Positions 1-64,000 of a stretch of DNA of 64,000 bases are shown here, piece by piece. Under the pieces are notes generated by a model. It was not told the origin of the DNA and searched no databases. It saw only the letters and a list, made by a program, of their open reading frames with translations. Each line of letters opens with the position of its first letter. The first letter of the stretch is position 1. Location of the stretch: contig NZ_FQUV01000004.1 in the NCBI RefSeq assembly GCF_900129235.1, positions 248,001 through 312,000 of the forward strand, read 5' to 3'. The DNA comes from Litoreibacter ascidiaceicola. GTDB taxonomy: Bacteria > Pseudomonadota > Alphaproteobacteria > Rhodobacterales > Rhodobacteraceae. Both the position numbers and the translations under genes were made by a program.

Positions 1-129
1 TTGCGCGCCACGATGGTGGCGATTGCCGACGGCAAGGATTTCAAAATGCCCGCGACGATTGATGATCCAGCGATCCTTGACGAGATCGCCGAGGCACTGA
101 AAACCTTGGGCTACCCGCAGGGGTCTTGA
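1..129 (+). CDS. C-terminal fragment of an unidentified protein
   Basis: Frame 1 is open from the window edge and gives 42 residues before TGA at 127-129; the start lies upstream of the window. The tail is mixed and mildly acidic, ends in a helix-like stretch (about residues 23-38), and has no membrane segment or motif I recognise. It lies 141 bases upstream of cdd in the same orientation, so it may belong to the same nucleoside salvage or transport locus, but that is inference only. I give no function. Confidence 0.6.
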   Translation: MRATMVAIADGKDFKMPATIDDPAILDEIAEALKTLGYPQGS

Positions 130-139
130 TGCTGCACGA

Positions 140-155
140 GCGGGGGTAACCCCGC
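140..155. other. GC-rich hairpin between partial gene and cdd
   Basis: GCGGGG (140-145) pairs with CCCCGC (150-155) around a GTAA loop. The following bases contain only a short T cluster (168-172) at some distance, so an intrinsic terminator for the upstream gene is possible but weak. The rest of 130-270 holds the leader of cdd and a GGGGGAC ribosome binding site; no operator was recognised. Confidence 0.35.
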
Positions 156-270
156 CCGCAAGCCATTCTTTTCGAAAATTTAAACGGCCCCGTGCTTTTC
201 CCCGCAACCGAGGCATTGAAACTCCGCGCCGCGCGCTTCACTATCGGCTGAAACGTCTTGGGGGACATTC

Positions 271-660
271 ATGTCTGATTTGCTGCCACACGCGCTGTCT
301 GTTCGCGAGAACGCGCACGCGCCGTATTCCAAATTTCAGGTCGGAGCCGCGCTGCGCACGAAATCCGGATCGGTCTTTGTTGGTTGCAACGTCGAAAATG
401 TCGCCTATCCCGAAGGAACCTGTGCCGAGGCCGGAGCCATCGCCGCCATGGTCGCGGCAGGCGAGCGCGAGATCGCAGAGGTCTGCGTCGTCGCCGGATC
501 ACCGACCCCTGTGCCGCCCTGTGGCGGCTGTCGCCAAAAGCTGGCCGAGTTTGCCGCAGGCCACGTGCCGGTGACGTTGGCCACCACCGCGGGTACGCTC
601 GAACACACCACCGTGGCCGCCTTGCTGCCCGGCGCGTTTGACGCGGGGCATATGGCATAA
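271..660 (+). CDS. cdd: Cytidine deaminase
   Basis: Hydrolytic deamination of cytidine and deoxycytidine to uridine and deoxyuridine in the cytosol. The 129 residues match the small homotetrameric bacterial class. The zinc ligands are visible as Cys51 in CAE and Cys84/Cys87 in PCGGC, with Glu53 as the proton shuttle. The ATG at 271 follows GGGGGAC at a good distance. It is the first gene of a five-gene run (cdd, deoA, deoB, add, upp) whose members are separated by 2 bases or overlap by 4, so they are almost certainly co-transcribed. Together they turn nucleosides into bases and pentose phosphates. Confidence is high because catalytic residues, length and neighbours agree. Confidence 0.96.
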   Translation: MSDLLPHALSVRENAHAPYSKFQVGAALRTKSGSVFVGCNVENVAYPEGTCAEAGAIAAMVAAGEREIAEVCVVAGSPTPVPPCGGCRQKLAEFAAGHVPVTLATTAGTLEHTTVAALLPGAFDAGHMA

Positions 661-662
661 TC

Positions 663-1976
663 ATGGACGCGGCACAGATCATAGGCAAAATCCGGACCCG
701 CCAACCCGTCAGCGCGGCTGAATGCCGTTGGTTCGGCAAGGCTTTGGCCGAGCAATCCGGCGTGAGTGACGCGCAAGCTGGTGCCTTTGCAATGGCCGTG
801 GCGATGGAAGGTCTTGGGGCAGACGGGCGCGTGGGCTTGACCGAAGGCATGCGCGACAGCGGCGAGGTGTTGCGCTGGAAGCTTCCCGGCCCGGTGCTCG
901 ACAAGCATTCAACCGGCGGCGTCGGCGATCCGGTCTCGATGGTTTTGGCCCCTGCCTTGGCAGTGTGTGGTGCCTACGTTCCGATGGTGTCGGGGCGGGG
1001 CTTGGGCCACACGGGCGGAACGCTCGACAAGTTGGAGGCCATTCCGGGCTATACCAGCAACGTCTCCACATCCAAATTGCAACATGTCGTCCGCGAGGTG
1101 GGCTGCGCCATTGTCGGCGCGTCGGGGCAGGTTGCCCCCGCCGACCGTCGCCTTTACGCGATCCGTGACGTGACCGCGACTGTGGACAGTATAGACCTGA
1201 TCACCGCCTCGATCCTCGCCAAAAAGCTGGCGGCAGGACTGCAAGGGCTGGTGCTGGATGTGAAGACGGGCAACGGCGCAATATTGCAAGACGCGGCGCA
1301 AGCCAAACGCTTGGCCTACTCGCTGGTAGAAGTCGCCTCTGGTGCGGGCTGCCCGACCACCGCCTTGATCACCGACATGTCGCAGCCATTGGCAACCGCT
1401 GCGGGCAATGCCGTTGAAATTCGCGCCGTGATGGAGGCCCTCAGCGGCACCGGACAAAAACGTTTGCGCGAAGTGGCGCTCGCCTTGGGGGCAGAGCTTC
1501 TGGGCAATAACAAACACATGAAGGCCGATGCGGAGGCAGCTTGGGTCATGCTCAACGATGCCATCACATCGGGTGCTGCGATGGAGCAGTTTTGCCGCAT
1601 GGTCGCCTATCTGGGCGGCCCCACGGATTTCGACCAAAGCTGGCGCTTCTGCTTGCCGGAAGCTAATATCGTGCGAGAGGTCCTGCCGCTCGCAACTGGC
1701 CATATCCGTGCGGTTGATACGCGGGCCTTGGGCTTGGCAGTGGTTGAACTTGGTGGCGGGCGTCGTCGCGAGACGGACAAGATCGACCCGTCGGTTGGCT
1801 TGTCCGCCTTCAAACGCATTGGTGATGCCGTCGACAAAACCACTCCCCTTGCGATGGTCCATGCCGCCACCGAGGAAGCCGCCGCGAAAGCGGAACGCGC
1901 GGTGCGTAAAGCGTTCCAGATCGGCGCGGCAAAAGTGACACCGCCGGAGCTTTTCGTCGATCGGGTGGCAATATGA
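663..1976 (+). CDS. deoA: Thymidine phosphorylase
   Basis: Phosphorolysis of thymidine or deoxyuridine to the base plus 2-deoxyribose 1-phosphate. The 437 residues are normal for DeoA. The phosphate-binding KHSTGGVGD motif is at residues 81-89 and the family signature SGRGLGHTGGTLDKLEA starts at residue 110. An N-terminal helical domain, a central alpha/beta domain and a C-terminal beta domain ending in a KVTPPELF-like stretch are all present. The start is 2 bases after the cdd stop, and the stop overlaps the deoB start (ATGA). Its product feeds DeoB next door. The aldolase DeoC, the next step, is not in the window. Confidence 0.96.
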   Translation: MDAAQIIGKIRTRQPVSAAECRWFGKALAEQSGVSDAQAGAFAMAVAMEGLGADGRVGLTEGMRDSGEVLRWKLPGPVLDKHSTGGVGDPVSMVLAPALAVCGAYVPMVSGRGLGHTGGTLDKLEAIPGYTSNVSTSKLQHVVREVGCAIVGASGQVAPADRRLYAIRDVTATVDSIDLITASILAKKLAAGLQGLVLDVKTGNGAILQDAAQAKRLAYSLVEVASGAGCPTTALITDMSQPLATAAGNAVEIRAVMEALSGTGQKRLREVALALGAELLGNNKHMKADAEAAWVMLNDAITSGAAMEQFCRMVAYLGGPTDFDQSWRFCLPEANIVREVLPLATGHIRAVDTRALGLAVVELGGGRRRETDKIDPSVGLSAFKRIGDAVDKTTPLAMVHAATEEAAAKAERAVRKAFQIGAAKVTPPELFVDRVAI

Positions 1977-3112
1977 GCCGCGCCTTTCTTGTCGTTTTGG
2001 ATTCTGCTGGCTGCGGTCATGCCCCTGACGCCGCCAGCTTCGGGGATGAAGGCGCTAACACGTTGCTTCATATTCACGAGCGCGTCGGGTTGAAAATGCC
2101 AAACCTGATGCGGTTGGGGTTGGGACAGGCTGTTGGGATTTCCGATGTGAAGCCCGAAGGCCTGCACGGCGTTGCGCGCGAAGTGTCGCTGGGCAAGGAC
2201 ACGCCCTCAGGCCATTGGGAATTGTCCGGTGTTCCAGTTCCTTGGGACTGGCACTACTTTCCCGACACGACCCCAAGCTTCCCCCCCGAGATCAGCGCAC
2301 AGGTCGCCAAGTTCTGCGGCACGGACGGTATCTTGGGCGATTGCCATGCCTCTGGCACGGAAATCATCGAGCGCTTGGGCGAGGAGCATATGCGGACGGG
2401 CAAGCCTATTTGCTACACCTCTGCCGACAGCGTGTTCCAGATCGCGGCACATGAAGAAAGCTTTGGCCTTGATCGATTGCAGCAGCTTTGCCAGCACATG
2501 GCACCAATTCTGCACGCGATGAATGTCGGGCGCGTCATCGCGCGGCCTTTCATCGGTACGGATGCCTCCAGCTTCGAGCGCACCAAGAACCGCCACGACT
2601 ACGCGATGGAAGTCCCGTCGCCGACGCTGCTGGATTGGGCCAAGGCTGACGGTCGCGCGACCTATGGCATCGGTAAGATCGGGGATATCTTCTCTGGCCG
2701 CGGTGTCGACGAAAACCGCAAAGGGTTCGACGATGTGCTAATGGGCCATCTGTCAAACTTGGTCGATGAGGCACCGGACGGTGCTCTGGTCTTTGCAAAT
2801 TTCGTAGAATTCGACAGCCTCTACGGCCACCGCCGCGACCCCGAAGGCTATGCGGCGCATCTGGAGTGGTTTGACGCTGCCATCGGCCCTATTCTGGCCA
2901 AGCTGCGCGCAGGTGATTTGATGCTGTTCACCGCGGATCACGGCAACGACCCGACTTGGGAAGGCACCGAACATACACGCGAGCAAGTGCCCGTTATCGG
3001 GGCTGGCGTCGGGGCAAAGGATATCGGGCAGGTCATGTTCGTGGACGTCGCCGCATCCGTTGCGGATCATTTGGGGCTGTCCGAGCGTGGCCCGGGGCGG
3101 AGTTTCCTATGA
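1973..3112 (+). CDS. deoB: Phosphopentomutase
   Basis: Interconverts (deoxy)ribose 1-phosphate and 5-phosphate, linking nucleoside phosphorolysis to central metabolism. The protein has 379 residues, slightly short of the roughly 390-400 usual for DeoB. Alkaline-phosphatase-superfamily metal motifs are visible: VLDSAGCG near residue 8, GDEGANT near 24, and FTADHGNDPTWEGTEHTRE near 310-330. The GKDTPSGHWE segment at residues 74-83 corresponds to the loop carrying the phosphorylated threonine. It overlaps deoA by ATGA and the following add gene by ATGA, implying translational coupling. Confidence 0.95.
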   Translation: MSRAFLVVLDSAGCGHAPDAASFGDEGANTLLHIHERVGLKMPNLMRLGLGQAVGISDVKPEGLHGVAREVSLGKDTPSGHWELSGVPVPWDWHYFPDTTPSFPPEISAQVAKFCGTDGILGDCHASGTEIIERLGEEHMRTGKPICYTSADSVFQIAAHEESFGLDRLQQLCQHMAPILHAMNVGRVIARPFIGTDASSFERTKNRHDYAMEVPSPTLLDWAKADGRATYGIGKIGDIFSGRGVDENRKGFDDVLMGHLSNLVDEAPDGALVFANFVEFDSLYGHRRDPEGYAAHLEWFDAAIGPILAKLRAGDLMLFTADHGNDPTWEGTEHTREQVPVIGAGVGAKDIGQVMFVDVAASVADHLGLSERGPGRSFL

Positions 3113-4080
3113 GCATTCCAAAAATCGAGCTGCATTTGCATATCGAAGGCGCTGCTCCGCCTGCGTTTATCCGTGGATTGGCACAAGAGAAGGGCACCAA
3201 TCTGGAAGGTGTGTTCAACAAAGACGGCTCCTACCGCTTCGAGAACTTCAACCAGTTTCTCAGCGTTTACGAGGCCGCATGCACCGTGCTCACCGGCCCT
3301 GACGATTTTGGCCGCCTGACCACAGCCGTGCTGGAGCAATCCATTGAACAGGGCGTGATCTATACAGAAGCTTTTCTGTCCCCCGACTTTTGCGGCGGTG
3401 GTGATGTCGGCGCGTGGCGCGAATATATGCACGCTATGCAGGAAGCCGCAGCCAAACTTCCCCAGATCGAGATGCGCGGCATCATCACCTGTATTCGTCA
3501 TTTCGGGCCGGATCAGGCCAAGACCGCTGCCATTTGCGCTCGCGAGACGGCAGGGGAGTTCATCACCGGTTTCGGCATGGGCGGGGACGAGATGCAAGGC
3601 ACGCAGGGCGATTTCGCCTACAGCTTCGACATGGCCCGCGAGGCGGGGCTTCGTCTGACGACCCATGCGGGTGAGTGGGGAGGCGCGGAAAGCGTCTGGC
3701 AGGCCGTGCGTGACCTCAAGGTGGAGCGTATAGGCCACGGGGTTCAGGCCATCGACGATCCCGCATTGGTCGATCATCTGGCTGAACACCAGATTGTGCT
3801 GGAGGTCTGCCCCGGCTCGAATGTGGCGCTTGGCGTCTATGCCGACTGGCGCTCTCACCCGATCGAACGGCTGCGCGAGCGCGGCGTTCCGGTGACGGTA
3901 TCAACGGACGATCCGCCATTCTTCCACACCACTCTCAGCGAGGAATATGACCTTTTGGGCCATCATTTCGGCTGGGAGGAGGAAACAATTCGCGCGGTGA
4001 ACGTCACCGCCGCAAACGCGGCATTCTGCGACGCCGCGACCCGCGACAAACTACTCAAAGCACTGGAGCCAGCCTCATGA
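3109..4080 (+). CDS. add: Adenosine deaminase (adenine deaminase possible)
   Basis: A 323-residue zinc amidohydrolase of the adenosine/adenine deaminase family. His9 and His11 (ELHLH), His186 and Glu189 (THAGEWGG), His210 (RIGHG) and Asp267 (VSTDDPPF) supply the metal and catalytic positions. The HIEG variant after the first histidines is common in adenine deaminases as well as in alphaproteobacterial Add, so base versus nucleoside specificity is not settled by motif. The salvage operon favours adenosine. An upstream in-frame codon extends the frame to 2956, but ATG 3109 overlaps the deoB stop as ATGA, and homologous proteins begin at this methionine, so it is preferred. Confidence 0.88.
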
Positions 4081-4715
4081 CCGATATCCCTCACCTGACC
4101 GTCGTGGATCACCCTTTGGTGCAGCATAAACTGACCTTAATGCGCGAGAAGGACACCCCCACAGCGGTGTTCCGGCAATTGCTGCGCGAGATCAGCCAGT
4201 TTCTGGCCTACGAGGTCACGCGCAATCTGGAGATGGAAACCAAACGCATCGAAACCCCGATGCAGGAGATGGACGCGCCCACATTGGCAGGCCGCAAACT
4301 TGCTTTGATTTCCATCTTGCGGGCGGGCAACGGCTTGCTCGACGGAATGCTGGAACTGATCCCGAGCGCCCGTGTAGGGTTCGTCGGCCTCTACCGCGAC
4401 GAAGAAACGCTTCAGCCCGTGCAATACTACTTCAAGGTGCCGGAATTTATGGACGAGCGGATGGTGATCGCCGTAGACCCGATGCTGGCGACCGGAAACT
4501 CGTCCGTGGCGGCGATAGATTTGCTGAAAAAAGCAGGGGCGACGAACATCCGATTCTTATGCTTGCTGGCCGCGCCTGAAGGCATCGCCCGCATGAAAGA
4601 AGCGCATCCGGACGTGCCGATTGTGACAGCTTCGGTGGATAGTCACTTGAATGACAATGGATATATTGTCCCGGGGCTAGGGGATGCGGGTGACCGAATG
4701 TTCGGCACAAAATAA
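4077..4715 (+). CDS. upp: Uracil phosphoribosyltransferase
   Basis: Makes UMP from uracil and PRPP, closing the pyrimidine branch of the operon. The 212 residues are typical. The PRPP-binding loop [10 protein letters not shown] is at residues 133-142, and the uracil-binding C-terminus ([17 protein letters not shown]) ends the protein. It overlaps add by ATGA. It is the last gene of the salvage operon. The 68 bases after it contain a short direct repeat (GGTAGT-TCC, twice) and the hairpin at 4760-4775 but no convincing T-run terminator. Confidence 0.96.
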
Positions 4716-4759
4716 GGTAGTTTCCGACTTTACTTGGTAGTGTCCCTGTTGCATTGTGA

Positions 4760-4775
4760 CCACTATATTTAGTGG
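4760..4775. other. Small hairpin before the 4784 gene
   Basis: CCACTA (4760-4765) and TAGTGG (4770-4775) form a 6-bp stem with a TATT loop, 8 bases before ATG 4784. The distal arm overlaps the likely ribosome binding site (GGGGA, 4774-4778), so it could damp translation initiation. No regulator or ligand can be inferred. Confidence 0.3.
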
Positions 4776-4783
4776 GGACTGAT

Positions 4784-5719
4784 ATGCGACTTCTGCGACT
4801 GCTTTCCGTGTCGATACTGGCGCTGAGCATGGGGCTCATTGGTGCTGATGCACAAAATTTGCGCCGTGATAACGGCCCGGCAGAGACGCCGCCCGCATCC
4901 TTTAAAGGCAAGCAATATGTAGACAGCCGCGGCTGCGTCTACATTCGCGCAGGCTATAGCGGGAACGTGACATGGGTCCCTCGGGTTTCGCGCTCTCGTA
5001 AGGTCGTTTGCGGCCAACAGCCCAGCCTTCGCACTGCTGCACCAGCGGCCCCGAAAGCTGCGGTCCGTCAGGCAACAGCGCCGCGCATTCCCGCCGGTGC
5101 AAAGATCGTTAAAAGAACGACCAAGGTCATCCCTGCACCTGCCAAGAAAACAACCCGTGTCGTCCGAAAGGCCGCTCCGGTAGCCGCACCGAAGGCGCAA
5201 ACCCGCGTCGTGCGCAAAGCGGCGCCAAAGGCACAAACCCGAGTGGTCCGCAGAGTGGCACCTACGCCTGCGCCACAAGCTCAACCCCGTGCTGTGCGCA
5301 CGCAGGTCAACCCGAAGCGCGGCACTGTCCAACCTAGGGTCATTTATCGCTGCGGTGCCAGCGAGTTCAGCTCGCAGTTCATCAATGACGGGGCGCGTTG
5401 CGGTCCGCAAACCGGTGGGGCTCGCAGTGTTGTCCGCGAGGAAGTCTCGCCCCAAAGCAGCAACCAGCAAATTCAGGGTCAAAGAGTTGGCCCGAAAGGC
5501 GCGAACCGCAGAATCGCAGAAGCGCGGATGCCCGTTCCCAAAGGCTACAAGAGGGCTTGGGACGATGACCGCTTGAACCCGTTGCGCGGGGTGGGCACCA
5601 CATCCGGTAAGGCACAGATGAGCTTGGTGTGGTCCAACACGGTACCGCGTCATCTTATCGACCCGTCGACCGGAAAGCGCGCTACGGCCAAGCAAAAACG
5701 GATACTCGGCATATTCTAA
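4784..5719 (+). CDS. Secreted basic repeat-rich protein
   Basis: This protein has 311 residues and a clear signal peptide (MRLLRLLS, then a hydrophobic stretch, cleavage near ADA-QN at residue 23). After it comes a conserved-looking module (YVDSRGCVYIRAG, WVPRVSRSRKVVCG; residues about 45-77) with two cysteines that could pair. A long Ala/Pro/Lys/Arg-rich linker follows with tandem copies of KAQTRVVRKAAP-like units (about residues 110-180), then a C-terminal region with two more cysteines. From memory, a similar N-terminal module occurs in Rhodobacterales SPOR-domain proteins, but I see no clear SPOR domain. A GTG at 4772 is an alternative start; ATG 4784 has GGGGA upstream. Probably periplasmic, perhaps envelope- or peptidoglycan-associated (inference). 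Confidence 0.8.
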   Translation: MRLLRLLSVSILALSMGLIGADAQNLRRDNGPAETPPASFKGKQYVDSRGCVYIRAGYSGNVTWVPRVSRSRKVVCGQQPSLRTAAPAAPKAAVRQATAPRIPAGAKIVKRTTKVIPAPAKKTTRVVRKAAPVAAPKAQTRVVRKAAPKAQTRVVRRVAPTPAPQAQPRAVRTQVNPKRGTVQPRVIYRCGASEFSSQFINDGARCGPQTGGARSVVREEVSPQSSNQQIQGQRVGPKGANRRIAEARMPVPKGYKRAWDDDRLNPLRGVGTTSGKAQMSLVWSNTVPRHLIDPSTGKRATAKQKRILGIF

Positions 5720-5733
5720 GCCGGCTTCGCGGG

Positions 5734-6750
5734 TTATTCCGCGCAGATTTCCTGAAGGCTGATCCAATCCCCGTCCGAGATAAGCCGCGGCGCTTCAATG
5801 CCGCGATATGGGTCGGCTTCGATCAAATCAATTGTGCTCTCGCCAGTGACATCGACCGCATACGCGTAAGGGCTGGCCGCAACTTTCGCAGTGGCAAACC
5901 GGTCGAGCAGCACATCGGTGTTGAGCGCAGGCGGCTCGGTCGACAGAAGCGTTTCGGCATAGTCGCGCAGCACGTCATCTTCAATCTGACCACTGGTCAG
6001 CAGGTGCAACGTCGCAGCCCCTCCGGCTTCTTTCAACAATAGCTCCATCGGATCAATCATGCGGGCCTGCTCGCTGGCCGCAAGCATGTAGCCCGCTGCA
6101 ACATCCGCCGCATCATGATCCTCGACGACCATACGGTTCAACAGCAGCAACCCGCCGGGCAGCGACAACGCGCCCTCCGGCCCTGATGGCACCACGTAGG
6201 CTTTGCGCAATCCGTCTCCCAAGACGCGCGCTTTCAATCGAGCCAGCGCAGCGGTGCCAAGATTGGAGCGGCAGGTGTCGCCTGTAAGACGGGTCATGTG
6301 CCCCAGAAGCGCGGTCCCAATGGCAAGCCGTTTGCTCTCCGGCACGACTGTTACCGTGTGGCGCACCAACGCGCCCGGCAGCCAGAAGAAGCCAAGCGCG
6401 CCAATGGCGGCAACCAATCCTGTAAAGATATAAAGCCGGAGGCGGCCGCGATGCGGGCGGCGCCGCGCAACGGTCCGCCGGACCTTCTCGATTGCGTCGA
6501 TGAGTGTGCCGTCTTCCAGCTCCAACTCCTCGCCCGCATCGGGGCCGGGGCGGAACAGCGCAGGCCGCGCGCCGGGGTTCAGACGCTCAATTGCAGGCAA
6601 GGACCAATGGGCCAGTGCGGTGTCGGTCTTGTCACGGATGATCAAAGTGGCATCGCCGAAGGAAATCAGAACGTCGCGACGCTGGGCGTCCGGGCTTTCG
6701 CGCCAGATCCCTGTCGACTCCAGACGATCATACTCTTTTAACGCCGTCAT
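5734..6750 (-). CDS. Single-pass membrane protein of unknown function
   Basis: The protein has 338 residues. The N-terminal ~95 residues are soluble and charged, with an Arg-rich stretch (VARRRPHRGR) just before one membrane helix near residues 104-128 (LYIFTGLVAAIGALGFFWL), so the N-terminus is probably cytosolic. The ~200-residue C-terminal part carries two cysteines at most and resembles a degenerate M48-peptidase-like fold only vaguely; no HExxH motif is present. It stands alone, convergent with the 4784 gene (14 bases between stops). The function is unknown and I cannot place it in a pathway. Confidence 0.75.
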   Translation of the reverse strand: MTALKEYDRLESTGIWRESPDAQRRDVLISFGDATLIIRDKTDTALAHWSLPAIERLNPGARPALFRPGPDAGEELELEDGTLIDAIEKVRRTVARRRPHRGRLRLYIFTGLVAAIGALGFFWLPGALVRHTVTVVPESKRLAIGTALLGHMTRLTGDTCRSNLGTAALARLKARVLGDGLRKAYVVPSGPEGALSLPGGLLLLNRMVVEDHDAADVAAGYMLAASEQARMIDPMELLLKEAGGAATLHLLTSGQIEDDVLRDYAETLLSTEPPALNTDVLLDRFATAKVAASPYAYAVDVTGESTIDLIEADPYRGIEAPRLISDGDWISLQEICAE

Positions 6751-6915
6751 TTTTCGCGGCTGCCTGCTTTTTTTTTATTGTGTGGGGGAACGATAGCTTG
6801 AAAGTGATTCGGGCTCAACGGGTTTGCTACTAAGCATGGTGTGTTTTCACGGAGTGAGTGCGGATGGGAGTGCTTTGGGATATGGTTAGGCAATGCCACT
6901 GGCGGGCGCGGTAAA

Positions 6916-7770
6916 ATGGAATACTTGAGAATAGTTCTCGATCTAGGAGTTGCACTTTTCGCGATCAGCATATGCGGTTTGCTGGTTTGGCGGCAGCTTG
7001 ATTATCGTGCCGATAGGGTAGAGATGAAGCGCCTGGTTAACCTTCAACCCACCGACCCAATAGTTTTCTCGAGGGACCTTGTCGCAGGATTACCGGAGCC
7101 CGCGCGCCGTTATTTTTGCTTTGCGATCTCTGAAGGCACTCCTTTGCTCTCGGTTGCGAAGATCGAGATGAAAGGGCAGTTTGGCCTCGGTACGAAAAAC
7201 TCGCCCAAATATGTTGATATATGCGCCGAGCAAGTGCTTGCAGCCCCCCACGGTTTTGTGTGGAAAATGGCCGGACGATCGGGCCTGATGCGAATATCAG
7301 GGTCCGACGCAGCAGGTTGGACAAGGTTCTGGATCGCAGGATTTATTCCCGTCGCTCGCCTTGGTGGCAGCCCTGACCATATGCGAGCATCCTTCGGTCG
7401 TTATGTGGCAGAGGCCGTATTCTGGACCCCTGCGGCATTGCTGCAGGGCGAGGGTGTAGTGTGGCAAGAGGTCGATGAGAACACAGCGCGTGTAACGATT
7501 AGGCATAGAGGGCTAGAGCAATCGATTGACATTTCTGTGGGCGACGACGGCCGTCCGCACTGGGTGGCTTTCCCTCGGTGGAGTGATGCGAATCCGGAAA
7601 AGTCCTACCGGATACAGCCTTTCGGAGGGAATTTATCCAAATTTCGTGACTTTGCTGGCTTTCGGCTGCCCACGCATATCGAGGCGGGGAACCATTTTGG
7701 AACGGATGACTATTTCCCGTTTTATGTGGTTGATGTCGCGGAAATCAAGTTTCCAAGCGCTTTACAGTGA
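6916..7770 (+). CDS. DUF6544/DUF6920-like membrane-anchored protein
   Basis: This 284-residue protein has an N-terminal membrane helix (about residues 4-25) followed by a soluble domain. The motif LPEPARRYFCFAIS near residue 55 and the following beta-rich region resemble the DUF6544 (DUF6920) family, recalled rather than searched. ATG 6916 (MEYLRIV) is preferred over the upstream start at 6841, because the intervening 25 residues look non-coding and the hydrophobic anchor begins right after 6916. Three sampled 60-base lines of this gene are 53% G+C, below neighbouring genes (about 63% in a sampled line of 10621-10680). Its 3' end overlaps the convergent CPBP gene by 26 bases. The function is unknown. 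Confidence 0.72.
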   Translation: MEYLRIVLDLGVALFAISICGLLVWRQLDYRADRVEMKRLVNLQPTDPIVFSRDLVAGLPEPARRYFCFAISEGTPLLSVAKIEMKGQFGLGTKNSPKYVDICAEQVLAAPHGFVWKMAGRSGLMRISGSDAAGWTRFWIAGFIPVARLGGSPDHMRASFGRYVAEAVFWTPAALLQGEGVVWQEVDENTARVTIRHRGLEQSIDISVGDDGRPHWVAFPRWSDANPEKSYRIQPFGGNLSKFRDFAGFRLPTHIEAGNHFGTDDYFPFYVVDVAEIKFPSALQ

Positions 7771-8569
7771 TCCTAGTTTGGCCCGCCCTCCGATCGAACA
7801 TCGCATCGCGATTAATCCATACGACCAGCGCGGCGGCCGACACGAAAAAGATTGTGTCATATGGCTGGGCGTCGGGCCAAAGCGGGTTGTTAAGCTGGAA
7901 GTGGAACAGGGCGGACAGAAATATGCTGCCGCCTGACGCGTTGAATAGCGACGTCAGGATGACACTGACTGAAATAGAACCGATGAGGAAAGGCGATATC
8001 CCCCACGCGCTTTGTGGCGTGCCACTCAGAAAAAACGCGGGCAAGTGCCACGCTCCCCAGATGAACCCCAAAAGCAGGCCGGCCCAAATCGGGGCCATTC
8101 TGCGTTGCAGGAGTGGGAGCGCAAAACCGCGCCATCCAAACTCCTCCATGGGGCCCAACAACAACATGAAAGCCATCGCGGCGAAGGCTGCGCCAATAGA
8201 CGGGAAGGAGACCGCAAGCGCAGTTCCTTTCACAAGTGCTCCGCTATAGTAAATGGCGGGGATTGCGAGCAGCAAAAAGGCGGCCCATCCGAATGAGCAA
8301 CGCCACAACAAAAGTCGCGACAGAAAACCTTTCATCCCAGACAGACCGGTATGCCACAACACAAGGATCAATGCCGCAATCGCTGGTGCATAGACCGCGA
8401 GAATGAACAGTGGATTACTGGCACTGATGTCACCAAACAGACGGGCCACAGCCTCAGGGAACAGAAACAAAACTACAAATACACCCCAAGCCAGACCGAA
8501 TGCGATCGCCATAAACGGGATGATGGCAGAGGTGGGAACCTTGCGGGGGCTTTCATAATCATGCGCCAT
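7745..8569 (-). CDS. CPBP family intramembrane glutamic protease
   Basis: A 274-residue polytopic membrane protein with about seven or eight hydrophobic segments. The Abi/CAAX-protease motifs are intact: motif 1 is EEFGWRG (Glu142, Glu143, Arg147), motif 2 is GAWHLPAFF with His175, and a later LFHFQLN histidine near 228 is the likely second His. Members cleave prenylated or other membrane substrates; bacterial paralogues are linked to bacteriocin self-immunity or membrane-protein processing, and the substrate here is unknown. A strong ribosome binding site (GGAGGTCACCAA) precedes ATG 8569. It stands alone and overlaps the end of the 6916 gene. Confidence 0.88.
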   Translation of the reverse strand: MAHDYESPRKVPTSAIIPFMAIAFGLAWGVFVVLFLFPEAVARLFGDISASNPLFILAVYAPAIAALILVLWHTGLSGMKGFLSRLLLWRCSFGWAAFLLLAIPAIYYSGALVKGTALAVSFPSIGAAFAAMAFMLLLGPMEEFGWRGFALPLLQRRMAPIWAGLLLGFIWGAWHLPAFFLSGTPQSAWGISPFLIGSISVSVILTSLFNASGGSIFLSALFHFQLNNPLWPDAQPYDTIFFVSAAALVVWINRDAMFDRRAGQTRITVKRLET

Positions 8570-8652
8570 TTGGTGACCTCCTTAACTCTGACGAAACGTA
8601 GCAGGCTGGAACGACCCTCGCAGAGAGGTGGGTTGACGGGTGCGAGGAGCCG

Positions 8653-10278
8653 CTAGAGATCTTTCGCCTGTTTACGCAGTTCGAACTTCTGAATTTTACC
8701 CGTAGAGGTCTTTGGCAGGTCTTGAAACAGGACCTGCTTGGGGGTCTTGAAACCGGCCAGTTGTGCACGCACATGCGCGATCAGATCAGCCTCGGTTGCC
8801 GTCGCCCCGGATTTCAACTCGACGAAAGCGCAAGGAACCTCACCCCATGTGTCGTCGGGTTTGGCCACCACCGCGCAAAGCGAAACAGCCGGGTGGGACA
8901 TCAACACGCTTTCAACTTCCACCGACGAGACGTTTTCACCGCCCGAGATAATGATATCCTTGGCGCGATCCGCGATCTGGATATGGCCATCAGCATGCTG
9001 AATGGCGATATCGCCTGAATGAAAATGGCCCCCCGCAAAGGCCTCTTCGGTGGCTTCGGGGTTTTTGTAGTACCCTTTCATCACCGAATTCCCACGCATG
9101 ACAATTTCGCCTTGGGTGGTTTTATCCATCGGCACCTGCTCGTTTTGGTCATCCACAACGGTCACGTATTCCATCATCGGCATCGGCAGACCCTGACGGG
9201 ATTTGAGCGCGGCTTTGTCGGCATCCGGCTGGGTGTCCCAATCGGGGTTCCAAAGGCATTCGGTGATGTGGCCGTAGGTTTCGGTCAGGCCGTAAACATG
9301 GGTCACATTGAAGCCAAGCGCTTCGATTGCTGCCAGCGTGGTCGGGGCAGGGGGAGCGCCCGCTGTGAATACCTCGACCAGATGGTCAAACGACTTCCGC
9401 TCCGCCTCCGGCGCATTCACAATCATGTTCAACACAATCGGCGCGCCGCCGAAATGGGTGACGCCTTCATCCGCAATAGCGCTGTAAATCGCTTCGGCAG
9501 TCACATCTCGACAGCAATGCACGGTGCCGCCCAAGACCGGCATCATCCATGTGTGGTTCCACCCGTTGCAATGGAACAGCGGCACAATGGCCAGAAACTT
9601 CGGGTAAAGCTGCATCCGCCACGAGATCACGGTGCCCATGGTCATCAGATACGCGCCACGATGGTGATACACGACGCCCTTGGGCCGCCCTGTGGTGCCG
9701 GATGTGTAGTTCAGCGCAAGGCTTTCCCACTCGTCTTCGGGCATGTGCCACGGGGCGGCCGGATCCCCTTCGGCCAGCAGCTTTTCATAGGTTGGAAAAC
9801 GACCTGTCGCGGGGTAGCCCGCCTGTTCATCCGGCACCTCGATAATTATCGGCCGGTCGCCCTTGCAGGCGGCCTTCGCGGCCTCGACCATTGGTAGAAA
9901 CTGCGTGTCGCACAAAACGACCTTCGCCGCGCCATGATCAAAGATGTAGGCGACAGTTCCGGCGTCAAGGCGGGTGTTGATCGTGTTGAGCACAGCGCCA
10001 CAGGCAGGCACACCGAAATGCGCCTCGGCCTGTGCAGGCAGGTTGGGGATCACGGTCGAGACCACGTCGCCCGGAATAACCCCGCGCTTTGCTAGTGCCG
10101 ATGCCAGACGGGAAACTCGTGCGTGATACTCTGCGTAGCTGCGGCGGGTCGTGCCATAAACGACCGCTTCGCGATCCGGAAATACAGCGCGCGCGCGATT
10201 CAGGTGGGACAGGGGCGTCAAGGGGACGTAATTTGCGGCACATTTCTCAAGTCCGGTTTCGTCCGACATCCAACCCAT
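8653..10278 (-). CDS. AMP-forming acyl-CoA synthetase (DmdB-like)
   Basis: An ANL-superfamily ligase of 541 residues that activates a carboxylic acid to its CoA thioester through an acyl-adenylate. The ATP loop YTSGTTGRPKG, the motif YGLTETYGH, the hinge region GDIAIQHADGH...DRAKDIIISGGENVS and the C-terminal catalytic lysine in PKTSTGKIQ are intact. Size and N-terminus (MGWMSDETGLEKC) resemble roseobacter medium-chain/methylmercaptopropionate-CoA ligases (DmdB type), but specificity cannot be assigned. The start at 10278 is preferred over 10284 and 10335 because GGGAG lies about 7 bases upstream. It may supply acyl-CoA to the beta-oxidation genes at 11.9-18.9 kb (inference). Confidence 0.9.
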   Translation of the reverse strand: MGWMSDETGLEKCAANYVPLTPLSHLNRARAVFPDREAVVYGTTRRSYAEYHARVSRLASALAKRGVIPGDVVSTVIPNLPAQAEAHFGVPACGAVLNTINTRLDAGTVAYIFDHGAAKVVLCDTQFLPMVEAAKAACKGDRPIIIEVPDEQAGYPATGRFPTYEKLLAEGDPAAPWHMPEDEWESLALNYTSGTTGRPKGVVYHHRGAYLMTMGTVISWRMQLYPKFLAIVPLFHCNGWNHTWMMPVLGGTVHCCRDVTAEAIYSAIADEGVTHFGGAPIVLNMIVNAPEAERKSFDHLVEVFTAGAPPAPTTLAAIEALGFNVTHVYGLTETYGHITECLWNPDWDTQPDADKAALKSRQGLPMPMMEYVTVVDDQNEQVPMDKTTQGEIVMRGNSVMKGYYKNPEATEEAFAGGHFHSGDIAIQHADGHIQIADRAKDIIISGGENVSSVEVESVLMSHPAVSLCAVVAKPDDTWGEVPCAFVELKSGATATEADLIAHVRAQLAGFKTPKQVLFQDLPKTSTGKIQKFELRKQAKDL

Positions 10279-10391
10279 TGTCATTTCTCCCGTTGCACGT
10301 AAGTTTAAGGGCAAGAGTGCCGAAGCCGATTGCACTTGGGAAGAAGAATGCTGCGCGGTAAGGTAAATTGTATGACAATTGATTGGGCCGC

Positions 10392-11036
10392 ATGATCATT
10401 TCACCCGGACGAAACTACATTTTCGTGCACATCCCGAAGACAGGCGGCACGTCAATGGCACTGGCTTTGGAGGCAAAGGCCAAGGCAGATGACATCATGC
10501 TGGGCGCCACGCCCAAAGCGTTAAAGCGGCGGCGGCGGTTGAAGGATGTGCAAGCCGCCGGGCGGCTTTGGAAACACGCGACCTTGCGCGATATTGTCGG
10601 ATTGGTGCCGGAAAACTGGATCGAGGCGGCAAACGTGTTCACCATGGTGCGCAACCCGTGGGATCGCGTCGTAAGCTACTACCACTGGTTGCGAACACAG
10701 ACGTTCGACCATCCGGCGGTGCGCTTGGCGAAGGAGTTGGACTTCAGCCCGTTCCTGAACCATCCGCAAACCGTCGCGTCGCTGCGGGCCTCGCCTTACA
10801 GCGCCTATGTCACGACCGCCAAGGGGGATGAACACTGCGCGTTATTTGTTCGCCTGGAGCATCTCGACGAAGACTTGCCAAAGCTGGAAACGTTGATTGG
10901 CTGCAAGCTTGGTGCGTTCCCGCATGATAACCGTTCAGAGCGCGGGGCGTATAAAGAGGCCTATAGCTCCGCCGACCGTAATTTGATGACCGAGATCGCC
11001 GCGCCGGACATCGCGCGCTTCAACTATCGGTTCTGA
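10392..11036 (+). CDS. Sulfotransferase family protein
   Basis: This 214-residue protein has the PAPS-binding signature of sulfotransferases. The 5'-phosphosulfate loop is IPKTGGTSM near residues 15-23, and the 3'-phosphate motif VRNPWDRVVSYYHWL lies near residues 85-99. It would transfer sulfate from PAPS to a carbohydrate or other hydroxyl acceptor. Bacterial family-2-like members often modify exopolysaccharide or lipid sugars, but no glycan genes adjoin it. It is divergent from the acyl-CoA synthetase. ATG 10392 is used in preference to the in-frame TTG at 10383. There is no membrane segment, so it should be cytosolic. Confidence 0.85.
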   Translation: MIISPGRNYIFVHIPKTGGTSMALALEAKAKADDIMLGATPKALKRRRRLKDVQAAGRLWKHATLRDIVGLVPENWIEAANVFTMVRNPWDRVVSYYHWLRTQTFDHPAVRLAKELDFSPFLNHPQTVASLRASPYSAYVTTAKGDEHCALFVRLEHLDEDLPKLETLIGCKLGAFPHDNRSERGAYKEAYSSADRNLMTEIAAPDIARFNYRF

Positions 11037-11149
11037 CTGTTCCCAATTCGGACACAATTCGCCCCAAAATGACCTTTTTGCGGTCCAACCGCTGACGTGA
11101 GCGGGGCGCATCTTCACCTCAATCAGAAATGAACTGACAGGTGTGGGAC

Positions 11150-11764
11150 ATGTTTTTCAAATCTAGCCGTAAGGCCTCCAAAGTAGAGCCATTGGTCCTC
11201 GCGACTGCCCCCAGTGCGGGCATTTTCGCAGGAACCAAAATCGCAACCCGCCATCGCTGGGCGCCTGTCGAAGAGCTTTCGGTCGGGGATAAGGTTCTGA
11301 CCGCCGAAAACGGCGAACAGGTGATTGCCGATATCGAAGTTGCGACCCTGTCGCTGGCCTCGGCCAAGGCAAATGCAGGCCAATGGCCGCTGCTGGTGCC
11401 TGAGGGTGCAATTGGCAACGACCATGCGATGATGGTGTCTCCGGACACGCGCCTTGTCATCGAAGATGACGCCGCAGGTGTTTTGTTTGGCGAAGCCTGC
11501 GTGACCGTTCGGGCTGAAAACCTCATCGGCTACCGCGGCATTGCCCGCGCCCGTGTGAAGGGGGAGTTGACCCATGTCACGATCCGCTTCGAAGGGGCCG
11601 AGACTTTGGTTGTCGAAGGCGGTGTATTCATCGACCTGCCAGCACCAAACGGTGTGCTGCGTTTCACTCCGCTCAACGACCGCCAATCCCGCCTTCTGAC
11701 GCGCAACATGGGCGAGAGCGACCGTAAAACCCGCGCCCGCCCAGTCGCCGCAGGCTGGATTTAA
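11150..11764 (+). CDS. Degenerate Hint-domain protein
   Basis: 204 residues matching the Hint (hedgehog/intein) fold as found in roseobacter Hint_2 proteins: a start block GTKIATRHRWAPVEELSVGDKVLTAENG (read in pieces, about residues 27-54) and a central VSPDTRLVIEDD block near 98-109. Active members begin with Cys before AGT and carry a His after VSP. Here the first is Phe-Ala-Gly-Thr and the second is Thr, so self-splicing or cleavage chemistry is unlikely. There is no extein or large secreted partner; the protein consists almost only of the domain. A GTG at 11141 is an alternative start. Its biological role is unknown. Confidence 0.75.
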   Translation: MFFKSSRKASKVEPLVLATAPSAGIFAGTKIATRHRWAPVEELSVGDKVLTAENGEQVIADIEVATLSLASAKANAGQWPLLVPEGAIGNDHAMMVSPDTRLVIEDDAAGVLFGEACVTVRAENLIGYRGIARARVKGELTHVTIRFEGAETLVVEGGVFIDLPAPNGVLRFTPLNDRQSRLLTRNMGESDRKTRARPVAAGWI

Positions 11765-11832
11765 TACGACTAAAAGTTTCTCTGAAACTTTGGATGCAAT
11801 TGCTCTTGGAGAAATTGGTCCCGCTAAAGAAA

Positions 11833-11857
11833 AAAGCCCGGCACTAGGCCGGGCTTT
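11833..11857 (-). terminator. Intrinsic terminator after fadJ
   Basis: A perfect 10-bp stem (AAAGCCCGGC 11833-11842 with GCCGGGCTTT 11848-11857) has a 5-base loop. Read on the minus strand it is followed by TTTTTTCTTT, a proper U-tract, so it ends the fadA-fadJ transcript 13 bases beyond the fadJ stop. On the plus strand the trailing T-run is short, so it serves the Hint gene poorly. Confidence 0.9.
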
Positions 11858-11869
11858 CTCGTGTTCAGA

Positions 11870-14059
11870 TCAGGCCGCTTTGGCCGGATCAAACCGCCCA
11901 TAGAAGCTTTGGTTCTTCGCCGCCATGTCTTCCAGCAGATCAGGTGCTTTGAACCGCTCGCCGAATTTGTCAGCCAGCGCGTTGGTGGTTTCCGCCGCCC
12001 ACGGCGTGCCGACCATGTCGAGCCATGACAGTGGCCCGCCGGACCAAGGCGCGAAGCCCCAGCCAAGGATCGCACCCACGTCACCCTCGCGGATGTCCAT
12101 CAACACGTCTTCTTCGATGGCGCGCACAGCTTCCAGAACCTGCGCGAACAACAGGCGGTTTTGCACCTCGGTCAGATCAGGCTGGTCGTCAGCCACAGGG
12201 TATTTGGCTTCAAGGCCATCCCACAGCAACTGGCGTTTGCCTTTGGCATCATACTCGTAGAAGCCCGCGTTGGTTTTGCGGCCCAAGCGGCCTTCGTCGG
12301 CCATCCAGAACAGCAACTCGTCCACAGCGTCGTCATAGGCGTCGCCCATCGCGGCTTTGGTGGCCTTGGCGATCTTCACGCCCAAGTCGATAGAGGTCTC
12401 GTCCACCAGTTGCAGCGGCCCCAGCGGCATGCCGACCAGCTTCGCCGCGTTTTCGATCAAGGCAGGCTTCACGCCTTCTTTGACCATACGGATGCCCTCG
12501 TTGATGTAGGGGATGATGCAGCGGTTGGCGTAGAAGAACCGCGCATCATTGACCACGATTGGCGTTTTGCGGATCTGGCGTGTGAAGTCCAACGCCTTTG
12601 CCACCGCGCGGTCGCCCGTGCCTTTGCCTTTGATGATCTCGACCAGCATCATCTTCTCGACGGGCGAGAAGAAGTGGATGCCGATGAAATTCTCTGCACT
12701 TTCGGAGGCTTTCGCCAGCTCGGTGATCGGCAATGTAGAAGTGTTGGTCGCGAAGATGCAGTCGGGGCCAACCACGGCTTGCACCTTCTTGGTCACCTCG
12801 GCTTTGACGCCCACATCCTCAAACACAGCCTCCACGATCAAATCGCAGCCCTTGAGGGCGGCGTAATCGGTGGTCGCAGTGATAAGCGCCAGCGCGGCCT
12901 CTTTCTTCTCCGGCGTCGCTTTCTTGCGCGCGATACCCTTGTCCATGTAGTCAGCAGTGTAGGCCTTGCCCTTATCCGCCGACTCCTGTTTGGCGTCGAT
13001 CAGCACCACCTCAATGCCTGCCATGGCAGACACCAGCGCAATGCCAGCCCCCATCATGCCCGCACCGATGATGCCGACCTTCTTGACCTTCTCGTCCGGC
13101 ACATCAGGACGCACAGCACCTTTCTCCAGCGCTTCCTTGTTGATGAACAACGTGCGGATCATGTTGGCAGAGCTCGGGTTCATCAGCACATTGGTAAACC
13201 AGCGCGCCTCGATCTTAAGGGCGGTGTCGAACGGCACCATGGCACCTTCATAGACCGCAGACAGCAACGCCTTCGCGGCAGGGTAGACCCCTTTGGTGTT
13301 GCCGTTGACCATGGCAGATGCGCCAACAAAGGTCATGAAGCCCGCAGGGTGATACGGCGCACCGCCGGGCATTTTGTAGCCCTTTTCGTCCCATGGCTTC
13401 ACGATGGATGGCGACGACAAAACCCACTCTTTTGCAGCCGATAGCAACTCGTCAGCAGGCACAACTTCGTGGACCAGACCAGCGGCCTTGGCCTTTTGCG
13501 GGTTCGACAGCTTGCCTTCCAGCAGGAACGGCGAGGCACCCATTGCACCCAGCATACGGGTCACACGGGTGGTGCCGCCCATGCCGGGGAAGATGCCGAC
13601 CATGATTTCAGGAAGGCCAATCTTGGCCTTCGGATTGTCAGCCACAAAGATGCGGTGACACGCCAGCGGGATTTCAAACCCGATGCCAAGACCGGTGCCT
13701 TGCATGGCGCAAGCAATCGGTTTGCCGCCCTTGTTCTTATCGTCCATGCCGCCGCGCTCGATCTTGCGGAGCATCTGGTGCGTCGCCATCAAGCCGTCCA
13801 TCAGGCCCTGCGCAGGATTGTCGCCTGCGCTTTCTTTCATCTTGGCGATGATGTTGAGGTCCATGCCGCCAGCAAAGCTGTCTGGCTTGCCGGACGTCAG
13901 GATAACGCCCTTGATGGCGTCATCTGCCAACGCCTCGTCAATCAGCGCGTCGAGGTCGAGAAACCCTTGCTGGTTCATCACGTTCATGGACTTGCCAACG
14001 GTGTCCCAGGTAATCGTTGCGACGCCGTCGGCGTCTGTTTTCAGTGTGAAGTCAGTCAT
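11870..14059 (-). CDS. fadJ: 3-hydroxyacyl-CoA dehydrogenase/enoyl-CoA hydratase
   Basis: A bifunctional alpha subunit of the beta-oxidation complex, 729 residues. The N-terminal crotonase domain (residues about 1-190) contains GTGLGIGFEIPLACH and the catalytic-region segment GLPEIMVGIFPGMGG. The NAD-binding fold starts at VGIIGAGMMGAGIA near residue 328, with the dehydrogenase His in IHFFSPVEKM near 465. The C-terminal HAD domains end with the family-typical WGFAPWSGG. Together these hydrate trans-2-enoyl-CoA and oxidise the L-3-hydroxyacyl-CoA. ATG 14059 (MTDFTLKTD) has AGGGA upstream, and the in-frame extension to 14119 lies over the fadA end and is rejected. It follows fadA by 11 bases; the two form the usual thiolase-dehydrogenase pair. 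Confidence 0.95.
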   Translation of the reverse strand: MTDFTLKTDADGVATITWDTVGKSMNVMNQQGFLDLDALIDEALADDAIKGVILTSGKPDSFAGGMDLNIIAKMKESAGDNPAQGLMDGLMATHQMLRKIERGGMDDKNKGGKPIACAMQGTGLGIGFEIPLACHRIFVADNPKAKIGLPEIMVGIFPGMGGTTRVTRMLGAMGASPFLLEGKLSNPQKAKAAGLVHEVVPADELLSAAKEWVLSSPSIVKPWDEKGYKMPGGAPYHPAGFMTFVGASAMVNGNTKGVYPAAKALLSAVYEGAMVPFDTALKIEARWFTNVLMNPSSANMIRTLFINKEALEKGAVRPDVPDEKVKKVGIIGAGMMGAGIALVSAMAGIEVVLIDAKQESADKGKAYTADYMDKGIARKKATPEKKEAALALITATTDYAALKGCDLIVEAVFEDVGVKAEVTKKVQAVVGPDCIFATNTSTLPITELAKASESAENFIGIHFFSPVEKMMLVEIIKGKGTGDRAVAKALDFTRQIRKTPIVVNDARFFYANRCIIPYINEGIRMVKEGVKPALIENAAKLVGMPLGPLQLVDETSIDLGVKIAKATKAAMGDAYDDAVDELLFWMADEGRLGRKTNAGFYEYDAKGKRQLLWDGLEAKYPVADDQPDLTEVQNRLLFAQVLEAVRAIEEDVLMDIREGDVGAILGWGFAPWSGGPLSWLDMVGTPWAAETTNALADKFGERFKAPDLLEDMAAKNQSFYGRFDPAKAA

Positions 14060-14070
14060 ATCCCTAATCC

Positions 14071-15282
14071 TCAAACGCGTTCGATGATGGTGGCGGCACC
14101 CATGCCGGAGGCGACGCAAAGCGTGGCTAGACCCACCTCTTTGTCGCTGCGTTCCAGCTCGTCCAGCAACGTGCCGATGATGATCGCTCCAGTGGCACCC
14201 AACGGGTGACCCATGGCAATTGAACCACCGTTCACATTCACCTTGGAGCTGTCCACGTCAAACGCCTGCATGAAGCGCAGTACCACGGAGGCGAACGCCT
14301 CGTTAACCTCGAACAGGTCGATGTCGGAGATGCTCATGCCCGATTGCTTCATGATATGCTCGGTCACCGGAACAGGGCCGGTCAACATGATGGTCGGGTC
14401 CGTGCCGATCTTGGCCGTCGCACGGATACGCGCTCGGGGCTTCAGCCCGTGTGCTTCACCGAACTCTTTCGAGCCGATCAGCACAGCAGCAGAGCCGTCC
14501 ACGATACCCGACGAGTTCCCCGCGTGGTGGATGTGGTTGATCTTCTCCAGATGCGGGTACTTCATCAGCGCGACTTTGTCGAAGCCCGGCATCACTTCGC
14601 CCATGGCTTGGAACGCAGGGTTCAAGCCGCCAAGGCTCTGCATGTCGGTCTGGGGCCGCATGTATTCGTCATGGCTCAGGATTTCCAAACCGTTCTGGTC
14701 GCGGATCGTGATGATCGACTTGGCAAAACGATCGTCGTCCCAAGCCGCTTTGGCACGGCGCTGGCTTTCGACACCCAAAGCGTCGGCCTGCTCGCGGGTG
14801 AAGCCATACTCGGTTGCGATGATGTCCGCCGAGATGCCTTGCGGCACGAAATAGGTGTCCATGGCAATCGACGGATCCACAGCAATCGCCGCCCCGTCAG
14901 AGCCCATGGCCACGCGGCCCATCATCTCCACGCCGCCCGCGATGTAGCCATCGCCCGCGCCGCCTTTGATCTGGTTTGCTGCGATGTTCACGGCTTCCAT
15001 GCCAGATGCGCAGAAACGGTTAATCGACAGACCAGGAATGCGCTGGTCCAATTCGGAGGCAAGAACAGCAGTCCGCGCAAGGCAGCCACCTTGCTCCATA
15101 ACTTGGGTTGCGTTGCCCCAGATCACGTCTTCGACTGCGTGGCCCTCAAGGCCGTTGCGATCCTTGATGGCGTTCAGGATGTTTGCAGACAGACGCGCCG
15201 CGGTCACCTCGTGCAAGCTGCCGTCTTTGCGGCCCTTGCCGCGCGGGCTGCGCACGGCGTCATAGATATAGGCTTCAGCCAT
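14071..15282 (-). CDS. fadA: Acetyl-CoA acyltransferase (thiolase)
   Basis: The 403-residue thiolase cleaves 3-ketoacyl-CoA with CoA to acetyl-CoA and a shortened acyl-CoA. The nucleophile Cys91 lies in NRFCASGMEA, GGSIAMGHPLGATGA carries the active-site His, and the second catalytic Cys lies in CVASGMGAA close to the C-terminus. The order fadA then fadJ, with 11 bases between, marks one operon ended by the terminator at 11833-11857. Its start overlaps the stop of the upstream 112-residue membrane protein gene by 8 bases, so that gene may be co-transcribed. Confidence 0.95.
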   Translation of the reverse strand: MAEAYIYDAVRSPRGKGRKDGSLHEVTAARLSANILNAIKDRNGLEGHAVEDVIWGNATQVMEQGGCLARTAVLASELDQRIPGLSINRFCASGMEAVNIAANQIKGGAGDGYIAGGVEMMGRVAMGSDGAAIAVDPSIAMDTYFVPQGISADIIATEYGFTREQADALGVESQRRAKAAWDDDRFAKSIITIRDQNGLEILSHDEYMRPQTDMQSLGGLNPAFQAMGEVMPGFDKVALMKYPHLEKINHIHHAGNSSGIVDGSAAVLIGSKEFGEAHGLKPRARIRATAKIGTDPTIMLTGPVPVTEHIMKQSGMSISDIDLFEVNEAFASVVLRFMQAFDVDSSKVNVNGGSIAMGHPLGATGAIIIGTLLDELERSDKEVGLATLCVASGMGAATIIERV

Positions 15283-15613
15283 AGGGAATATCCTCCATTA
15301 GATTCAGGACCCCGATCCAGGCCAAAACGCTGCAAACCAGCGCCCCAACCCCGAACGGGAGTTTATACGAAGCCAAGGCACCAAGCCGTTGGCCGAATTT
15401 CTGAGTACGTAGCGCCAGCACGATGCCGCCTGCAATTGCGGGCAAAACCAGCCCCAACCCGTAAACGCCTGCCATCAGCAACATGCCAAAGGCGCACCAT
15501 GCGGAAAACATCGCAGCGGCAGAGCCGAACTTGTCGAACGTGTCCTCTGCGCGGATCAGCGCAAGGGTGACGCCGCACAGGGCCATGCCAATTAGGAAGG
15601 CTGCAAGGATCAT
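15275..15613 (-). CDS. Small four-helix membrane protein
   Basis: 112 residues with four predicted membrane segments (about residues 2-20, 33-52, 54-66 and 88-106) and one short basic loop (RTQKFGQRLG). No family motif is recognised. ATG 15613 follows GGAGGG at good spacing. It starts 18 bases after the YidD-like gene and overlaps fadA, so it appears to sit inside a transcription unit running from yidD to fadJ. Function unknown. Confidence 0.75.
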   Translation of the reverse strand: MILAAFLIGMALCGVTLALIRAEDTFDKFGSAAAMFSAWCAFGMLLMAGVYGLGLVLPAIAGGIVLALRTQKFGQRLGALASYKLPFGVGALVCSVLAWIGVLNLMEDIPYG

Positions 15614-15631
15614 ATCTGACCCTCCAAAGCA

Positions 15632-16117
15632 CTAGCCGCAGGAGCAGCCCCCACAATCGCAGGACGCGCAGTCGCAGCCACCGAAACCAATATCCCCGTC
15701 ACACGGGTTGACATCGCAACCTTTGCTGGCCGCGGCCTTGCTAGCACCCGCACGTCCGAAACAGCCAAACGGGGCAGAGCCGCACTCACAGGCACCGGCG
15801 CTACAGCAGTCGTATTTGTTGTACCATTTGTCGTCGCGGCGGCGGCGCTCCAGCTCGGCGCGTTCGTCTTCGTCCAGCGGTGCCTGATTGCAAACGCATG
15901 CTGCCTTGATGGCCAAATGGGCCGTGCGGCAGTCCCGAAAACGCTCTCGTATGGCTGGCAACGCTCGCCATAGCCCAAGATCGCGGATCGCATGTTTGGC
16001 GTAGCCGGAACAGCCCGTGCCGCCATGGCGCACCGAGTATGCACAGCGAAACCCTTTGCTCGGCGACAGATATTGCTGGTAGGCCCAGATGCCACCAAGG
16101 GCCATTTTGCTGAACAT
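15632..16117 (-). CDS. yidD: YidD-like protein with cysteine-rich tail
   Basis: The N-terminal ~65 residues match the membrane-protein insertion efficiency factor family: an amphipathic start, YQQYLSPSKGFRCAY (residues 13-27), then GCSGYAKHAI. The canonical PTCS segment is altered to HGGTGCSGY with an insertion. Cysteines at 63, 74 and 76 follow, then an Arg/Glu/Asp-rich helix (83-97). A C-terminal tail (residues 104-160) holds 13 cysteines, many as CxC or GGC, next to Gly and Asp. YidD proteins are usually 70-90 residues, so the tail is an addition. It could bind metal or form disulfides; this is inference. Assignment to the family is fairly secure, the role of the tail is not. Confidence 0.78.
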   Translation of the reverse strand: MFSKMALGGIWAYQQYLSPSKGFRCAYSVRHGGTGCSGYAKHAIRDLGLWRALPAIRERFRDCRTAHLAIKAACVCNQAPLDEDERAELERRRRDDKWYNKYDCCSAGACECGSAPFGCFGRAGASKAAASKGCDVNPCDGDIGFGGCDCASCDCGGCSCG

Positions 16118-16190
16118 AACTTCTCCGTTTCTGGACGCGCATAATTGCGGTCAAGACGGCAGATATCCAGCAAAATGTTGACGCTTGTTG

Positions 16191-16817
16191 TCATGCAGGC
16201 AGCCCGCGTTGCATCAGGTCATACGGATGTTTCCAGCCCGGCACCTCGGAGATGCGGCTCAGCCAAGCGTCAATGTTGGACCAGTCGGCGCGGTTGAAGC
16301 CAAACGGCTCGTCGTAGAACAAATAACCACAGCACGACAGGTCGGCCACGGTCAGGCTGTCGCCTGCTACCCAGTCGCGTCCCGCCAGATGCGCGTCCAA
16401 AACGGCGTAAGCAGCTTTCAGGCGCCCCTGCATGAAGGCGATCACATCATGCGGACGCTTTTCTTCAGGCAGGAAATGCATCAGGAAGCGTGTCATGCCA
16501 GCCTGCGACGATAGCTTGTGGTTGTCCCACAGCACCCACCGCATGACTTCGTATTTGTCTGCCGCAGCACCACCCAGCTTGCCTGTCTGGTCGATCACAT
16601 ATTGTTGGATCACGCCCGATTGCGTCAGGGTCAGATCACCATTAACCAACACGGGAACTTCGCCCATAGGGTTGATCGCCTTGAACGCGTCAGTGCGGGC
16701 TTCGCCTTTGAAGAAGTCCACAAACACCTGCTCGTAGTCGAACCCGGCCAGCTCCATAGTCAGCGCCGCCTTATAGGCATTGCCGCTTTCGCCAAAGCAG
16801 TAAAGTTTCGCTGTCAT
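16191..16817 (-). CDS. Glutathione S-transferase family protein
   Basis: 208 residues with the two-domain GST layout. The thioredoxin-like N-terminal domain (1-80) contains the cis-Pro GEVPVLV segment and the LTQSGVI gamma-glutamyl-binding Ser region. The all-helical C-terminal domain contains the GDSLTVADLS capping motif near residue 160. The possible catalytic Ser or Cys is in the N-terminal CFGESGNAYK. Substrate unknown. It lies between the beta-oxidation genes and the YidD gene, with gaps of 83 and 73 bases, so co-transcription is uncertain. Confidence 0.9.
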   Translation of the reverse strand: MTAKLYCFGESGNAYKAALTMELAGFDYEQVFVDFFKGEARTDAFKAINPMGEVPVLVNGDLTLTQSGVIQQYVIDQTGKLGGAAADKYEVMRWVLWDNHKLSSQAGMTRFLMHFLPEEKRPHDVIAFMQGRLKAAYAVLDAHLAGRDWVAGDSLTVADLSCCGYLFYDEPFGFNRADWSNIDAWLSRISEVPGWKHPYDLMQRGLPA

Positions 16818-16900
16818 CGCCGGATCTCCCTTAACCCTGTGATTTCATCTTGGCAGAAATATTCCCGCCGGAGGCATCCAACCTCGCAAACCGCGCGCCG

Positions 16901-17113
16901 TTACTTTTTCCGCGCCTCCAGCTCGGAATTGAAAATCCGCAGGCGATGGGTGAGATTGCTCTCATCCGTCACGCTGCTGAAATTCTCGAACAGAAACGAC
17001 AGGGCCTCGCCTTCGTCCAATCCCGCCTCCGCGCTGAACTTCTTCAGCTTGCGCCATGCGTCTTCGGTCATGGCAAGGTTCACACGGCGGGTCAGTTTCA
17101 GGCGTTTGGGCAT
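16901..17113 (-). CDS. Small hypothetical protein, possible ribbon-helix-helix
   Basis: 70 residues, basic at the N-terminus (MPKRLKLTRRVNLAMTE) and then two predicted helices. A beta strand followed by two helices is compatible with a ribbon-helix-helix DNA-binding fold, but no diagnostic residues make this firm. It lies 47 bases downstream of the acyl-CoA dehydrogenase, after a terminator-like hairpin, and in the same orientation. The ATG at 17113 lies 12 bases beyond the T-run of that hairpin. Confidence 0.6.
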   Translation of the reverse strand: MPKRLKLTRRVNLAMTEDAWRKLKKFSAEAGLDEGEALSFLFENFSSVTDESNLTHRLRIFNSELEARKK

Positions 17114-17124
17114 TGGCGTCTCCG

Positions 17125-17154
17125 AAAAAAGGGTAGGGCGGGGATTACCCCGCC
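17125..17154 (-). terminator. Terminator-like hairpin after acyl-CoA dehydrogenase
   Basis: GGCGGGG (17137-17143) and CCCCGCC (17148-17154) form a 7-bp GC stem with a 4-base loop. On the minus strand the sequence continues CTACCC then TTTTTT (17130-17125). The U-tract is separated from the stem by six bases, so termination may be partial, allowing some read-through into the 70-residue gene. Confidence 0.6.
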
Positions 17155-17160
17155 GCCACC

Positions 17161-18939
17161 TTAGAAATTCGCCGCGTCGAGCGCCATAACCGTATCGGCC
17201 CCGCTCTCGATGCGGGCCAGATGCATACCTGTCGCGGGCAATTGGCGGGCCATGTAGTATTTGCCGGTTGCGATCTTGGTCTCGTAGAACGCGGTGTCAG
17301 ACGCGCCGCCCTCCAGAGCGTCCATCGCGGCTTTGCCCATCTTCGCCCACATCAGGCCAAGGCAGACATGGCCGAACATGTGCATGAAGTCATACGAGCC
17401 AGCCAAGGCGTGGTTCGGGTTCTTCATACCGTTCTGCATGAAGTACATGCCCGCAGCTTGCAAATCCTTGGACGCGGCCTTCAGCGGCTCGAGGAAGGCT
17501 TTATCAAACTCTTCATTGCCACCATTGTCCTTGATGAAGCTTTTCACCAGATCAAAGAACGCCATCACATGCTTGCCGCCATCCTGCGCCAGCTTGCGGC
17601 CAACGAGATCAAGGGCTTGCACGCCATTGGCACCCTCGTAGATCATCGCAATACGGGCATCGCGGGCGAACTGGGACATGCCCCATTCCTCAATGTAGCC
17701 GTGCCCGCCATAGACTTGCTGCGCCGCAACTGCATATTCAAAACCCTTGTCGGTCTGGAAGCCTTTGATCACAGGTGTCAGCAGCGAGATCAGGCCGTCA
17801 GCCGCTTCGTCTCCGCCACGCACGTGGCGGTCGATCAGATGCGCACCCCAGAAGGTGAACGCGCGGGCCCCTTCCACAAACGACTTCTGGTCCATCAGGT
17901 TGCGGCGGATGTCAGGATGCACAATCAGCGGATCTGCTGGCCCGTCAGGGTTCTCCGCACCGGTCACAGCACGCCCTTGCAGACGGTCATTGGCGTAGAT
18001 CACGGCATTTTCATAGGCGACGGCGGCTTGCGCGTAGCCTTGCAGGCCCACACCCATCCGTGCCTCGTTCATCATCGTGAACATGGCACGCATGCCTTTG
18101 TGCTCGGTCCCCAGCAGGTAGCCGGTGGCCTCGTCATAGTTCATCACGCAGGTGGAGTTGCCGTGGATGCCCATCTTTTCCTCAATGGAGCCGACGGAAA
18201 CACCGTTGCGTGCACCGACCGAGTTATCGTCATTCACAAGAAACTTCGGCACGATAAACAGCGACACACCTTTGATGCCTTCCGGTCCGCCTTCGATCTT
18301 GGCCAGCACCAGATGGATGATGTTGTCAGCCATGTCATGCTCGCCCGCCGAGATGAAAATCTTCTGGCCGGTGATTTTGTAGCTTCCGTCGTCCTGCGGC
18401 GCTGCTTTGGTGCGCATCAGACCCAGATCGGTGCCGCAATGCGGCTCCGTCAGGTTCATGGTGCCGGTCCATTCGCAGCTGACCATTTTGGGCAAATACG
18501 TGGCTTTCTGCGCGTCCGTGCCATGCGCGTGGATCGCGGAATAGGCGCCGTGGGTCAGGCCCTGATACATGTTAAACGCCATGTTGGCCGAGACCATCAT
18601 TTCGCCCACCGCGGTGCCCATAATATACGGCATGCCTTGGCCGCCATATTCAGGGTCGCAATCCAGCGCGGTCCAGCCGCCTTCTTTCATTTGCTCGAAG
18701 GCTTCTTTGAAACCTGTAGGGGTGCGAACCACCCCGTTTTCCAATACGCAGCCCTCTTTGTCGCCCACCACGTTCAGCGGCTGCAACACTTCGGACGAGA
18801 TCTTGCCCGCCTCTTCCAGAATGGCGGAGGTGAAATCGGCCTCCAATTCGTCATATCCCGGGATGTCCTGTTCGGTCACTTTCAGGACGTCGTGCAGGAC
18901 GAATTGCATGTCTTTTACTGGAGCGGTGTAGCTGGGCAT
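17161..18939 (-). CDS. Large acyl-CoA dehydrogenase (FadE/DmdC type)
   Basis: A flavoprotein of 592 residues, the size of the long acyl-CoA dehydrogenases with an extra C-terminal domain, as in DmdC (methylmercaptopropionyl-CoA dehydrogenase) and related enzymes. Visible are the FAD/substrate segments [16 protein letters not shown] and [36 protein letters not shown], and the catalytic-base region [12 protein letters not shown]. It would introduce the trans-2 double bond for FadJ. Medium/long-chain versus sulfur-acyl specificity cannot be decided. It is followed by the hairpin at 17125-17154 and preceded, 31 bases upstream, by a MerR regulator gene in the same direction. Confidence 0.92.
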
Positions 18940-18970
18940 GTGAGTCTCTCTGCGAAATTGAAAATCGGGG

Positions 18971-19372
18971 TTAGCTGTTGGCCGCCTTTGGCATATGAAG
19001 CGAGGCGATCATCTTTTCGCCCCAGTTCAACTGGGCGGTCAGGTCTTCAATGGCTTCGTTCAACTCGTCGCGCTGTTTGATCATGTCTGACAAACGCTTC
19101 TTGCCGATATCATATGTCAGGGCCAGCTGAGTCGCTTGCTGGTCGCCGATATTATAAAGGTCCAGAAGTTGACGGATTTCTTCAAGGGAAAATCCGAAAC
19201 GCTTGCCGCGCAAGATCAGTTTCAGGCGGGCGCGGTCGCTTTTTGTGAAAAGGCGGCGTTGGCCCTCCCTTATAGGGAACAGCAGTTCTTTGGCTTCGTA
19301 GAAACGCAAGGTGCGGGGGGTAACCCCGTATGCATCGCACATTTCCCGAATGGTCATAGTATCCTCAGACAT
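18971..19372 (-). CDS. MerR family regulator, LiuR-like
   Basis: 133 residues. The N-terminal winged helix-turn-helix reads [22 protein letters not shown], continued by the wing [38 protein letters not shown]; a long coiled-coil dimerisation helix follows (about residues 75-120). There is no metal-binding Cys cluster, as expected for MerR proteins that sense acyl-CoA intermediates. ATG 19372 is supported by GAGGAC seven bases upstream; the longer frame to 19429 is rejected. It lies just before the acyl-CoA dehydrogenase gene, and a LiuR-type palindrome sits 71 bases upstream of its start. Control of the beta-oxidation genes is therefore likely (inference). Confidence 0.88.
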
Positions 19373-19442
19373 TTGGATGTCCTCCACTTTACAGTTTCGA
19401 TGTGATGGACATGTTGAACGTGGGGCCACCTTACAAGCATTG

Positions 19443-19458
19443 TTGACGTTAACGTAAA
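19443..19458. promoter_or_regulatory. LiuR-like MerR operator palindrome
   Basis: TTGACGTTAACGTAAA: a perfect ACGTTAACGT core (19446-19455) with flanking TT/AA giving a near-perfect 16-bp dyad. It resembles the published type of binding site for LiuR-like MerR regulators of branched-chain and fatty acyl-CoA degradation in proteobacteria. It lies in the 307-base gap 19373-19679 upstream of a MerR gene, so it may mediate autoregulation. I saw no second good copy before the other fatty-acid genes. Confidence 0.65.
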
Positions 19459-19482
19459 TGTAACGTGGCGTCAGAACTGCGT

Positions 19483-19495
19483 TGACGTAATGTCA
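19483..19495. promoter_or_regulatory. Second short dyad, possible MerR half-site
   Basis: TGAC-GTAAT-GTCA, within TTGACGTAATGTCA, lies 25 bases from the main palindrome in the same intergenic gap. It shares the TTGACGTAA half-site. It may be a secondary operator. The rest of 19496-19679 shows no ORF and no strong hairpin. Confidence 0.4.
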
Positions 19496-19679
19496 GGAAA
19501 GGTAAGGCAGGTTTTCGCGCAACTTTCCGAAAACCAAAGCGCTTTGAAATGTGACGTGCAGACCTTAAAATTCCCCGTAAAGCCTATAGAAATAAGGGGA
19601 GCGGGCGCGTTCCATTCCCCGTAAATGCTCCCGAAACCGGCCAATTGCCACTCTATGCCCTGGTGTCGGGTGTCCGACA

Positions 19680-20051
19680 CTAAAGTCCCTTGGCAACCTG
19701 ATCGCGCAAAGCCTGCAACTCGGAAATCGCGTCCTCGATCTGCTGCCTGCGGTTCTGCAACTCTTCCATTTGCCGGTCGGCGAACGCGATCATGGCTTCC
19801 ATCTGGGCGCGGTTTTGCGGGTCCGAGTTATACATATCCAGCCACTGGCGGATGTCTTCCAGCGAGAAGCCGAATTTCCGGCCCCGCATAATCAGCTTCA
19901 TCCGGGCCACTTCGCGGGGGTGATAAAAACGCGAGCGCCCGTCGCGCTCGGGGCTCAGCAGTTCGATATACTCGTAATAGCGCAATGTGCGTGGCGTCAC
20001 GTCAAACTTCGCGCACATTTCCTTAAAGGTGAGGCGATTGTCTGATGTCAT
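19680..20051 (-). CDS. MerR family regulator (second copy)
   Basis: 123 residues with the same architecture as the 18971 protein: LTFKEMCAKFDVTPRTLRYYEYI helix-turn-helix, a VARMKLIMRGRKFGFSLEDIRQW segment almost interchangeable with its neighbour's, and a long C-terminal coiled coil. No Cys ligands. It is encoded upstream of the first MerR gene in the same direction, with the 307-base regulatory gap between, and is divergent from two thioesterase genes. The pair likely arose by duplication and may respond to different acyl-CoAs (inference). Confidence 0.88.
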   Translation of the reverse strand: MTSDNRLTFKEMCAKFDVTPRTLRYYEYIELLSPERDGRSRFYHPREVARMKLIMRGRKFGFSLEDIRQWLDMYNSDPQNRAQMEAMIAFADRQMEELQNRRQQIEDAISELQALRDQVAKGL

Positions 20052-20201
20052 CGAAGATACCCTGTCTCGTTTAACAAGCTGCGCAAATCACATCCTCGCA
20101 TAGGTGCGTGCGCCAATCCAGTCGCTGATACGACGGAAAAATGATTAATGCGAACATCGCACGGCTTGGCCACGGCACAGAAAGCTGCCACAGATGACCG
20201 C

Positions 20202-20639
20202 ATGATCACACAAAACGACCGCATCAAGCTTGCCCGCCAGTTCATCGAAGCAATCCCGCATTCCCGCGCCTTGGGGATGAGCCTAGAGCAAATCGGCGAT
20301 GGCATTGCCATAATCTCTATGCCCTATGACGAACGCCTCGTCGGCAACCCCGCAACGGGCGTGATCCATGGCGGTGCGGTGTCCGCGTTGATGGATACCT
20401 GCGGCGGGGCGGCGGTGATGTCGCATGGCGACGCGCCGGTGGGAACGGCAACAATCGACCTGCGCATCGACTACATGCGCGCCGCGACGCCCGGCCAGCG
20501 CATCCGCGCACGGGCCGAGTGCTATCACGTCACGCGCTCGGTCGCCTTTGTGCGGGCAACGGCGCTGGATGACGATGACGATAACGCGGTGGCTTCGGCG
20601 ACAGGCGCGTTCACCTTCCAGCGCGCGAAAGGAGCCTGA
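20202..20639 (+). CDS. PaaI-type hotdog thioesterase
   Basis: 145 residues of the single hotdog domain. The family motif GVIHGGAVSALMDTCGGAAV (about residues 50-69) contains HGG and the acidic catalytic Asp, followed by the strand TATIDLRIDYMRAA and a later RSVAFVRA segment. Members hydrolyse acyl-CoA or aryl-CoA thioesters. ATG 20202 (MITQNDRIKLARQ) is chosen because homologous proteins begin near this point; ATG 20148 in the same frame has a better GGAAA-like site, so the start is uncertain. It is three bases from a second thioesterase gene. Confidence 0.87.
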   Translation: MITQNDRIKLARQFIEAIPHSRALGMSLEQIGDGIAIISMPYDERLVGNPATGVIHGGAVSALMDTCGGAAVMSHGDAPVGTATIDLRIDYMRAATPGQRIRARAECYHVTRSVAFVRATALDDDDDNAVASATGAFTFQRAKGA

Positions 20640-20642
20640 GCC

Positions 20643-21134
20643 ATGCGGAAACCCGAACCCGTACAGGTCATCAAAACCCGCCGCGATGCCGCCTTGCGCG
20701 GTCTCGTCGAAAGCGTCCCATATATCCAGTATCTCGGTGTCCAGTTCGACCGTCGCGGCGACGAGCTCACCGCCGTGCTGCCCTACCGCGAAGACCTTAT
20801 CGGCAACCCGATGCTGCCCGCGATCCACGGGGGCGTGACGGCGGCCTTTCTGGAAATCACTTCGATCATCGAGCTGACATGGTCGTCGCAATGGGCCGAC
20901 ATGGAGGAGGGCAAGCTGGCCGGCGATACCCTGCCGCCAATGCCCAAGACTATCGACTTCACCGTGGACTATCTGCGCACGGGCCTGCCGCGCGACGCCT
21001 ATGCGCGGGCGCGGGTCAACCGTTCCGGCAGGCGCTACGCCTCGGTGCATGTGGAGGCATGGCAGGACAATCACGACCGTATATTCGCGCAGGCCACAGG
21101 GCATTTTCTGATGCCCACCCGCGACGATGGCTAA
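20643..21134 (+). CDS. Second PaaI-type hotdog thioesterase
   Basis: 163 residues, one hotdog domain with AIHGGVTAAFLEITSIIEL (catalytic HGG and Glu), TIDFTVDYLRTGLPRDAYARA and RRYASVHVEA strands. It is related in fold to the upstream gene but clearly divergent, suggesting an old duplication or a heteromeric pair. Its stop overlaps the MATE transporter start by 8 bases. The three genes look like one operon, divergent from the MerR gene at 19680-20051; regulation of thioester hydrolysis by that MerR is possible (inference). Confidence 0.87.
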   Translation: MRKPEPVQVIKTRRDAALRGLVESVPYIQYLGVQFDRRGDELTAVLPYREDLIGNPMLPAIHGGVTAAFLEITSIIELTWSSQWADMEEGKLAGDTLPPMPKTIDFTVDYLRTGLPRDAYARARVNRSGRRYASVHVEAWQDNHDRIFAQATGHFLMPTRDDG

Positions 21135-22434
21135 CAGCCTGACTCACGGGCGCGTCCTCAAAATCGCCCTTCCCATCGTGATCTCCAACGCGACCGTGCC
21201 CATTTTGGGCGCGGTGGATACGGGCGTTGTCGGCCAGTTGGGTCTTGCGGCTCCTATCGGGGCTGTTGGCATTGGCGCCATCATCCTGTCTGGGTTCTAC
21301 TGGCTCTTCGGCTTTTTGCGCATGGGCACGGCGGGTCTGACTGCGCAAGCACACGGGGCAGGGCAGACGGGCGAGGTTTCGGCCATGCTCTCGCGCTCCT
21401 TGATGATCGGCATCGCGGCAGGCCTTGCCATCATGGTATTGCAAATCCCGCTGTTCTGGGGCGCGTTCCAGCTGTCCCCTGCCAGTGCCGAGGTCGAGAG
21501 CCTCGCCCGTGACTACATGGGCATCCGCATCTTTTCCGCCCCCGCCGCCATTGCGCTTTTCGGCATCACCGGTTGGCTCATCGCGCTGGAGCGTACCCGC
21601 GCTGTGCTGGTTATGCAGCTTTGGATGAACGGGCTCAACATCGCGCTTGATCTCGTCTTCGTGCTGCAACTGGGCTGGGGCGTGGAGGGCGTGGCCTTCG
21701 CGACCTTCATTGCAGAATGGACGGGTCTGGGACTTGGCCTGTGGCTCTGCCGTGACGCGTTCCAAACCCCCGCGTGGAAAGACTGGCCCCGCGTGTTTGA
21801 CCGCACCCGCCTGACCCGAATGGCATCGGTGAACACGGACATCATGCTGCGCTCCATCTTGCTGGAGGCGGCCTTTATCTCGTTTCTGTTCTTTGGCGCG
21901 GATTTTGGCGACGTCACGCTCGCCGCAAATCAGATCCTGCTGCAATTCCTGCACATCACCGCCTATGCGCTCGATGGTTTCGCCTTCGCTGCCGAGGCAT
22001 TGGTGGGCCAAGCCTTGGGCGCACGCAACCGCCCCCGATTGCGCCGTAGTGCTTACCTAACGTCCTTCTGGGGCGTCATCGTCACGGCTTTTTTGGCGGT
22101 TTCCTTCGCGCTATTCGGCGCGCCCATTATCGACATCATGACCACCGCCCCCGAGGTGCAGGCCGAGGCGCGCGGCTACCTGATCTACATGATCATCGCC
22201 CCTGTGGTGGGCGTGGCGGCCTATATGCTGGACGGTATTTTCATCGGGGCCACACGCACCCGCGACATGCGCAACATGATGGCGATCTCCTTCGTGGTCT
22301 ATTGCGCGGCGCTGGCGATCCTGATGCCCGCGTTCGGCAACCATGGCCTGTGGCTCAGCCTGCTGGTGCTGTTCGTCGCACGCGCAGTAACATTAAGCCT
22401 GCGTTATCCCGCGCTGGAGGCCGAGGCCGCTTAA
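21127..22434 (+). CDS. MATE family efflux transporter
   Basis: 435 residues with twelve hydrophobic segments in two six-helix halves. The start ([21 protein letters not shown]) and [10 protein letters not shown] are typical of DinF-branch MATE transporters; the second half begins near the [18 protein letters not shown] stretch, with [16 protein letters not shown] conserved. It would export cationic or organic compounds using a H+ or Na+ gradient across the inner membrane. It is translationally coupled to the thioesterase gene (8-base overlap). It ends in a 4-base convergent overlap with pyrD. Confidence 0.92.
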
Positions 22435-23489
22435 AGCCAGTCGCCGCGCCCTATGCCAACCGCGTCCGCAACATGCGCGAAGCCGTCGCGTTCCAGCAAT
22501 TGATCCAAGCCCTGCGCAATCTCGCCTGCCAAAGACAGCCCGCCATAGACCATGGCGGTATAAATTTGCACCGCCGACGCGCCCGCACGGATCTTGGCAT
22601 AGGCTTGCTCGGCAGAGCCGACACCACCCACGCCGACCAACGGCATCGCACCGTCCAGCAACTCCGACAACTGCGCCAGAACGCGGGTGCTTTTCTCGAA
22701 CACAGGCTGGCCTGACAGCCCGCCCGCCTCTACTTTGTGAGGCGACTTCAGCCCGTCACGCGACAAGGTCGTGTTGGTCGCGATGATCCCCGCAAGGCCC
22801 GTCTCAACGGCAACCTCGGCAATCTCCGCCAAAGCGTCGTCATCCAAATCAGGCGCGATCTTCAGGAACACCGGAATGGGGCTGCGCAGCTCGGACCGCG
22901 CCTCCATCACACCCGTCAGCAACGCCGACAGCGCCGCACGCCCTTGCAGATCGCGCAGCTTCTCGGTGTTGGGTGACGACACGTTGACCGTGGCGAAATC
23001 CACATGCGGCCCGCAGCGGCGCAGCACGGTGGCGAAGTCCTGCGCGCGGTCCTGACTGTCCTTGTTGGCCCCAAGGTTCAACCCCACAGGCACACCGACA
23101 ACACGCGACGCAAGCCGCTCCGCGATCACATCCATGCCCTCGTTGTTGAAGCCGAAACGGTTGATCGCCGCTTGGTCCTCGGTCAACCGGAATAGACGCG
23201 GTTTGGGGTTGCCCGGTTGCGGGCGCGGGGTCGCAGCACCGACTTCCAGAAAGCCGAAACCAGCCTGCGCCAGCGGTCCGACCACTTCGGCGTTCTTGTC
23301 GAACCCTGCGGCCAAGCCAACGGGGTTCGCCAGTTCCAGTCCGGCCAGTGTCGTGCGCAAGCGGGGCGAGGAGATCGGCCCTTGGCCAAACCCAAGGCCC
23401 AACTTCAAGGATTGCACGGCCAAGCCATGCGCCCGCTCGGGGTCTACGCAATGCATACCCGCAAGGGCAATCCGTTCTAAAACCTTCAT
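22431..23489 (-). CDS. pyrD: Dihydroorotate dehydrogenase (quinone)
   Basis: Class 2 membrane-associated enzyme of pyrimidine synthesis that oxidises dihydroorotate to orotate and passes electrons to quinone. 352 residues with the N-terminal helical extension (residues 1-35) typical of class 2. FMN and substrate motifs: [48 protein letters not shown] with the catalytic-base Ser, and [13 protein letters not shown] 23489 overlaps the stop of the DUF952 gene by ATGA, while the longer frame to 23615 would lie inside that gene and is rejected. Confidence 0.95.
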
Positions 23490-23821
23490 GCCATGCCCTC
23501 TGGGAACACATGCGTGGTGCCAGTCCATGGCAGCGCCGCGTGGCCGGAAACCTCGGACAACGACCAGTCGCGATACAAATGCGGGAACTCGGCCCCGCCT
23601 CGCGACACTTCCCATTTCAACGCGGCGTCAGCGGGGGCCTCCCCCCACACCAGCCACAAATCCTTCTGTCCCGCAAAGTGCTTGGCAGCGGTCTCTTGCG
23701 CCTGTTGGGCGGTCGAGAAATGAATGTAGCCGTCCGTCAGGTCAATCGGCGCGCCGGTAAAGCGGCCTTTCCTCTGAAATTCGGACCACGCATCGGCAGT
23801 CATGATCTTGTAAATAAGCAT
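23486..23821 (-). CDS. DUF952 family protein
   Basis: 111 residues starting [16 protein letters not shown], with the DUF952 hallmarks [16 protein letters not shown] (about residues 31-46) and [13 protein letters not shown] near residue 80. The fold is related to ADP-ribosyltransferase-like RNA 2'-phosphotransferases by family knowledge, but the biochemical role is not established. ATG 23821 is preferred to 23845 from conserved N-terminus position. It is coupled to pyrD by a 4-base overlap. Confidence 0.85.
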
Positions 23822-23965
23822 GCGGTTCACATGCCTGCTGCCCAAGTTCTGGTCAAGTCATAGACCTGTCATAAGGTGACGTTACGCCAACTCGCGACGG
23901 GGCTTTGACTCCGGCAATTAATAGCGCCACTCTATCGGCAGATATCCAATTGGGGGACCATCCAA

Positions 23966-25540
23966 ATGCTTAAGACCCTTCTCACCAGTGCTGCAGCCCT
24001 GACCCTGACTTCAGGGATTGCTGCAGCCGACTATTCGCTCACCATCCTGCACACCAACGACTTCCACGCGCGGTTCGAGCCGATCAGCAAATACGATTCA
24101 GGCTGCTCTGCCGAGGACAATACCGAGGGCAAATGCTTCGGTGGTTGGGCCCGTTTGGTCAATGCCGTGAAGGACGCGCGGTCGCGCTCCAACAACTCCA
24201 TCCTTGTGGATGGCGGCGACCAGTTCCAAGGCACGCTGTTTTATACCTACTATAAAGGCAAGGTCGCGGCCGAGATGATGAACGGCCTCGAATATGACGG
24301 CATGACCGTTGGCAACCATGAATTCGACGACGGCCCTGAAGTTCTGGCCGGCTTCATGGATTCGGTGGGCTTTCCGGTTCTGATGTCCAACGCGGACGTT
24401 TCGGGAGAGCCTGCGCTGGCCGACAAGCTGATGAAATCCACGACCATCGAGCGCGGCGGCGAGAAAATCGGCCTGATCGGCCTGACACCGCAGGACACGC
24501 CCGATCTGGCGTCCCCCGGCAAGAATATCATCTTCACTGACCCATCCGAAGCGGTGCAGGGTGAGGTCGACAAGCTGACCGCCGAGGGCGTGAACAAGAT
24601 CATCGTACTCAGCCACTCCGGCTTCGTGGTCGACAAGCTGGTCGCAGCCAACACCACCGGCGTTGACGTCATCGTCGGCGGTCACTCCAACACGCTGCTG
24701 TCCAACACCCAAGAGCGTGCGGTCGACATCTATCCTGTCATGGTCAACGACACAGCCATCGTACAGGCCTACGCATACGGCAAATTCTTGGGCGAGTTGA
24801 ACGTCACCTTCGACGATAACGGCAAAATCACCGAAGCCAAGGGCGAGCCGATCCTGATCGACGGCCAGGTGGTCGAAGACGCGGCTATCGTGTCGCGCAT
24901 CGGTGAGTTGGCCGCGCCGCTGGACGAAATCCGCAACAAGGTCGTTGCCGAGGCTGCTGATACCCTCAACGGCGACCGCGACGTCTGCCGTGTCGAGGAA
25001 TGCTCGATGGGCAACCTGATCGCCGACGCCATGCTGGCCCGCGTGAAGAACCAGGGTGTGAGCATCGCAATCGCCAACTCCGGCGGGATCCGCTCCTCGA
25101 TCGACGCAGGCGAAGTGACAATGGGCGAGGTGTTGACCGTGCTGCCGTTCCAGAACACGCTATCGACCTTCGAGGTGTCGGGCCAAACCGTCATCGACGC
25201 ATTGGAAAATGGTGTGAGTCAGGTTGAGGAGGTCAAAGGCCGCTTCCCTCAAGTGGCAGGGCTGCAGTTCAGCTGGGATCCATCCGTGGCCCCGAACGAG
25301 GGCCGCATTCAGGACGTATCGGTGAAGGACGGTGACGCATGGGTCGCGATTGACCCTGCTGCGACCTACAAGCTGGTCTCCAACAACTTCGTGCGCGGCG
25401 GGGGCGACGGCTTCAGCATGTTCACCACAGCGGACAACGCCTATGATTTCGGGCCTGACGTGGCGGATGTGTTGGCGGAATACATGGCGGCCAACGGCCC
25501 TGTGGCACCGTATACGGACGGACGTATCGTTAAGAAGTAA
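23966..25540 (+). CDS. Secreted 5'-nucleotidase/metallophosphatase
   Basis: 524 residues with a signal peptide (hydrophobic core 4-18, cleavage near AAA-DY). The N-terminal calcineurin-like domain contains ILHTNDFHARFEP (Asp32, His34), VDGGDQFQG, VGNHEFDDG, and the ISH and GGHSNT-type histidine motifs, all ligands of a two-metal centre. The C-terminal 5_nucleotid_C domain carries NSGGIRSSIDAGEVTMGEVLTVLPFQN, the nucleoside-stacking region. Like UshA/NT5E it would dephosphorylate extracellular nucleotides in the periplasm, supplying nucleosides and phosphate, which complements the salvage operon at 0.3-4.7 kb. Extra cysteines (SGCSAEDNTEGKC, CRVEEC) may form disulfides. A strong terminator follows. 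Confidence 0.92.
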   Translation: MLKTLLTSAAALTLTSGIAAADYSLTILHTNDFHARFEPISKYDSGCSAEDNTEGKCFGGWARLVNAVKDARSRSNNSILVDGGDQFQGTLFYTYYKGKVAAEMMNGLEYDGMTVGNHEFDDGPEVLAGFMDSVGFPVLMSNADVSGEPALADKLMKSTTIERGGEKIGLIGLTPQDTPDLASPGKNIIFTDPSEAVQGEVDKLTAEGVNKIIVLSHSGFVVDKLVAANTTGVDVIVGGHSNTLLSNTQERAVDIYPVMVNDTAIVQAYAYGKFLGELNVTFDDNGKITEAKGEPILIDGQVVEDAAIVSRIGELAAPLDEIRNKVVAEAADTLNGDRDVCRVEECSMGNLIADAMLARVKNQGVSIAIANSGGIRSSIDAGEVTMGEVLTVLPFQNTLSTFEVSGQTVIDALENGVSQVEEVKGRFPQVAGLQFSWDPSVAPNEGRIQDVSVKDGDAWVAIDPAATYKLVSNNFVRGGGDGFSMFTTADNAYDFGPDVADVLAEYMAANGPVAPYTDGRIVKK

Positions 25541-25551
25541 CTTCTAAACGG

Positions 25552-25579
25552 AGGCCGCGCGGGGACGACCGCGCGGCCT
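25552..25579 (+). terminator. Intrinsic terminator of the 5'-nucleotidase gene
   Basis: An 11-bp perfect stem (AGGCCGCGCGG with CCGCGCGGCCT) has a 6-base loop and is followed by TTTCTT, 11 bases after the stop codon. Confidence 0.9.
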
Positions 25580-25618
25580 TTCTTATGCATCACTTCCGCA
25601 ATGAGCACGCCGAAATGT

Positions 25619-25650
25619 AAAAGGCCCTGCCGTTCCCGGCAGGGCCTTTT
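25619..25650 (-). terminator. Bidirectional terminator
   Basis: A 14-bp perfect stem (AAAAGGCCCTGCCG with CGGCAGGGCCTTTT) has a TTCC loop. A-rich and T-rich ends allow termination in both directions. On the minus strand it serves the 142-residue secreted protein gene whose stop is at 25685. Confidence 0.9.
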
Positions 25651-25684
25651 CTCATTCCAGAGTGGTTAAACCAATCAGACTTGA

Positions 25685-26113
25685 TTAGTTCTGGCCGTCG
25701 TTGCTGCCATCGCCAGCGCCGGACAGCTCGAAGCACTCAGGGGCTTCGCCGGTCTCTACGGACCCGAACGCGCCTTTATATCCCTCGTTATAAGTCGATT
25801 TGAAGCACAAGAACATGTCTGCGCCGACAGTGACTTCTGCAACGGCTCCGGGTTGGATCGGGCCGGTTGTCCAGCTGCCGTCAATCGCGGTGGCGTCATG
25901 CACGGTGTCTTCCTCGTTGCGGATGGTGATCACTTCACCAGCGCTCGCCAAGATCATCGGAGGAAAGAAAACGCCGCCTTTGATGTCAACACGGCGCTCG
26001 TCCAATTGGGCACCAAGGCCGGAAGAGTCGTCGCCGTTAAGTCCGGTTGCGCCGGCAATGCCAGCAGTCAGTGCAAGCGCACATGCGGCGCAGCTCATTA
26101 CTATTTTACGCAT
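25685..26113 (-). CDS. Secreted cupredoxin-like protein with atypical ligands
   Basis: 142 residues. Signal peptide at 1-22 (cysteines at 8 and 11 inside it). The mature part has the cupredoxin strand pattern FFPPMILASAGEVITIRNEEDTVHDATAIDGSW (in pieces, residues 49-81), with His72 in the position of the first copper ligand, and FLCFKS with Cys103 in the position of the cysteine ligand. The usual His and Met just after that Cys are absent (STYNEGYKG), and Cys127 could pair with Cys103. It may therefore be a copper-free structural relative. It stands alone. ATG 26113 has GAGGAA upstream. Confidence 0.72.
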   Translation of the reverse strand: MRKIVMSCAACALALTAGIAGATGLNGDDSSGLGAQLDERRVDIKGGVFFPPMILASAGEVITIRNEEDTVHDATAIDGSWTTGPIQPGAVAEVTVGADMFLCFKSTYNEGYKGAFGSVETGEAPECFELSGAGDGSNDGQN

Positions 26114-26290
26114 CGTTCAATTCCTCACGGGTTACTTTGCGGCGGGTCTCACGCCAAATATCTGGGAATAGTTAGTGCAAAAAGAATTAGGCAATTCTGG
26201 GGCATCGGGGGCCGGATATGGAAACAGCGCGTTGCCAAATCAGGGACAACGACGGGGGGCTTGTGCCGCGTCAGATCGCGGCGCCGTCGC

Positions 26291-27379
26291 TTACTTTTGC
26301 TCAAATGGAGTCAGTTGGTCCCAGTCGAAGACCACTCCGGTCCCAGCGGTGTTCGGTGCCACCGCCATGTGGTCCTCGATCACAACCGGTCGAGTTGTGT
26401 AGCGCTCGATCGGGAACGAGTGCATCTCGATCCAGCCCGCATCGGGTTGGGCCGCCACAAGGCTCACATGTAGTTCCTGCATCCCGTGCGAGCAGGGGGA
26501 TATCCCGTGTTCGTGGCACAGTGCGGCCACTTGCAGCCATCCGGTGACCCCGCCGCAGTTCGACGCGTCAGGTTGCAGATAGGTCAACTTGGCATCGGCC
26601 ACCGCATATTCGAACTCGTGGATCGTATGAAGGTTCTCTCCCATCGCAAGGGGCATACCTGTCGCCTCCGCAATGCGACCAAAGCCTTTGTAATCATCGG
26701 GGATAGTCGGCTCTTCGAACCACATCAGATCGAACGGCTTGAACGCATTGGCCGCCTCGATCGCCTGATCGACGCTCATTGAATAATTGGCGTCCACCGC
26801 AAAAGCCACATCCGGCCCGATCATCTTCCGAACAGCCGCGATGCGTTCAATATCCTCGGCCAATGTCGGCTGCCCGATCTTGATCTTCACTCCGTTCAAC
26901 CCGCGGTCCAGAAACACCTGTAAACTGTCCAGCAGTTTGGGCAGCGCAAACCCCAGATCAATCCCGCCGCCATAGGCCCGGCATCTATCCGACGCGCCAC
27001 CGGCCATTTTCCACAATGGCTCGCCACGCGATTTGCCCCGCAAATCCCACAGCGCAATGTCCACCGCAGAAATGGCGAAAGAGGCGATCCCGCCCCGCGC
27101 CACGTAATGCACGTGCCACTGCATGGCGTCATACAACGCTTCAACGTCGCGCGCATCTTGGCCAACCAGAAACGGGGTCAGGTCGTCGCGGATCATCGCG
27201 GCAATCGCGGTGCCGCCTTTTCCGCCCGTGTAAGTATAGCCCGTCCCTTCGGAACCATCTTCCAGCCGCACCGTCGTGGTGATCAGTTGGAAAAAATGGT
27301 GATCGCCATGCTTGGCATCCACCAGCACCTCGTCCAGTGGAACATTAAATAGCCGCGTCTGAACCGAGGTGATTTTCAT
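26291..27379 (-). CDS. Mandelate racemase-type enolase-superfamily dehydratase
   Basis: 362 residues with a capping domain (1-130) and a TIM-barrel. All superfamily residues are visible: Lys165 and Lys167 (KIKIG), Asp196, Glu222 (FEEP) and Glu248 (GENL) as metal ligands, Asp271 and His298 (CSHGMQE) as the second base pair. This His/Asp and KxK layout fits the MR subgroup, mostly sugar-acid dehydratases or epimerases. Shorter than L-fuconate dehydratase (about 440). ATG 27379 overlaps the stop of the 2-hydroxyacid dehydrogenase gene as ATGA. It is last of the five-gene left arm (SDR, IlvD, FAH, 2-HADH, this gene). Probable substrate: an aldonic acid; exact identity unknown. Confidence 0.88.
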
Positions 27380-28332
27380 AGATGCGCGCATTCCGGAACA
27401 GGTGTCTTCATCGAGCCGTCGGCCTTCCATTGTAACAGGTTGTCCACCGTCAACGCGCCCATCGCCGCGCGCGTCTCATGCGTGGCGGAGCCTACATGCG
27501 GTAACAGCACCGTGCGATCTGACGCTTTCAACGCGTCAGGAATATGCGGCTCCCGCTCGAACACGTCCAAGCCAGCCAGACCCAGCTTGCCGCTGTCCAA
27601 GGCCGCAATCAAAGCGTCCTCGTCCACGACCGAGCCGCGCGAGACGTTGATCAACATGCCCTTTGGCCCCAGAGCTTCCAGCACATCTTTGTTCACGATC
27701 TTGCTGGTCGACGGCCCACCCGGCGTGATGCACACCAACACGTCGCAAGCTTTCGCCATCTCCACCAGATCGGCGTAATACTTATACGGCACGTCTTTCT
27801 TGGTCCGTGTGTGGTACACGATGGTCGGGTTGAACACCGACAAGCGGTCGGCAATCTCCTGCCCAATGCGGCCCAGCCCTAAAATCCCGATGGTCTTGCC
27901 ATCGGGCGAGTTCGACAACGGCGCGTTGCCCTTGGCCTCCCAATCCCCCGAGCGCGCCCACGCCTCGTCATGGCGGAAGTTGCGCAAACCTGCGAGCAGC
28001 AGCAGCAAGGTGGTATTCGCCACCTCGCCATTCAGCACGTTCGGCGTATGCGACACCTTGATGCCCCGCGCCACACAGGCATCCGTGTCCACCGCGTCAT
28101 AGCCGACGCCATAGCCGGACACTGCTTTCAGATTTGGCAACGCCGCCATAACCGCAGGCGGAACCCCGTCATGGCCGTTCGTCATCACCGCCTCAACCGA
28201 GGCACCATGTTCACTTGCCCACGCATCCATATCCGAAATCTCGGAGAACTCGTGGATGGTGAATTCCGGCGTCAGGCGCGACATCATCTTCTCCGTCGCA
28301 CCGCCAATTTTTAACAGGCCGGGGTTGCTCAT
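27376..28332 (-). CDS. NAD(P)-dependent D-2-hydroxyacid dehydrogenase
   Basis: 318 residues of the D-isomer 2-hydroxyacid dehydrogenase family. Rossmann motif [10 protein letters not shown] near residue 153; the basic residues after the second strand (HTRTKKD) favour NADP(H). Catalytic Arg in [10 protein letters not shown], Glu in EREP and His in [10 protein letters not shown] are intact. The members closest in motif are glyoxylate/hydroxypyruvate reductases. In this operon a plausible role is to interconvert the small hydroxyacid or ketoacid released by the FAH hydrolase (inference). It overlaps both neighbours by 4 bases. Confidence 0.9.
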
Positions 28333-29177
28333 GCGTCTTCGCCCACGGACTGGCGCTGCGTCCCAAGGCCTTCAATGGTCAACTCCATTACGTCACCTTT
28401 CTTGAGGTAAACCGGCTCCGGCTTGATCCCCATGCCCACACCCGGAGGAGTGCCGGTGGTGATCACATCGCCCGGATGCAGGGTCATCAGGCCAGACAAA
28501 TGCTCGATGATCTGCGCTACGGTAAAGATCATCGTATTGGTGTTACCGGTCTGCATGCGCTTGCCATTCACGTCCAAAGACATGGCAAGGTTCTGCACGT
28601 CGCCAACTTCGTCCTTGGTCACCAGCCACGGGCCGGTCGGCCCGAAGGTGTCGCAGGATTTGCCCTTGGTCCATTGGCCGGTCAGTTGTGTCTGGAAATG
28701 CCGCTCGGAGACGTCATTGATCACGCAATAGCCCGCCACATAGTCCAGCGCGTCGGCTTCGGAGACGTATTTGCATTCCTTGCCGATCACCACACCCAGC
28801 TCGACCTCCCAGTCGGTATGGGTCGACCCGCGCGGCATCATCACGTCGTCGTAAGGCCCCACAATGGCAGAATTGGCTTTGAAGAACAGGATTGGATGCT
28901 CGGGGATAGCTGCACCCGTTTCAGCCGCGTGATCCGAGTAGTTCAGGCCGATACACAGGAACTTGCCGATGTTCCCGACGCAAGGGCCAATACGCGGGTT
29001 GCCTTCTACAACAGGCAGGTGATCAACATTTAGTTCACTCAACGCATGCAGCACCGCGTCGCCCAAATGCGCGCCGTCAATGTCCTTCACATGCGCGCTC
29101 AAATCTCGCAGCACACCGTCTGCGTCAATCATCCCGGGCTTCTCTTCGCCCACATCTCCGTAGCGTACTAGTTTCAT
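28329..29177 (-). CDS. Fumarylacetoacetate hydrolase family protein
   Basis: 282 residues. The C-terminal FAH domain begins at KFLCIGLNYSDHAAE (residues 72-86). Metal ligands are Glu124 and Glu126 (DWEVELG) and Asp155 (INDVS), with the later TGTPPGVGMG turn. In L-fuconate and L-rhamnonate non-phosphorylative pathways a protein of this size and layout hydrolyses the 2,4-diketo-3-deoxy acid to pyruvate and a hydroxyacid. The neighbouring SDR with matching active-site residues supports that role here, though acylpyruvase or ureidoglycolate lyase activity in the same family is possible. It overlaps the 2-HADH start by 4 bases and follows the IlvD-type gene by 11. Confidence 0.88.
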   Translation of the reverse strand: MKLVRYGDVGEEKPGMIDADGVLRDLSAHVKDIDGAHLGDAVLHALSELNVDHLPVVEGNPRIGPCVGNIGKFLCIGLNYSDHAAETGAAIPEHPILFFKANSAIVGPYDDVMMPRGSTHTDWEVELGVVIGKECKYVSEADALDYVAGYCVINDVSERHFQTQLTGQWTKGKSCDTFGPTGPWLVTKDEVGDVQNLAMSLDVNGKRMQTGNTNTMIFTVAQIIEHLSGLMTLHPGDVITTGTPPGVGMGIKPEPVYLKKGDVMELTIEGLGTQRQSVGEDA

Positions 29178-29188
29178 CTTAAATCTCC

Positions 29189-30976
29189 CTAATGGTTGTC
29201 ACGCGGCATATATTTGCGCGCGATGTCTTGGTATTTGGTGGCACCCTCCAGCGTCATCCCTTCCGAGAACGGACGCACCATGGCGCGGAAAATCTCCTGC
29301 CACGGGGTCTGGCTGTCCGGCACCGCGATGGAGCCGTTCACCAGTTTCTCGGCGCGTGCTTTCAGCTCGGAATCGTCGACCAGCATGTCAGCGGTGCATT
29401 TGCGCAGGTCGATCCGAACACGGTCGCCGGTTTTCACCAAGGCCAAACCGCCACCATCCGCCGCCTCGGGCGATGCGTTCAGGATCGACGGCGACCCAGA
29501 TGTCCCCGATTGCCGCCCGTCGCCCACGCAGGGCAGGGCATGAATACCCTTTTTCAGCAGATAGGCCGGAGGCCGCATGTTCACGACCTCCGCACCGCCC
29601 GGATACCCTTTCGGCCCCGCGCCGCGCATGATCAGAATGCAATGCTCGTCAATTGCAAGGCTCTCGTCGTCGATCTTGTGGTGGAAATCCTCCGGCCCGT
29701 CGAACACAATCGCGCGGCCCTCGAAGGCGTCAGGGTCGTCGGGGTTTGACAGATACCGCGTGCGGAATTCCTCAGAAATCACGCTGGTCTTCATGATAGC
29801 TGAATCGAACAGGTTGCCTTTCAGGTTGATAAAGCCCGCATCTTTCAACATCGGCGCATCAATCGAGTAAATCACGTCGTCATTGCCCGTCAGAACCCCA
29901 TCGCAGTTCTCGGCCATGGTCTTGCCATTGGCAGTCACCGCGTCCGGATGTGGCAACAACCCCGCCTTCAGCAACTCACCGATCACCGCAGGCACGCCGC
30001 CCGCACGATGGTAATCCTCGCCCAGATACTTGCCCGCCGGTTGCAGGTTTACCAACAGCGGGACCTTGTGGCCGATGCCCTGCCAGTCGTCATTTGTTAG
30101 CTCGATGCCTAAGTGTTTTGCCACCCCGTTCAGATGGATCGGCGCGTTGGTCGACCCCCCAATGGCCGAGTTGATAACAATAGCGTTTTCAAAGGCTTCT
30201 CGGGTCATGATGTCAGATGGCCTTAAGTCCTCATGCACCATTTCCACAATCCGCTGACCGGTGTGGTAGCTGATCTGCCCGCGCTCGCGATAGGGCGCAG
30301 GGATCGCCGCCGCCCCCGGCAATTGCATCCCCAAGCCTTCTGCCAAGGAGTTCATCGTGGTGGCCGTGCCCATGGTGTTGCAATAGCCAACCGACGGCGT
30401 CGAGGACGCCACCAGATCCATAAACCCGTCATCGTCGATCTCGCCTGCCGCTTGCATCTCGCGGGCCTTCCACACGATCGTGCCGGAGCCGGTCCGCTCG
30501 CCATTAAACCAGCCGTTCAGCATCGGCCCCACGCTCAGGGCAACCGCCGGAATGTTCACCGTCGCCGCCGCCATCAAAAGCGCGGGCGTGGTCTTGTCGC
30601 AGCCGATATTCAGCACGACACCGTCGATCGGGTAGCCGAACAGCGTCTCCACCAAAGACAGATACGCCAGATTTCGGTCCAGCATTGCGGTGGGCCGCTT
30701 GCCGGTCTCCTGAATAGGATGCACGGGTATCTCGATCACAGTCCCGCCCGCCGCAATCACCCCGTCGCGAACCCGTTTGGTCAGCTCGATATGGTGCCGG
30801 TTGCACGGGCTCAAATCCGATCCGGTCTGCGCAATCCCGATAATCGGCTTGCCCGATTGCAGCTCCTCTCGGGTCAGCCCGTAATTCAGATACCGCTCCA
30901 GATAAAGTGCGGTCATTTCCTGGTTGTCAGGGTTGTTGAACCACTTCTGCGATCTTAGCTTTGACTTATCCGCCAT
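29189..30976 (-). CDS. IlvD/Edd family sugar-acid dehydratase
   Basis: 595 residues, the size of L-arabonate/D-xylonate-type dehydratases. The three Fe-S cysteines are Cys58 (SPCNRH), Cys126 (IGCDK) and Cys199 (GYCNTMG). Further conserved segments are [14 protein letters not shown] and the C-terminal [20 protein letters not shown] with the catalytic Ser. It removes water from an aldonic acid to give a 2-keto-3-deoxy acid. ATG 30976 is supported by GGGA seven bases upstream, against GTG 30982. It lies 84 bases after the SDR gene. It is a second dehydratase in an operon that also holds an enolase-superfamily one, so two epimeric substrates may converge. Confidence 0.9.
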
Positions 30977-31060
30977 CTTCACATCCCGTTAAGGTTAACG
31001 CGCGCCGCCAGAAGCAACACCCTTGTTTCCATTTGGTCACAAATACTCAAACTCCCGACC

Positions 31061-31810
31061 TCAGCCAGACCATCCGCCGTCAATGATATGCGGCTGACCT
31101 GTCGTGAACCCGCTCTCGTCGCTGGCCAGATACACGACCAGCGCTGCAATTTCGTCGGCAGTCGCGATCCGGCCCATCGGCTGACGCGCCACAAACTGCT
31201 TCTTGGCTTCTTCATAGCCGCCGACCTGCTTGCCCAACGCGTGCAGGCGCTCCTCCAAAGACGGGCTTTCCACCGTGCCGGGGCAAATGCAATTGCACCG
31301 GATGCCCTTGGTGATGTAGTCGACGGCCACCGACTTGGTCATCCCGATCACCGCCGCTTTTGTGGTGCCATAAATGAACCGGTTCGGGGCTCCGATGATC
31401 GAGGAGCAAGCGCTCGACATATTCACGATCGAGCCGCCACCGCGCTCCAGCATGCCCGGCAGCGCCGCCTGCATCATCCGCCACATCGACCGCACATTCA
31501 AATCGAACGCGAAGTCCCATTCCGCATCGGTGGCATCCAGTGCGGTGCCGTGATGCACGAACCCTGCGCAGTTGAATAATATGTCAGGATTTACCTTCGC
31601 CACACCGTCTTTCACCGAGTCCGCGTCCCGGACATCCAGCACGAAAGTCTCGATGTTTTCGTGGGCCAGACCGGCCAGCGCTTCGGCATTCACATCGGTG
31701 GCAAATACCTTCGCGCCCTCATTGGCCATGGCCAAAGCCGAGGCGCGACCGATACCCTGCGCAGCGGCCGTTATAATTGCCCGCTTTCCGATAAGTCTAA
31801 GTTTTGACAC
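31061..31810 (-). CDS. SDR oxidoreductase, 2-keto-3-deoxy-L-fuconate dehydrogenase-like
   Basis: 249 residues beginning VSKLRLIGKRAIITAAAQGIG with a GTG start at 31810 and GAAGGGA upstream; the frame to 31879 is rejected. NAD site: AAAQGIGRA, with Asp39 (ATDVN) favouring NAD. Catalytic Ser in MSSACSS, Tyr147 and Lys151 (YGTTK). Arg144 precedes the Tyr, as in the BDH2/2-keto-3-deoxy-L-fuconate dehydrogenase subgroup, which it resembles throughout. It would oxidise C4 of a 2-keto-3-deoxy acid, making the substrate of the FAH hydrolase two genes on. First gene of the left arm, divergent from the 31980 gene. Confidence 0.88.
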   Translation of the reverse strand: MSKLRLIGKRAIITAAAQGIGRASALAMANEGAKVFATDVNAEALAGLAHENIETFVLDVRDADSVKDGVAKVNPDILFNCAGFVHHGTALDATDAEWDFAFDLNVRSMWRMMQAALPGMLERGGGSIVNMSSACSSIIGAPNRFIYGTTKAAVIGMTKSVAVDYITKGIRCNCICPGTVESPSLEERLHALGKQVGGYEEAKKQFVARQPMGRIATADEIAALVVYLASDESGFTTGQPHIIDGGWSG

Positions 31811-31979
31811 GGAAAATCCCTTCTGAAATGACAAGTTGTGATGCAGCGCCCGGAGCAGACGGGCGGCACGACTCGCCAATGCCTAGAATTAAATCCGGAC
31901 CGCTTCAATGCTTTTCACACGCGAAGCCTTGGCTTAGTGTTACCGCAAACAGCCATCCAAAGCCTGAACGGGGAACTCA

Positions 31980-32864
31980 ATGCAAGACCACAAAATCGCG
32001 CTACTTGGCACCGGACTGATGGGCGCTCCCATGGCGCGCAATATTGCAAAAGCGGGCTTCCCGCTGGCCGTCTGGAACCGCTCCCGCAGCAAGGCCGAAC
32101 CGCTCGCGGAGGCGGGGGCGACCGTGCACGATACGGTCACCGGTGCGGTGGCCGATGCGGATGTCGTCATCACCATGCTGTCGGACGGCATTGCGGTCGG
32201 CAGCCTCGTCACCGACGCCGCCGTCACCGGTGCCATGAAGCCGGGCGCGCTCTGGATCGACATGTCCTCCACCAAGCCCGAAGAGGCGCGCACGCAGGCC
32301 GCACATTTGGCCGGTCTTGGGTTCCAGCATCTTGACGCTCCCGTCTCAGGTGGCACCAAGGGCGCGGAGGCAGGCACGCTGGCGATCATGGCAGGCGGCG
32401 ATGCGGACGCCTTCGACCGCGCCACGCCAGTTCTGAAGGCCATGGGTCGCCCCGTCCATGTCGGCCCCACAGGGTCTGGCCAGCTCTCCAAGCTGGCCAA
32501 TCAGGCGATCGTGGCGGTCACCATCGCCGCCGTCGCCGAGGCGATGTTGCTCGTCCAAAGAGGTGGTGCTGATCCCGCCGCCGTGCGCGCCGCGCTCAAA
32601 GGCGGCTTCGCCGACAGCACCATTCTGCAACAGCATGGCGAGCGGATGACAGAAGGCAATTTCGTCCCCGGCGGCCTGTCCAAATTCCAGCTCAAGGATC
32701 TCGACAACCTGCTCAATGAAAGCGGCCAGTTGAGCCTGACACTGCCCACAGCCGAGATGACCCGCGACCGCTTCGCTGATTTCGTCGAGAACATGGACGG
32801 CGCGGACAAGGACCATTCCGGCCTCTACCTCGAGCTTCTCAAGCGCAACGGGGTGACAGCATGA
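31980..32864 (+). CDS. Beta-hydroxyacid dehydrogenase, LtnD/HIBADH-like
   Basis: 294 residues: Rossmann domain with GTGLMGAPMA (residues 10-19), Asn33-Arg34-Ser35 after strand 2 suggesting NADP, substrate motif DAPVSGGTKGAEAGTL (119-134) and catalytic Lys171 (KLANQ). The family oxidises 3-hydroxyacids such as 3-hydroxyisobutyrate, tartronate semialdehyde or L-threonate. It overlaps the denD gene by ATGA. L-threonate dehydrogenase is attractive because DenD acts on D-erythronate, but the kinase OtnK and decarboxylase OtnC of the known tetronate pathway are absent. The 169-base gap to the divergent SDR gene should hold both promoters; I could not identify an operator there. Confidence 0.87.
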   Translation: MQDHKIALLGTGLMGAPMARNIAKAGFPLAVWNRSRSKAEPLAEAGATVHDTVTGAVADADVVITMLSDGIAVGSLVTDAAVTGAMKPGALWIDMSSTKPEEARTQAAHLAGLGFQHLDAPVSGGTKGAEAGTLAIMAGGDADAFDRATPVLKAMGRPVHVGPTGSGQLSKLANQAIVAVTIAAVAEAMLLVQRGGADPAAVRAALKGGFADSTILQQHGERMTEGNFVPGGLSKFQLKDLDNLLNESGQLSLTLPTAEMTRDRFADFVENMDGADKDHSGLYLELLKRNGVTA

Positions 32865-33832
32865 GGGCCCTCATCCTTGGTGGCGGCGGCATGGTCGGCC
32901 AGAAACTGGCCCGTCACATCGCGGCAAACGGATTGAACGGCCAACCGGTCGACATCACTTTGCACGACATCGCGTTCCCATCGGACCCCGTCGCGGGGGC
33001 CGCACAGATCAAAGGCTCCATCGCCGATGCAGGCACGCCCGAAACCCTTGCCAAAACCAAGCCCGATGTGATCTTCCACCTTGCGTCCATCGTGTCGGGG
33101 GAGGCCGAGGCCGATTTCACCAAGGGCTGGGCTATCAACATGCACCCGACTTGGGAGTTGCTCGAAGCGCTGCGAGCGGAGCATGAGGCGGACCCAAGCT
33201 ACCGCCCCCGCATCGTCTTCACCTCGTCCATCGCAGTGTTTGGCGGGCCGTATCCCGACAAGATCAGCGACGATTTCCTGTCCGCACCGCAAACCAGCTA
33301 TGGCGCGCAAAAGTCGATCTGCGAGACCATGATCTCCGACTTTTCCCGCAAGGGCTTCATCGACGGCATATCCATCCGCCTTCCCACCATCTGCGTGCGC
33401 CCCGGTAAACCCAACGCCGCCGCGTCGTCGTTTTTCTCGGGCATTATCCGCGAGCCGCTGAACGGGCAGGAGGCCATTCTGCCCGTGGCCGACACCACGC
33501 GCCACTGGCACGCCAGCCCGCGCTCCGCCACGGGGTTCCTGACCCATGCCGCAACGCTGGACACCGATCTGCTACAAAATCGCCGCGCCCTGAACCTGCC
33601 GGGTGTCAGCTGCACCGTGGCCGAACAAATCGAGGCGCTGCGCGATCTGGCGGGCAACGACGTGGTGAAGCTGATCAAGCCACAGCCCGATCCGGTGATC
33701 CAGAAGATCGTCGAAGGCTGGCCGCGCAATTTCGCACCCGAGCGCGCCCTTGCGTTAGGCTTCAAGGCGGAAAGCAGCTTCAAGGAGATCATTCAGGTCT
33801 ATCTCGATGACGACCTGAAACGACCAATCTAG
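32861..33832 (+). CDS. denD: D-erythronate dehydrogenase-like epimerase family protein
   Basis: 323 residues of the extended SDR (epimerase/dehydratase) family. GGGGMVGQKLA (7-17) binds NAD. TSSIAVFGGPYPDKISDD (121-138) with the catalytic Ser, and Tyr147 and Lys151 (YGAQK) complete the active site. The VFGGPYPD signature and overall length fit DenD, which oxidises D-erythronate to 2-oxo-tetronate. The partner genes of the published pathway (kinase, isomerase, decarboxylase) are not found nearby, so it may serve another C4-C6 acid here. It is coupled to the 31980 gene by ATGA and convergent with the GntR gene (12 bases between). Confidence 0.85.
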   Translation: MRALILGGGGMVGQKLARHIAANGLNGQPVDITLHDIAFPSDPVAGAAQIKGSIADAGTPETLAKTKPDVIFHLASIVSGEAEADFTKGWAINMHPTWELLEALRAEHEADPSYRPRIVFTSSIAVFGGPYPDKISDDFLSAPQTSYGAQKSICETMISDFSRKGFIDGISIRLPTICVRPGKPNAAASSFFSGIIREPLNGQEAILPVADTTRHWHASPRSATGFLTHAATLDTDLLQNRRALNLPGVSCTVAEQIEALRDLAGNDVVKLIKPQPDPVIQKIVEGWPRNFAPERALALGFKAESSFKEIIQVYLDDDLKRPI

Positions 33833-33844
33833 GCACGGTCAGCC

Positions 33845-34504
33845 CTAGCTGATCATGTTGCGCGCAAGGTGGTCGTGGATGTGTTGGCGGCAAAGCGCCT
33901 CGTCGCGGGCAAGGGCGGCTTCTAGGATCGCGCGATGCTCCTCGATATTGTCGACATAATAGCCGTAATTGCTGGCGCGGGACACCAGCTGCTGGCGGAA
34001 CTGGTCGTAGATCGTTTTGTAGGTCTCGCGCAGCAGTGGCGAATTGCAGGCTGAAATCAGCGTGTCATGGAATTCCCATTCGGCGTTCGACCAAAGCGGC
34101 AGCACATGCTCGACAGAGCCCGTGCGCCGGACCTCGCCCTCGATATGGCTCAGTTTGTGATGCGCCGCCGAAAGCCGCGCTTCCCATTCGATGTCGCCGT
34201 GTTTCATCGACAGGCTAGCGCCTTCCTGCTCCAGCAAAATGCGGAACTGCGTCAGGTCATGCTGGCGCTCACGCGAGGTGCGTCGGGCGCGAAAGCCGCG
34301 TTGCTCCTCGAAGGCCACGAGCCCCACGGTGGACAGCCTGAACAGCACCTCGCGGATGGTGTTGGCCGAGCAGCCGTAGGTGTGGCGCAACTCCTCGGAT
34401 TTCAGCTTCTCGCCATGGTCGAATTGCGCGGTGACCAGTTTTCTGTGAAGGTCGTCATAGATCGCAGGCGTATCCATCTTCGGGACTGTCGCGGTGGTGG
34501 TCAT
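33845..34504 (-). CDS. GntR family regulator, FCD subfamily
   Basis: 219 residues. N-terminal winged helix-turn-helix (KLKSEELRHTYGCSANTIREVLFRLSTVGLV, read in pieces) and an all-helical C-terminal FCD domain with conserved Asp/His positions (LWSNAEWEFHDTLISACNS, EEHRAILEAALARDE) that often bind a metal and a carboxylate effector. ATG 34504 has AGGAG upstream. It is divergent from the TRAP transporter operon, and a 12-bp-arm inverted repeat lies between them. Most simply it represses the transport and catabolic genes until a sugar acid binds (inference). Confidence 0.9.
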   Translation of the reverse strand: MTTTATVPKMDTPAIYDDLHRKLVTAQFDHGEKLKSEELRHTYGCSANTIREVLFRLSTVGLVAFEEQRGFRARRTSRERQHDLTQFRILLEQEGASLSMKHGDIEWEARLSAAHHKLSHIEGEVRRTGSVEHVLPLWSNAEWEFHDTLISACNSPLLRETYKTIYDQFRQQLVSRASNYGYYVDNIEEHRAILEAALARDEALCRQHIHDHLARNMIS

Positions 34505-34592
34505 CAATGCTCTCCTGCTCGGGGCCGATCTAGCGCAGCTTCGCGGCGAATGCCAGTTGCGCGGTCGGGCTGACCTCAAAGCTATCCCAAAT

Positions 34593-34623
34593 AATTTTGA
34601 AATTGCAATAAAATTTCAAAATT
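34593..34623. promoter_or_regulatory. Inverted repeat, candidate GntR operator
   Basis: AATTTTGAAATT (34593-34604) and AATTTCAAAATT (34612-34623) are perfect 12-base inverted repeats separated by GCAATAA. The repeat is in the 251-base divergent gap between the GntR gene (start 34504) and dctP (start 34756). A -10-like TAGAAT (34634-34639) follows it toward dctP, so a bound repressor would cover the -35 region. The AT-rich composition contrasts with the surrounding GC-rich sequence. Confidence 0.7.
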
Positions 34624-34755
34624 TGTGAAAAAATAGAATATTTGTTGGCAGCGCCAGATTCGGTTGCTAGGGTCATTGGACGCAGGGTCAACATTGGGGG
34701 AAGACCTCCGTCTGATCCGGAATGCGAAAACAATATATTCGTCTGGGAGGACACC

Positions 34756-35781
34756 ATGAAGATTTTGAACACCGCCGCGAGCTCAGTCGCGGCTTTGGCC
34801 CTGCTCGCCACTGGCGCGGTCGCTGAAGGCCACGCGACCACCAAGCTCCGCATCCAAACGCACTACGCTCCGGAATCGATTTCGGGCAAGCTCGCGACCG
34901 AGTATGTGGAGAACATCCAAGCCATGTCCGGCGGCGCCATCGAAGTCGAGATGTTCTACGCCTCCTCCGTTGTGAAGTCGGTGGAAACCTTCGACGCGGC
35001 TGCATCCGGTATTCTGGATTGCGACATGACAGGCGGCGCCTACCAGACTGGTAAGAACCCTGCCTTCCAGTTCGTGGGCGACATCATGGGCGGCTACGAC
35101 ACGCCTTACCAGCAGTTGTCCTGGCTGTATTACGGCGGCGGTCTGGACGCGGCAGCGCAGCTTTACAACAAATATGACATGGAGCTGATCGGCTGGTGGA
35201 TTTATGGTCAGGAAAGCTTTGCTTCGACCAAGCCTATCGCCAAGGTCGCGGACTTCAAGAACTGGAAGTTCCGCTCCCCTCCCGGCATGGAAACGAAGAT
35301 CTTCGAGAAGCTGGGCGCGTCGCCCATCGTGATGGATTTCACCGAGATCTTTACCGCGCTGGAAACCGGCATCATCGACGGTGCGGACGCATCCGGTCTG
35401 GCAAACAACAAGTCCATGGGCCTGTATGACATTGCCAAATATGCCAACTTCCCGGGCTTCCACTCCATGCCGTCCGACCACCTTGCTTGTAACAAAGCAG
35501 TGTTTGACGCAATGCCGGAAGCACATCAGCGCATCATGAAGGTTGCCATGGAATCGCTGGCTCTGCGCACCGCGCTGACCTTCGAGAAGCTGAACGCCGA
35601 ATCCGCATCGGAACTGCGCGCAAATGGTGTGACCCTGTCGCGTTGGGGTGACGAAGATATGGCCGAGTTCCGCAAGGCGGCTCAAGCCACATGGCCCGAG
35701 TTTGCGACCACGCCGGAAGCCAAAGCGCTGGTTGAAAGCCACATGGGTTACCTGACCCAGCTGGGCCTTGTGTCCGAGTAA
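34756..35781 (+). CDS. dctP: TRAP transporter substrate-binding protein
   Basis: 341 residues with a signal peptide (hydrophobic 8-20, cleavage near AVA-EG). DctP-family lobes, with the hallmark NWKFRSPPGMETKIFEKLGASPIVM region (about residues 173-197) whose Arg salt-bridges the substrate carboxylate. It resembles the TakP/keto-acid branch, in keeping with the large DctQ partner. It captures an organic acid in the periplasm for DctQM. ATG 34756 follows GGGAGG; the upstream frame to 34642 is leader. First gene of a ten-gene run ending at 45755. A strong hairpin lies between it and dctQ. Confidence 0.93.
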   Translation: MKILNTAASSVAALALLATGAVAEGHATTKLRIQTHYAPESISGKLATEYVENIQAMSGGAIEVEMFYASSVVKSVETFDAAASGILDCDMTGGAYQTGKNPAFQFVGDIMGGYDTPYQQLSWLYYGGGLDAAAQLYNKYDMELIGWWIYGQESFASTKPIAKVADFKNWKFRSPPGMETKIFEKLGASPIVMDFTEIFTALETGIIDGADASGLANNKSMGLYDIAKYANFPGFHSMPSDHLACNKAVFDAMPEAHQRIMKVAMESLALRTALTFEKLNAESASELRANGVTLSRWGDEDMAEFRKAAQATWPEFATTPEAKALVESHMGYLTQLGLVSE

Positions 35782-35795
35782 GACCAAAACCTTGG

Positions 35796-35822
35796 GGGAG
35801 GTCGCGCGCGCCGCGACCTCCC
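35796..35822 (+). terminator. Hairpin between dctP and dctQ
   Basis: GGGAGGTCGCG and CGCGACCTCCC form a perfect 11-bp stem with a CGCGC loop, 15 bases after the dctP stop. Only a weak T stretch follows (CATTTTGG), so it likely causes partial termination or protects the dctP message from 3' decay. That would yield more binding protein than membrane subunits, a common layout in binding-protein operons. Confidence 0.65.
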
Positions 35823-35927
35823 TCACATTTTGGCCTGACGTTTGATCATTACAATCAAAGTCTCCAATCCACGTCAGTCCAACGGCGTGGCAAGGAGGTC
35901 CGTTTCCAAAAACGATAGGGGGGACAG

Positions 35928-36833
35928 ATGAGCGACGCGACACAACACCCGAAATCCGGCAGCCTGATCGAATGGGTCATGCCTTTGGCCTTCATCGCGG
36001 CGGCCGCGTGGCTGACATGGCACATGCCGGCCTTCATCCTCGATTTTGGCGGTCCGAACGATCAGCTTTCCGCGCTCTACGCCTCGCTGGACCTGACCCC
36101 CAATCTGCACACCCCGCTGACACCCAACGCCGACATCATCGACTGGACCGCCTTGATTTCGGTGCCGATCCTGTTCGTCTTCGGCGCACGCACCGTGCGC
36201 CGCGCGCCGATGGAGTTCGAAAGCTGGCGCGCCGCGGACCGCTCCTCGGTCTTCATCGGTCGGGTGACCATGATGCTGGTCGTGCTGCTCACCTCGGTGA
36301 TGATGTTCGAGGTGGTGCTGCGCTACGTGTTCGAGGCCCCGACGCTGTGGGCCAACGAGCTATCGCTCTGGCTCGCGGGTTTTGTGTTCCTGTGCGCAGG
36401 GCTCTACGCCATGCAGCAGCGCAGCCATATCCGCATTTTCCTGCTCTACGATATGATGCCCCGCAGCCTGCAGCGGGTTTGCGACGTGATCTCGACCTTG
36501 CTGATCGTCACCTTCACCTTCTTCCTGATCTATGGCGGCTACGGCGAGGCCTTCACCAAGTTCATGCGCTGGGAGACCTTCGGCACGGCCTTCGATCCGC
36601 CCATCCCCGCGACGCTGAAACCCATGGTGCTGATCGTGGTGGCATTGGTGGCCGTTCAGGCGGTGGTCAACCTGTTCTCGGACTGGAACGCCGAGCCGGT
36701 GATGCACTCCGCCGCCGATGACATCGACGCGGATGAGATCGAGCGCCTGAAAAAGGCCGTCGGCGCCGACGGCATCGGGGACATGGACGTCACCCGAAGC
36801 GCGGTTCAACATACAAAGGCAGGGCAAGACTAA
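35928..36833 (+). CDS. dctQ: TRAP transporter small membrane subunit
   Basis: 301 residues, much longer than the usual 160-200 of DctQ. An N-terminal helix (about residues 10-32) and a soluble stretch precede the four-helix DctQ core, which contains the family-typical LRYVFEAPTLWANELSLWLAGF segment in pieces near residues 125-145. The C-terminal ~45 residues are acidic and soluble. Large DctQ proteins occur in the TakQ/mannitol-chloroaromatic type TRAP systems. It overlaps dctM by one base (TAATG). Confidence 0.9.
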   Translation: MSDATQHPKSGSLIEWVMPLAFIAAAAWLTWHMPAFILDFGGPNDQLSALYASLDLTPNLHTPLTPNADIIDWTALISVPILFVFGARTVRRAPMEFESWRAADRSSVFIGRVTMMLVVLLTSVMMFEVVLRYVFEAPTLWANELSLWLAGFVFLCAGLYAMQQRSHIRIFLLYDMMPRSLQRVCDVISTLLIVTFTFFLIYGGYGEAFTKFMRWETFGTAFDPPIPATLKPMVLIVVALVAVQAVVNLFSDWNAEPVMHSAADDIDADEIERLKKAVGADGIGDMDVTRSAVQHTKAGQD

Positions 36834-38458
36834 TGGATATCGGCACAATCTCTCTGGTCCTGATGCTGGGCCTGATGGTCCTGCTGGCCATCGGCATGCC
36901 GCTCGGTTTCGCCTCCGCCATCCTCGCCGCACTGGTGCTGGTGATGAAGTTCGAGCCCACTCTGCTCGCCAACCCGTTCACCTTCGGGGACGGAATATTG
37001 ACGGGCAGACCCGGTTCGGGGCCGCTGAATATTCTGGCGCAGAAAATATATGGGCTTTTAACGGACTATGTCCTCATATCCATCCCGCTGTTCATCTTCA
37101 TGGCGTCCCTGCTGGAACGCTCCGGCATTGCCAAGGACATGTATTCCTCGCTCAACGTCTGGCTGAACCGCACCCGCGGCGGCATTGCTATCGTCACCTC
37201 GATCATGGCCGTGATCATGGCCGCCATGTCGGGCATCATCGGTGGCGAGGTGGTCCTTCTGGGCCTGATCGCGCTGCCGCAAATGCTGCGGCTGGGGTAT
37301 AACCAGAACCTCGCCATCGGCACGATCTGTGCGTCGGGGTGCCTCGGCACGATGATCCCGCCCTCCATCGTTCTCATCATTTACGGTTTGATTACCGAGA
37401 CGTCGATCAAGGCGCTGTTCACCGCGTCCTTCCTGCCGGGCTTCATGCTGGCGTCGTTCATCATCATCTACATCATCGTGCGCACCCAGTTGAAACCGGA
37501 AGACGCGCCATTACCGGCACCGGTTGAGGGCGAGCCGCGAGGTCGCGAAAAGCTGATGCTGTTCCTCGCCTTCCTGTCGCGCCTCGTATCGGGCTTCTCT
37601 GCCTTCTTCATGCTGCGCGTGCTGTTCTTCGAATTCTCCGGCCAGAATGCGGGCAACACCGGTGCGGATATCCGCTTCGGCACCATGGATTACGCGCCAT
37701 GGTTCGGCGGCGCGGTTCTGATAACGCTGCTGCTGAGCTACTTCGTCTTCGGTCGCGAGCGGTCGCGTCTGGGCTGGAAAATGGGCAAGGGCCTCGTGCC
37801 GCCGATCATCATCATCGGCGTGGTTCTGGGCTCCATCTACATGGGTATCACGGGCATCACAGAAGCCGCTGGCATGGGCGCAGTTGCCGTGCTGGTCATG
37901 TCCGCTCTGCGCGGCGAGGCATCGTTCGATCTGGTCTGGGACTCGCTGATGCGGACGCTGAAATCCACCGGCACGATCATCTGGGTGACAATCGGTGCCG
38001 CGGCCCTCGCAGGGGCCTACACCATCGCGGGTGGTCCGGTCTTCGTGGCGGATCTCGTGGTCGGCTCCGACCTGCCAAGCATGGGCATCATCTTGTTAAT
38101 GATGCTGATCCTTCTCTTTATGGGCGCGTTCATGGACTGGGTCGGCATCGTGCTGCTGATCATCCCCGTGTTCCTGCCGATCGTGCAGCGCCTGCCCATC
38201 GAGGACATCGGTATCTTCGGAGAGCTGAACCCGCGTCACCTGTCCATCTGGTTCGGCGTGGTGTTCTGTATGAACATGCAGGTCAGCTTTCTGTCGCCGC
38301 CCTTCGGCCCCGCCGCGTTCTACCTCAAGTCTGTGGCTCCGGCGCATATTTCGCTGACCGACATTTTCAAAGGCTTCCTGCCGTTTATCTGCATCCAGAT
38401 GGCCGCGCTGTCGGTGCTGCTGATCTGGCCACCCATCGTCTCGATCCTGTTGCCATAG
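36833..38458 (+). CDS. dctM: TRAP transporter large membrane subunit
   Basis: 541 residues with about 13-14 membrane segments. The start (LMLGLMVLLAIGMPLGFA), the SGIIGGEVVLLGLIALPQMLRLGY segment and IGTICASGCLGTMIPPSIVLIIYG are typical DctM motifs that line the Na+-coupled transport path. A large hydrophilic loop near residues 225-245 is longer than in classical C4-dicarboxylate DctM, again as in TakM-type systems. Together with DctPQ it imports an organic acid, probably a sugar acid given the downstream genes (inference). Confidence 0.94.
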   Translation: MDIGTISLVLMLGLMVLLAIGMPLGFASAILAALVLVMKFEPTLLANPFTFGDGILTGRPGSGPLNILAQKIYGLLTDYVLISIPLFIFMASLLERSGIAKDMYSSLNVWLNRTRGGIAIVTSIMAVIMAAMSGIIGGEVVLLGLIALPQMLRLGYNQNLAIGTICASGCLGTMIPPSIVLIIYGLITETSIKALFTASFLPGFMLASFIIIYIIVRTQLKPEDAPLPAPVEGEPRGREKLMLFLAFLSRLVSGFSAFFMLRVLFFEFSGQNAGNTGADIRFGTMDYAPWFGGAVLITLLLSYFVFGRERSRLGWKMGKGLVPPIIIIGVVLGSIYMGITGITEAAGMGAVAVLVMSALRGEASFDLVWDSLMRTLKSTGTIIWVTIGAAALAGAYTIAGGPVFVADLVVGSDLPSMGIILLMMLILLFMGAFMDWVGIVLLIIPVFLPIVQRLPIEDIGIFGELNPRHLSIWFGVVFCMNMQVSFLSPPFGPAAFYLKSVAPAHISLTDIFKGFLPFICIQMAALSVLLIWPPIVSILLP

Positions 38459-38467
38459 GAGTGCACC

Positions 38468-39397
38468 ATGCTCAGCACAGACCAGATCGCTGCGTACACT
38501 CGGGACGGCTATCTGGTCGTCCCTGATGTGGTGCCGCAAGACGTGCTGGACCGTGTGCGGGCGGAATATGCGGGGCTTCTGGGCGACCTTTATGCGAAGT
38601 GGGATTTGCCCGAGGCACACAGCTTCGAGGACAAGCTCATCACCGCCTACCGCGCGGGCCGCGACTGGTTCCAGCCGATGGATATCTCCCTGCCGGGCGA
38701 CCGCATCGCCGCCGACACGCCAATGCATTTCGGCCCCGCCGTGTTCGAGATGGCAACGCATGCCCGCCTGCTCGATATGGTCGAGGATTTGATCGGGCCG
38801 GAGATCACCTCCAATCCCATCCAGCACGTGCGCATCAAGCCCCCTGCGACCGAGTTGAACGCCGACGAGGTACGCGCGCATATCACCTCCACCGACTGGC
38901 ATCAGGACCGCGCCGTGGCCCTGGAGGAGGCTGACCAGACCGACATGGTCACCGTTTGGCTCGCCGTCACCGACGCCACCATCGAGAACGGCTGCCTGAA
39001 GGTGCAGCCCTTCAATGGCCCGCAAGATATCTTGCCCCATTGCCCGAAAAAGCAGACCGCCATTGCGGATCAGTTCATCGACGAGGAGGGCGCAGTGCCA
39101 CTGCCCGTGCCATCCGGCTGCGCGGTTCTGTTCCACCCGCTGGTCCCGCATGCGTCGCTGCCGAACACATCGCAAGGCATCCGTTGGTCGTTCGATCTGC
39201 GTTTCAACAAATCCGGCCAGCCCACGGGCCGCGGCCATTTTCCCGACTTCATCGCTCGCTCCCGTGCAAACCCTGAAACCGAGCTACACGACTGGAAAGC
39301 ATGGCGCAGCATGTGGGAAGACGCCCGCGCGCGCCTTGCCGCCGAGCCTCATATCGACATTCACCGCTGGACCTCCGACGCGCCTTATTGCGCCTGA
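38468..39397 (+). CDS. Phytanoyl-CoA dioxygenase family protein (first)
   Basis: 309 residues of the Fe(II)/2-oxoglutarate PhyH family. The facial triad is complete: His145 and Asp147 (TDWHQDRAV) and His228 (HPLVPHAS), with Arg239 (IRWSFDLRF) placed to bind 2-oxoglutarate. Such enzymes hydroxylate small molecules, oxidatively removing O- or N-alkyl groups in some cases. No acyl-CoA genes surround it, so a CoA substrate is unlikely. It starts 9 bases after dctM and precedes uxaA by 11, so it is part of the transporter operon. A second, divergent PhyH gene lies 2.6 kb downstream. Confidence 0.88.
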   Translation: MLSTDQIAAYTRDGYLVVPDVVPQDVLDRVRAEYAGLLGDLYAKWDLPEAHSFEDKLITAYRAGRDWFQPMDISLPGDRIAADTPMHFGPAVFEMATHARLLDMVEDLIGPEITSNPIQHVRIKPPATELNADEVRAHITSTDWHQDRAVALEEADQTDMVTVWLAVTDATIENGCLKVQPFNGPQDILPHCPKKQTAIADQFIDEEGAVPLPVPSGCAVLFHPLVPHASLPNTSQGIRWSFDLRFNKSGQPTGRGHFPDFIARSRANPETELHDWKAWRSMWEDARARLAAEPHIDIHRWTSDAPYCA

Positions 39398-39408
39398 AAG
39401 TAGACCCC

Positions 39409-40911
39409 ATGAAAGATACCATTCGCCTAGACGCAGACGACAATGTCGTCACCGCCACCCGTGCCTTGGAAGCGGGGGTGTCCGTCGAGGACGTCACCAC
39501 CACCGGCCTGATCCCGTCGGGCCACAAGATCGCGACACGGCCCATCAGGGCCGGGGAGCAGATCCGCAAATACGCGCAGATGATCGGGGTGGCTTCGACC
39601 GATATCGCGGCGGGCGATCATGTTCACACCCACAATTGCGACTTCGTGCCAACCGCGCAGAATTACGAGTTCGGCACCGACATGCGCCCTGTCATGCCCG
39701 CGACGGGCGACACCTTCATGGGCTACCGCCGCGACAATGGCTCCGTGGGCACGCGCAACTACATCGCCATCGTCACCTCGGTAAACTGCTCCGCCACCGC
39801 CGCGCGGCGCATCTCTGATTACTTCACGCCCGAGCGCTTGAAAGACTACCCCAATGTCGACGGCGTCTGCGCCTTCGTGCACGGCACCGGCTGCGGCATG
39901 GCAGGCGACGGCGACGGGTTCGAGGCTTTGCAGCGCGTCATGTGGGGCTACGCCCGCCACCCGAACCACGCAGGGGTTTTGATGGTCGGCCTGGGCTGCG
40001 AGATGAACCAGATCGACTGGCTGCTGGACGCCTATGGGCTGAAGCAAAATGACACGTTTCAGGTGATGAACATTCAAGGTGTGGCGGGTCTGCAAAAGAC
40101 CATTGAGCTGGGCATCAAGAAGGTCGAGGCGATGCTGCCCATTGCCAATCAGGCGACGCGCAGCGAGTGTCCTGTGTCGGAATTGAAGGTCGCGCTGCAA
40201 TGCGGTGGCTCTGACGCTTGGTCGGGTGTCACCGCCAATCCCGCGCTGGGCTACGCCTGCGACCTGCTCGCGGCCCAAGGCGGTACGGGCGTGCTGGCGG
40301 AAACGCCGGAAATCTACGGGGCCGAACACCTGCTCACCCGCCGCGCGATGTCGCCCGAGGTGGGCCAAAAACTCATCGCCCTGATCGAGTGGTGGAAGGA
40401 CTACACCGAGCGCAACAAAGGCTCCATGGACAACAACCCAAGCCCCGGCAACAAGAAAGGCGGGCTGACCACGATCCTTGAGAAGTCGCTGGGGGCTGCG
40501 GCCAAGGGCGGCACCTCACCGCTGACGGGCGTCTATAAATACGCGGAGCCGGTAACCGCCAAAGGCTTCACTTTCATGGACAGCCCCGGCTACGATCCAG
40601 CCTCCGTCACGGGGCAGATCGCAGGCGGCTGTCAGGTGGTGGTGTTCACCACAGGGCGCGGCTCGGCCTTCGGTTCGAAGCCCAGCCCGACCATCAAAGT
40701 CTCCACCAACACCGAGATGTATAAACGCATGACCGACGATATGGACGTGAACGCAGGCGACATGCTGACCGCTGGCGTGTCGTTGGAGGAGAAGGGCCGC
40801 GAGATATACGAGCTGATCTTGAGGGTGGCCTCTGGCGAAGTGTCCAAATCCGAGGCGCAGGGCTTGGGCGACTTCGAGTTCGTCCCATGGCAGATCGGCG
40901 CGGTGATGTAG
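39409..40911 (+). CDS. UxaA/GarD family altronate-type dehydratase
   Basis: 500 residues: an N-terminal SAF domain (residues about 1-95, GHKIATRPIRAGEQIRKYAQ) and a long UxaA catalytic domain with GYRRDNGSVGTRNYIAIV, HGTGCGM, LGCEMNQ, LQCGGSDAWSGVTANPALGYACDLL (in pieces), and FTTGRGSAFGSKPSPTIKVSTN near the end. Members dehydrate D-altronate or D-galactarate to 2-keto-3-deoxy acids using Fe(II). ATG 39409 is preferred to the frame start at 39301, which lies inside the PhyH gene. It is the third, unrelated dehydratase type in the island. Hexonate versus hexarate specificity cannot be told by eye. Confidence 0.9.
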   Translation: MKDTIRLDADDNVVTATRALEAGVSVEDVTTTGLIPSGHKIATRPIRAGEQIRKYAQMIGVASTDIAAGDHVHTHNCDFVPTAQNYEFGTDMRPVMPATGDTFMGYRRDNGSVGTRNYIAIVTSVNCSATAARRISDYFTPERLKDYPNVDGVCAFVHGTGCGMAGDGDGFEALQRVMWGYARHPNHAGVLMVGLGCEMNQIDWLLDAYGLKQNDTFQVMNIQGVAGLQKTIELGIKKVEAMLPIANQATRSECPVSELKVALQCGGSDAWSGVTANPALGYACDLLAAQGGTGVLAETPEIYGAEHLLTRRAMSPEVGQKLIALIEWWKDYTERNKGSMDNNPSPGNKKGGLTTILEKSLGAAAKGGTSPLTGVYKYAEPVTAKGFTFMDSPGYDPASVTGQIAGGCQVVVFTTGRGSAFGSKPSPTIKVSTNTEMYKRMTDDMDVNAGDMLTAGVSLEEKGREIYELILRVASGEVSKSEAQGLGDFEFVPWQIGAVM

Positions 40912-41897
40912 TGCGGCTGCTGGTTGCGGGCATAGGTCTGATCGGCGCGCGGCATCTGGCGCATGCGCTGGAGATGCCGCAGGTCGACGTGGTCGGCGTC
41001 ATCGACCCGCAACTGACGCAAGACCATGTGCCGCATTTCGACAGCATCGACGCGGTGGATGTGGAGGCCGATGCTATCGTGATCGCCACGCCCTCGCATC
41101 TACACGCGGACCACGCCGAGGCTGCTGCGGCGCGGGGGTGGCATATGCTCATCGAAAAACCTGTGGCCCATTCGCTGGACGCCGCCGACCGGATCATTGC
41201 AGCAGCCGAGCGGGCAGGGGTACAGACGCTTGTGGGCCATCACCGCCGCCACCACGCGGCGGTGGCAAAGCTGAAAGAGATGCAGGACGATGGCGCTATC
41301 GGGACGCCAGTTCTGGCGTCGATGATCTGGGCGCTGAAAAAGCCCGATCCATATTTCGACGTTCCGTGGAGGGCAGGGCCGGACGGCTCGCCCGTGCTGA
41401 TAAATCTGGTGCATGAGGTCGACCTGCTGCGGCACTTGTTCGGCGAGGTCGCTTCCGTGCATGGCATCGGTTCCAACGCGCAACGCGGGGCGGCGCGGGT
41501 GGAAAGCGGTACGGCGCTTCTGGGGTTTGACGGCGGATTGGCGGCGAGCATCAGTTTCGCCGACACCACGGCATCGCCCTACAGCTTCGAGGCGGGGACG
41601 GGGGAGAACCCGAATATCGCGACCACGGGCGAGGATTACCTGCGTATTTGCGGCACCGAAGGGGCTGTCGCTTTCCCGTCGCTGACTGTCTGGTCGGGGG
41701 CGGCGGACTGGTCGCAGGAGCCTCAACGCGCGGAGCATGGCGTCGCGCCCAATGTACCGCTGGTGGCGCAGCTGGAGCATTTCGCGCAGGTTTGCGCAGG
41801 TAAAGCAGCGCCGTTGGTCTCGGCTTTGGAAGGGCGAAAAACCTTGGAGACGACGTTGAGAATAGAGGCGGCGGTGGCCCCGGGCACGGGCGGCTGA
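40911..41897 (+). CDS. Gfo/Idh/MocA family oxidoreductase (first)
   Basis: 328 residues. NAD(P)-binding GIGLIGARHLA at the N-terminus, the EKPVAHSLDAADRII segment with the conserved Lys near residue 85, and VHEVDLLRHLFGE supplying the catalytic-type His and Asp. Members oxidise sugars, inositols or amino sugars, or act as imino reductases. GTG 40911 overlaps the uxaA stop (TAGTG); an in-frame ATG at 40887 would add eight residues, and neither has a strong ribosome binding site, so the start is uncertain. It is embedded in the TRAP operon. Confidence 0.86.
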   Translation: MRLLVAGIGLIGARHLAHALEMPQVDVVGVIDPQLTQDHVPHFDSIDAVDVEADAIVIATPSHLHADHAEAAAARGWHMLIEKPVAHSLDAADRIIAAAERAGVQTLVGHHRRHHAAVAKLKEMQDDGAIGTPVLASMIWALKKPDPYFDVPWRAGPDGSPVLINLVHEVDLLRHLFGEVASVHGIGSNAQRGAARVESGTALLGFDGGLAASISFADTTASPYSFEAGTGENPNIATTGEDYLRICGTEGAVAFPSLTVWSGAADWSQEPQRAEHGVAPNVPLVAQLEHFAQVCAGKAAPLVSALEGRKTLETTLRIEAAVAPGTGG

Positions 41898-41962
41898 CCT
41901 CGCCTGCGGCCTCGGCCCACCCACCCGCGCGATCCCGTTATGGGCGCAAAACCGGAGGACAG

Positions 41963-42853
41963 ATGAGTATGGAAACACTGACGCAATCCCAGAAGGACTT
42001 CTATGACGAGAACGGCTACCTCGTGCTGGAGAAGCGCATCCCTGACAGCATCCTAGCCAGCCTGCGCGCCGAAATCGCCAAGTATCAGGAACAGGCCAAA
42101 AGCCTGTCTGAGAGCACCGACCAGATTGATCTGGAGGACAGCCACACGCCGGAAACCCCGCGCGTGCGGCGTATCAAGCTGCCGCATACCCATAACAAGG
42201 TGATGCGCGATTTGATGTATTCCGACCTGATACTTGCCCCCGCCCGCGACTTGATCGGGCCGGACCTGCGGCTGCACACGACCAAGTTGAACATGAAATC
42301 GGCAGGCTTCGGCGCGGCGGTGGAATGGCATCAGGACTTCGCATTTTATCCGCACACCAATGACGACGTGCTGGCGATCGCGGTGATCCTCGACGACATG
42401 GAAAGCGAAAACGGCCCGCTGATGGTCTTCCCCGGCTCGCACAAACACCCGATCTATGACCACCATGTCGATGGGGTGTTTGCAGGTGCCATGGACCTTG
42501 CCGCCAGCGGCTTCGACATGAAGGACGCGGTGGAGTTGAAGGGGCCAGCCGGCTCGGTGTCGATCCATCACGGGCGGATCGTGCATGGCTCGGCGCTCAA
42601 CCAGTCGACCCGCGACCGCCGCCTGCTGTTTTATGAAATGATGGCAGCGGATGCGTTCCCGATCATGGGCTCGCTAACCCGCTGGAGCGACATCAAGGAC
42701 TACAACGACCGCATGCTGTGCGGAGATCCGACACTGGAGCCGCGGGTGCAAAGCATCGGCGCGCGTATCCCCGCGCCACTGCCGACGGACAACTTCACGA
42801 TTTACGAAATCCAGAAGCGCCTTCACGCGCGGTCTTTCGAGGTGGCCAAGTGA
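41963..42853 (+). CDS. Phytanoyl-CoA dioxygenase family protein (second)
   Basis: 296 residues with an intact Fe(II)/2-oxoglutarate centre: His123 and Asp125 (EWHQDFAFYPHTNDD), His208 (HHGRIVHGS) and arginines 217-220 for 2-oxoglutarate. The EWHQDFAFYPHTN form resembles PhyH relatives acting on small hydrophilic molecules rather than on phytanoyl-CoA. It is quite different from the 38468 protein outside the triad. ATG 41963 follows GGAGG. It overlaps the next gene start as GTGA, so it is tightly coupled to the DAO-type flavoprotein. That pairing hints at sequential oxidations of one substrate (inference). Confidence 0.89.
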   Translation: MSMETLTQSQKDFYDENGYLVLEKRIPDSILASLRAEIAKYQEQAKSLSESTDQIDLEDSHTPETPRVRRIKLPHTHNKVMRDLMYSDLILAPARDLIGPDLRLHTTKLNMKSAGFGAAVEWHQDFAFYPHTNDDVLAIAVILDDMESENGPLMVFPGSHKHPIYDHHVDGVFAGAMDLAASGFDMKDAVELKGPAGSVSIHHGRIVHGSALNQSTRDRRLLFYEMMAADAFPIMGSLTRWSDIKDYNDRMLCGDPTLEPRVQSIGARIPAPLPTDNFTIYEIQKRLHARSFEVAK

Positions 42854-43959
42854 GCATTGCCGTCATCGGTCGGGGGCTTTGGGGTGCGGCGGCGGCGCGG
42901 CATCTGGCGATGGCGGGGGAGGACGTGACGTTGATCGGCCCGCCCGAGCCACACGACAAGCGAAGCCACGCAGGCGTGTTCGGCTCGCATTATGACGAGG
43001 GGCGGATCACCCGCAAAAATGCGCTGGATGAATACTGGGTCGGAGTCTCGACGACGGCCATCGACCGGTATTCCGAGATCGAACGCCAAAGCGGCATCCG
43101 CTTTTACACTGAAACCGGCGCGGTGATGGCGGGGGGCGAAGGCTTCATGGCCCGCGTCGATGTGGGCCGCCTGAAGCACAATGTTCCATGTGATGTGCTG
43201 GACCACCAAGAGCTGGCGCAACGGTTCCCGTTCTTCCGCTTTCCCGCCCACTTCACCGGCTATCATGAACCCACCCGCGCGGGCCATGTCAGTCCGCGCA
43301 ATCTGGTCGCGGCCCAGACCAAGGCGGCGCAAACTTTCAACGCCAAGCTGGTGGAGGAAACCGTCACGGGGCTGGACGAGCGCGGCGACCATGTGGAGGT
43401 GACCACCGATCAGGGCCGCCACCGTTTCGACCACGTTCTGGTCGCCGCTGGCTACAACACCGATACGGTTCTGGCGCGCCCGCCAAAGCTGGACGTCTAT
43501 GCGCGCACAGTCGCGTTCTTTGAGGTGAGCGAGGCGGAGGCCGCGCGGCTGAGCGCGATGCCGACGCTCGTCTATGACACGCCGGAGGACCCGTATCTCC
43601 TGCCGCCGATCCGCTACCCGGACGGGAAGCTCTACATCAAACTGGGGGGCGATCCGGAAGATGTGCCCTTGGTCACAGAGACAAATATCCGCGACTGGTT
43701 CCAAGCGGGCGGCAACGCGCAGGTTCGCGATCACCTGCACGCGATGATCCGGACCCTGATGCCGGAGCTTGACATACTAGCTGTAAGCATGGAGGCCTGC
43801 GTGACCTCTTGGACGCAGGACCGGCTGCCGGAGATCGCGCGACTGTCCGACCGCCTTGTGGTTTGCACAGGCGGCAACGGGGCAGGGGCCAAATGCAGCG
43901 ACGAGATTGGCCGCCAAGGGGCGGCGCTGATATTAAATGAAACTGGAGTGAACAGATGA
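42850..43959 (+). CDS. DAO-type FAD-dependent oxidoreductase
   Basis: 369 residues. GRGLWGAAAARHLA (residues 7-20) is the FAD Rossmann loop, and the layout (YTETGAVMAGG, GYHEPTRAGHVSPRNLV, VAAGYNTDTVL, and the late VVCTGGNGAGAKCSDEIG) fits the MTOX/sarcosine-oxidase-like branch. These enzymes oxidise secondary amines or hydroxy acids, with covalent FAD at a Cys in the late GGNGAGAKC region in several members; Cys is present at that position here. GTG 42850 overlaps the PhyH stop. It is followed by the 43956 gene with an ATGA overlap. Substrate unknown. Confidence 0.85.
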   Translation: MSIAVIGRGLWGAAAARHLAMAGEDVTLIGPPEPHDKRSHAGVFGSHYDEGRITRKNALDEYWVGVSTTAIDRYSEIERQSGIRFYTETGAVMAGGEGFMARVDVGRLKHNVPCDVLDHQELAQRFPFFRFPAHFTGYHEPTRAGHVSPRNLVAAQTKAAQTFNAKLVEETVTGLDERGDHVEVTTDQGRHRFDHVLVAAGYNTDTVLARPPKLDVYARTVAFFEVSEAEAARLSAMPTLVYDTPEDPYLLPPIRYPDGKLYIKLGGDPEDVPLVTETNIRDWFQAGGNAQVRDHLHAMIRTLMPELDILAVSMEACVTSWTQDRLPEIARLSDRLVVCTGGNGAGAKCSDEIGRQGAALILNETGVNR

Positions 43960-44837
43960 GCAAAATCGGATTTATCGGCCTTGGCCTGATGGGCGGCGCA
44001 ATGGTGGGGCGGTTGCAGGACAAGGGCCACGATCTGGTGGTTTTGGGCAACCGCGACCGCACCTATCTGGATCAGGCACTCGCACGCGGCGCGACTGAGG
44101 CCGCAAACGCGCGGGAGGTGGCGGAAGCCTGTGACATCGTGATGCTGTGCATGGGCACATCAGATCAGGTCGAAGGCCGGATGCACGGCGACGCCGGTGT
44201 GATCGCAGGTCTGAAACCCGGCACGGTCGTGCTTGATTTCGGCACCTCGCTGCCCGCCTCGACCAAAGCCTTGGGCGAGGAGGTCGCGGCCGCAGGTGGT
44301 GCCTATCTGGACGCGCCATTGGGCCGCACGCCATCCCACGCCAAGGACGGTTTGCTCAATATCATGTGCGCAGGCGACAAGGCGGCGTTCGACAAGGTCA
44401 AACCTGTGCTGGACGATCTGGGCGAAAATGTCTTCCATCTGGGCGCGCTTGGCTCCGGCCACACGATCAAGCTGATCAACAACTTCTTCGGCATGACCGT
44501 GGCCAATGCCATGGCCGAGGCGTTCGCGATGGCAGACGTGCAAGGCGTCGATCGCAAGGGGCTTTATGACGTGATGAGCGCAGGCCCGCTGCATTCCGGC
44601 ATGATGGATTTCGTCAAGGGCTACGGGGTCGATGGTGACCCGAACCAGCTGGCCTTCGCGATCAAGAACGCCGCCAAGGATGTGGGGTATTACGCCAAGA
44701 TGGCGGATGACGCAGGGGTGGATTCGATCATGTCGAAAAGTACCCTGAAAGCCTTGGAAACCGCCCGCGACGAGGGTCACGGCGAGGACATGGTGTCCCA
44801 GATGGTGGACTTCTATGCCGCCAAGATGAAGCCGTAA
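43956..44837 (+). CDS. NAD(P)-dependent beta-hydroxyacid dehydrogenase, variant motif
   Basis: 293 residues with GLGLMGGAMVGRL (8-20), Asn32-Arg33 pointing to NADP, and the catalytic Lys172 (IKLINN). The usual DxxGG substrate motif (DAPVSGG) is replaced by DAPLGRTPSHAKDGLLN (119-135), so its substrate pocket differs from the 31980 enzyme and from HIBADH or tartronate semialdehyde reductase. It may act on a bulkier or differently charged hydroxyacid. It is coupled by ATGA to the DAO gene and followed 3 bases later by the DMT permease. Confidence 0.87.
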   Translation: MSKIGFIGLGLMGGAMVGRLQDKGHDLVVLGNRDRTYLDQALARGATEAANAREVAEACDIVMLCMGTSDQVEGRMHGDAGVIAGLKPGTVVLDFGTSLPASTKALGEEVAAAGGAYLDAPLGRTPSHAKDGLLNIMCAGDKAAFDKVKPVLDDLGENVFHLGALGSGHTIKLINNFFGMTVANAMAEAFAMADVQGVDRKGLYDVMSAGPLHSGMMDFVKGYGVDGDPNQLAFAIKNAAKDVGYYAKMADDAGVDSIMSKSTLKALETARDEGHGEDMVSQMVDFYAAKMKP

Positions 44838-44840
44838 AAC

Positions 44841-45755
44841 ATGAGCCGCGTCGCCGTTCCAGCACTGGAAGATCGCGCAACCCTTGGCATCGGAATGATG
44901 CTGGCGGCGTGGCTGTTTTTCTCGATGATCGACACCTCGGTGAAGTGGCTGGTGCTGGCGGGGTTACCGGCGTTGCAGCTGGCCTTCATGCGCTATGTCG
45001 GGCATTTCGTCATCTCCACATGGCTGGTGGCGCGCGGCGGCATGGACGTCGAGCGCTTCAAGACCGACCGTCTGGGGCTGGTGTTGTTCCGCGCCTATCT
45101 GCTGACCTCGTCGACCGCGTTGAACTTCATCGCGCTGATCTACCTGCCGCTGACGGTGACCGCGTCGATCATGTTCACCTCGCCCATTTTGGTGTGCCTT
45201 CTGGGCTGGCCCTTGCTGGGCGAACGCGCGGGGCCATGGCGCATCTTCGGCATCCTTCTGGGCTTTGTCGGCGTGCTGGTGGTGATGCGGCCCTTCGGGA
45301 CAGAGTTCCATTGGGCCATGCTCTTGTCGCTCAACAACGCGCTGGCAATGGCGCTTTATTCGATCCTGACGCGCAAGTTGTCCGGGGTGGTGTCGACCGA
45401 AATCATGCAGTTCTATATGGGGCTGTTCGGCACGGTGGTTTTGCTGCCCACGGCGATCTGGACATGGACCAACCCCACGACGACACTGGATTGGGTGCTG
45501 CTGGTCCTGCTGGGGGTCTTCGGCTGGGCAGGTCACGAGCTTCTGACCCGCGCCCACCGCTTCGCCACGGCGAACACGTTGATGCCTTATGCGTATTTCT
45601 TCCTGCTGTTCCTGTCGATTTCCAGCTACCTGATCTGGGGCCATATCCCCGATGCCGCGACGCTGATCGGGGCGGCGATCATCATCGGCTCCGGCCTGTT
45701 GATCTGGGTGCGCACGCGCAAGCGCGCGGTGCTGCGCACGCCGCCCGGCGTGTAG
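44841..45755 (+). CDS. DMT superfamily (EamA) permease
   Basis: 304 residues with ten predicted membrane helices in two EamA repeats (about 15-140 and 160-290). The start LEDRATLGIGMMLAAWLFFS and the first repeat end SPILVCLLGWPLLGERAGPWR are typical. It would export or import a small metabolite. As last gene of the dctP-to-DMT run it could expel a toxic or surplus intermediate of the pathway (inference). No ribosome binding site stands out, because it begins 3 bases after the previous stop. Confidence 0.9.
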   Translation: MSRVAVPALEDRATLGIGMMLAAWLFFSMIDTSVKWLVLAGLPALQLAFMRYVGHFVISTWLVARGGMDVERFKTDRLGLVLFRAYLLTSSTALNFIALIYLPLTVTASIMFTSPILVCLLGWPLLGERAGPWRIFGILLGFVGVLVVMRPFGTEFHWAMLLSLNNALAMALYSILTRKLSGVVSTEIMQFYMGLFGTVVLLPTAIWTWTNPTTTLDWVLLVLLGVFGWAGHELLTRAHRFATANTLMPYAYFFLLFLSISSYLIWGHIPDAATLIGAAIIIGSGLLIWVRTRKRAVLRTPPGV

Positions 45756-45897
45756 CACCGCACGCTTGGTTAACGCAGTCTCAACGGGAGGGGCGTAGAA
45801 CATCTCTCGACGTCACAAGAGTGGTTAATCAGGATCCCGCCAGCCGGCCGCGACCAGCATGGGCAGCGGGGCATCCGATCAAATCGCGCGATACAAA

Positions 45898-45943
45898 TCC
45901 GGCAAAAAGCCGGACGGGATGCGGGGGTAAAACCCTGTCCGGC
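45898..45943 (+). other. Mutually exclusive hairpins in 338-base gap
   Basis: The gap 45756-46093 holds no gene I can support. TCCGGC (45898-45903) pairs with GCCGGA (45909-45914) around AAAAA. The same GCCGGAC (45909-45915) can instead pair with GTCCGGC (45937-45943), extended by GGG/CCC with one bulge. The two structures cannot coexist, which resembles a small attenuator or RNA switch, but no U-run follows. It could equally be the 3' end of the permease transcript. On either strand I see no known riboswitch consensus. Confidence 0.4.
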
Positions 45944-46093
45944 AGCACACCACGCTTCGGCGGCGCCGCCACCCTTACTACTTCCGAATAGAGCATTTTT
46001 GCCCACCCTCGATGGTTTCATACCAGCTCGGGGGCTTGTGGCGTTGACCCGTCCCACGGTTTGGCGCACGGTCCACCCGACTGGGAGGATCAC

Positions 46094-47110
46094 ATGAAGA
46101 ACGCCGTATTGTTCGGGGTGGGCATGGTGTCGGACACACATCGTCTGGCGCTGGAGGCGTCCTCGCACGCACGCTTGGCCGCTGTCTGCGCCCGCAGATC
46201 GGAGCGCGCCGCTGCCTTTGCCGAAACGCATGGATTGCGGGCGGTCACGCTGGCCGAAGCCTGCGCCGATCCCGACCTTGATTTCGCCATTGTCGCCACA
46301 CCGCCCAATGCCCGCACGGAGATCGTCGCGGCACTGGTGCAGGCGGGCAAGCCCATCTTGATGGAAAAGCCTGTCGAGCGCGGCCTGACCGCCGCGACCG
46401 CCCTTGTGGAGCGTTGCGAAGCAGCGGGTGTGCCGCTTGGCATCGTCTTTCAACACCGGATGCGGGAGGCGTCACAAAAGCTGACCCAGCTCATGGCGGA
46501 GGGCGCGCTTGGTCCGTTGGCGATGGCCCAGATCGACGTGCCTTGGTGGCGTGATCAGGACTATTACAGCACTCCCGGTCGCGGCACGATTGCGCAAGAT
46601 GGCGGCGGAGTGCTGATCACGCAGGCGATCCATACGCTTGATCTGGCGCTGTCGCTTACCGGCCCCGTGTCGCAGGTGCAGGCACTGGCGCGCACGACCA
46701 AGTTGCACAAGATGGAGGCCGAAGACGTCGTGGCCGCAGGGCTCGACTTTGCGAACGGCGCAGTGGGCACACTGACCGCCACCACGGCGGCGTTCCCGGG
46801 GACGGCGGAAAGCATCACGCTCCATTGCGCCGATGCCTCCGCGCGTTTGCAATCGGGGGAGCTGCATATTCACTGGCAGGATGGCCGCCATGAGACGTTC
46901 GGCGAAAACACCGAGACCGGCGGCGGGGCCGACCCGATGGCCTTCACCCATGCGTGGCATCAAGGCGTGCTTGATGACTTCGTGCAAGCCTTGGACGCGG
47001 GCCGCCCGCCCCTTGTGACAGGCCGCGCGGCGCTGAAAACACATGCGCTGATTGAGGCGCTGATGGATTCCTCGCTGGAAGGCAAACGCATGAAGGTCCG
47101 GAACGTCTAG
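46094..47110 (+). CDS. Gfo/Idh/MocA family oxidoreductase (second)
   Basis: 338 residues. The N-terminal nucleotide loop is GVGMVSDTHRLAL, the conserved MEKPVERGL segment is near residue 95, and the C-terminal dehydrogenase domain contains GVLITQAIHTLDLALSLTG with the His-x-x-x-Asp pair. It is divergent from the 40911 enzyme in sequence (GVGMV in place of GIGLIG). ATG 46094 follows GGGAGG, while the frame start at 46061 is leader. It lies 338 bases after the DMT gene, probably as a separate transcript of the same island. A sugar or inositol-like substrate is likely for the family. Confidence 0.88.
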   Translation: MKNAVLFGVGMVSDTHRLALEASSHARLAAVCARRSERAAAFAETHGLRAVTLAEACADPDLDFAIVATPPNARTEIVAALVQAGKPILMEKPVERGLTAATALVERCEAAGVPLGIVFQHRMREASQKLTQLMAEGALGPLAMAQIDVPWWRDQDYYSTPGRGTIAQDGGGVLITQAIHTLDLALSLTGPVSQVQALARTTKLHKMEAEDVVAAGLDFANGAVGTLTATTAAFPGTAESITLHCADASARLQSGELHIHWQDGRHETFGENTETGGGADPMAFTHAWHQGVLDDFVQALDAGRPPLVTGRAALKTHALIEALMDSSLEGKRMKVRNV

Positions 47111-47121
47111 GCCTTAAGCCG

Positions 47122-47135
47122 CAGCCCTAGGGCTG
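47122..47135. terminator. Short palindrome between convergent genes
   Basis: CAGCCCTAGGGCTG is a perfect 14-base palindrome (5-bp stem with a 4-base loop), followed by AGTTTA. It sits in the 35 bases between the Gfo/Idh stop and the DUF5368 stop. It is a weak candidate bidirectional terminator. Confidence 0.35.
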
Positions 47136-47145
47136 AGTTTACCCG

Positions 47146-47499
47146 TCACTGTTCCGGTGTTTTGCGCACCAGAGATTGCGCGGTGTAGACGAGGATCGCA
47201 GACCCGACCGCCCCCATCGCCGCAATTCCCAGCAGCACGATGACGTCAATCGGCCCGCCAATGTCGCGCAGGCCGGAATGGGTCATCGCCTGCACGAACA
47301 CCACCGCAAGCACCGCGCCGAACGGCATCGAAAGCTGCGCCCACAGGAATTTGCGCATCGACAATTCTCGATCACGGATCAGCACGTAAAGATAGGCCAG
47401 CGTGACGACGACCGCCGCCACGACCATTGCCCAAAACAGGCCGCGCCCGAAGATTTCCTCGAACACGGCGAACATGGTTTCGAATGTCAGTTGTTCCAT
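47146..47499 (-). CDS. DUF5368 membrane protein
   Basis: 117 residues with three membrane segments (about 20-42, 53-71, 82-105). The MEQLTFETMFAVFEEIFGRGLFW start, RDRELSMRKFLWAQLSMPFGA and IGGPIDVIVLLGIAAMGAVG segments match the DUF5368 family as I recall it. It lies 12 bases after the sulfide:quinone oxidoreductase stop and appears to be last in that operon. Function unknown; membrane placement with SQR suggests a role in quinone-linked sulfur oxidation or anion movement (inference). Confidence 0.8.
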   Translation of the reverse strand: MEQLTFETMFAVFEEIFGRGLFWAMVVAAVVVTLAYLYVLIRDRELSMRKFLWAQLSMPFGAVLAVVFVQAMTHSGLRDIGGPIDVIVLLGIAAMGAVGSAILVYTAQSLVRKTPEQ

Positions 47500-47511
47500 G
47501 GGGCGTCCTCC

Positions 47512-48828
47512 TCAGGCTTTGCCGCGCAGCATTGCGTTATAGGTGGCTTTCAGCGCCACCTCCTTCATCAACCAGCTGATCCACAGCTCCTCCAGCGGTG
47601 CGATCATGCCGGGGAATGACGGGGTCAGGTTGTTGTTGTAGTCGAACTCGACCAGCATCGCGCGACCCACACGGGTGATCAGCGGGCAGGAGGTGTAGCC
47701 GTTATAGCTGGCACTGCCTTCGCGCCCTTCGATGGCGGCGATCAGGTGGTCCTCGACCACCGGCACCTGCCATTTCACCGAGGCCGCGGTTTTGCCTTTC
47801 GGCACGCCAGCCACATCGCCCAAGGCGAATATTTCGGGGTAGCGCAGATGGCGCAGGGAATGCTTGTCCACCTCGACCCAGCCCTGATCGGTCCATTTGT
47901 CGGCCCAGCTCAGGCCGGACTGGCGGATCACCTCCGGCGCGCGCTGCGGCGGGATGACATGGAGGTAGTCATAGGCCATTTCCGCGTCGCCCTCCGGCGT
48001 CGCGAAGGTTGCGCGCTTTTTGCCCGGATCAACGGCTTTCAGCACATGGCTGTAATGCGGGGTGATGCCGCGATCGGTGAACAGCATCCGCACTTTCTCG
48101 GAGACAATCGGCACCCCGAACAGCGCGCCATCATGGGCCGCGTAATGCATTTGGTGCTTGCCTGCGCCCGCTGTCCGTGTGGCGATGTCCTCGATCAGGA
48201 ACGTATGCTTGAGCGGCGCGCCCGCGCATTTCATTTCCGTGGCGGGACGGGTGAAAATGCCGACGCCGCCGTCTTCTGCAAACTTAGACGCGGCCTCCCA
48301 TGTCTTGGCGGCGTATTGCGGCCCCGCATACAGCGCGCCTATGCCGTTGGTGCCAACCAGATCCAGCGAGAACCCCTCAATGGCGTTATGGTCCAGCACA
48401 AGGCCGGGTGCCACGACAAGGAAGTCATACGGCACAGTTGTGCCGCCGGTCGTGTCCACGGTCTTGGCAATCGGGTCAATGGCGGCGGCGGCCTCTGCGA
48501 TATGCGTGATCCCTTTGGGCAGCCATTGGGTGGTTTTCGACTGCGTGTAGGACGCGGGCTTGAGCCCTGCGGCCACCAGCGACAAACCGGGCTGGTACAG
48601 ATGCACCGCACTGGGGTCGAGGATGGTGATGTCCGCGCCGTCCAGCCGGTCCATCAAGCGGTTGACCAGCGACGTCCCCGCAGCACCTGCGCCGATCATC
48701 ACGATGCGGGCCTTGGTCTGGAGCTTGGCGGCAGATGCGGGCTGCACCGCCGCCGCCGTTGCCAATCCCCCCGCGATAAGGCCCAGAAAGGCGCGGCGCG
48801 AGCTGTGCAGATCATGTAGGTCGGTCAT
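47512..48828 (-). CDS. sqr: Sulfide:quinone oxidoreductase, type II, Tat-exported
   Basis: 438 residues. A twin-arginine signal (SSRRAFLGLIAGGLATAAA, residues 9-27) is followed by the FAD site IVMIGAGAAGTSLVNRL. Two redox cysteines are at Cys201 (MKCAGAP) and Cys381 (YTSCPLIT), the pattern of type II SQR including human SQOR; VEFDYNNNLTPSFP and a C-terminal amphipathic end (NAMLRGKA) also fit. It oxidises sulfide to a persulfide acceptor and reduces quinone. ATG 48828 follows GGGAGAC; the frame start at 48870 is rejected. It is preceded by a DsrE-like and a SLAC1 gene in one operon. Confidence 0.88.
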   Translation of the reverse strand: MTDLHDLHSSRRAFLGLIAGGLATAAAVQPASAAKLQTKARIVMIGAGAAGTSLVNRLMDRLDGADITILDPSAVHLYQPGLSLVAAGLKPASYTQSKTTQWLPKGITHIAEAAAAIDPIAKTVDTTGGTTVPYDFLVVAPGLVLDHNAIEGFSLDLVGTNGIGALYAGPQYAAKTWEAASKFAEDGGVGIFTRPATEMKCAGAPLKHTFLIEDIATRTAGAGKHQMHYAAHDGALFGVPIVSEKVRMLFTDRGITPHYSHVLKAVDPGKKRATFATPEGDAEMAYDYLHVIPPQRAPEVIRQSGLSWADKWTDQGWVEVDKHSLRHLRYPEIFALGDVAGVPKGKTAASVKWQVPVVEDHLIAAIEGREGSASYNGYTSCPLITRVGRAMLVEFDYNNNLTPSFPGMIAPLEELWISWLMKEVALKATYNAMLRGKA

Positions 48829-48888
48829 TGTCGTCTCCCTTGAAGGTGCCCGTATGCCACAAGGGCACACGGGTGTGAGTGGCCGTCT

Positions 48889-49329
48889 CTAGAAGCTCAT
48901 CACGGTGGTGTCGTCGCCAACTATCGCGGCCCCCATTGCGTCCGGGGCAGCGGCGGTGACGCCGTCCAGCAACACGGAAGCATCAGCCCCCTTGCCGGGC
49001 AGATAGATCGCGCAGACCTGAACTTTCAGCCCCTGTTTTTCCATCAGCATTTTCATCAGGCCTTGCGGGCTGACGTCTTTTGGCGGCTGACCTGTCGTGG
49101 CAGACGCAGGCGCGTCCTTCAGCGCGATGTCACCGGCAGGGCCACAAAGCAGCACCTCGGCTGACGACCCCGCGGCCATGGCGTTCATGGTCAGGACCAT
49201 TGCCATCAGCTGGGTCTGTGGCTCGGGGGCGGTCAGGATGGTGATCAGCTTGTTCGGGTCATCCGCTTGGGCCGACGTGGCCAGCCCCAACGCAAGTGCG
49301 GATGAGGTGAGGAATTTGGAAATACGCAT
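48889..49329 (-). CDS. Secreted DsrE-like protein
   Basis: 146 residues with a signal peptide (ending near AQA-DD, residue 22), then a DsrE/F-like alpha/beta domain. Conserved cysteines are Cys62 (LLCGPAG) and Cys106 (VQVCAIYLPGKG), the second in the position of the sulfur-carrying Cys of DsrE-family proteins. A periplasmic sulfur carrier could receive the persulfide made by the neighbouring Tat-exported SQR. This is supported by the adjacency (60 bases) and common direction, but it is inference. Confidence 0.85.
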   Translation of the reverse strand: MRISKFLTSSALALGLATSAQADDPNKLITILTAPEPQTQLMAMVLTMNAMAAGSSAEVLLCGPAGDIALKDAPASATTGQPPKDVSPQGLMKMLMEKQGLKVQVCAIYLPGKGADASVLLDGVTAAAPDAMGAAIVGDDTTVMSF

Positions 49330-49360
49330 TTGGATACTCCTTTGATGCGTTGAGAAACCT

Positions 49361-50335
49361 TTATTCAGGGACGCAGATCGCGCCCGCGCGCACTGCCATG
49401 GCCGTGCGCCAGATCAGCCCGAAGATGACGACCACCAGCAGCGCCAGAAGCCCTGCGCCGATCCAGCGATGGGCGTCGGAGCCTGCCGCATGGGCGTAGC
49501 CGAAACTGGCGATGGACAGCGCCGCGATGGGGAAGGACAGCGCCCACCACGACAGCGCGAAGGGCAGGTTCCGCAGCTTGGACGCCTGCGTGGTGACAAG
49601 CAGCGCGAATATGTAACCGGCGTTCAGCAAGACCTGCCCGAACGGCCCGACCTCGCCTTCCAGACGCACCCACGCAGTGAAGGCCACTGCAGGGGGCGCC
49701 ACGAGGATCATCAGTGTCGGCACCATTTTCCCCGGCATCGGGTCATGGAACATCAGGCGGTTCATCACCAAGGTCAGCAGGATGATCCAGAAGATCAGCC
49801 CGCCGGAGAAGAACAACCACGACAGCTCCACATACCCCAGTTTGGCCCCTGCCAATGGCACGATGACGTTGCCCACCGCTGGGATGAACCACGCTGGCGT
49901 CATCATCCCTGTCTGGAATGACCGGTGACCAATCCACGCGGACAACACCGACAGCGCAAGCACGCCTTGCAGGCCGGTCCCGAGCAGCCATAACGGCTCC
50001 GCCAATGCAGGCGCGGTTTCCACCAGCGCCGTGGCGAGCAACAGCAGCGAGATAGAGACCGCAGGAAAGAAGGCGATCTTCACCGGATGGTGCCAGTCCG
50101 CCGCCACCTCGGCGGGGTGGCGCAGGGCTTTGGCGATGTAGCCCGCAGAGATCGCGGTCAGCAAAAGCACCGAGAAGACCAGCACGGCCTGCGACAGCGT
50201 GTGGCTTCGGGCGAAGGTTGTTTCAGCGGCCCGAACGGCAAGGGTGAAGCCCATCATGCCCATGCCGATGGCGAAAAAGGTGATGGGAAAGTTGGCGAGC
50301 CGCGTCTGGCTCGGAACTGCTGCGGAAACGGACAT
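49361..50335 (-). CDS. SLAC1/TehA family anion channel
   Basis: 324 residues with ten membrane segments, matching the SLAC1/TehA/Mae1 family (start RLANFPITFFAIGMGMMGFTLA and repeated pore-helix FxPxxxxS-like turns). It may carry a sulfur anion, nitrite or another anion out of the cell. ATG 50335 has AGAGG upstream. The in-frame ATG at 50383 would coincide with the predicted transcription start, so it is rejected. First gene of the SLAC1-DsrE-SQR-DUF5368 operon, which is preceded by an FNR-like box. Confidence 0.9.
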   Translation of the reverse strand: MSVSAAVPSQTRLANFPITFFAIGMGMMGFTLAVRAAETTFARSHTLSQAVLVFSVLLLTAISAGYIAKALRHPAEVAADWHHPVKIAFFPAVSISLLLLATALVETAPALAEPLWLLGTGLQGVLALSVLSAWIGHRSFQTGMMTPAWFIPAVGNVIVPLAGAKLGYVELSWLFFSGGLIFWIILLTLVMNRLMFHDPMPGKMVPTLMILVAPPAVAFTAWVRLEGEVGPFGQVLLNAGYIFALLVTTQASKLRNLPFALSWWALSFPIAALSIASFGYAHAAGSDAHRWIGAGLLALLVVVIFGLIWRTAMAVRAGAICVPE

Positions 50336-50389
50336 GATCAGACCTCTGGCGGCGCGAGACGACTCGCCTTCTATAAATTCCATTTAGTG

Positions 50390-50429
50390 AATATAAAGAA
50401 ATCGCACCCGCAGCATTGATCTGGGTCAA
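50390..50429 (-). promoter_or_regulatory. FNR-type promoter for the sulfide oxidation operon
   Basis: TTGATCTGGGTCAA (50416-50429) fits the FNR/FnrL/DNR consensus TTGAT-N4-ATCAA with one mismatch. On the minus strand the -10-like TATATT lies at 50395-50390. With a start near 50382 the box is centred near -41, the class II activator position. Sequence and spacing are read directly; which regulator acts is inference. Confidence 0.7.
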
Positions 50430-50547
50430 TCAGGATCAAGGCATGAACGATGCGACGCGCCTTCGATTTTGAAGCCTGTCACCGCGCTGGACGGGTATTC
50501 CGCGCTTGACGCCCATCAGCCCATAAAATATAGCCTGAAACCTCTGA

Positions 50548-50621
50548 GCGGGTATGGTGAAATGGTATCATAAGAGCCTTCCAAGCTTAAGGTGCGGGTT
50601 CGATTCCCGCTACCCGCTCCA
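50548..50621 (+). tRNA. tRNA-Gly (anticodon TCC)
   Basis: 74 bases including the encoded CCA. Acceptor GCGGGTA/TACCCGC, D stem GTGA/TCAT, anticodon loop CTTCCAA with TCC at positions 34-36, T arm GCGGG-TTCGATT-CCCGC all pair. The anticodon stem shows an A27-A43 mismatch and a G28-T42 wobble, but the remaining three pairs are intact. It decodes GGA and GGG glycine codons. It stands alone between the sulfide oxidation operon and xylB, with no repeated 3' end or integrase nearby, so it is not obviously an integration site. Confidence 0.97.
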
Positions 50622-50752
50622 GAATTCCCCACAGTAGCGAACCGCCTCACAACGCTGCATAATTTGCAGTGCCGTTGCCGTTGAATGATCGTTCAAATCC
50701 TCTACAAAGATGCATCGGCATGGCCGGTGAGCGGTAACGGAAGGGCAACGAC

Positions 50753-52198
50753 ATGACGTATCTTGGGATTGATCTGGGCACTTCTGGGCTGCGTGCTTTG
50801 CTGGTCGCCGCTGACGGGCAAATGATCGGAGCCGCCGAACACCACTACGAGGTGGCGCATCCCCATTCCGGCTGGTCCGAACAAAACCCCGCCGATTGGA
50901 TTGCCGCACTGGACGCTGCGATGGACGAGCTGCGATCTACCCATCCCGAGTTTGCCGCGCTTAAAGGTATCGGCGTTGCGGGGCATATGCACGGCGCGAC
51001 CTTGCTGGACGATGCGGGCTCCGTGCTGCGCCCATGCATCTTGTGGAACGATACCCGTGCATCGGCGGAGGCCGCGCGGCTGGATGGCACCGACAAGGTA
51101 CGCGCGCTGTCCGGCAACATCGTCTTTCCCGGCTTCACCGCCCCCAAGCTTGATTGGGTCCGCACCCACGAGCCGGAGGTTTTCGCCAAGACCGCCCGCG
51201 TGCTGCTGCCCGCCGCCTACCTCAACTACTATCTGACCGGAGACTACGTGGCCGACATGTCAGACAGCGCGGGCACTGCTTGGCTGGATGTGGGCAAGCG
51301 TGACTGGTCGGACCACCTGCTTGAGGTCGGCCATATGCGCCGTGACCAGATGCCAAGGCTTGTTGAAGGGTCGCAGGCGGCAGGTTTGCTGCGCGGCGAC
51401 CTTGCAGCGAAATGGGGCGTGTCGGACGTGACGATTGCGGGCGGTGCTGGCGACAACGCCGCTGCCGCTTGCGGGATCGGGGCGATGGACGAGGGGCAGG
51501 GCTTTGTGTCCCTTGGCACCTCCGGCGTGGTGCTGGCCGCGCGGGACGGCTACCGCCCTGCGCCGGAAACAGCGTTGCATACCTTCTGCCACGCGGTGCC
51601 GGATCGCTGGTATCAGATGGGGGTGATGTTGTCGGCAACCGACAGCCTGAACTGGCTGGCGCGGATCACCGGAACCTCCCCGAAAGAGTTGACCGCAGGC
51701 TTGGGCGAGGAGCAGCAAAAGCCCGGCTCGGTGTGTTTCCTGCCCTACCTCTCTGGCGAACGCACACCGCATAATGACGCGGAAATTCGCGGCAGTTTTA
51801 CGGGACTGTCCGCAGGGACCACGCGCGACGACATGACCCGCGCGGTACTGGAAGGGGTAGCGTTCGGGTTGCGTGACAGTTTCGAGGCGTTGAAATCCAC
51901 AGGGGCCAATCTGGAACAACTGATCGCCATCGGCGGCGGCACCGGCTCGCGCTATTGGTTGCATTTGATCGCGACAGTGCTGGGCGTGCCGTTGGCCTTG
52001 CCTGCGGGCGGTGAATTCGGGGCCGCGCTGGGGGCCGCGCGATTGGGGATGGGGGCGACAGGGGCGTCACTCGAGCAGATCATGGCCACACCGGAAATCA
52101 GCGAAATTATCGAGCCGGACCGTGCGTTGCAGGCGGAGTATGACGCGGCTTATGAGAAGTTTCGCGCCGCCTATCCGGTCATCAAAAAGGCTCAGTAA
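50753..52198 (+). CDS. xylB: Xylulokinase
   Basis: 481 residues, FGGY carbohydrate kinase family. YLGIDLGTSGLRALL at the start binds ATP. AGHMHGATLLD and the ILWNDTRASAEAARL stretch (residues about 80-110) shape the sugar site, GGAGDNAAAACG (near 230-240) carries the catalytic Asp, and LPYLSGERTPHNDAEIRG is the FGGY-type signature. It phosphorylates D-xylulose to the 5-phosphate. No xylose isomerase or transporter is adjacent, so it may serve pentoses arriving from elsewhere. It ends with a 7-base convergent overlap with the acyl-CoA dehydrogenase. Confidence 0.92.
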   Translation: MTYLGIDLGTSGLRALLVAADGQMIGAAEHHYEVAHPHSGWSEQNPADWIAALDAAMDELRSTHPEFAALKGIGVAGHMHGATLLDDAGSVLRPCILWNDTRASAEAARLDGTDKVRALSGNIVFPGFTAPKLDWVRTHEPEVFAKTARVLLPAAYLNYYLTGDYVADMSDSAGTAWLDVGKRDWSDHLLEVGHMRRDQMPRLVEGSQAAGLLRGDLAAKWGVSDVTIAGGAGDNAAAACGIGAMDEGQGFVSLGTSGVVLAARDGYRPAPETALHTFCHAVPDRWYQMGVMLSATDSLNWLARITGTSPKELTAGLGEEQQKPGSVCFLPYLSGERTPHNDAEIRGSFTGLSAGTTRDDMTRAVLEGVAFGLRDSFEALKSTGANLEQLIAIGGGTGSRYWLHLIATVLGVPLALPAGGEFGAALGAARLGMGATGASLEQIMATPEISEIIEPDRALQAEYDAAYEKFRAAYPVIKKAQ

Positions 52199-53388
52199 CC
52201 GCCGCGCGTTTGCGGCGTGCGGATGCCCAAGATGCTGCCCGCGACCTGCGTGCGCAGGATCTGCGCGGTGCCGCCGCCGATGGTGAACATGCGCACGTCG
52301 CGATACATCCGCTCCAGAGGCTCGTCCGAGCCGTAGCCCCGCGCGCCGAACATTTGCAGCGCGTCATTGACCACCTTGATCGCCGCCTCGGAGGCGAACA
52401 GTTTGGCCCGCGCCGCCATAGCGATGTCGGGGAAGGGGGACCCGTTGGGGCCACGCGATTGTGCGGCCTCGTGCAGCATCAACCGCGACGCGTGGACGGA
52501 TGCGTCCATATCCGCCAGCATCCATTGCAAGCCTTGAAATTCCGCCAGCGGGCGGCCGAATTGTTCACGCTCCAGTAGGTAGCGTTTGGCGTGCTCCAGC
52601 GCGCCTGCGGCGACACCCATGGCGATGGTTCCCGCGCCGACGCGCTGGCTGTTATAGGCGTTCATCAGGTCGGCAAAACCGCGCTTGAAGCCCGACGGCG
52701 GGCGCAGCACAAGGGCGTCTTCGATGAACACATCGTCGAATTTCAAAGTCGTCTCCGGCATGCCACACAGCCCCATCGTCCGCTCGCGCGAGACGACGGT
52801 GAAGCCGTCATGGTCCATGCCGTTTCCAGCATCCTGACACATGATGAAGCCGCCGATGCCCTGCTCCTCACCTGCCTTGTCCAGCACGCGGGCAAAAACC
52901 AGATGCAGCTTGGAAACCCCTCCGCCGGTGATCCAGTGCTTGGTGCCGGTCAGCACATAACCCCCATCAACGCGCTGCGCGGTGGTGGTCATCTGCGTGG
53001 CTGCACTGCCCGCGTCCGGCTCGCTGATGCAGATCGCGGGCTTGTCGCCTGCCAGCACGTAAGGCGCGACGAATTCTTTTTGCGCTTCGGTCCCGTAGGC
53101 CATGATCGCGCTGATGCCGCCCATGTTCGCCTCGACCACAATGCGGGCGGTCAGGGTGCAGGCTTTGGCCAGTTCCTCCACCACGATCACGGTGTCCAAC
53201 CACGACGCGCCTTGGCCGCCATAGCGCGTGGGCAGCGTCATGCCCATCAGACCCGCGTTGGTCAGATCGGAGATGTTGTCCCAGCAATAGGTCCGCTCTT
53301 GGTCCCACTTCGCGGCGCGGGGGGCGAATTTGGTGGCAAGATCGCGCGCGATGGCGCGAAAGGACTCGGAGGAGGATGTGTGTTTCAT
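52192..53388 (-). CDS. Acyl-CoA dehydrogenase family protein
   Basis: 398 residues, the standard short form of the family. Conserved FAD and substrate segments: CISEPDAGSAATQMT, YVLTGTKHWITGGG, and late MFGARGYGSDEPLERMYRDVRMFTIGGGTAQI, in which the usual Glu in the IYEGT position is replaced (FTIGGGT), so the catalytic base must come from another position or a different mechanism. It is divergent from a LysR gene 75 bases away, with an inverted repeat between, so that regulator is the likely controller. No CoA ligase or transferase lies beside it. Substrate unknown. Confidence 0.88.
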   Translation of the reverse strand: MKHTSSSESFRAIARDLATKFAPRAAKWDQERTYCWDNISDLTNAGLMGMTLPTRYGGQGASWLDTVIVVEELAKACTLTARIVVEANMGGISAIMAYGTEAQKEFVAPYVLAGDKPAICISEPDAGSAATQMTTTAQRVDGGYVLTGTKHWITGGGVSKLHLVFARVLDKAGEEQGIGGFIMCQDAGNGMDHDGFTVVSRERTMGLCGMPETTLKFDDVFIEDALVLRPPSGFKRGFADLMNAYNSQRVGAGTIAMGVAAGALEHAKRYLLEREQFGRPLAEFQGLQWMLADMDASVHASRLMLHEAAQSRGPNGSPFPDIAMAARAKLFASEAAIKVVNDALQMFGARGYGSDEPLERMYRDVRMFTIGGGTAQILRTQVAGSILGIRTPQTRGGY

Positions 53389-53420
53389 AACGCGAGTGTG
53401 AGGTCTATGCTTTTCCAAAA

Positions 53421-53458
53421 CAATCTAATAAGAATGAAATCTAAGTTCAGGTAGATTG
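53421..53458. promoter_or_regulatory. Inverted repeat between LysR and acyl-CoA dehydrogenase
   Basis: CAATCTA (53421-53427) and TAGATTG (53452-53458) are perfect 7-base inverted repeats 24 bases apart, in the AT-rich 75-base divergent gap. This spacing suits a LysR tetramer contacting two sites. No stronger candidate is present. Confidence 0.45.
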
Positions 53459-53463
53459 AATTA

Positions 53464-54327
53464 ATGCAAACCCGCGCGCTGGAGACCTTGGTTAGAATTT
53501 TGCAGGTGCAGTCCTTTAGCGAGGCGGCGCAGTTGCAGAATATGACGCTCTCCGCGCTGAGTATGCAGATGAAAGCGTTGGAGGCGGAACTGGACGCAGA
53601 GCTGTTCGACCGCAGTTTCCGCCCGCCACGCCTGACGCCCTTGGGGCGGAAGGTGGCGGAACAGGCGAAGGGGGTCATCAGTGCCGTTGACGCCTTGCAT
53701 GATTTAAGCAGTGCGGGCGCGGGGTTGAGCGGGGCGTTCAAGCTGGGCTTCATTCAGTCCGCCAGCGCCCGCATCCTGCCGAAATTCGTGACGCTGGCCG
53801 GGGAGCGGGAACCGCGGGCGACGTTTCGCTATAGCTCCAACCTGTCGGAGGTATTGACGGAGCAGGTCGTGCAAGGTCAGTTGGACGCCGCCATTGTCAC
53901 GCGGGTGGAAGGGGCGGCGCAGTGTCTGCATGCCGACCTGATCGCATCGGAGCCGATGGGCTTGGCGGTGCCTATGGGCCAGTCGCATATGCGTGTGGAA
54001 CACCTGCCGCAGCACATGCCGTTCATCCATTTCCGCCCCAGCACGGGGATTGGCAAACTGATCGCGGCCTCATTGGGGGCAGGGGTGTCGCCGAAAAATA
54101 CGCTGGTGCTCGACAGTATCGAGGCCTGCATGGAATGCGTGAAGGAAGGCGTCGGCTACACCGTCCTGCCACTGCCCGACATTCGCCGGTATGAAGATGC
54201 GCGCGTGCATGTGGTTGAAAACGCGCTGGAAGGCCTGACGCGCGATCTGGTGATGCTGACCCGCGACGACAGTCAGGCACAGCGCTGGCGGCCCCGATTG
54301 CTGTCGTTGGTAAGGTCTGCTGCCTAG
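53464..54327 (+). CDS. LysR family regulator (first)
   Basis: 287 residues. Winged helix-turn-helix at 1-60 (LQVQSFSEAAQLQNMTLSALSMQMKALEAEL, read in pieces) and a periplasmic-binding-protein-like effector domain (about 88-285). Divergent to the acyl-CoA dehydrogenase, a typical arrangement for direct control. It also converges with tctA (stop codons overlap by 4 bases as CTAG), so it may or may not relate to the transporter. Confidence 0.9.
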   Translation: MQTRALETLVRILQVQSFSEAAQLQNMTLSALSMQMKALEAELDAELFDRSFRPPRLTPLGRKVAEQAKGVISAVDALHDLSSAGAGLSGAFKLGFIQSASARILPKFVTLAGEREPRATFRYSSNLSEVLTEQVVQGQLDAAIVTRVEGAAQCLHADLIASEPMGLAVPMGQSHMRVEHLPQHMPFIHFRPSTGIGKLIAASLGAGVSPKNTLVLDSIEACMECVKEGVGYTVLPLPDIRRYEDARVHVVENALEGLTRDLVMLTRDDSQAQRWRPRLLSLVRSAA

Positions 54328-55823
54328 GCCCGTCGTTTCAAAGTGCGTGTGGCGCGGATGCCTGCGCGAATGATGGCGATGACCGTCAGCACCGTCAGCC
54401 CCCAGAAGAACCACGTGATCGGCCCGCGGAACAGGATCGCGGGAGAGCTTCCGGACATCAACATGGCTTGGCGGAAGTTGTCCTCCAAGAGTGGGCCGAG
54501 GATGAAGGCGATCAGAAACGGGGCGGCGGGAATGTCGTTGCGTAGCATCACAAAGCCGACCCAGCCCATGACGAACATCACGCCGACATCGAAGATGTTA
54601 TTGTTCACCGCGAACACGCCATAGACGCACAGCACCAGCACGCCGGGGAACAGCACGCCGCGCGGGATGTCGGCCACGTATTTGAAGCCGCGAATGGCGA
54701 CGGAGCCTATGAAGAACAGGAAGACCGAGCTGACGATCAGGCCAATGAACAGCCCGTAGATGATATCCACGTTGAGGATGAACATCATCGGGCCGGGTTG
54801 TAGCCCGTGCACCATGAACGCGCCGATGATGATCGCGGTGATCACGTCGCCCGGCACGCCAAGCGCCAAGAGCGGGATCAGGGTCGCACCTGCCACGCCG
54901 TTATTGCCCGCCTCGGAGGCGGCGACGCCTTCCAGCTCTCCTTTGCCGAAATTGTCGCGGTTGGGCGATTTGCGCCGCGCCTCGCTATAGGACAGGAAGG
55001 CGGACGGGGCCGCACCGATGCCGGGAATGGAGCCGAGGAACACCCCGATAAAGCTGCCGCGCACGATGGATTTGAAGCAGCGTCTGTATTCCGCGAACGT
55101 CACTTTATCGTCACCCAAACCACGGGTCTGGCCCTTATGAGGTTTCGGGTCCCAGACCATGGCCAGCACCTCGGGGATCGCGAACAGCCCGATGAGCACC
55201 GCGATGAAGTTGAGCCCGCCCATCATGCTGGGATCACCGAAGGTGAAGCGGTTGGTGCCGTAGACGAGATCGAGCCCCACCGTCGCCAGCAGAAGCCCCA
55301 GCATGGCCGAGAGCGCCCCGCGCAGCAGGCTTGCACCGGAGACACCGGCGATGATGGTCAGCGAGAACAGGATAAGGGTGAAGAATTCCGGCGGGCCGAA
55401 GTTCAGCGCGAAGGACGCGAGCCAGCCCGCGAACAGGATCAGCGCGAGGTTTGATATCAGATCGGCGGTGCAGGACGCCCACAGCGCCATGCCAAGCGCC
55501 TTGCCCGCCTGACCTTTCTCGGCGAGAGGGTAGCCGTCCAGCACCGTGGCGCTGGAGGCGGGGGTGCCGGGGGTCTTGATCAGGATCGCGGGAATGGAGC
55601 CGCCGAAGATGCCGCCTTTATAGACGCCCAACAGCAGCAGGATCGCGATGATCGGCTGCATGGAAAATGTGAATGGCAGGGTCAGGGCCACGGCCATGGT
55701 GGCCGACATGCCGGGAATTGCGCCTGCGATGGTGCCGATGGCGACGCCTGCGAACAGGGCAAAGAACGCCTCGAAATTGCCGACTAGCGACAGGCCGGCA
55801 AGGATGCTGTCCATCAGGCTCAT
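54324..55823 (-). CDS. tctA: Tripartite tricarboxylate transporter large permease
   Basis: 499 residues with about 11-12 membrane helices. The N-terminal GAIPGMSATMAVALTLPFTF and LLGVYKGGIFGGSIPAILIKTPGTPASSATV stretches (read in pieces, about residues 34-100) are TctA-family hallmarks, and the duplicated GSIPGIGAAPSAFLSYSEARR follows near 263. It carries out the sodium- or proton-coupled uptake of a di- or tricarboxylate. It overlaps tctB as ATGA and converges with the LysR gene. Confidence 0.93.
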   Translation of the reverse strand: MSLMDSILAGLSLVGNFEAFFALFAGVAIGTIAGAIPGMSATMAVALTLPFTFSMQPIIAILLLLGVYKGGIFGGSIPAILIKTPGTPASSATVLDGYPLAEKGQAGKALGMALWASCTADLISNLALILFAGWLASFALNFGPPEFFTLILFSLTIIAGVSGASLLRGALSAMLGLLLATVGLDLVYGTNRFTFGDPSMMGGLNFIAVLIGLFAIPEVLAMVWDPKPHKGQTRGLGDDKVTFAEYRRCFKSIVRGSFIGVFLGSIPGIGAAPSAFLSYSEARRKSPNRDNFGKGELEGVAASEAGNNGVAGATLIPLLALGVPGDVITAIIIGAFMVHGLQPGPMMFILNVDIIYGLFIGLIVSSVFLFFIGSVAIRGFKYVADIPRGVLFPGVLVLCVYGVFAVNNNIFDVGVMFVMGWVGFVMLRNDIPAAPFLIAFILGPLLEDNFRQAMLMSGSSPAILFRGPITWFFWGLTVLTVIAIIRAGIRATRTLKRRA

Positions 55824-56302
55824 GGCAGTCTCACGAAGTTACCTTGCGGGATGGCGACGCTGGCGACATGGGCGAAGAACCCATAGAGGATTAGCGGCAC
55901 GCACAGCGCGCAGATCACGGCGGTTCTGGGATGCGAGGTGCGGACCAGAAACGCGGTGGCCACGAAGGCTAGCATGGACGTCCAGACCATACCAAGGCGC
56001 GGCAGGCCGAACATGTAGATCACCATGACCACGGCCATAATGGCGAGGCGGCCGTATCCGCCGGGCACTTCGGCTTTTTCCTGAGACATGTCTTCGGACG
56101 AGAAATGCCCAGTGACCGTCAACCCCAAACCGATCACGATGGTGAGGGCGGAGAGGGTATAGGGCCAGAACACCGGCGACAGGATGATGTTGCGCACATT
56201 GCTGGGCGAGGACACCCAGTTCGGAATCGCCACGATCATCAGGAACAGGCCCGCGACGACCGCGAATAGTCCGATGAGCGTTTGCCGGTGGAGGTTTTGC
56301 AT
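55820..56302 (-). CDS. tctB: Tripartite tricarboxylate transporter small permease
   Basis: 160 residues with four membrane helices, the size and topology of TctB. ATG 56302 (MQNLHRQTLIG) has GAGG seven bases upstream; the upstream frame to 56335 is rejected. It overlaps tctA by 4 bases and is preceded by tctC with a gap of 70 bases. TctB is needed for assembly with TctA. Confidence 0.88.
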   Translation of the reverse strand: MQNLHRQTLIGLFAVVAGLFLMIVAIPNWVSSPSNVRNIILSPVFWPYTLSALTIVIGLGLTVTGHFSSEDMSQEKAEVPGGYGRLAIMAVVMVIYMFGLPRLGMVWTSMLAFVATAFLVRTSHPRTAVICALCVPLILYGFFAHVASVAIPQGNFVRLP

Positions 56303-56372
56303 GAACGGGCCTCGCTGGATAAAGAAACGGCGCACAGAGCATCAGCCCCGCGCGCCGTTCATACGTTAGATC

Positions 56373-57350
56373 TTAGCCTTCGATCCGCATACCCAGTTTG
56401 TCGACCAGCGCGCGGAATGTATTGTATTGCTCCTGAATGAACGCGTTGGCGTCCTCGGGGCTCATCACGTCGATGATCGAGCCACGGGCTTCCATCGAGG
56501 AGACGAATTCCTCGTCACCTGCGGCGGCAGCCATCCATTCACCCCATTTCGCAGCGACCTCGTCCGAGATATCTGCCGGGCCCGCGATGCCGGTCCAACC
56601 GACAAGCTGGTGCAGGGCAGGCTTGCCCAGATCAGCGGCTGTCGGTGCGTCGAAGCCAACCACAGGCTCCTTGGTGGTGACCATTAAAGGTTTCATCTGG
56701 CCGTTGGCCACGAAGCTGGCAAGGGCCGAGGAGTTGGTGCACAAGAAGGTCGCCGTGCCGTTCAACACCGCCGTGACAGCCGCGCCGCCACCTTTTTGCG
56801 GGATGTGAGTGGCTGCGTTGAGCGGGTCCTCGACGCCAAACTCGTCCAGCACCATAGCGCCCGCCAAGTGCAGACCGGACCCCACGCCGGAGGAGGAGTA
56901 GCTGACGCCACCCTCGGCCACCTTGGCGATCAGGTCATCCATCGAATTGATGTCGGATTTGGCCTCGACCGCGCAGGCGAACGGGTTGATCTCGTAGACC
57001 GTCACGAAGCGGAAATCGTCCAGCGTGTAGGGCAAGGTCGCCTTCATCGCAGGGTTGACCGAGTGCGAGCCCACGCGGGCGAACAGCATGGTGTAGCCGT
57101 CTGCCTTGGCGTTCTTCACAGCGACGGAGCCTGTCGCCCCGCCAGCACCGGTGACGTTCGCCATGATAAGCGATTGGCCCACGGCTTTGCCCAAAGGCTC
57201 CGCAATTGTGCGCGCCGAGATGTCGGTGGCCCCGCCTGCGCCGTAAGGGATGACCATATTGATCGGCCGCTCAGGGTAATCCGCGGCGGATGCGGCCGTG
57301 GCAAGGCCGATTACCATTGCGCTGACAGCGCTGAATTTCGCAAATTTCAT
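56373..57350 (-). CDS. tctC: Tripartite tricarboxylate transporter binding protein
   Basis: 325 residues with a signal peptide (ending near ASA-AD, residue 22) and the Bug/TctC-type two-lobe fold. PERPINMVIPYGAGGATDISAR and the later YTMLFARVGSH and YSSSGVGSGLHL segments fit the family, whose members bind carboxylates. The 163-base gap upstream is divergent to the second LysR gene and carries an AATTG-N4-CAATT dyad. Substrate likely a dicarboxylate given the genes at 60-64 kb (inference). Confidence 0.92.
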   Translation of the reverse strand: MKFAKFSAVSAMVIGLATAASAADYPERPINMVIPYGAGGATDISARTIAEPLGKAVGQSLIMANVTGAGGATGSVAVKNAKADGYTMLFARVGSHSVNPAMKATLPYTLDDFRFVTVYEINPFACAVEAKSDINSMDDLIAKVAEGGVSYSSSGVGSGLHLAGAMVLDEFGVEDPLNAATHIPQKGGGAAVTAVLNGTATFLCTNSSALASFVANGQMKPLMVTTKEPVVGFDAPTAADLGKPALHQLVGWTGIAGPADISDEVAAKWGEWMAAAAGDEEFVSSMEARGSIIDVMSPEDANAFIQEQYNTFRALVDKLGMRIEG

Positions 57351-57465
57351 AGTTTCCTCCCAAAAACTTCTGGCTGATGAGTGTGCAGCCTATGTTATCG
57401 ACATGCTAGGGGCAGCGTCGATCCTTGACAAATGTTATTGGTAAGTCATTCTTGTATAAAGCGGC

Positions 57466-57479
57466 AATTGATTACAATT
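57466..57479. promoter_or_regulatory. Candidate LysR box between tctC and lysR
   Basis: AATTG-ATTA-CAATT (57466-57479) is a 5-bp dyad, and T57468-N11-A57480 fits the LysR box T-N11-A. It sits in the 163-base divergent gap, 35 bases before the LysR start (57514). Confidence 0.55.
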
Positions 57480-57513
57480 ACCGAAAGCCAAGCTAACATA
57501 AAGCCGGTCATCC

Positions 57514-58419
57514 ATGTCCATACGAATGCTCCGCACGTTAATTGCCGTCGAGGAAAACGGCACCTTCAGCGCGGCTGGCGAAGCGGTGTTCGTCACCCAT
57601 GCCGCCGTCAGCCAGCAGATGAAAGCACTGGAGGCGGGGTGGGGCGTCACGCTGTTTGATCGCACGCGCCGCACGCCGGAGCTGACACCGGTCGGGCGCG
57701 CCATCGTCACTCGGGCCCGCGAGATTGTGGCGGCCTATGACAATCTGTTGCCCTCGGTTTTGGGCGATGACGGGTTGCGGGGCAACCTGTCGCTGGGCAG
57801 CGTGCCGACGGGGCTGACCAGTCTGATCCCTTTCGCCATCACCTCGATCAAGGCGCGTTTTCCCGACCTTCATATTGGCGTCACGCCGGGTCAAACCAAA
57901 GAGTTGTTGATTGATCTGGAGCGCGGGGTCCTGGACGCCGCCGTGATCACCAAGCCGCATGTGGTCCCGCATAATATGCGCTGGGCGCCGATCAGTCAGG
58001 AGCCGATGGAGCTGTTGACCTCGCTGAATGTCACCTCGGACGATCCGTTCGAGATACTGGCCACTCATCCCTACATCCGCTTCACCCGCAAGGCGTTGCT
58101 AAGCGACTTCATCGACAACTGGCTGCAAGAGAAGAACATCACGGTGAAGGACACGATGGAACTGGAAAACCTCGAGATCATCTCCAGCATGGTGCATGCC
58201 GATCTGGGCGTCTCGATTGTGCCGCGCCGGAGCGTGCAACCGCCCAACCCGCTGCCGTTGAAACACATCCCGCTGGGTGACGACGCGCCGGTGCGGGAAT
58301 TGGGGCTGATGTCGCTGGCCAACACGGTGAAACTGCGCGTGCTTCAAGAGGTCGAGGCAGAGTTGCTCAACGCAGTTGCGGTGGGGCGGTTCGATCCGTT
58401 TCCGCAAGGGGCGGGATAG
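57514..58419 (+). CDS. LysR family regulator (second)
   Basis: 301 residues. The helix-turn-helix reads TLIAVEENGTFSAAGEAVFVTHAAVSQQMKAL (in pieces, residues 6-40), with an effector-binding domain from about 90. Divergent from tctCBA and followed 4 bases later by the TSUP transporter gene, so it likely controls both units. Its effector is probably the transported carboxylate (inference). Confidence 0.9.
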   Translation: MSIRMLRTLIAVEENGTFSAAGEAVFVTHAAVSQQMKALEAGWGVTLFDRTRRTPELTPVGRAIVTRAREIVAAYDNLLPSVLGDDGLRGNLSLGSVPTGLTSLIPFAITSIKARFPDLHIGVTPGQTKELLIDLERGVLDAAVITKPHVVPHNMRWAPISQEPMELLTSLNVTSDDPFEILATHPYIRFTRKALLSDFIDNWLQEKNITVKDTMELENLEIISSMVHADLGVSIVPRRSVQPPNPLPLKHIPLGDDAPVRELGLMSLANTVKLRVLQEVEAELLNAVAVGRFDPFPQGAG

Positions 58420-58423
58420 GGCC

Positions 58424-59167
58424 ATGACGTTGGACTTCTTTGTAATCCTTGCTTTAGGTGCGGCGGCGGGGGGCTTCATGAATGGCCTGGCGGGCTTCGG
58501 CACCGCGCTGTTCGCCTTGGGGTTCTGGCTGCAAATCATGCCACCCGCACAGGCGGTGTCGATTGTGGTGATCATGTCGGTCATTGCGGGGCTACAGGGC
58601 GTGTGGCTGGTGCGAGCCTCCATTATGGACCAGCCGCGCAGGTTGGCGCGCTTCGTGCTGCCCGCGCTGGTCGGCGTGCCGTTGGGCGTGGCGGCCTTGT
58701 CGGTGCTGGAACCCGGAATACTGAAACTGATCATTGCGGGATTTCTGATCCTCTATGGCGGCTTTTTCACCCTGCGTTCGTCCTTGCCGAAGCTGGAGCG
58801 GCCGACGCCCGTAATAGACATGCTCGTCGGGTTCGCGGGGGGTGTATTGGGCGGGGCGGCGTCGCTGTCGGGTGCTTTGCCCACGATGTGGTGCGCCATG
58901 CGCCCGTGGCCCAAATCCGAGACGCGTGCGGTGCTGCAACCCTTCAATGTGATCGTGCTGGGCGTCACGGCGTTGGTTTTTGCGATCAACGGCACCTACA
59001 CAGGCCAAACGCTGACCTATATCGTGGTGGCGTTACCGGTGACGATGATCTTCGCGCAGATCGGAATATCCGTGTTCAAGCGGCTGACCGACGACCAGTT
59101 CCGCCGCTTGCTGATTGCGATGATGCTCGTTTCGGGGCTGGTTCTAATGGCGCGGGAGGTGTTTTAG
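58424..59167 (+). CDS. TSUP (TauE/SafE) family transporter
   Basis: 247 residues with seven or eight hydrophobic segments and the family-typical GGFMNGLAGFGTALFALGFW start and FAGGVLGGAASLSGALPTMW second-repeat segment. TSUP proteins move sulfite, sulfoacetate or other small anions, often outward. ATG 58424 follows the LysR stop by four bases, and the next gene starts directly after its stop (TAGATG). It might export a by-product of the linked dicarboxylate pathway (inference). Confidence 0.88.
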   Translation: MTLDFFVILALGAAAGGFMNGLAGFGTALFALGFWLQIMPPAQAVSIVVIMSVIAGLQGVWLVRASIMDQPRRLARFVLPALVGVPLGVAALSVLEPGILKLIIAGFLILYGGFFTLRSSLPKLERPTPVIDMLVGFAGGVLGGAASLSGALPTMWCAMRPWPKSETRAVLQPFNVIVLGVTALVFAINGTYTGQTLTYIVVALPVTMIFAQIGISVFKRLTDDQFRRLLIAMMLVSGLVLMAREVF

Positions 59168-60301
59168 ATGGCGCATGTGATCGAACGGGTCGAGGTGTTT
59201 TGCTACCGCGTGCCGGTAAAGGTGCCGGTGGCGACATCCTTCGGCGTGATGCGGGACCGTCCGGCGGTGTTCGTGAAGCTGACCGATCAGGACGGCTGCT
59301 TCGGCTGGGGAGAGATCTTCGCCAATTGGCCCGCTGCCGCCGCCGAACACCGTGCGCAGCTTCTGGTGCGCGACATTTGCGATTTGGTGGTGGGGGCGGA
59401 GGTGGCGCAGGCGGGCGACTTGATCGAGCGACTGACCGCGCAGACCCATATCCGTGCGTTGCAATCGGGTGAATGGGGGCCGTTCGCCCAAGTGATCGCG
59501 GGATTGGACATTGCGCTGCATGACATGTTTGCGCGGCGGAACGGAGTCTCGGTGGCGCGGTTTCTGAACAGTAAGGCAGCAGACAGCGTGCCGACCTATG
59601 CCAGCGGCATTGCCATTAATGCGGCACCTGAACTGATCGCGCAGGCCCGCGCGGCGGGGCATGACGCGTTCAAGGTGAAGATCGGTTTTGACGCGGATGA
59701 TATGGAGGCGCTGCGAGACGTGGTCGAAAATCTGCATGAGGGCGAACACCTGATGGCGGACGTCAATCAGGCGTGGTCAGTCCCCGAAGCGCTCACTTGC
59801 ACGGACCAGATTGACGCCTTGGGGTTGCGCTGGCTGGAGGAGCCCATTCGTGCGGACCTGCCATTTGAGGACTGGGCGCGCTTGGCAGAGGCGTTCAAGA
59901 CGCCATTGGCAGGGGGCGAGAACATCACCGGATTTGACGGATTTGCTGCGGCAATTGCTGCGCAGCATTTATCCGTGCTGCAACCCGATATCGTCAAATG
60001 GGGTGGCCTAAGCGGCTGTGCCTCGGTTGCTGGCGACGTGCGCAAAGCCGGCCTGCGCTACTGCCCGCATTTCCTTGGCGGCGGCATCGGATTGATCGCC
60101 TCGGGGCATTTGCTGGCGGCGGTTGGCGGCGACGGGCTTTTGGAAGTCGACGTGAACCCCAACCCGCTGCGCGACGCTTTTGGTGGCGCGTTGGTGGAGG
60201 GTGGCGTGTTCGCCATTGCCGACGCACCCGGTCTGGGCATCGACGACTTGCCCGAAGAATTGGCCCAGTTCCAAACCCTAGCGCTGGAAGCGCGCGCCTA
60301 G
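59168..60301 (+). CDS. Mandelate racemase/muconate lactonizing family enzyme
   Basis: 377 residues. Enolase-superfamily residues are complete: Lys169 and Lys171 (KVKIG), Asp198, Glu224 (LEEP), Glu251 (GGEN), Asp274 and His301 (CPHFLGGGIG). The KxK plus Asp-His pair fits the MR subgroup, which dehydrates or racemises alpha-hydroxy acids such as tartrate and sugar acids. The PHFLGGGIGL form is unlike the 26291 enzyme (SHGMQELH), so the substrates should differ. It is in one operon with LysR and TSUP. A dehydratase or racemase acting on a hydroxydicarboxylate would fit the region (inference). Confidence 0.88.
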   Translation: MAHVIERVEVFCYRVPVKVPVATSFGVMRDRPAVFVKLTDQDGCFGWGEIFANWPAAAAEHRAQLLVRDICDLVVGAEVAQAGDLIERLTAQTHIRALQSGEWGPFAQVIAGLDIALHDMFARRNGVSVARFLNSKAADSVPTYASGIAINAAPELIAQARAAGHDAFKVKIGFDADDMEALRDVVENLHEGEHLMADVNQAWSVPEALTCTDQIDALGLRWLEEPIRADLPFEDWARLAEAFKTPLAGGENITGFDGFAAAIAAQHLSVLQPDIVKWGGLSGCASVAGDVRKAGLRYCPHFLGGGIGLIASGHLLAAVGGDGLLEVDVNPNPLRDAFGGALVEGGVFAIADAPGLGIDDLPEELAQFQTLALEARA

Positions 60302-60963
60302 ATCACCTCGTCGCTGCGGTCGTCGGTCTCGCCATAGCGCTTCAGCGTCGCGGGGCGGGTGCCTTCATAAACGCGGTGCAGGTTCTCGGCGATTTTGGCG
60401 TTTTCGCGCTCGAACAGGCAGTCGCCGTGTTTGTCAGAGGCCACGATGAACGGCCCCATATTGTTGCACCTGATGACCCACATGGCTTGGGCGAGGCCCA
60501 GTTCCTCGTTCCAGTGAACGGCCTCCACCTTCTCGACCCCGCGGCCCAGCAACGCGCCGGTGCCGTAGCCGACGGTGGACAGATAAATCGCGCCGTTTGG
60601 GACAAAGAACGACTTGTAGTCTTTCGACGTCATGCCACCCTTGCCGATGATCAGCTTCGCGCCGGATTTCTCCATCCATTCCGGCAGCCATTTGGCAAAG
60701 CGGAAGGACGCGGTGGCGGTGACGGCCCCCATCTCGAAGCTGCCATCGGGGTTGATCCGCGCGGCGGGGGAGCAGTGGAAGTTGGCCGCTGAGTCGCGGG
60801 GCAACTCCATGGGAATGTTGGCCTTTTCCTCCAGCGCGCGCTTGTAGACGCCTTCGCGGGCGGTATACATCAACCCGTCCAGATAGACGATGTCGCCAAG
60901 TTGCAGATCATCGAGCGCCTCTTGCGTGGGTGTGGTGCTCAGGCGGATTTTACGCGGGCTCAT
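60298..60963 (-). CDS. Class I fumarase-like hydratase, beta subunit
   Basis: 221 residues matching the C-terminal domain of class I fumarases and the TtdB-type beta subunit of two-subunit enzymes (fumarase, L-tartrate dehydratase, mesaconase). The N-terminal LQLGDIVYLDGLMYTAREGV, then FPSAANFHCSPA-like region, IGKGGMTSKDYKSFF (near 130) and YGTGALLGRGVEKVEAVHW are typical. Fe-S chemistry is supplied by the alpha subunit at 62087. The gene overlaps the CoA-transferase start as ATGA and converges with the enolase-superfamily gene (4-base stop overlap). The substrate is unsaturated or hydroxylated C4/C5 dicarboxylate, unspecified. Confidence 0.87.
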   Translation of the reverse strand: MSPRKIRLSTTPTQEALDDLQLGDIVYLDGLMYTAREGVYKRALEEKANIPMELPRDSAANFHCSPAARINPDGSFEMGAVTATASFRFAKWLPEWMEKSGAKLIIGKGGMTSKDYKSFFVPNGAIYLSTVGYGTGALLGRGVEKVEAVHWNEELGLAQAMWVIRCNNMGPFIVASDKHGDCLFERENAKIAENLHRVYEGTRPATLKRYGETDDRSDEVI

Positions 60964-62090
60964 TGGGCGGCCTCCGGTGATGTGATTTCGTCCGTGTCGC
61001 GCCCGAATGTGGGCGCGGGATTAAGCGTTTTGGGTGCCCATGGCGCGCGAAAACTGAGGCCGGGGACACGGACGGTCTGGTCCAGTTCCGGCACGGGCAG
61101 GTCGTGCCAACAGGGGGAGTTTTGCATCTGTGGATGCGCGAGTGCCTCGCCTAAGGTGAGGACGGGGCCTGCGGGGACATCGGCCTCCGCCAGCACGGTG
61201 TCCCAATAGCTGGCGGGCTGCGTGGCGAAGATTTGCGTTAGGGTTTGCGTGACGGTTTCGGGGTCTGACTGCGCCAGTTCGGGGCGACCGAGCGCGAGGC
61301 ACAAACGGCTGGTTTGTGCAGGGGTATTGGCGGTGATGACGATCTGGCCTTCGGCGCAATCGAACCGACCGGAAAACGGCGAGTCCGAGAACGCGCGGTT
61401 GCCATCAAGGCCCCGCAACGCGCCGGTTGTCTGGTGGTTTACCGCATAGGCACCCATGAGATTGGTCATCGCGTCGAGCATGGAGACGTGCAGCTCCTGC
61501 GGCTTCAACGGCTGTTTGGCGCGTTGCAGCAGGGCGGCGAGAATGGCGGCGATTAGCGACTGACCGGCCACGTAGTCCACGATCGGGATGCCGACGCGCA
61601 GGGGGCCGCTTTCCGGGCTTCCTGTCATCGCCATCAACCCGCTGACGCCTTGCAGGATGTGGTCATAAGCGGGGCGGGAGGCGAGGGGACCGTCAGGGCC
61701 ATAGCCCGACAGGCTGGCATAGATCAGGTCGGGTTTGCGGCTTGTGGTGGCGTCGAACCCGAGGCCAAGGCGGTCGGCCACGCCGGGGCGGAAGTTTTGC
61801 ACCAAGACGTCTGCCTCGGCGACCAGCGACAAAGCGGCGTCCAGTCCGGCTTTGCTTTTCAGGTCCAGCACCACGGATTTCTTGCCGGAGTTCTGGCTTA
61901 GGAACGACGCGCCAAGCCCCGCGTCGCGCATGGCTTGCGTGCCTCCATGGCCGCGCACGAAGTCGTCGCTGCCGGGACGCTCTATGCGGATGACCTCCGC
62001 GCCCATCAGCGCCAGTTGGCCCGTCGCATAGGGCCCCGCCAGCACATGGGTGAGGTCGAGAATTCTTATGCCTGTCAGCGGCTGGGTCAT
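60960..62090 (-). CDS. Family III CoA-transferase (CaiB/BaiF)
   Basis: 376 residues. RILDLTHVLAGPYATGQLALMGAEVIRIE (in pieces, 9-37) is the family's N-terminal signature, and Asp172 (PIVDYVAGQ) aligns with the catalytic Asp of formyl-CoA transferase. It moves CoA between carboxylic acids without loss of the thioester energy. ATG 62090 overlaps the alpha subunit stop, and the long upstream frame to 62288 is rejected. It is inserted between the alpha and beta hydratase genes, so all three are expressed together. A succinyl-CoA-dependent activation of a hydroxydicarboxylate is plausible (inference). Confidence 0.9.
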   Translation of the reverse strand: MTQPLTGIRILDLTHVLAGPYATGQLALMGAEVIRIERPGSDDFVRGHGGTQAMRDAGLGASFLSQNSGKKSVVLDLKSKAGLDAALSLVAEADVLVQNFRPGVADRLGLGFDATTSRKPDLIYASLSGYGPDGPLASRPAYDHILQGVSGLMAMTGSPESGPLRVGIPIVDYVAGQSLIAAILAALLQRAKQPLKPQELHVSMLDAMTNLMGAYAVNHQTTGALRGLDGNRAFSDSPFSGRFDCAEGQIVITANTPAQTSRLCLALGRPELAQSDPETVTQTLTQIFATQPASYWDTVLAEADVPAGPVLTLGEALAHPQMQNSPCWHDLPVPELDQTVRVPGLSFRAPWAPKTLNPAPTFGRDTDEITSPEAAQ

Positions 62091-63046
62091 TCCGCCGCTT
62101 CCATCGCGGGGGCGTCCCAGTCGACGGTTTCGCGGCGTTGGTAGTCGGTGAACCAGTCGGGGTCGGTGCGATATTCCACCCGACCATCCGCGAACACCCG
62201 CGCCACTGCGCGCCGTGAGGACAGGCAGAAGGCGTGGACGGACATTTGCATGCCGCCAGTGTGGCAGTAGCCCACTTCGATATTGCAATCGACGACCATG
62301 GATTTGCCGACGAAGCCCATCGCCCCCATGCCGATAGAGTTGCCGATCTCCTTGAATTCCCGCTCCAGCGCGGCGATTTTCGGGTCGGAGTTCTCGCTGC
62401 CCACCGTGCGCAGGCAGGCGGCGCGCTTGCCCAAGACCATGCAGGTGTCCTTGCAGCCGCCAAGCCCGATGCCGATAATCGCGGGCTGGCAGGCAAGGCC
62501 GCGTTTGCCGAAGGCCACGAGGCTGTCGAGATAGAACCGCTTGATCCCCTCGATCCCGTCGGAGGGGAAGAGCATCCGGTAATCGGTGCCGAACAACCCG
62601 CCTTTATGGACGGTGATCAGGTCGATCCATTCACCGCCCGGCTCGTAGCCATATTCGATCTCCGGCGCGCCGATGCCCACGTTGTTGTCGTGGTCCGTGC
62701 GCCAAAGCGGATGCACGCGATTGGGGCGCAACGGCACGCCGTTGGTGGCATTCGCAGTTGCGCGGCGCAGGGCGGCTTCTAGTGCGATTGGGCCGCCTTC
62801 GATCTGCGTCTCGTTGCCCATTTTGACATACCAGCGCGGGGTGCCGGTGTCGCCGCACATGGCGCGGCGGTCTTCCTTGGCGGCCTCGTAGTTTTCCAGC
62901 ATGGCCTGCAATACGAAGGAGGACAGGTCGCCGTCCTCCACATCTGCGGCGGCTTGCAACCCGTCGAGATAGTCCTGCGGGATTTCGATGGCCGCCTTGT
63001 CCATCAGGGTCTCGGCGGTTTTCTGGATGATGTCGATGGGGATCAT
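62087..63046 (-). CDS. Class I fumarase-like hydratase, alpha subunit
   Basis: 319 residues. Iron-sulfur cysteines: Cys64 in CGDTGT, one of Cys198/Cys202 in GGCKDTC, and one of Cys254/Cys261 near CNIEVGYCHTGG; this resembles the three-cysteine [4Fe-4S] pattern of class I fumarases with an aconitase-like free iron site. Other Cys (211, 274) are present. It would add water to or remove it from a C4/C5 dicarboxylate together with the beta subunit at 60298. ATG 63046 overlaps the flavoprotein stop (ATGA). The frame to 63439 lies in that gene and is rejected. Confidence 0.88.
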   Translation of the reverse strand: MIPIDIIQKTAETLMDKAAIEIPQDYLDGLQAAADVEDGDLSSFVLQAMLENYEAAKEDRRAMCGDTGTPRWYVKMGNETQIEGGPIALEAALRRATANATNGVPLRPNRVHPLWRTDHDNNVGIGAPEIEYGYEPGGEWIDLITVHKGGLFGTDYRMLFPSDGIEGIKRFYLDSLVAFGKRGLACQPAIIGIGLGGCKDTCMVLGKRAACLRTVGSENSDPKIAALEREFKEIGNSIGMGAMGFVGKSMVVDCNIEVGYCHTGGMQMSVHAFCLSSRRAVARVFADGRVEYRTDPDWFTDYQRRETVDWDAPAMEAAE

Positions 63047-64000
63047 TCTGCGGCCTCCACTAATGAGACGGGTTCGCCTTCGGGCAGGATCGTCTCGCCC
63101 GGTTTGACGATGGTGAACTGGACGTCCTCGCGGGTGACGTCGAGGGTGTTGCCTGTTTGGCGGGCGACGGTGAAATAGCTGCTCTCCATCGCGCCGCTGT
63201 CCGGGAAGTCCTCGCGGTAATGTGCGCCTCGGGAGTTTTCGCGGGCCAGCCCCGCCTTGGTGATGACTTCGGAGATTTCGCAGAGCGACGCCATGTTGAG
63301 CCAATCGTGCCATGTCAGGTTGAAGGCGAGGTTGTCGCCTGCGACGCCAGCTTCCAGCAATTCGGCCTGAATGTCGGTGATGCGGGTCAGGCCGCGCTCC
63401 ATCCCGATTTCCGTGCGCATGACGCCCACGTCTTCCCACATGGCCTCCTGCAACTTGTCACGAAGCGGCTGGATCGGGGCGATCTTGTTTTGTAGCGGGC
63501 GGAGAGCGCGGGCCACTTCGGCTTCCAAAACGCTCTCGTCAGGGTCGCGGAGCGCGCCCATGTTGCGGATATCCATGCCCATCACGTCGCCCGCGACGCC
63601 GCCATAAACGGTGGAGTTCGCCACCCCGTTGCCGCCCAAACGGTTGGAGCCGTGGGCACCGCCCGCATCCTCACCCGCAACGTAAAGGCCTTCCAGCGCG
63701 GTGCGGGTGTCGGGATCGACCACGACGCCGCCCATGAAGTAATGCGCAGTCGGCACGACCTCGACCAGCCCGGCGGCCAGATCGAAGCCGCTATCGGCGC
63801 AGCGCTTGACCATGCCGGGGAATTTTGCGCGGACGTTGTCGGGGCCAAGGTGGGACATGGAGATGTATACGCCACCATTGGGCGTCGTCGTGTTCGACTT
63901 GCGCATTTCGGCGAAGATCCCGCGGCTGACCACATCGCGGGTGGCGCGTTCGCCCTTGGCGTCATAGTCGAACATGAAGCGGTTTTCCGCGCCGTTCAAA
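63043..64000 (-). CDS. Succinate dehydrogenase/fumarate reductase-type flavoprotein, partial
   Basis: The C-terminal 318 residues; the start lies beyond the right edge. HYFMGGVVVD, LYVAGEDAGGAHGSNRLGGNG and the helical C-terminal domain (PLRDKLQEAMWEDVGVMR) fit the flavoprotein subunit family of SdhA/FrdA/AprA/NadB. It should oxidise or reduce a C-C bond next to a carboxylate. The Fe-S and membrane partners are not in the window. It heads the four-gene operon flavoprotein-alpha-CoA transferase-beta with 4-base overlaps throughout. Methylsuccinate or succinate as electron donor is only a guess. Confidence 0.9.
   Translation of the reverse strand, partial: LNGAENRFMFDYDAKGERATRDVVSRGIFAEMRKSNTTTPNGGVYISMSHLGPDNVRAKFPGMVKRCADSGFDLAAGLVEVVPTAHYFMGGVVVDPDTRTALEGLYVAGEDAGGAHGSNRLGGNGVANSTVYGGVAGDVMGMDIRNMGALRDPDESVLEAEVARALRPLQNKIAPIQPLRDKLQEAMWEDVGVMRTEIGMERGLTRITDIQAELLEAGVAGDNLAFNLTWHDWLNMASLCEISEVITKAGLARENSRGAHYREDFPDSGAMESSYFTVARQTGNTLDVTREDVQFTIVKPGETILPEGEPVSLVEAAE

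Follow-up and report, generated by a model that had tools for sequence, protein, structure and literature searches.

The catabolic island at positions 26291–47110 of the window (the whole 64-kb stretch of Litoreibacter ascidiaceicola DNA that was analysed) comprises 19 genes. On a slight balance of probability, it is a TRAP-fed sugar-acid locus built around the hydrolytic cleavage of (4S)-2-keto-3-deoxy acids, of which L-2-keto-3-deoxygalactonate (L-KDGal) would be the main one. It probably represents an undescribed branch of red-algal anhydro-sugar breakdown, in which an unusual sugar acid is imported and split by water rather than by kinase and aldolase. A sugar acid would be taken up by the TRAP transporter, and dehydratases of unrelated families (ACI, IlvD and UxaA) would converge on the 2-keto-3-deoxy acids. 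ACI could form L-KDGal from 3,6-anhydro-L-galactonate, and IlvD and UxaA may produce it from L-galactonate or aldonates of that kind. Its C4 would then be oxidized by SDR, and FAH could hydrolyze the 2,4-diketo acid, yielding pyruvate together with L-glycerate or, where the substrate differs, another hydroxy acid. Glycerate or hydroxypyruvate would be processed by 2-HADH, GarR1 and DenD, and modified forms are probably turned into dehydratable ones by the variable PhyH, Gfo/Idh and DAO enzymes. Each reaction is inferred, as are the direction in which flux runs, the ligand of the TRAP and the role of PhyH.

Protein families, catalytic residues, operon linkage and the two settings of ACI were read directly from the DNA. 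With Pfam and NCBIfam profiles 19 genes were counted, where the sequence-only reading had given about 19, and every family named there is present; two genes were missing from its list. These are GarR1 (31980..32864, + strand), a 2-hydroxy-3-oxopropionate reductase-like dehydrogenase (TIGR01505, 241.9 bits, cut-off 340.75; 40% identity to E. coli GarR), and DenD (32861..33832, +) of the D-erythronate dehydrogenase family (NF043036, 360.8 bits, above the cut-off of 325). Both stand between SDR and the GntR/FCD transcriptional regulator (33845..34504, −; PF00392 and PF07729), so GntR does not simply divide the island into two arms, as had been proposed. Tight coupling of nearly all genes holds for 11 of the 15 same-strand neighbour pairs, which overlap or lie no more than 11 bp apart, but not for the other four (78, 146, 65 and 338 bp). 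The 338 bp gap sets off Gfo/Idh/MocA oxidoreductase 2 (46094..47110, +; PF01408/PF22725), which is loosely attached and is the weakest member of the island. The absence of a sugar kinase and KDG aldolase was confirmed, no kinase or aldolase family being matched by Pfam in the 19 genes. The island is more than a chance assembly, because its gene content and order are repeated in dozens of other genera.

The most informative gene of the island is that of ACI (26291..27379, −), judged by sequence to be an orthologue of 3,6-anhydro-L-galactonate cycloisomerase (enolase superfamily, MR group), with 225/358 = 63% identity to VejACI (PDB 5xd7). The MR group had been recognized earlier, but this orthology replaces the generic dehydratase assigned then. 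SCO3480, which shares 42% identity with the Vibrio enzyme, is described as turning 3,6-anhydro-L-galactonate into KDGal (PMC9706016). Of the eight pocket residues published for SCO3480, seven are kept; Glu307 could not be mapped. Against the preferred reading, the 19 genes hold no Pfam match to the aldehyde dehydrogenase family (AHG dehydrogenase) and the genome has no GH16 agarase/porphyranase (PF00722, 0 matches, the control being positive in 6 of 14; GH16 was the sole agarase family searched), so nothing points to where 3,6-anhydro-L-galactonate would come from.

In 55 other genomes, the ACI neighbourhood (same strand, 6 kb) contains only Zn-ADH/KduD-like genes in 22 cases, only genes of the SDR/IlvD/FAH/2HADH type in 18, both in one and neither in 14; Zn-ADH and/or KduD-like genes occur at 23/55 loci. 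A representative KduD-like SDR scored 327.7 bits, below the cut-off of 338.85. Fisher's test gives p = 4.4e-5, relatedness of the genomes being ignored, and the two settings seem to reflect different fates of a single product. The complete order SDR-IlvD-FAH-2HADH-ACI is found at 15 loci. The 14 loci that fit neither setting count against L-KDGal hydrolysis.

Judging by its enzymes, the left arm most likely hydrolyzes L-KDGal to pyruvate and L-glycerate, as an alternative to the published aldolase, kinase and redox routes. SDR (31061..31810, −), a putative 2-keto-3-deoxy sugar acid 4-dehydrogenase of the L-KDFDH group, is closest to Herbaspirillum huttiense L-KDFDH (PDB 8y11; 144/253 = 57%), and the equivalents of its substrate Arg residues R148, R192 and R214 and of W252 are all identical in the alignment (residue numbers from PMC11199699, assigned to the PDB chain by counting). 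For the H. huttiense enzyme, PMC11199699 gives kcat/Km values (per min per mM) of 7900 with L-KDF, 1480 with L-KDGal, 641 with D-KDP and 75 with D-KDGlu. Near C6 the island SDR has the very Trp against which the L-KDF methyl is packed, so this residue does not indicate a preference for L-KDGal. FAH (28329..29177, −), which is predicted to hydrolyze 2,4-diketo-3-deoxy sugar acids, has its closest match in L-2,4-diketo-3-deoxyrhamnonate hydrolase (NF053535, 441.7 bits, under the cut-off of 500; nearest PDB chain 8gsr, 343.6 bits), and its catalytic HxxE motif is present as HAAE. In sequence, SDR and FAH are akin to the paired 4-dehydrogenase and hydrolase of the L-fucose ‘Route III’. The arm also holds 2-HADH (27376..28332, −; PF02826/PF00389), a D-2-hydroxyacid dehydrogenase that scores highest, though under cut-off, with the NCBIfam models for glyoxylate and hydroxypyruvate reductases, and an IlvD/Edd sugar-acid dehydratase (29189..30982, −; NF009560, 1021 bits, cut-off 684; nearest PDB chain 7m3k, ‘galactonate dehydratase’).

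The third dehydratase, of the UxaA/GarD superfamily (39409..40911, +; PF20629/PF04295/PF08666), falls in clade A of the tree, and its four Cys are conserved in 93/93 alignment rows. Its identity is 35% with E. coli UxaA, 39% with GarD and 54–60% with the clade-B proteins compared. This sets it apart from the altronate dehydratase type of E. coli, although it may still act on D-altronate. Clade-B loci carry fuconolactonase-like and SDR/FAH genes (SDR and FAH each in 7/18 full clade-B windows). Genes for UxaC, UxuA, mannitol-DH-family and PfkB/KdgK-like proteins occur in relatives' loci and point to hexuronates as a further substrate class. An ordinary D-galacturonate/D-glucuronate pathway, in which D-altronate is formed by UxaC and a UxaB/UxuB-type reductase, UxaA yields D-KDG and SDR/FAH replace KdgK/Eda, would draw on these genes and is unlikely here. 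Elsewhere in the same genome UxaC has a neighbour homologous (39%) to the mannitol-DH-family gene of relatives, the island UxaA has itself as sole match in that genome at E<=1e-100, and L-KDFDH shows a degree of activity towards D-KDGlu (PMC11199699). However, that activity is about 20-fold worse than on L-KDGal, UxaA is nearer to clade B than to the E. coli enzymes, and ACI and IlvD would be left without a role.

The TRAP-UxaA core is repeated across Rhodobacteraceae: TRAP genes occur in 48 of 67 full clade-A windows, and of these 48, 36 contain SDR and 26 both SDR and FAH. ACI (at least 60% identity) is present in just 4 of the 48, which extend about 9 kb from UxaA; by coordinates it lies within 16 kb of UxaA in 19 other genomes. 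Most TRAP-bearing loci may rely on UxaA or IlvD alone. In the island the transporter consists of DctP (34756..35781, +; PF03480; nearest PDB chains 4pe3, 2zzv and 7ug8, ‘ketoacid-binding protein’), DctQ (35928..36833, +; PF04290) and DctM (36833..38458, +; PF06808), with a G+C-rich hairpin (35793..35825, +) in the DctP-DctQ gap. A candidate operator palindrome, AATTTTGAAATT-N7-AATTTCAAAATT (34593..34623), lies by GntR as the single copy in the 64-kb window, where shuffles expect 0. Related half-sites are found in 30/84 DctP-divergent intergenic regions against 20/841 others (some loci counted twice). The palindrome was not found at the left-arm SDR/GarR1 promoter, which gives no support to a single operator serving both arms, and relatives have a half-site in 4/25 SDR-GarR1/DenD gaps.

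The position of the palindrome, solely upstream of DctP in the window, would suit two pathways side by side, joined by a common niche, the right arm (TRAP, PhyH, UxaA, Gfo/Idh) serving one substrate and the left (SDR, IlvD, FAH, 2-HADH, ACI) another. ACI is known in a second operon type too, and across 52 TRAP-UxaA loci, counting those with short windows, the presence of PhyH1 is not significantly linked to that of FAH, SDR or IlvD, while PhyH2 is negatively associated with FAH (p = 0.008). We regard such a division as rather unlikely. Homologues of the arms, whose separate occurrence would have spoken against a single pathway, mostly stand together, as in the 26/48 windows with SDR and FAH, yet five clade-A windows (L094, L095, L108, L125, L132) hold FAH, 2HADH, DenD and UxaA without nearby TRAP. 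The L130–L160 group has many loci where SDR sits in the right arm itself, with HIBADH2 on one side and EamA on the other. L248, a genome of another family, has ACI, SDR and FAH side by side; some 2.5 kb away stands the series TRAP-PhyH1-Gfo1-HIBADH2-EamA, and no UxaA was found in the 19.9 kb. The recurrence of the arms together supports the earlier proposal of a TRAP-fed sugar acid that is dehydrated and split by SDR/FAH to pyruvate and a hydroxy acid.

The remaining right-arm genes encode PhyH1 (38468..39397, +), Gfo/Idh/MocA oxidoreductase 1 (40911..41897, +; PF01408), PhyH2 (41963..42853, +), a DAO-family FAD oxidoreductase (42850..43959, +; PF01266), a HIBADH-family dehydrogenase (43956..44837, +; PF03446/PF14833) and an EamA/DMT-family transporter (44841..45755, +; PF00892). 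In both Fe(II)/2-oxoglutarate oxygenases (PF05721) the catalytic residues are invariant in an alignment of 46: H145-x-D147, H228 and R239 in PhyH1 (structure model pLDDT 89.2), and H123-x-D125 and H208 in PhyH2. The conservation of TRAP + PhyH + UxaA + PhyH + DAO, proposed earlier as a check, extends to TRAP-UxaA but not to the whole series: PhyH is missing from 20 of the 48 windows at the identity thresholds applied, and DAO is in just three. The second Gfo/Idh homologue occurs in 15/48. PhyH, DAO and Gfo/Idh are the variable part of these loci, and the suggestion that oxidative enzymes trim the substrate found no support.

Leucine, proline and ectoine hydroxylases are among the fold neighbours of PhyH2 (GriE, trans-Pro hydroxylase H11, PHYHD1, EctD), DAO follows it with a 4 bp overlap, and SDR is nearly as near to human DHRS6/BDH2 (PDB 2ag5; 287.3 against 296.6 bits), which PMC11199699 describes as a cis-4-hydroxyproline dehydrogenase. 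An amino-acid or betaine pathway could be built from these, with a free amino acid hydroxylated by PhyH2, oxidation by DAO and a hydroxyproline-like product oxidized by SDR. It is highly improbable, as FAH, IlvD, UxaA and ACI do not fit it, DAO is rare, and a Thalassococcus plasmid holds an annotated copy of the TRAP-UxaA core in which no PhyH or DAO was found. Sugar-acid use remains the preferred reading, and an undescribed two-stage route common to marine Rhodobacteraceae can be put forward tentatively, though it is doubtful as a whole. TRAP would take up dissolved sugar acids in modified form (anhydro-, O-alkylated or blocked in some other way), two PhyH oxygenases with Gfo/Idh partners would unblock them, and the convergent dehydratases would supply L-KDGal-type acids to the 4-dehydrogenase and hydrolase, which would split them into pyruvate and glycerate with no kinase.

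If the hydrolytic reading is true, bacteria have one more way of using L-KDGal from red-algal anhydrogalactose, its hydrolysis to pyruvate and glycerate, besides the published routes by aldolase, by kinase and by redox steps via KDG, and ACI-bearing Rhodobacteraceae form two biochemical types distinguishable from the operon. The orphan TRAP-PhyH locus, recurrent in many marine genera, would obtain a concrete testable substrate class, as would part of the dissolved sugar-acid pool that these bacteria may use.

With the D-erythronate/threonate (otn/den) pathway the island shares the DenD family. That pathway also includes OtnK kinase (DUF1537), OtnC and OtnI, and no families of these types are among the Pfam matches of the 19 genes. 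Genes related to the E. coli hexuronate pathway (UxaCBA/UxuAB/KdgK) are found in relatives' loci and, as UxaC and the mannitol-DH-like gene, elsewhere in the same genome, whereas in the island UxaA is distant, a kinase is lacking and SDR/FAH are present. The 3,6-anhydro-L-galactose pathway of Vibrio sp. EJY3, Streptomyces coelicolor and P. atlantica T6c (PMC9706016, PMC5943477, PMC11219438) has in common with the island the ACI orthologue and its product L-KDGal. In place of the KDGal 5-dehydrogenase/KduD or kinase the island has 4-dehydrogenase/hydrolase genes, no Zn-ADH or kinase family being matched by Pfam among its 19 genes, unlike the family's other ACI operon type with Zn-ADH and KduD-like genes.

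Route III for L-fucose and pentoses (H. huttiense, Xanthomonas; PMC6336799, PMC11199699) shares the SDR 4-dehydrogenase and FAH hydrolase with the island, and a sugar-acid dehydratase is likewise present at the same locus (IlvD and UxaA families, ACI). In H. huttiense a UxaA-superfamily dehydratase is clustered with SDR, as in part of clade B. SDR, FAH and UxaA are thus relatives of a described module, and the claim of an undescribed pathway must be narrowed accordingly, since much of the gene set is already described. For L-fucose dehydrogenase and fuconolactonase, no aldo-keto reductase, amidohydrolase or lactonase family was matched by Pfam among the 19 genes. Route III has ABC-type genes where the island has TRAP genes, and ACI, PhyH, Gfo/Idh and HIBADH are additional in the island.

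The 19 genes of the island (26291-47110) were all confirmed by their Pfam families, and NCBIfam was run on 17 of them with gene starts trimmed. The left arm carries on the minus strand, in order, ACI (3,6-anhydro-L-galactonate cycloisomerase), 2-HADH, FAH, IlvD and SDR. GarR1 and DenD (plus strand) and then GntR (minus strand) lie between SDR and DctP. The right arm, on the plus strand, comprises the TRAP genes DctP, DctQ and DctM, then PhyH1, UxaA, Gfo1, PhyH2, DAO, HIBADH2 and EamA; Gfo2 follows on the same strand 338 bp beyond EamA. Same-strand neighbours overlap or are at most 11 bp apart in 11 of 15 pairs. The dctP-dctQ gap holds a strong G+C-rich hairpin (35793-35825), which may set how much binding protein is made relative to permease. 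A gene of the UshA/5'-nucleotidase family (23966-25540) stands immediately left of the island. Outside it there is also a sulfide:quinone reductase-like flavoprotein (47512-48828; 187 bits to NF049943, cut-off 525), with a TehA/TDT-family transporter gene (49361-50383) nearby.

The island is a real, conserved sugar-acid locus. UxaA was taken as anchor and searched in 295 genomes that sample the family at close to one per genus, with a match at E≤1e-100 in 152. The matches listed split into clade A, which holds the island UxaA (about 61-85% identity), and the more distant clade B (60% or less); among them, 79 clade-A loci and, as control, 21 clade-B loci were fetched. The windows reach about 9 kb from UxaA, and rates refer to those longer than 19 kb (67 of 79 and 18 of 21), with per-gene identity thresholds of our choice. 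DctM was present in 48 of the 67 clade-A windows. These 48 contained SDR in 36 cases, FAH in 26 (every one with SDR), IlvD in 27, HIBADH2 in 39, EamA in 42, Gfo1 in 36, PhyH1 in 27 and PhyH2 in 10; no PhyH was found in 20 of them at thresholds of 50% and 60% identity. TRAP was found in none of the 18 full clade-B windows, SDR and FAH in 7 each. One gene family recurs in 8 of the 21 clade-B loci, and its representative scores best against L-fucono-1,5-lactonase (222 bits, below the cut-off of 400); the control group thus looks, at least in part, like the described L-fucose type. Clades A and B stand apart with modest support (81) in a UxaA tree built from the window, the Thalassococcus plasmid copy, 68 of the 79 clade-A loci and 21 clade-B rows, plus two from E. 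coli whose branches are very long. Four Cys, a putative iron site, are conserved in 93 of 93 UxaA rows. A shikimate-dehydrogenase-like gene stands between Gfo1 and PhyH2 in relatives, for instance at 9186-10004 of L008, and recurs in 15 of the 67 full clade-A windows, but is absent from this window.

An annotated copy of the core locus is carried by plasmid pS3C of Thalassococcus sp. S3 (L085, 8758-29555). It includes 2-HADH-FAH-IlvD-SDR, an NAD(P)-dependent oxidoreductase in the place of GarR1, GntR, TRAP and UxaA, followed by a shikimate-dehydrogenase-like gene, a second NAD(P)-dependent oxidoreductase in the place of HIBADH2 and a DMT transporter. Mannitol dehydrogenase, UxaC, three Gfo/Idh and UxuA are further genes; together with UxaC, UxuA and the three Gfo/Idh, the core copy takes up almost half of the 45.8 kb. 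Searches of the plasmid collection with the PhyH1 and PhyH2 proteins gave nothing in the pS3C record. This makes the core a real unit that a plasmid can carry, with PhyH as an optional part.

The sequence-only reading outlined import of a sugar acid by TRAP, followed by dehydration and SDR/FAH cleavage to pyruvate and a hydroxy acid. This outline held, but the most telling gene, ACI (63% identical to VejACI), had been under-read as "MR-type". SCO3480, 42% identical to the Vibrio enzyme, converts 3,6-anhydro-L-galactonate to KDGal (PMC9706016, available text). The island enzyme keeps 7 of the 8 pocket residues listed for SCO3480; the eighth, Glu307, could not be mapped, because no Glu occurs there even in PDB 2ovl. 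We infer that 2ovl is SCO3480 from its length, its 41% identity to VejACI and the gene start given by a primer in the available text of PMC9706016.

Of the 295 genomes, 56 (the own genome counted) carry an ACI orthologue at E≤1e-110. Among the loci of the other 55 (same strand, within 6 kb, set thresholds), Zn-ADH and/or a KduD-like SDR stands beside ACI in 22 and FAH, 2-HADH or IlvD in 18. Both kinds occur in one (L220, 2-HADH with Zn-ADH/KduD-like and no FAH) and neither in 14, some on short contigs. The two settings give Fisher p = 4.4e-5 with kinship among genomes ignored. The Zn-ADH/KduD type would fit redox steps of the P. atlantica kind. The complete SDR-IlvD-FAH-2HADH-ACI order was observed in 15 loci, with 1460 bp preceding ACI in L226. 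In L248, from another family, ACI-SDR-FAH lie together about 2.5 kb from TRAP-PhyH1-Gfo1-HIBADH2-EamA. By coordinates, ACI is within 16 kb of UxaA in 19 other genomes.

Conversion of L-2-keto-3-deoxygalactonate (L-KDGal), the product of ACI, could be continued by SDR as 4-dehydrogenase and FAH as 2,4-diketo acid hydrolase. SDR, which is 57% identical to L-KDFDH of H. huttiense, retains Trp252 and all three substrate Arg. FAH, whose sequence contains the HxxE motif, most resembles L-2,4-diketo-3-deoxyrhamnonate hydrolase. The hydroxy acid of the proposed hydrolysis is presumably L-glycerate. The kcat/Km of L-KDFDH (per min per mM) is 7900 for L-KDF, 1480 for L-KDGal, the second substrate, and 75 for D-KDGlu (PMC11199699, available text). 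A UxaA-superfamily dehydratase of H. huttiense acts on D-arabinonate (100%), D-altronate (12%), L-fuconate (5.6%) and L-galactonate (2.4%) (PMC6336799, available text); since these substrates share one C2-C4 configuration, it is plausible that UxaA and ACI supply acids of one kind. A strict L-KDGal reading is weakened, because ACI at at least 60% identity is found in only 4 of 48 TRAP-UxaA windows, hexuronate genes lie near the locus in relatives, and SDR resembles BDH2 almost as closely as it does L-KDFDH. Explaining the entire locus by a generic altronate pathway was rejected as the main reading, owing to the distance of UxaA and to the ACI operon, but stays a rival. Elsewhere in the own genome (L088, 9695-12371) UxaC and a mannitol-dehydrogenase-like reductase stand together, among genes resembling polysaccharide biosynthesis by eye.

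GH16 is lacking in the own genome and, by Pfam, aldehyde dehydrogenase among the 19 island genes, which makes uptake of the acid itself, or its formation elsewhere, the likelier source. The nearest solved relatives of DctP (4pe3, followed by chains named for lactate and ketoacids) do not establish a sugar acid as TRAP ligand.

PhyH1 and PhyH2 both retain the HxD...H iron residues (alignments of 46 each) and are therefore probably functional oxygenases rather than remnants. A search for PhyH1 in 288 other genomes, a class-wide draw with few genomes of Rhodobacteraceae, gave hits at E≤1e-60 in 2. The nearest relatives of PhyH2, among 80 kept of 211, are from named Litoreibacter species (93-96%). 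The fold of PhyH1 is near ThoJ, SnoN, SnoK and PHYHD1 (query TM-scores about 0.5-0.6), that of PhyH2 near GriE, H11, PHYHD1 and EctD; these neighbours fix no substrate. Over 52 loci PhyH1 had no association significant at 0.05, the nearest being PhyH2 (p = 0.051). PhyH2 was associated positively with GarR1, KdgK, Gfo2 and GfoB and negatively with FAH, associations confounded by the windows ending about 9 kb from UxaA. Orthologues of PhyH2 (66-70%) occur without other island genes nearby in some genomes of Roseibium/Labrenzia/Ruegeria (L031, L065, L070, L034, L041), which weakens a strictly pathway-bound role; PhyH2 may serve a separate function. Of the whole scheme, the oxygenase stage is the most daring part and has the least support; we consider it rather doubtful.

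A search of the SDR/GarR1 gap, the left-arm promoter of the window, did not recover the palindrome of 34593-34623. This result counts against a single regulon, and no operator common to both arms was found. In relatives the half-site of the palindrome occurs in 4 of 25 SDR/GarR1-type gaps; the 84 DctP gaps of the same survey include some loci twice.

Neither ACI with SDR/FAH hydrolysis nor the TRAP+PhyH+UxaA combination was described in the titles and abstracts that searches of open-access PMC listed. Among the new claims, the hydrolytic L-KDGal branch has the strongest support, and we lean slightly towards it. In P. atlantica three steps lead from L-KDGal to KDPG; the Paraglaciecola hydrolytica homologues bear the names KDGal 5-dehydrogenase, 2,5-diketo acid dehydrogenase and KDG kinase (PMC5943477, available text). 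The fates of KDGal named in the available text of a review are aldolase and kinase-plus-aldolase (PMC11219438). In the second ACI operon type, by contrast, a 4-dehydrogenase/hydrolase pair would replace the published redox, aldolase or kinase steps for KDGal.
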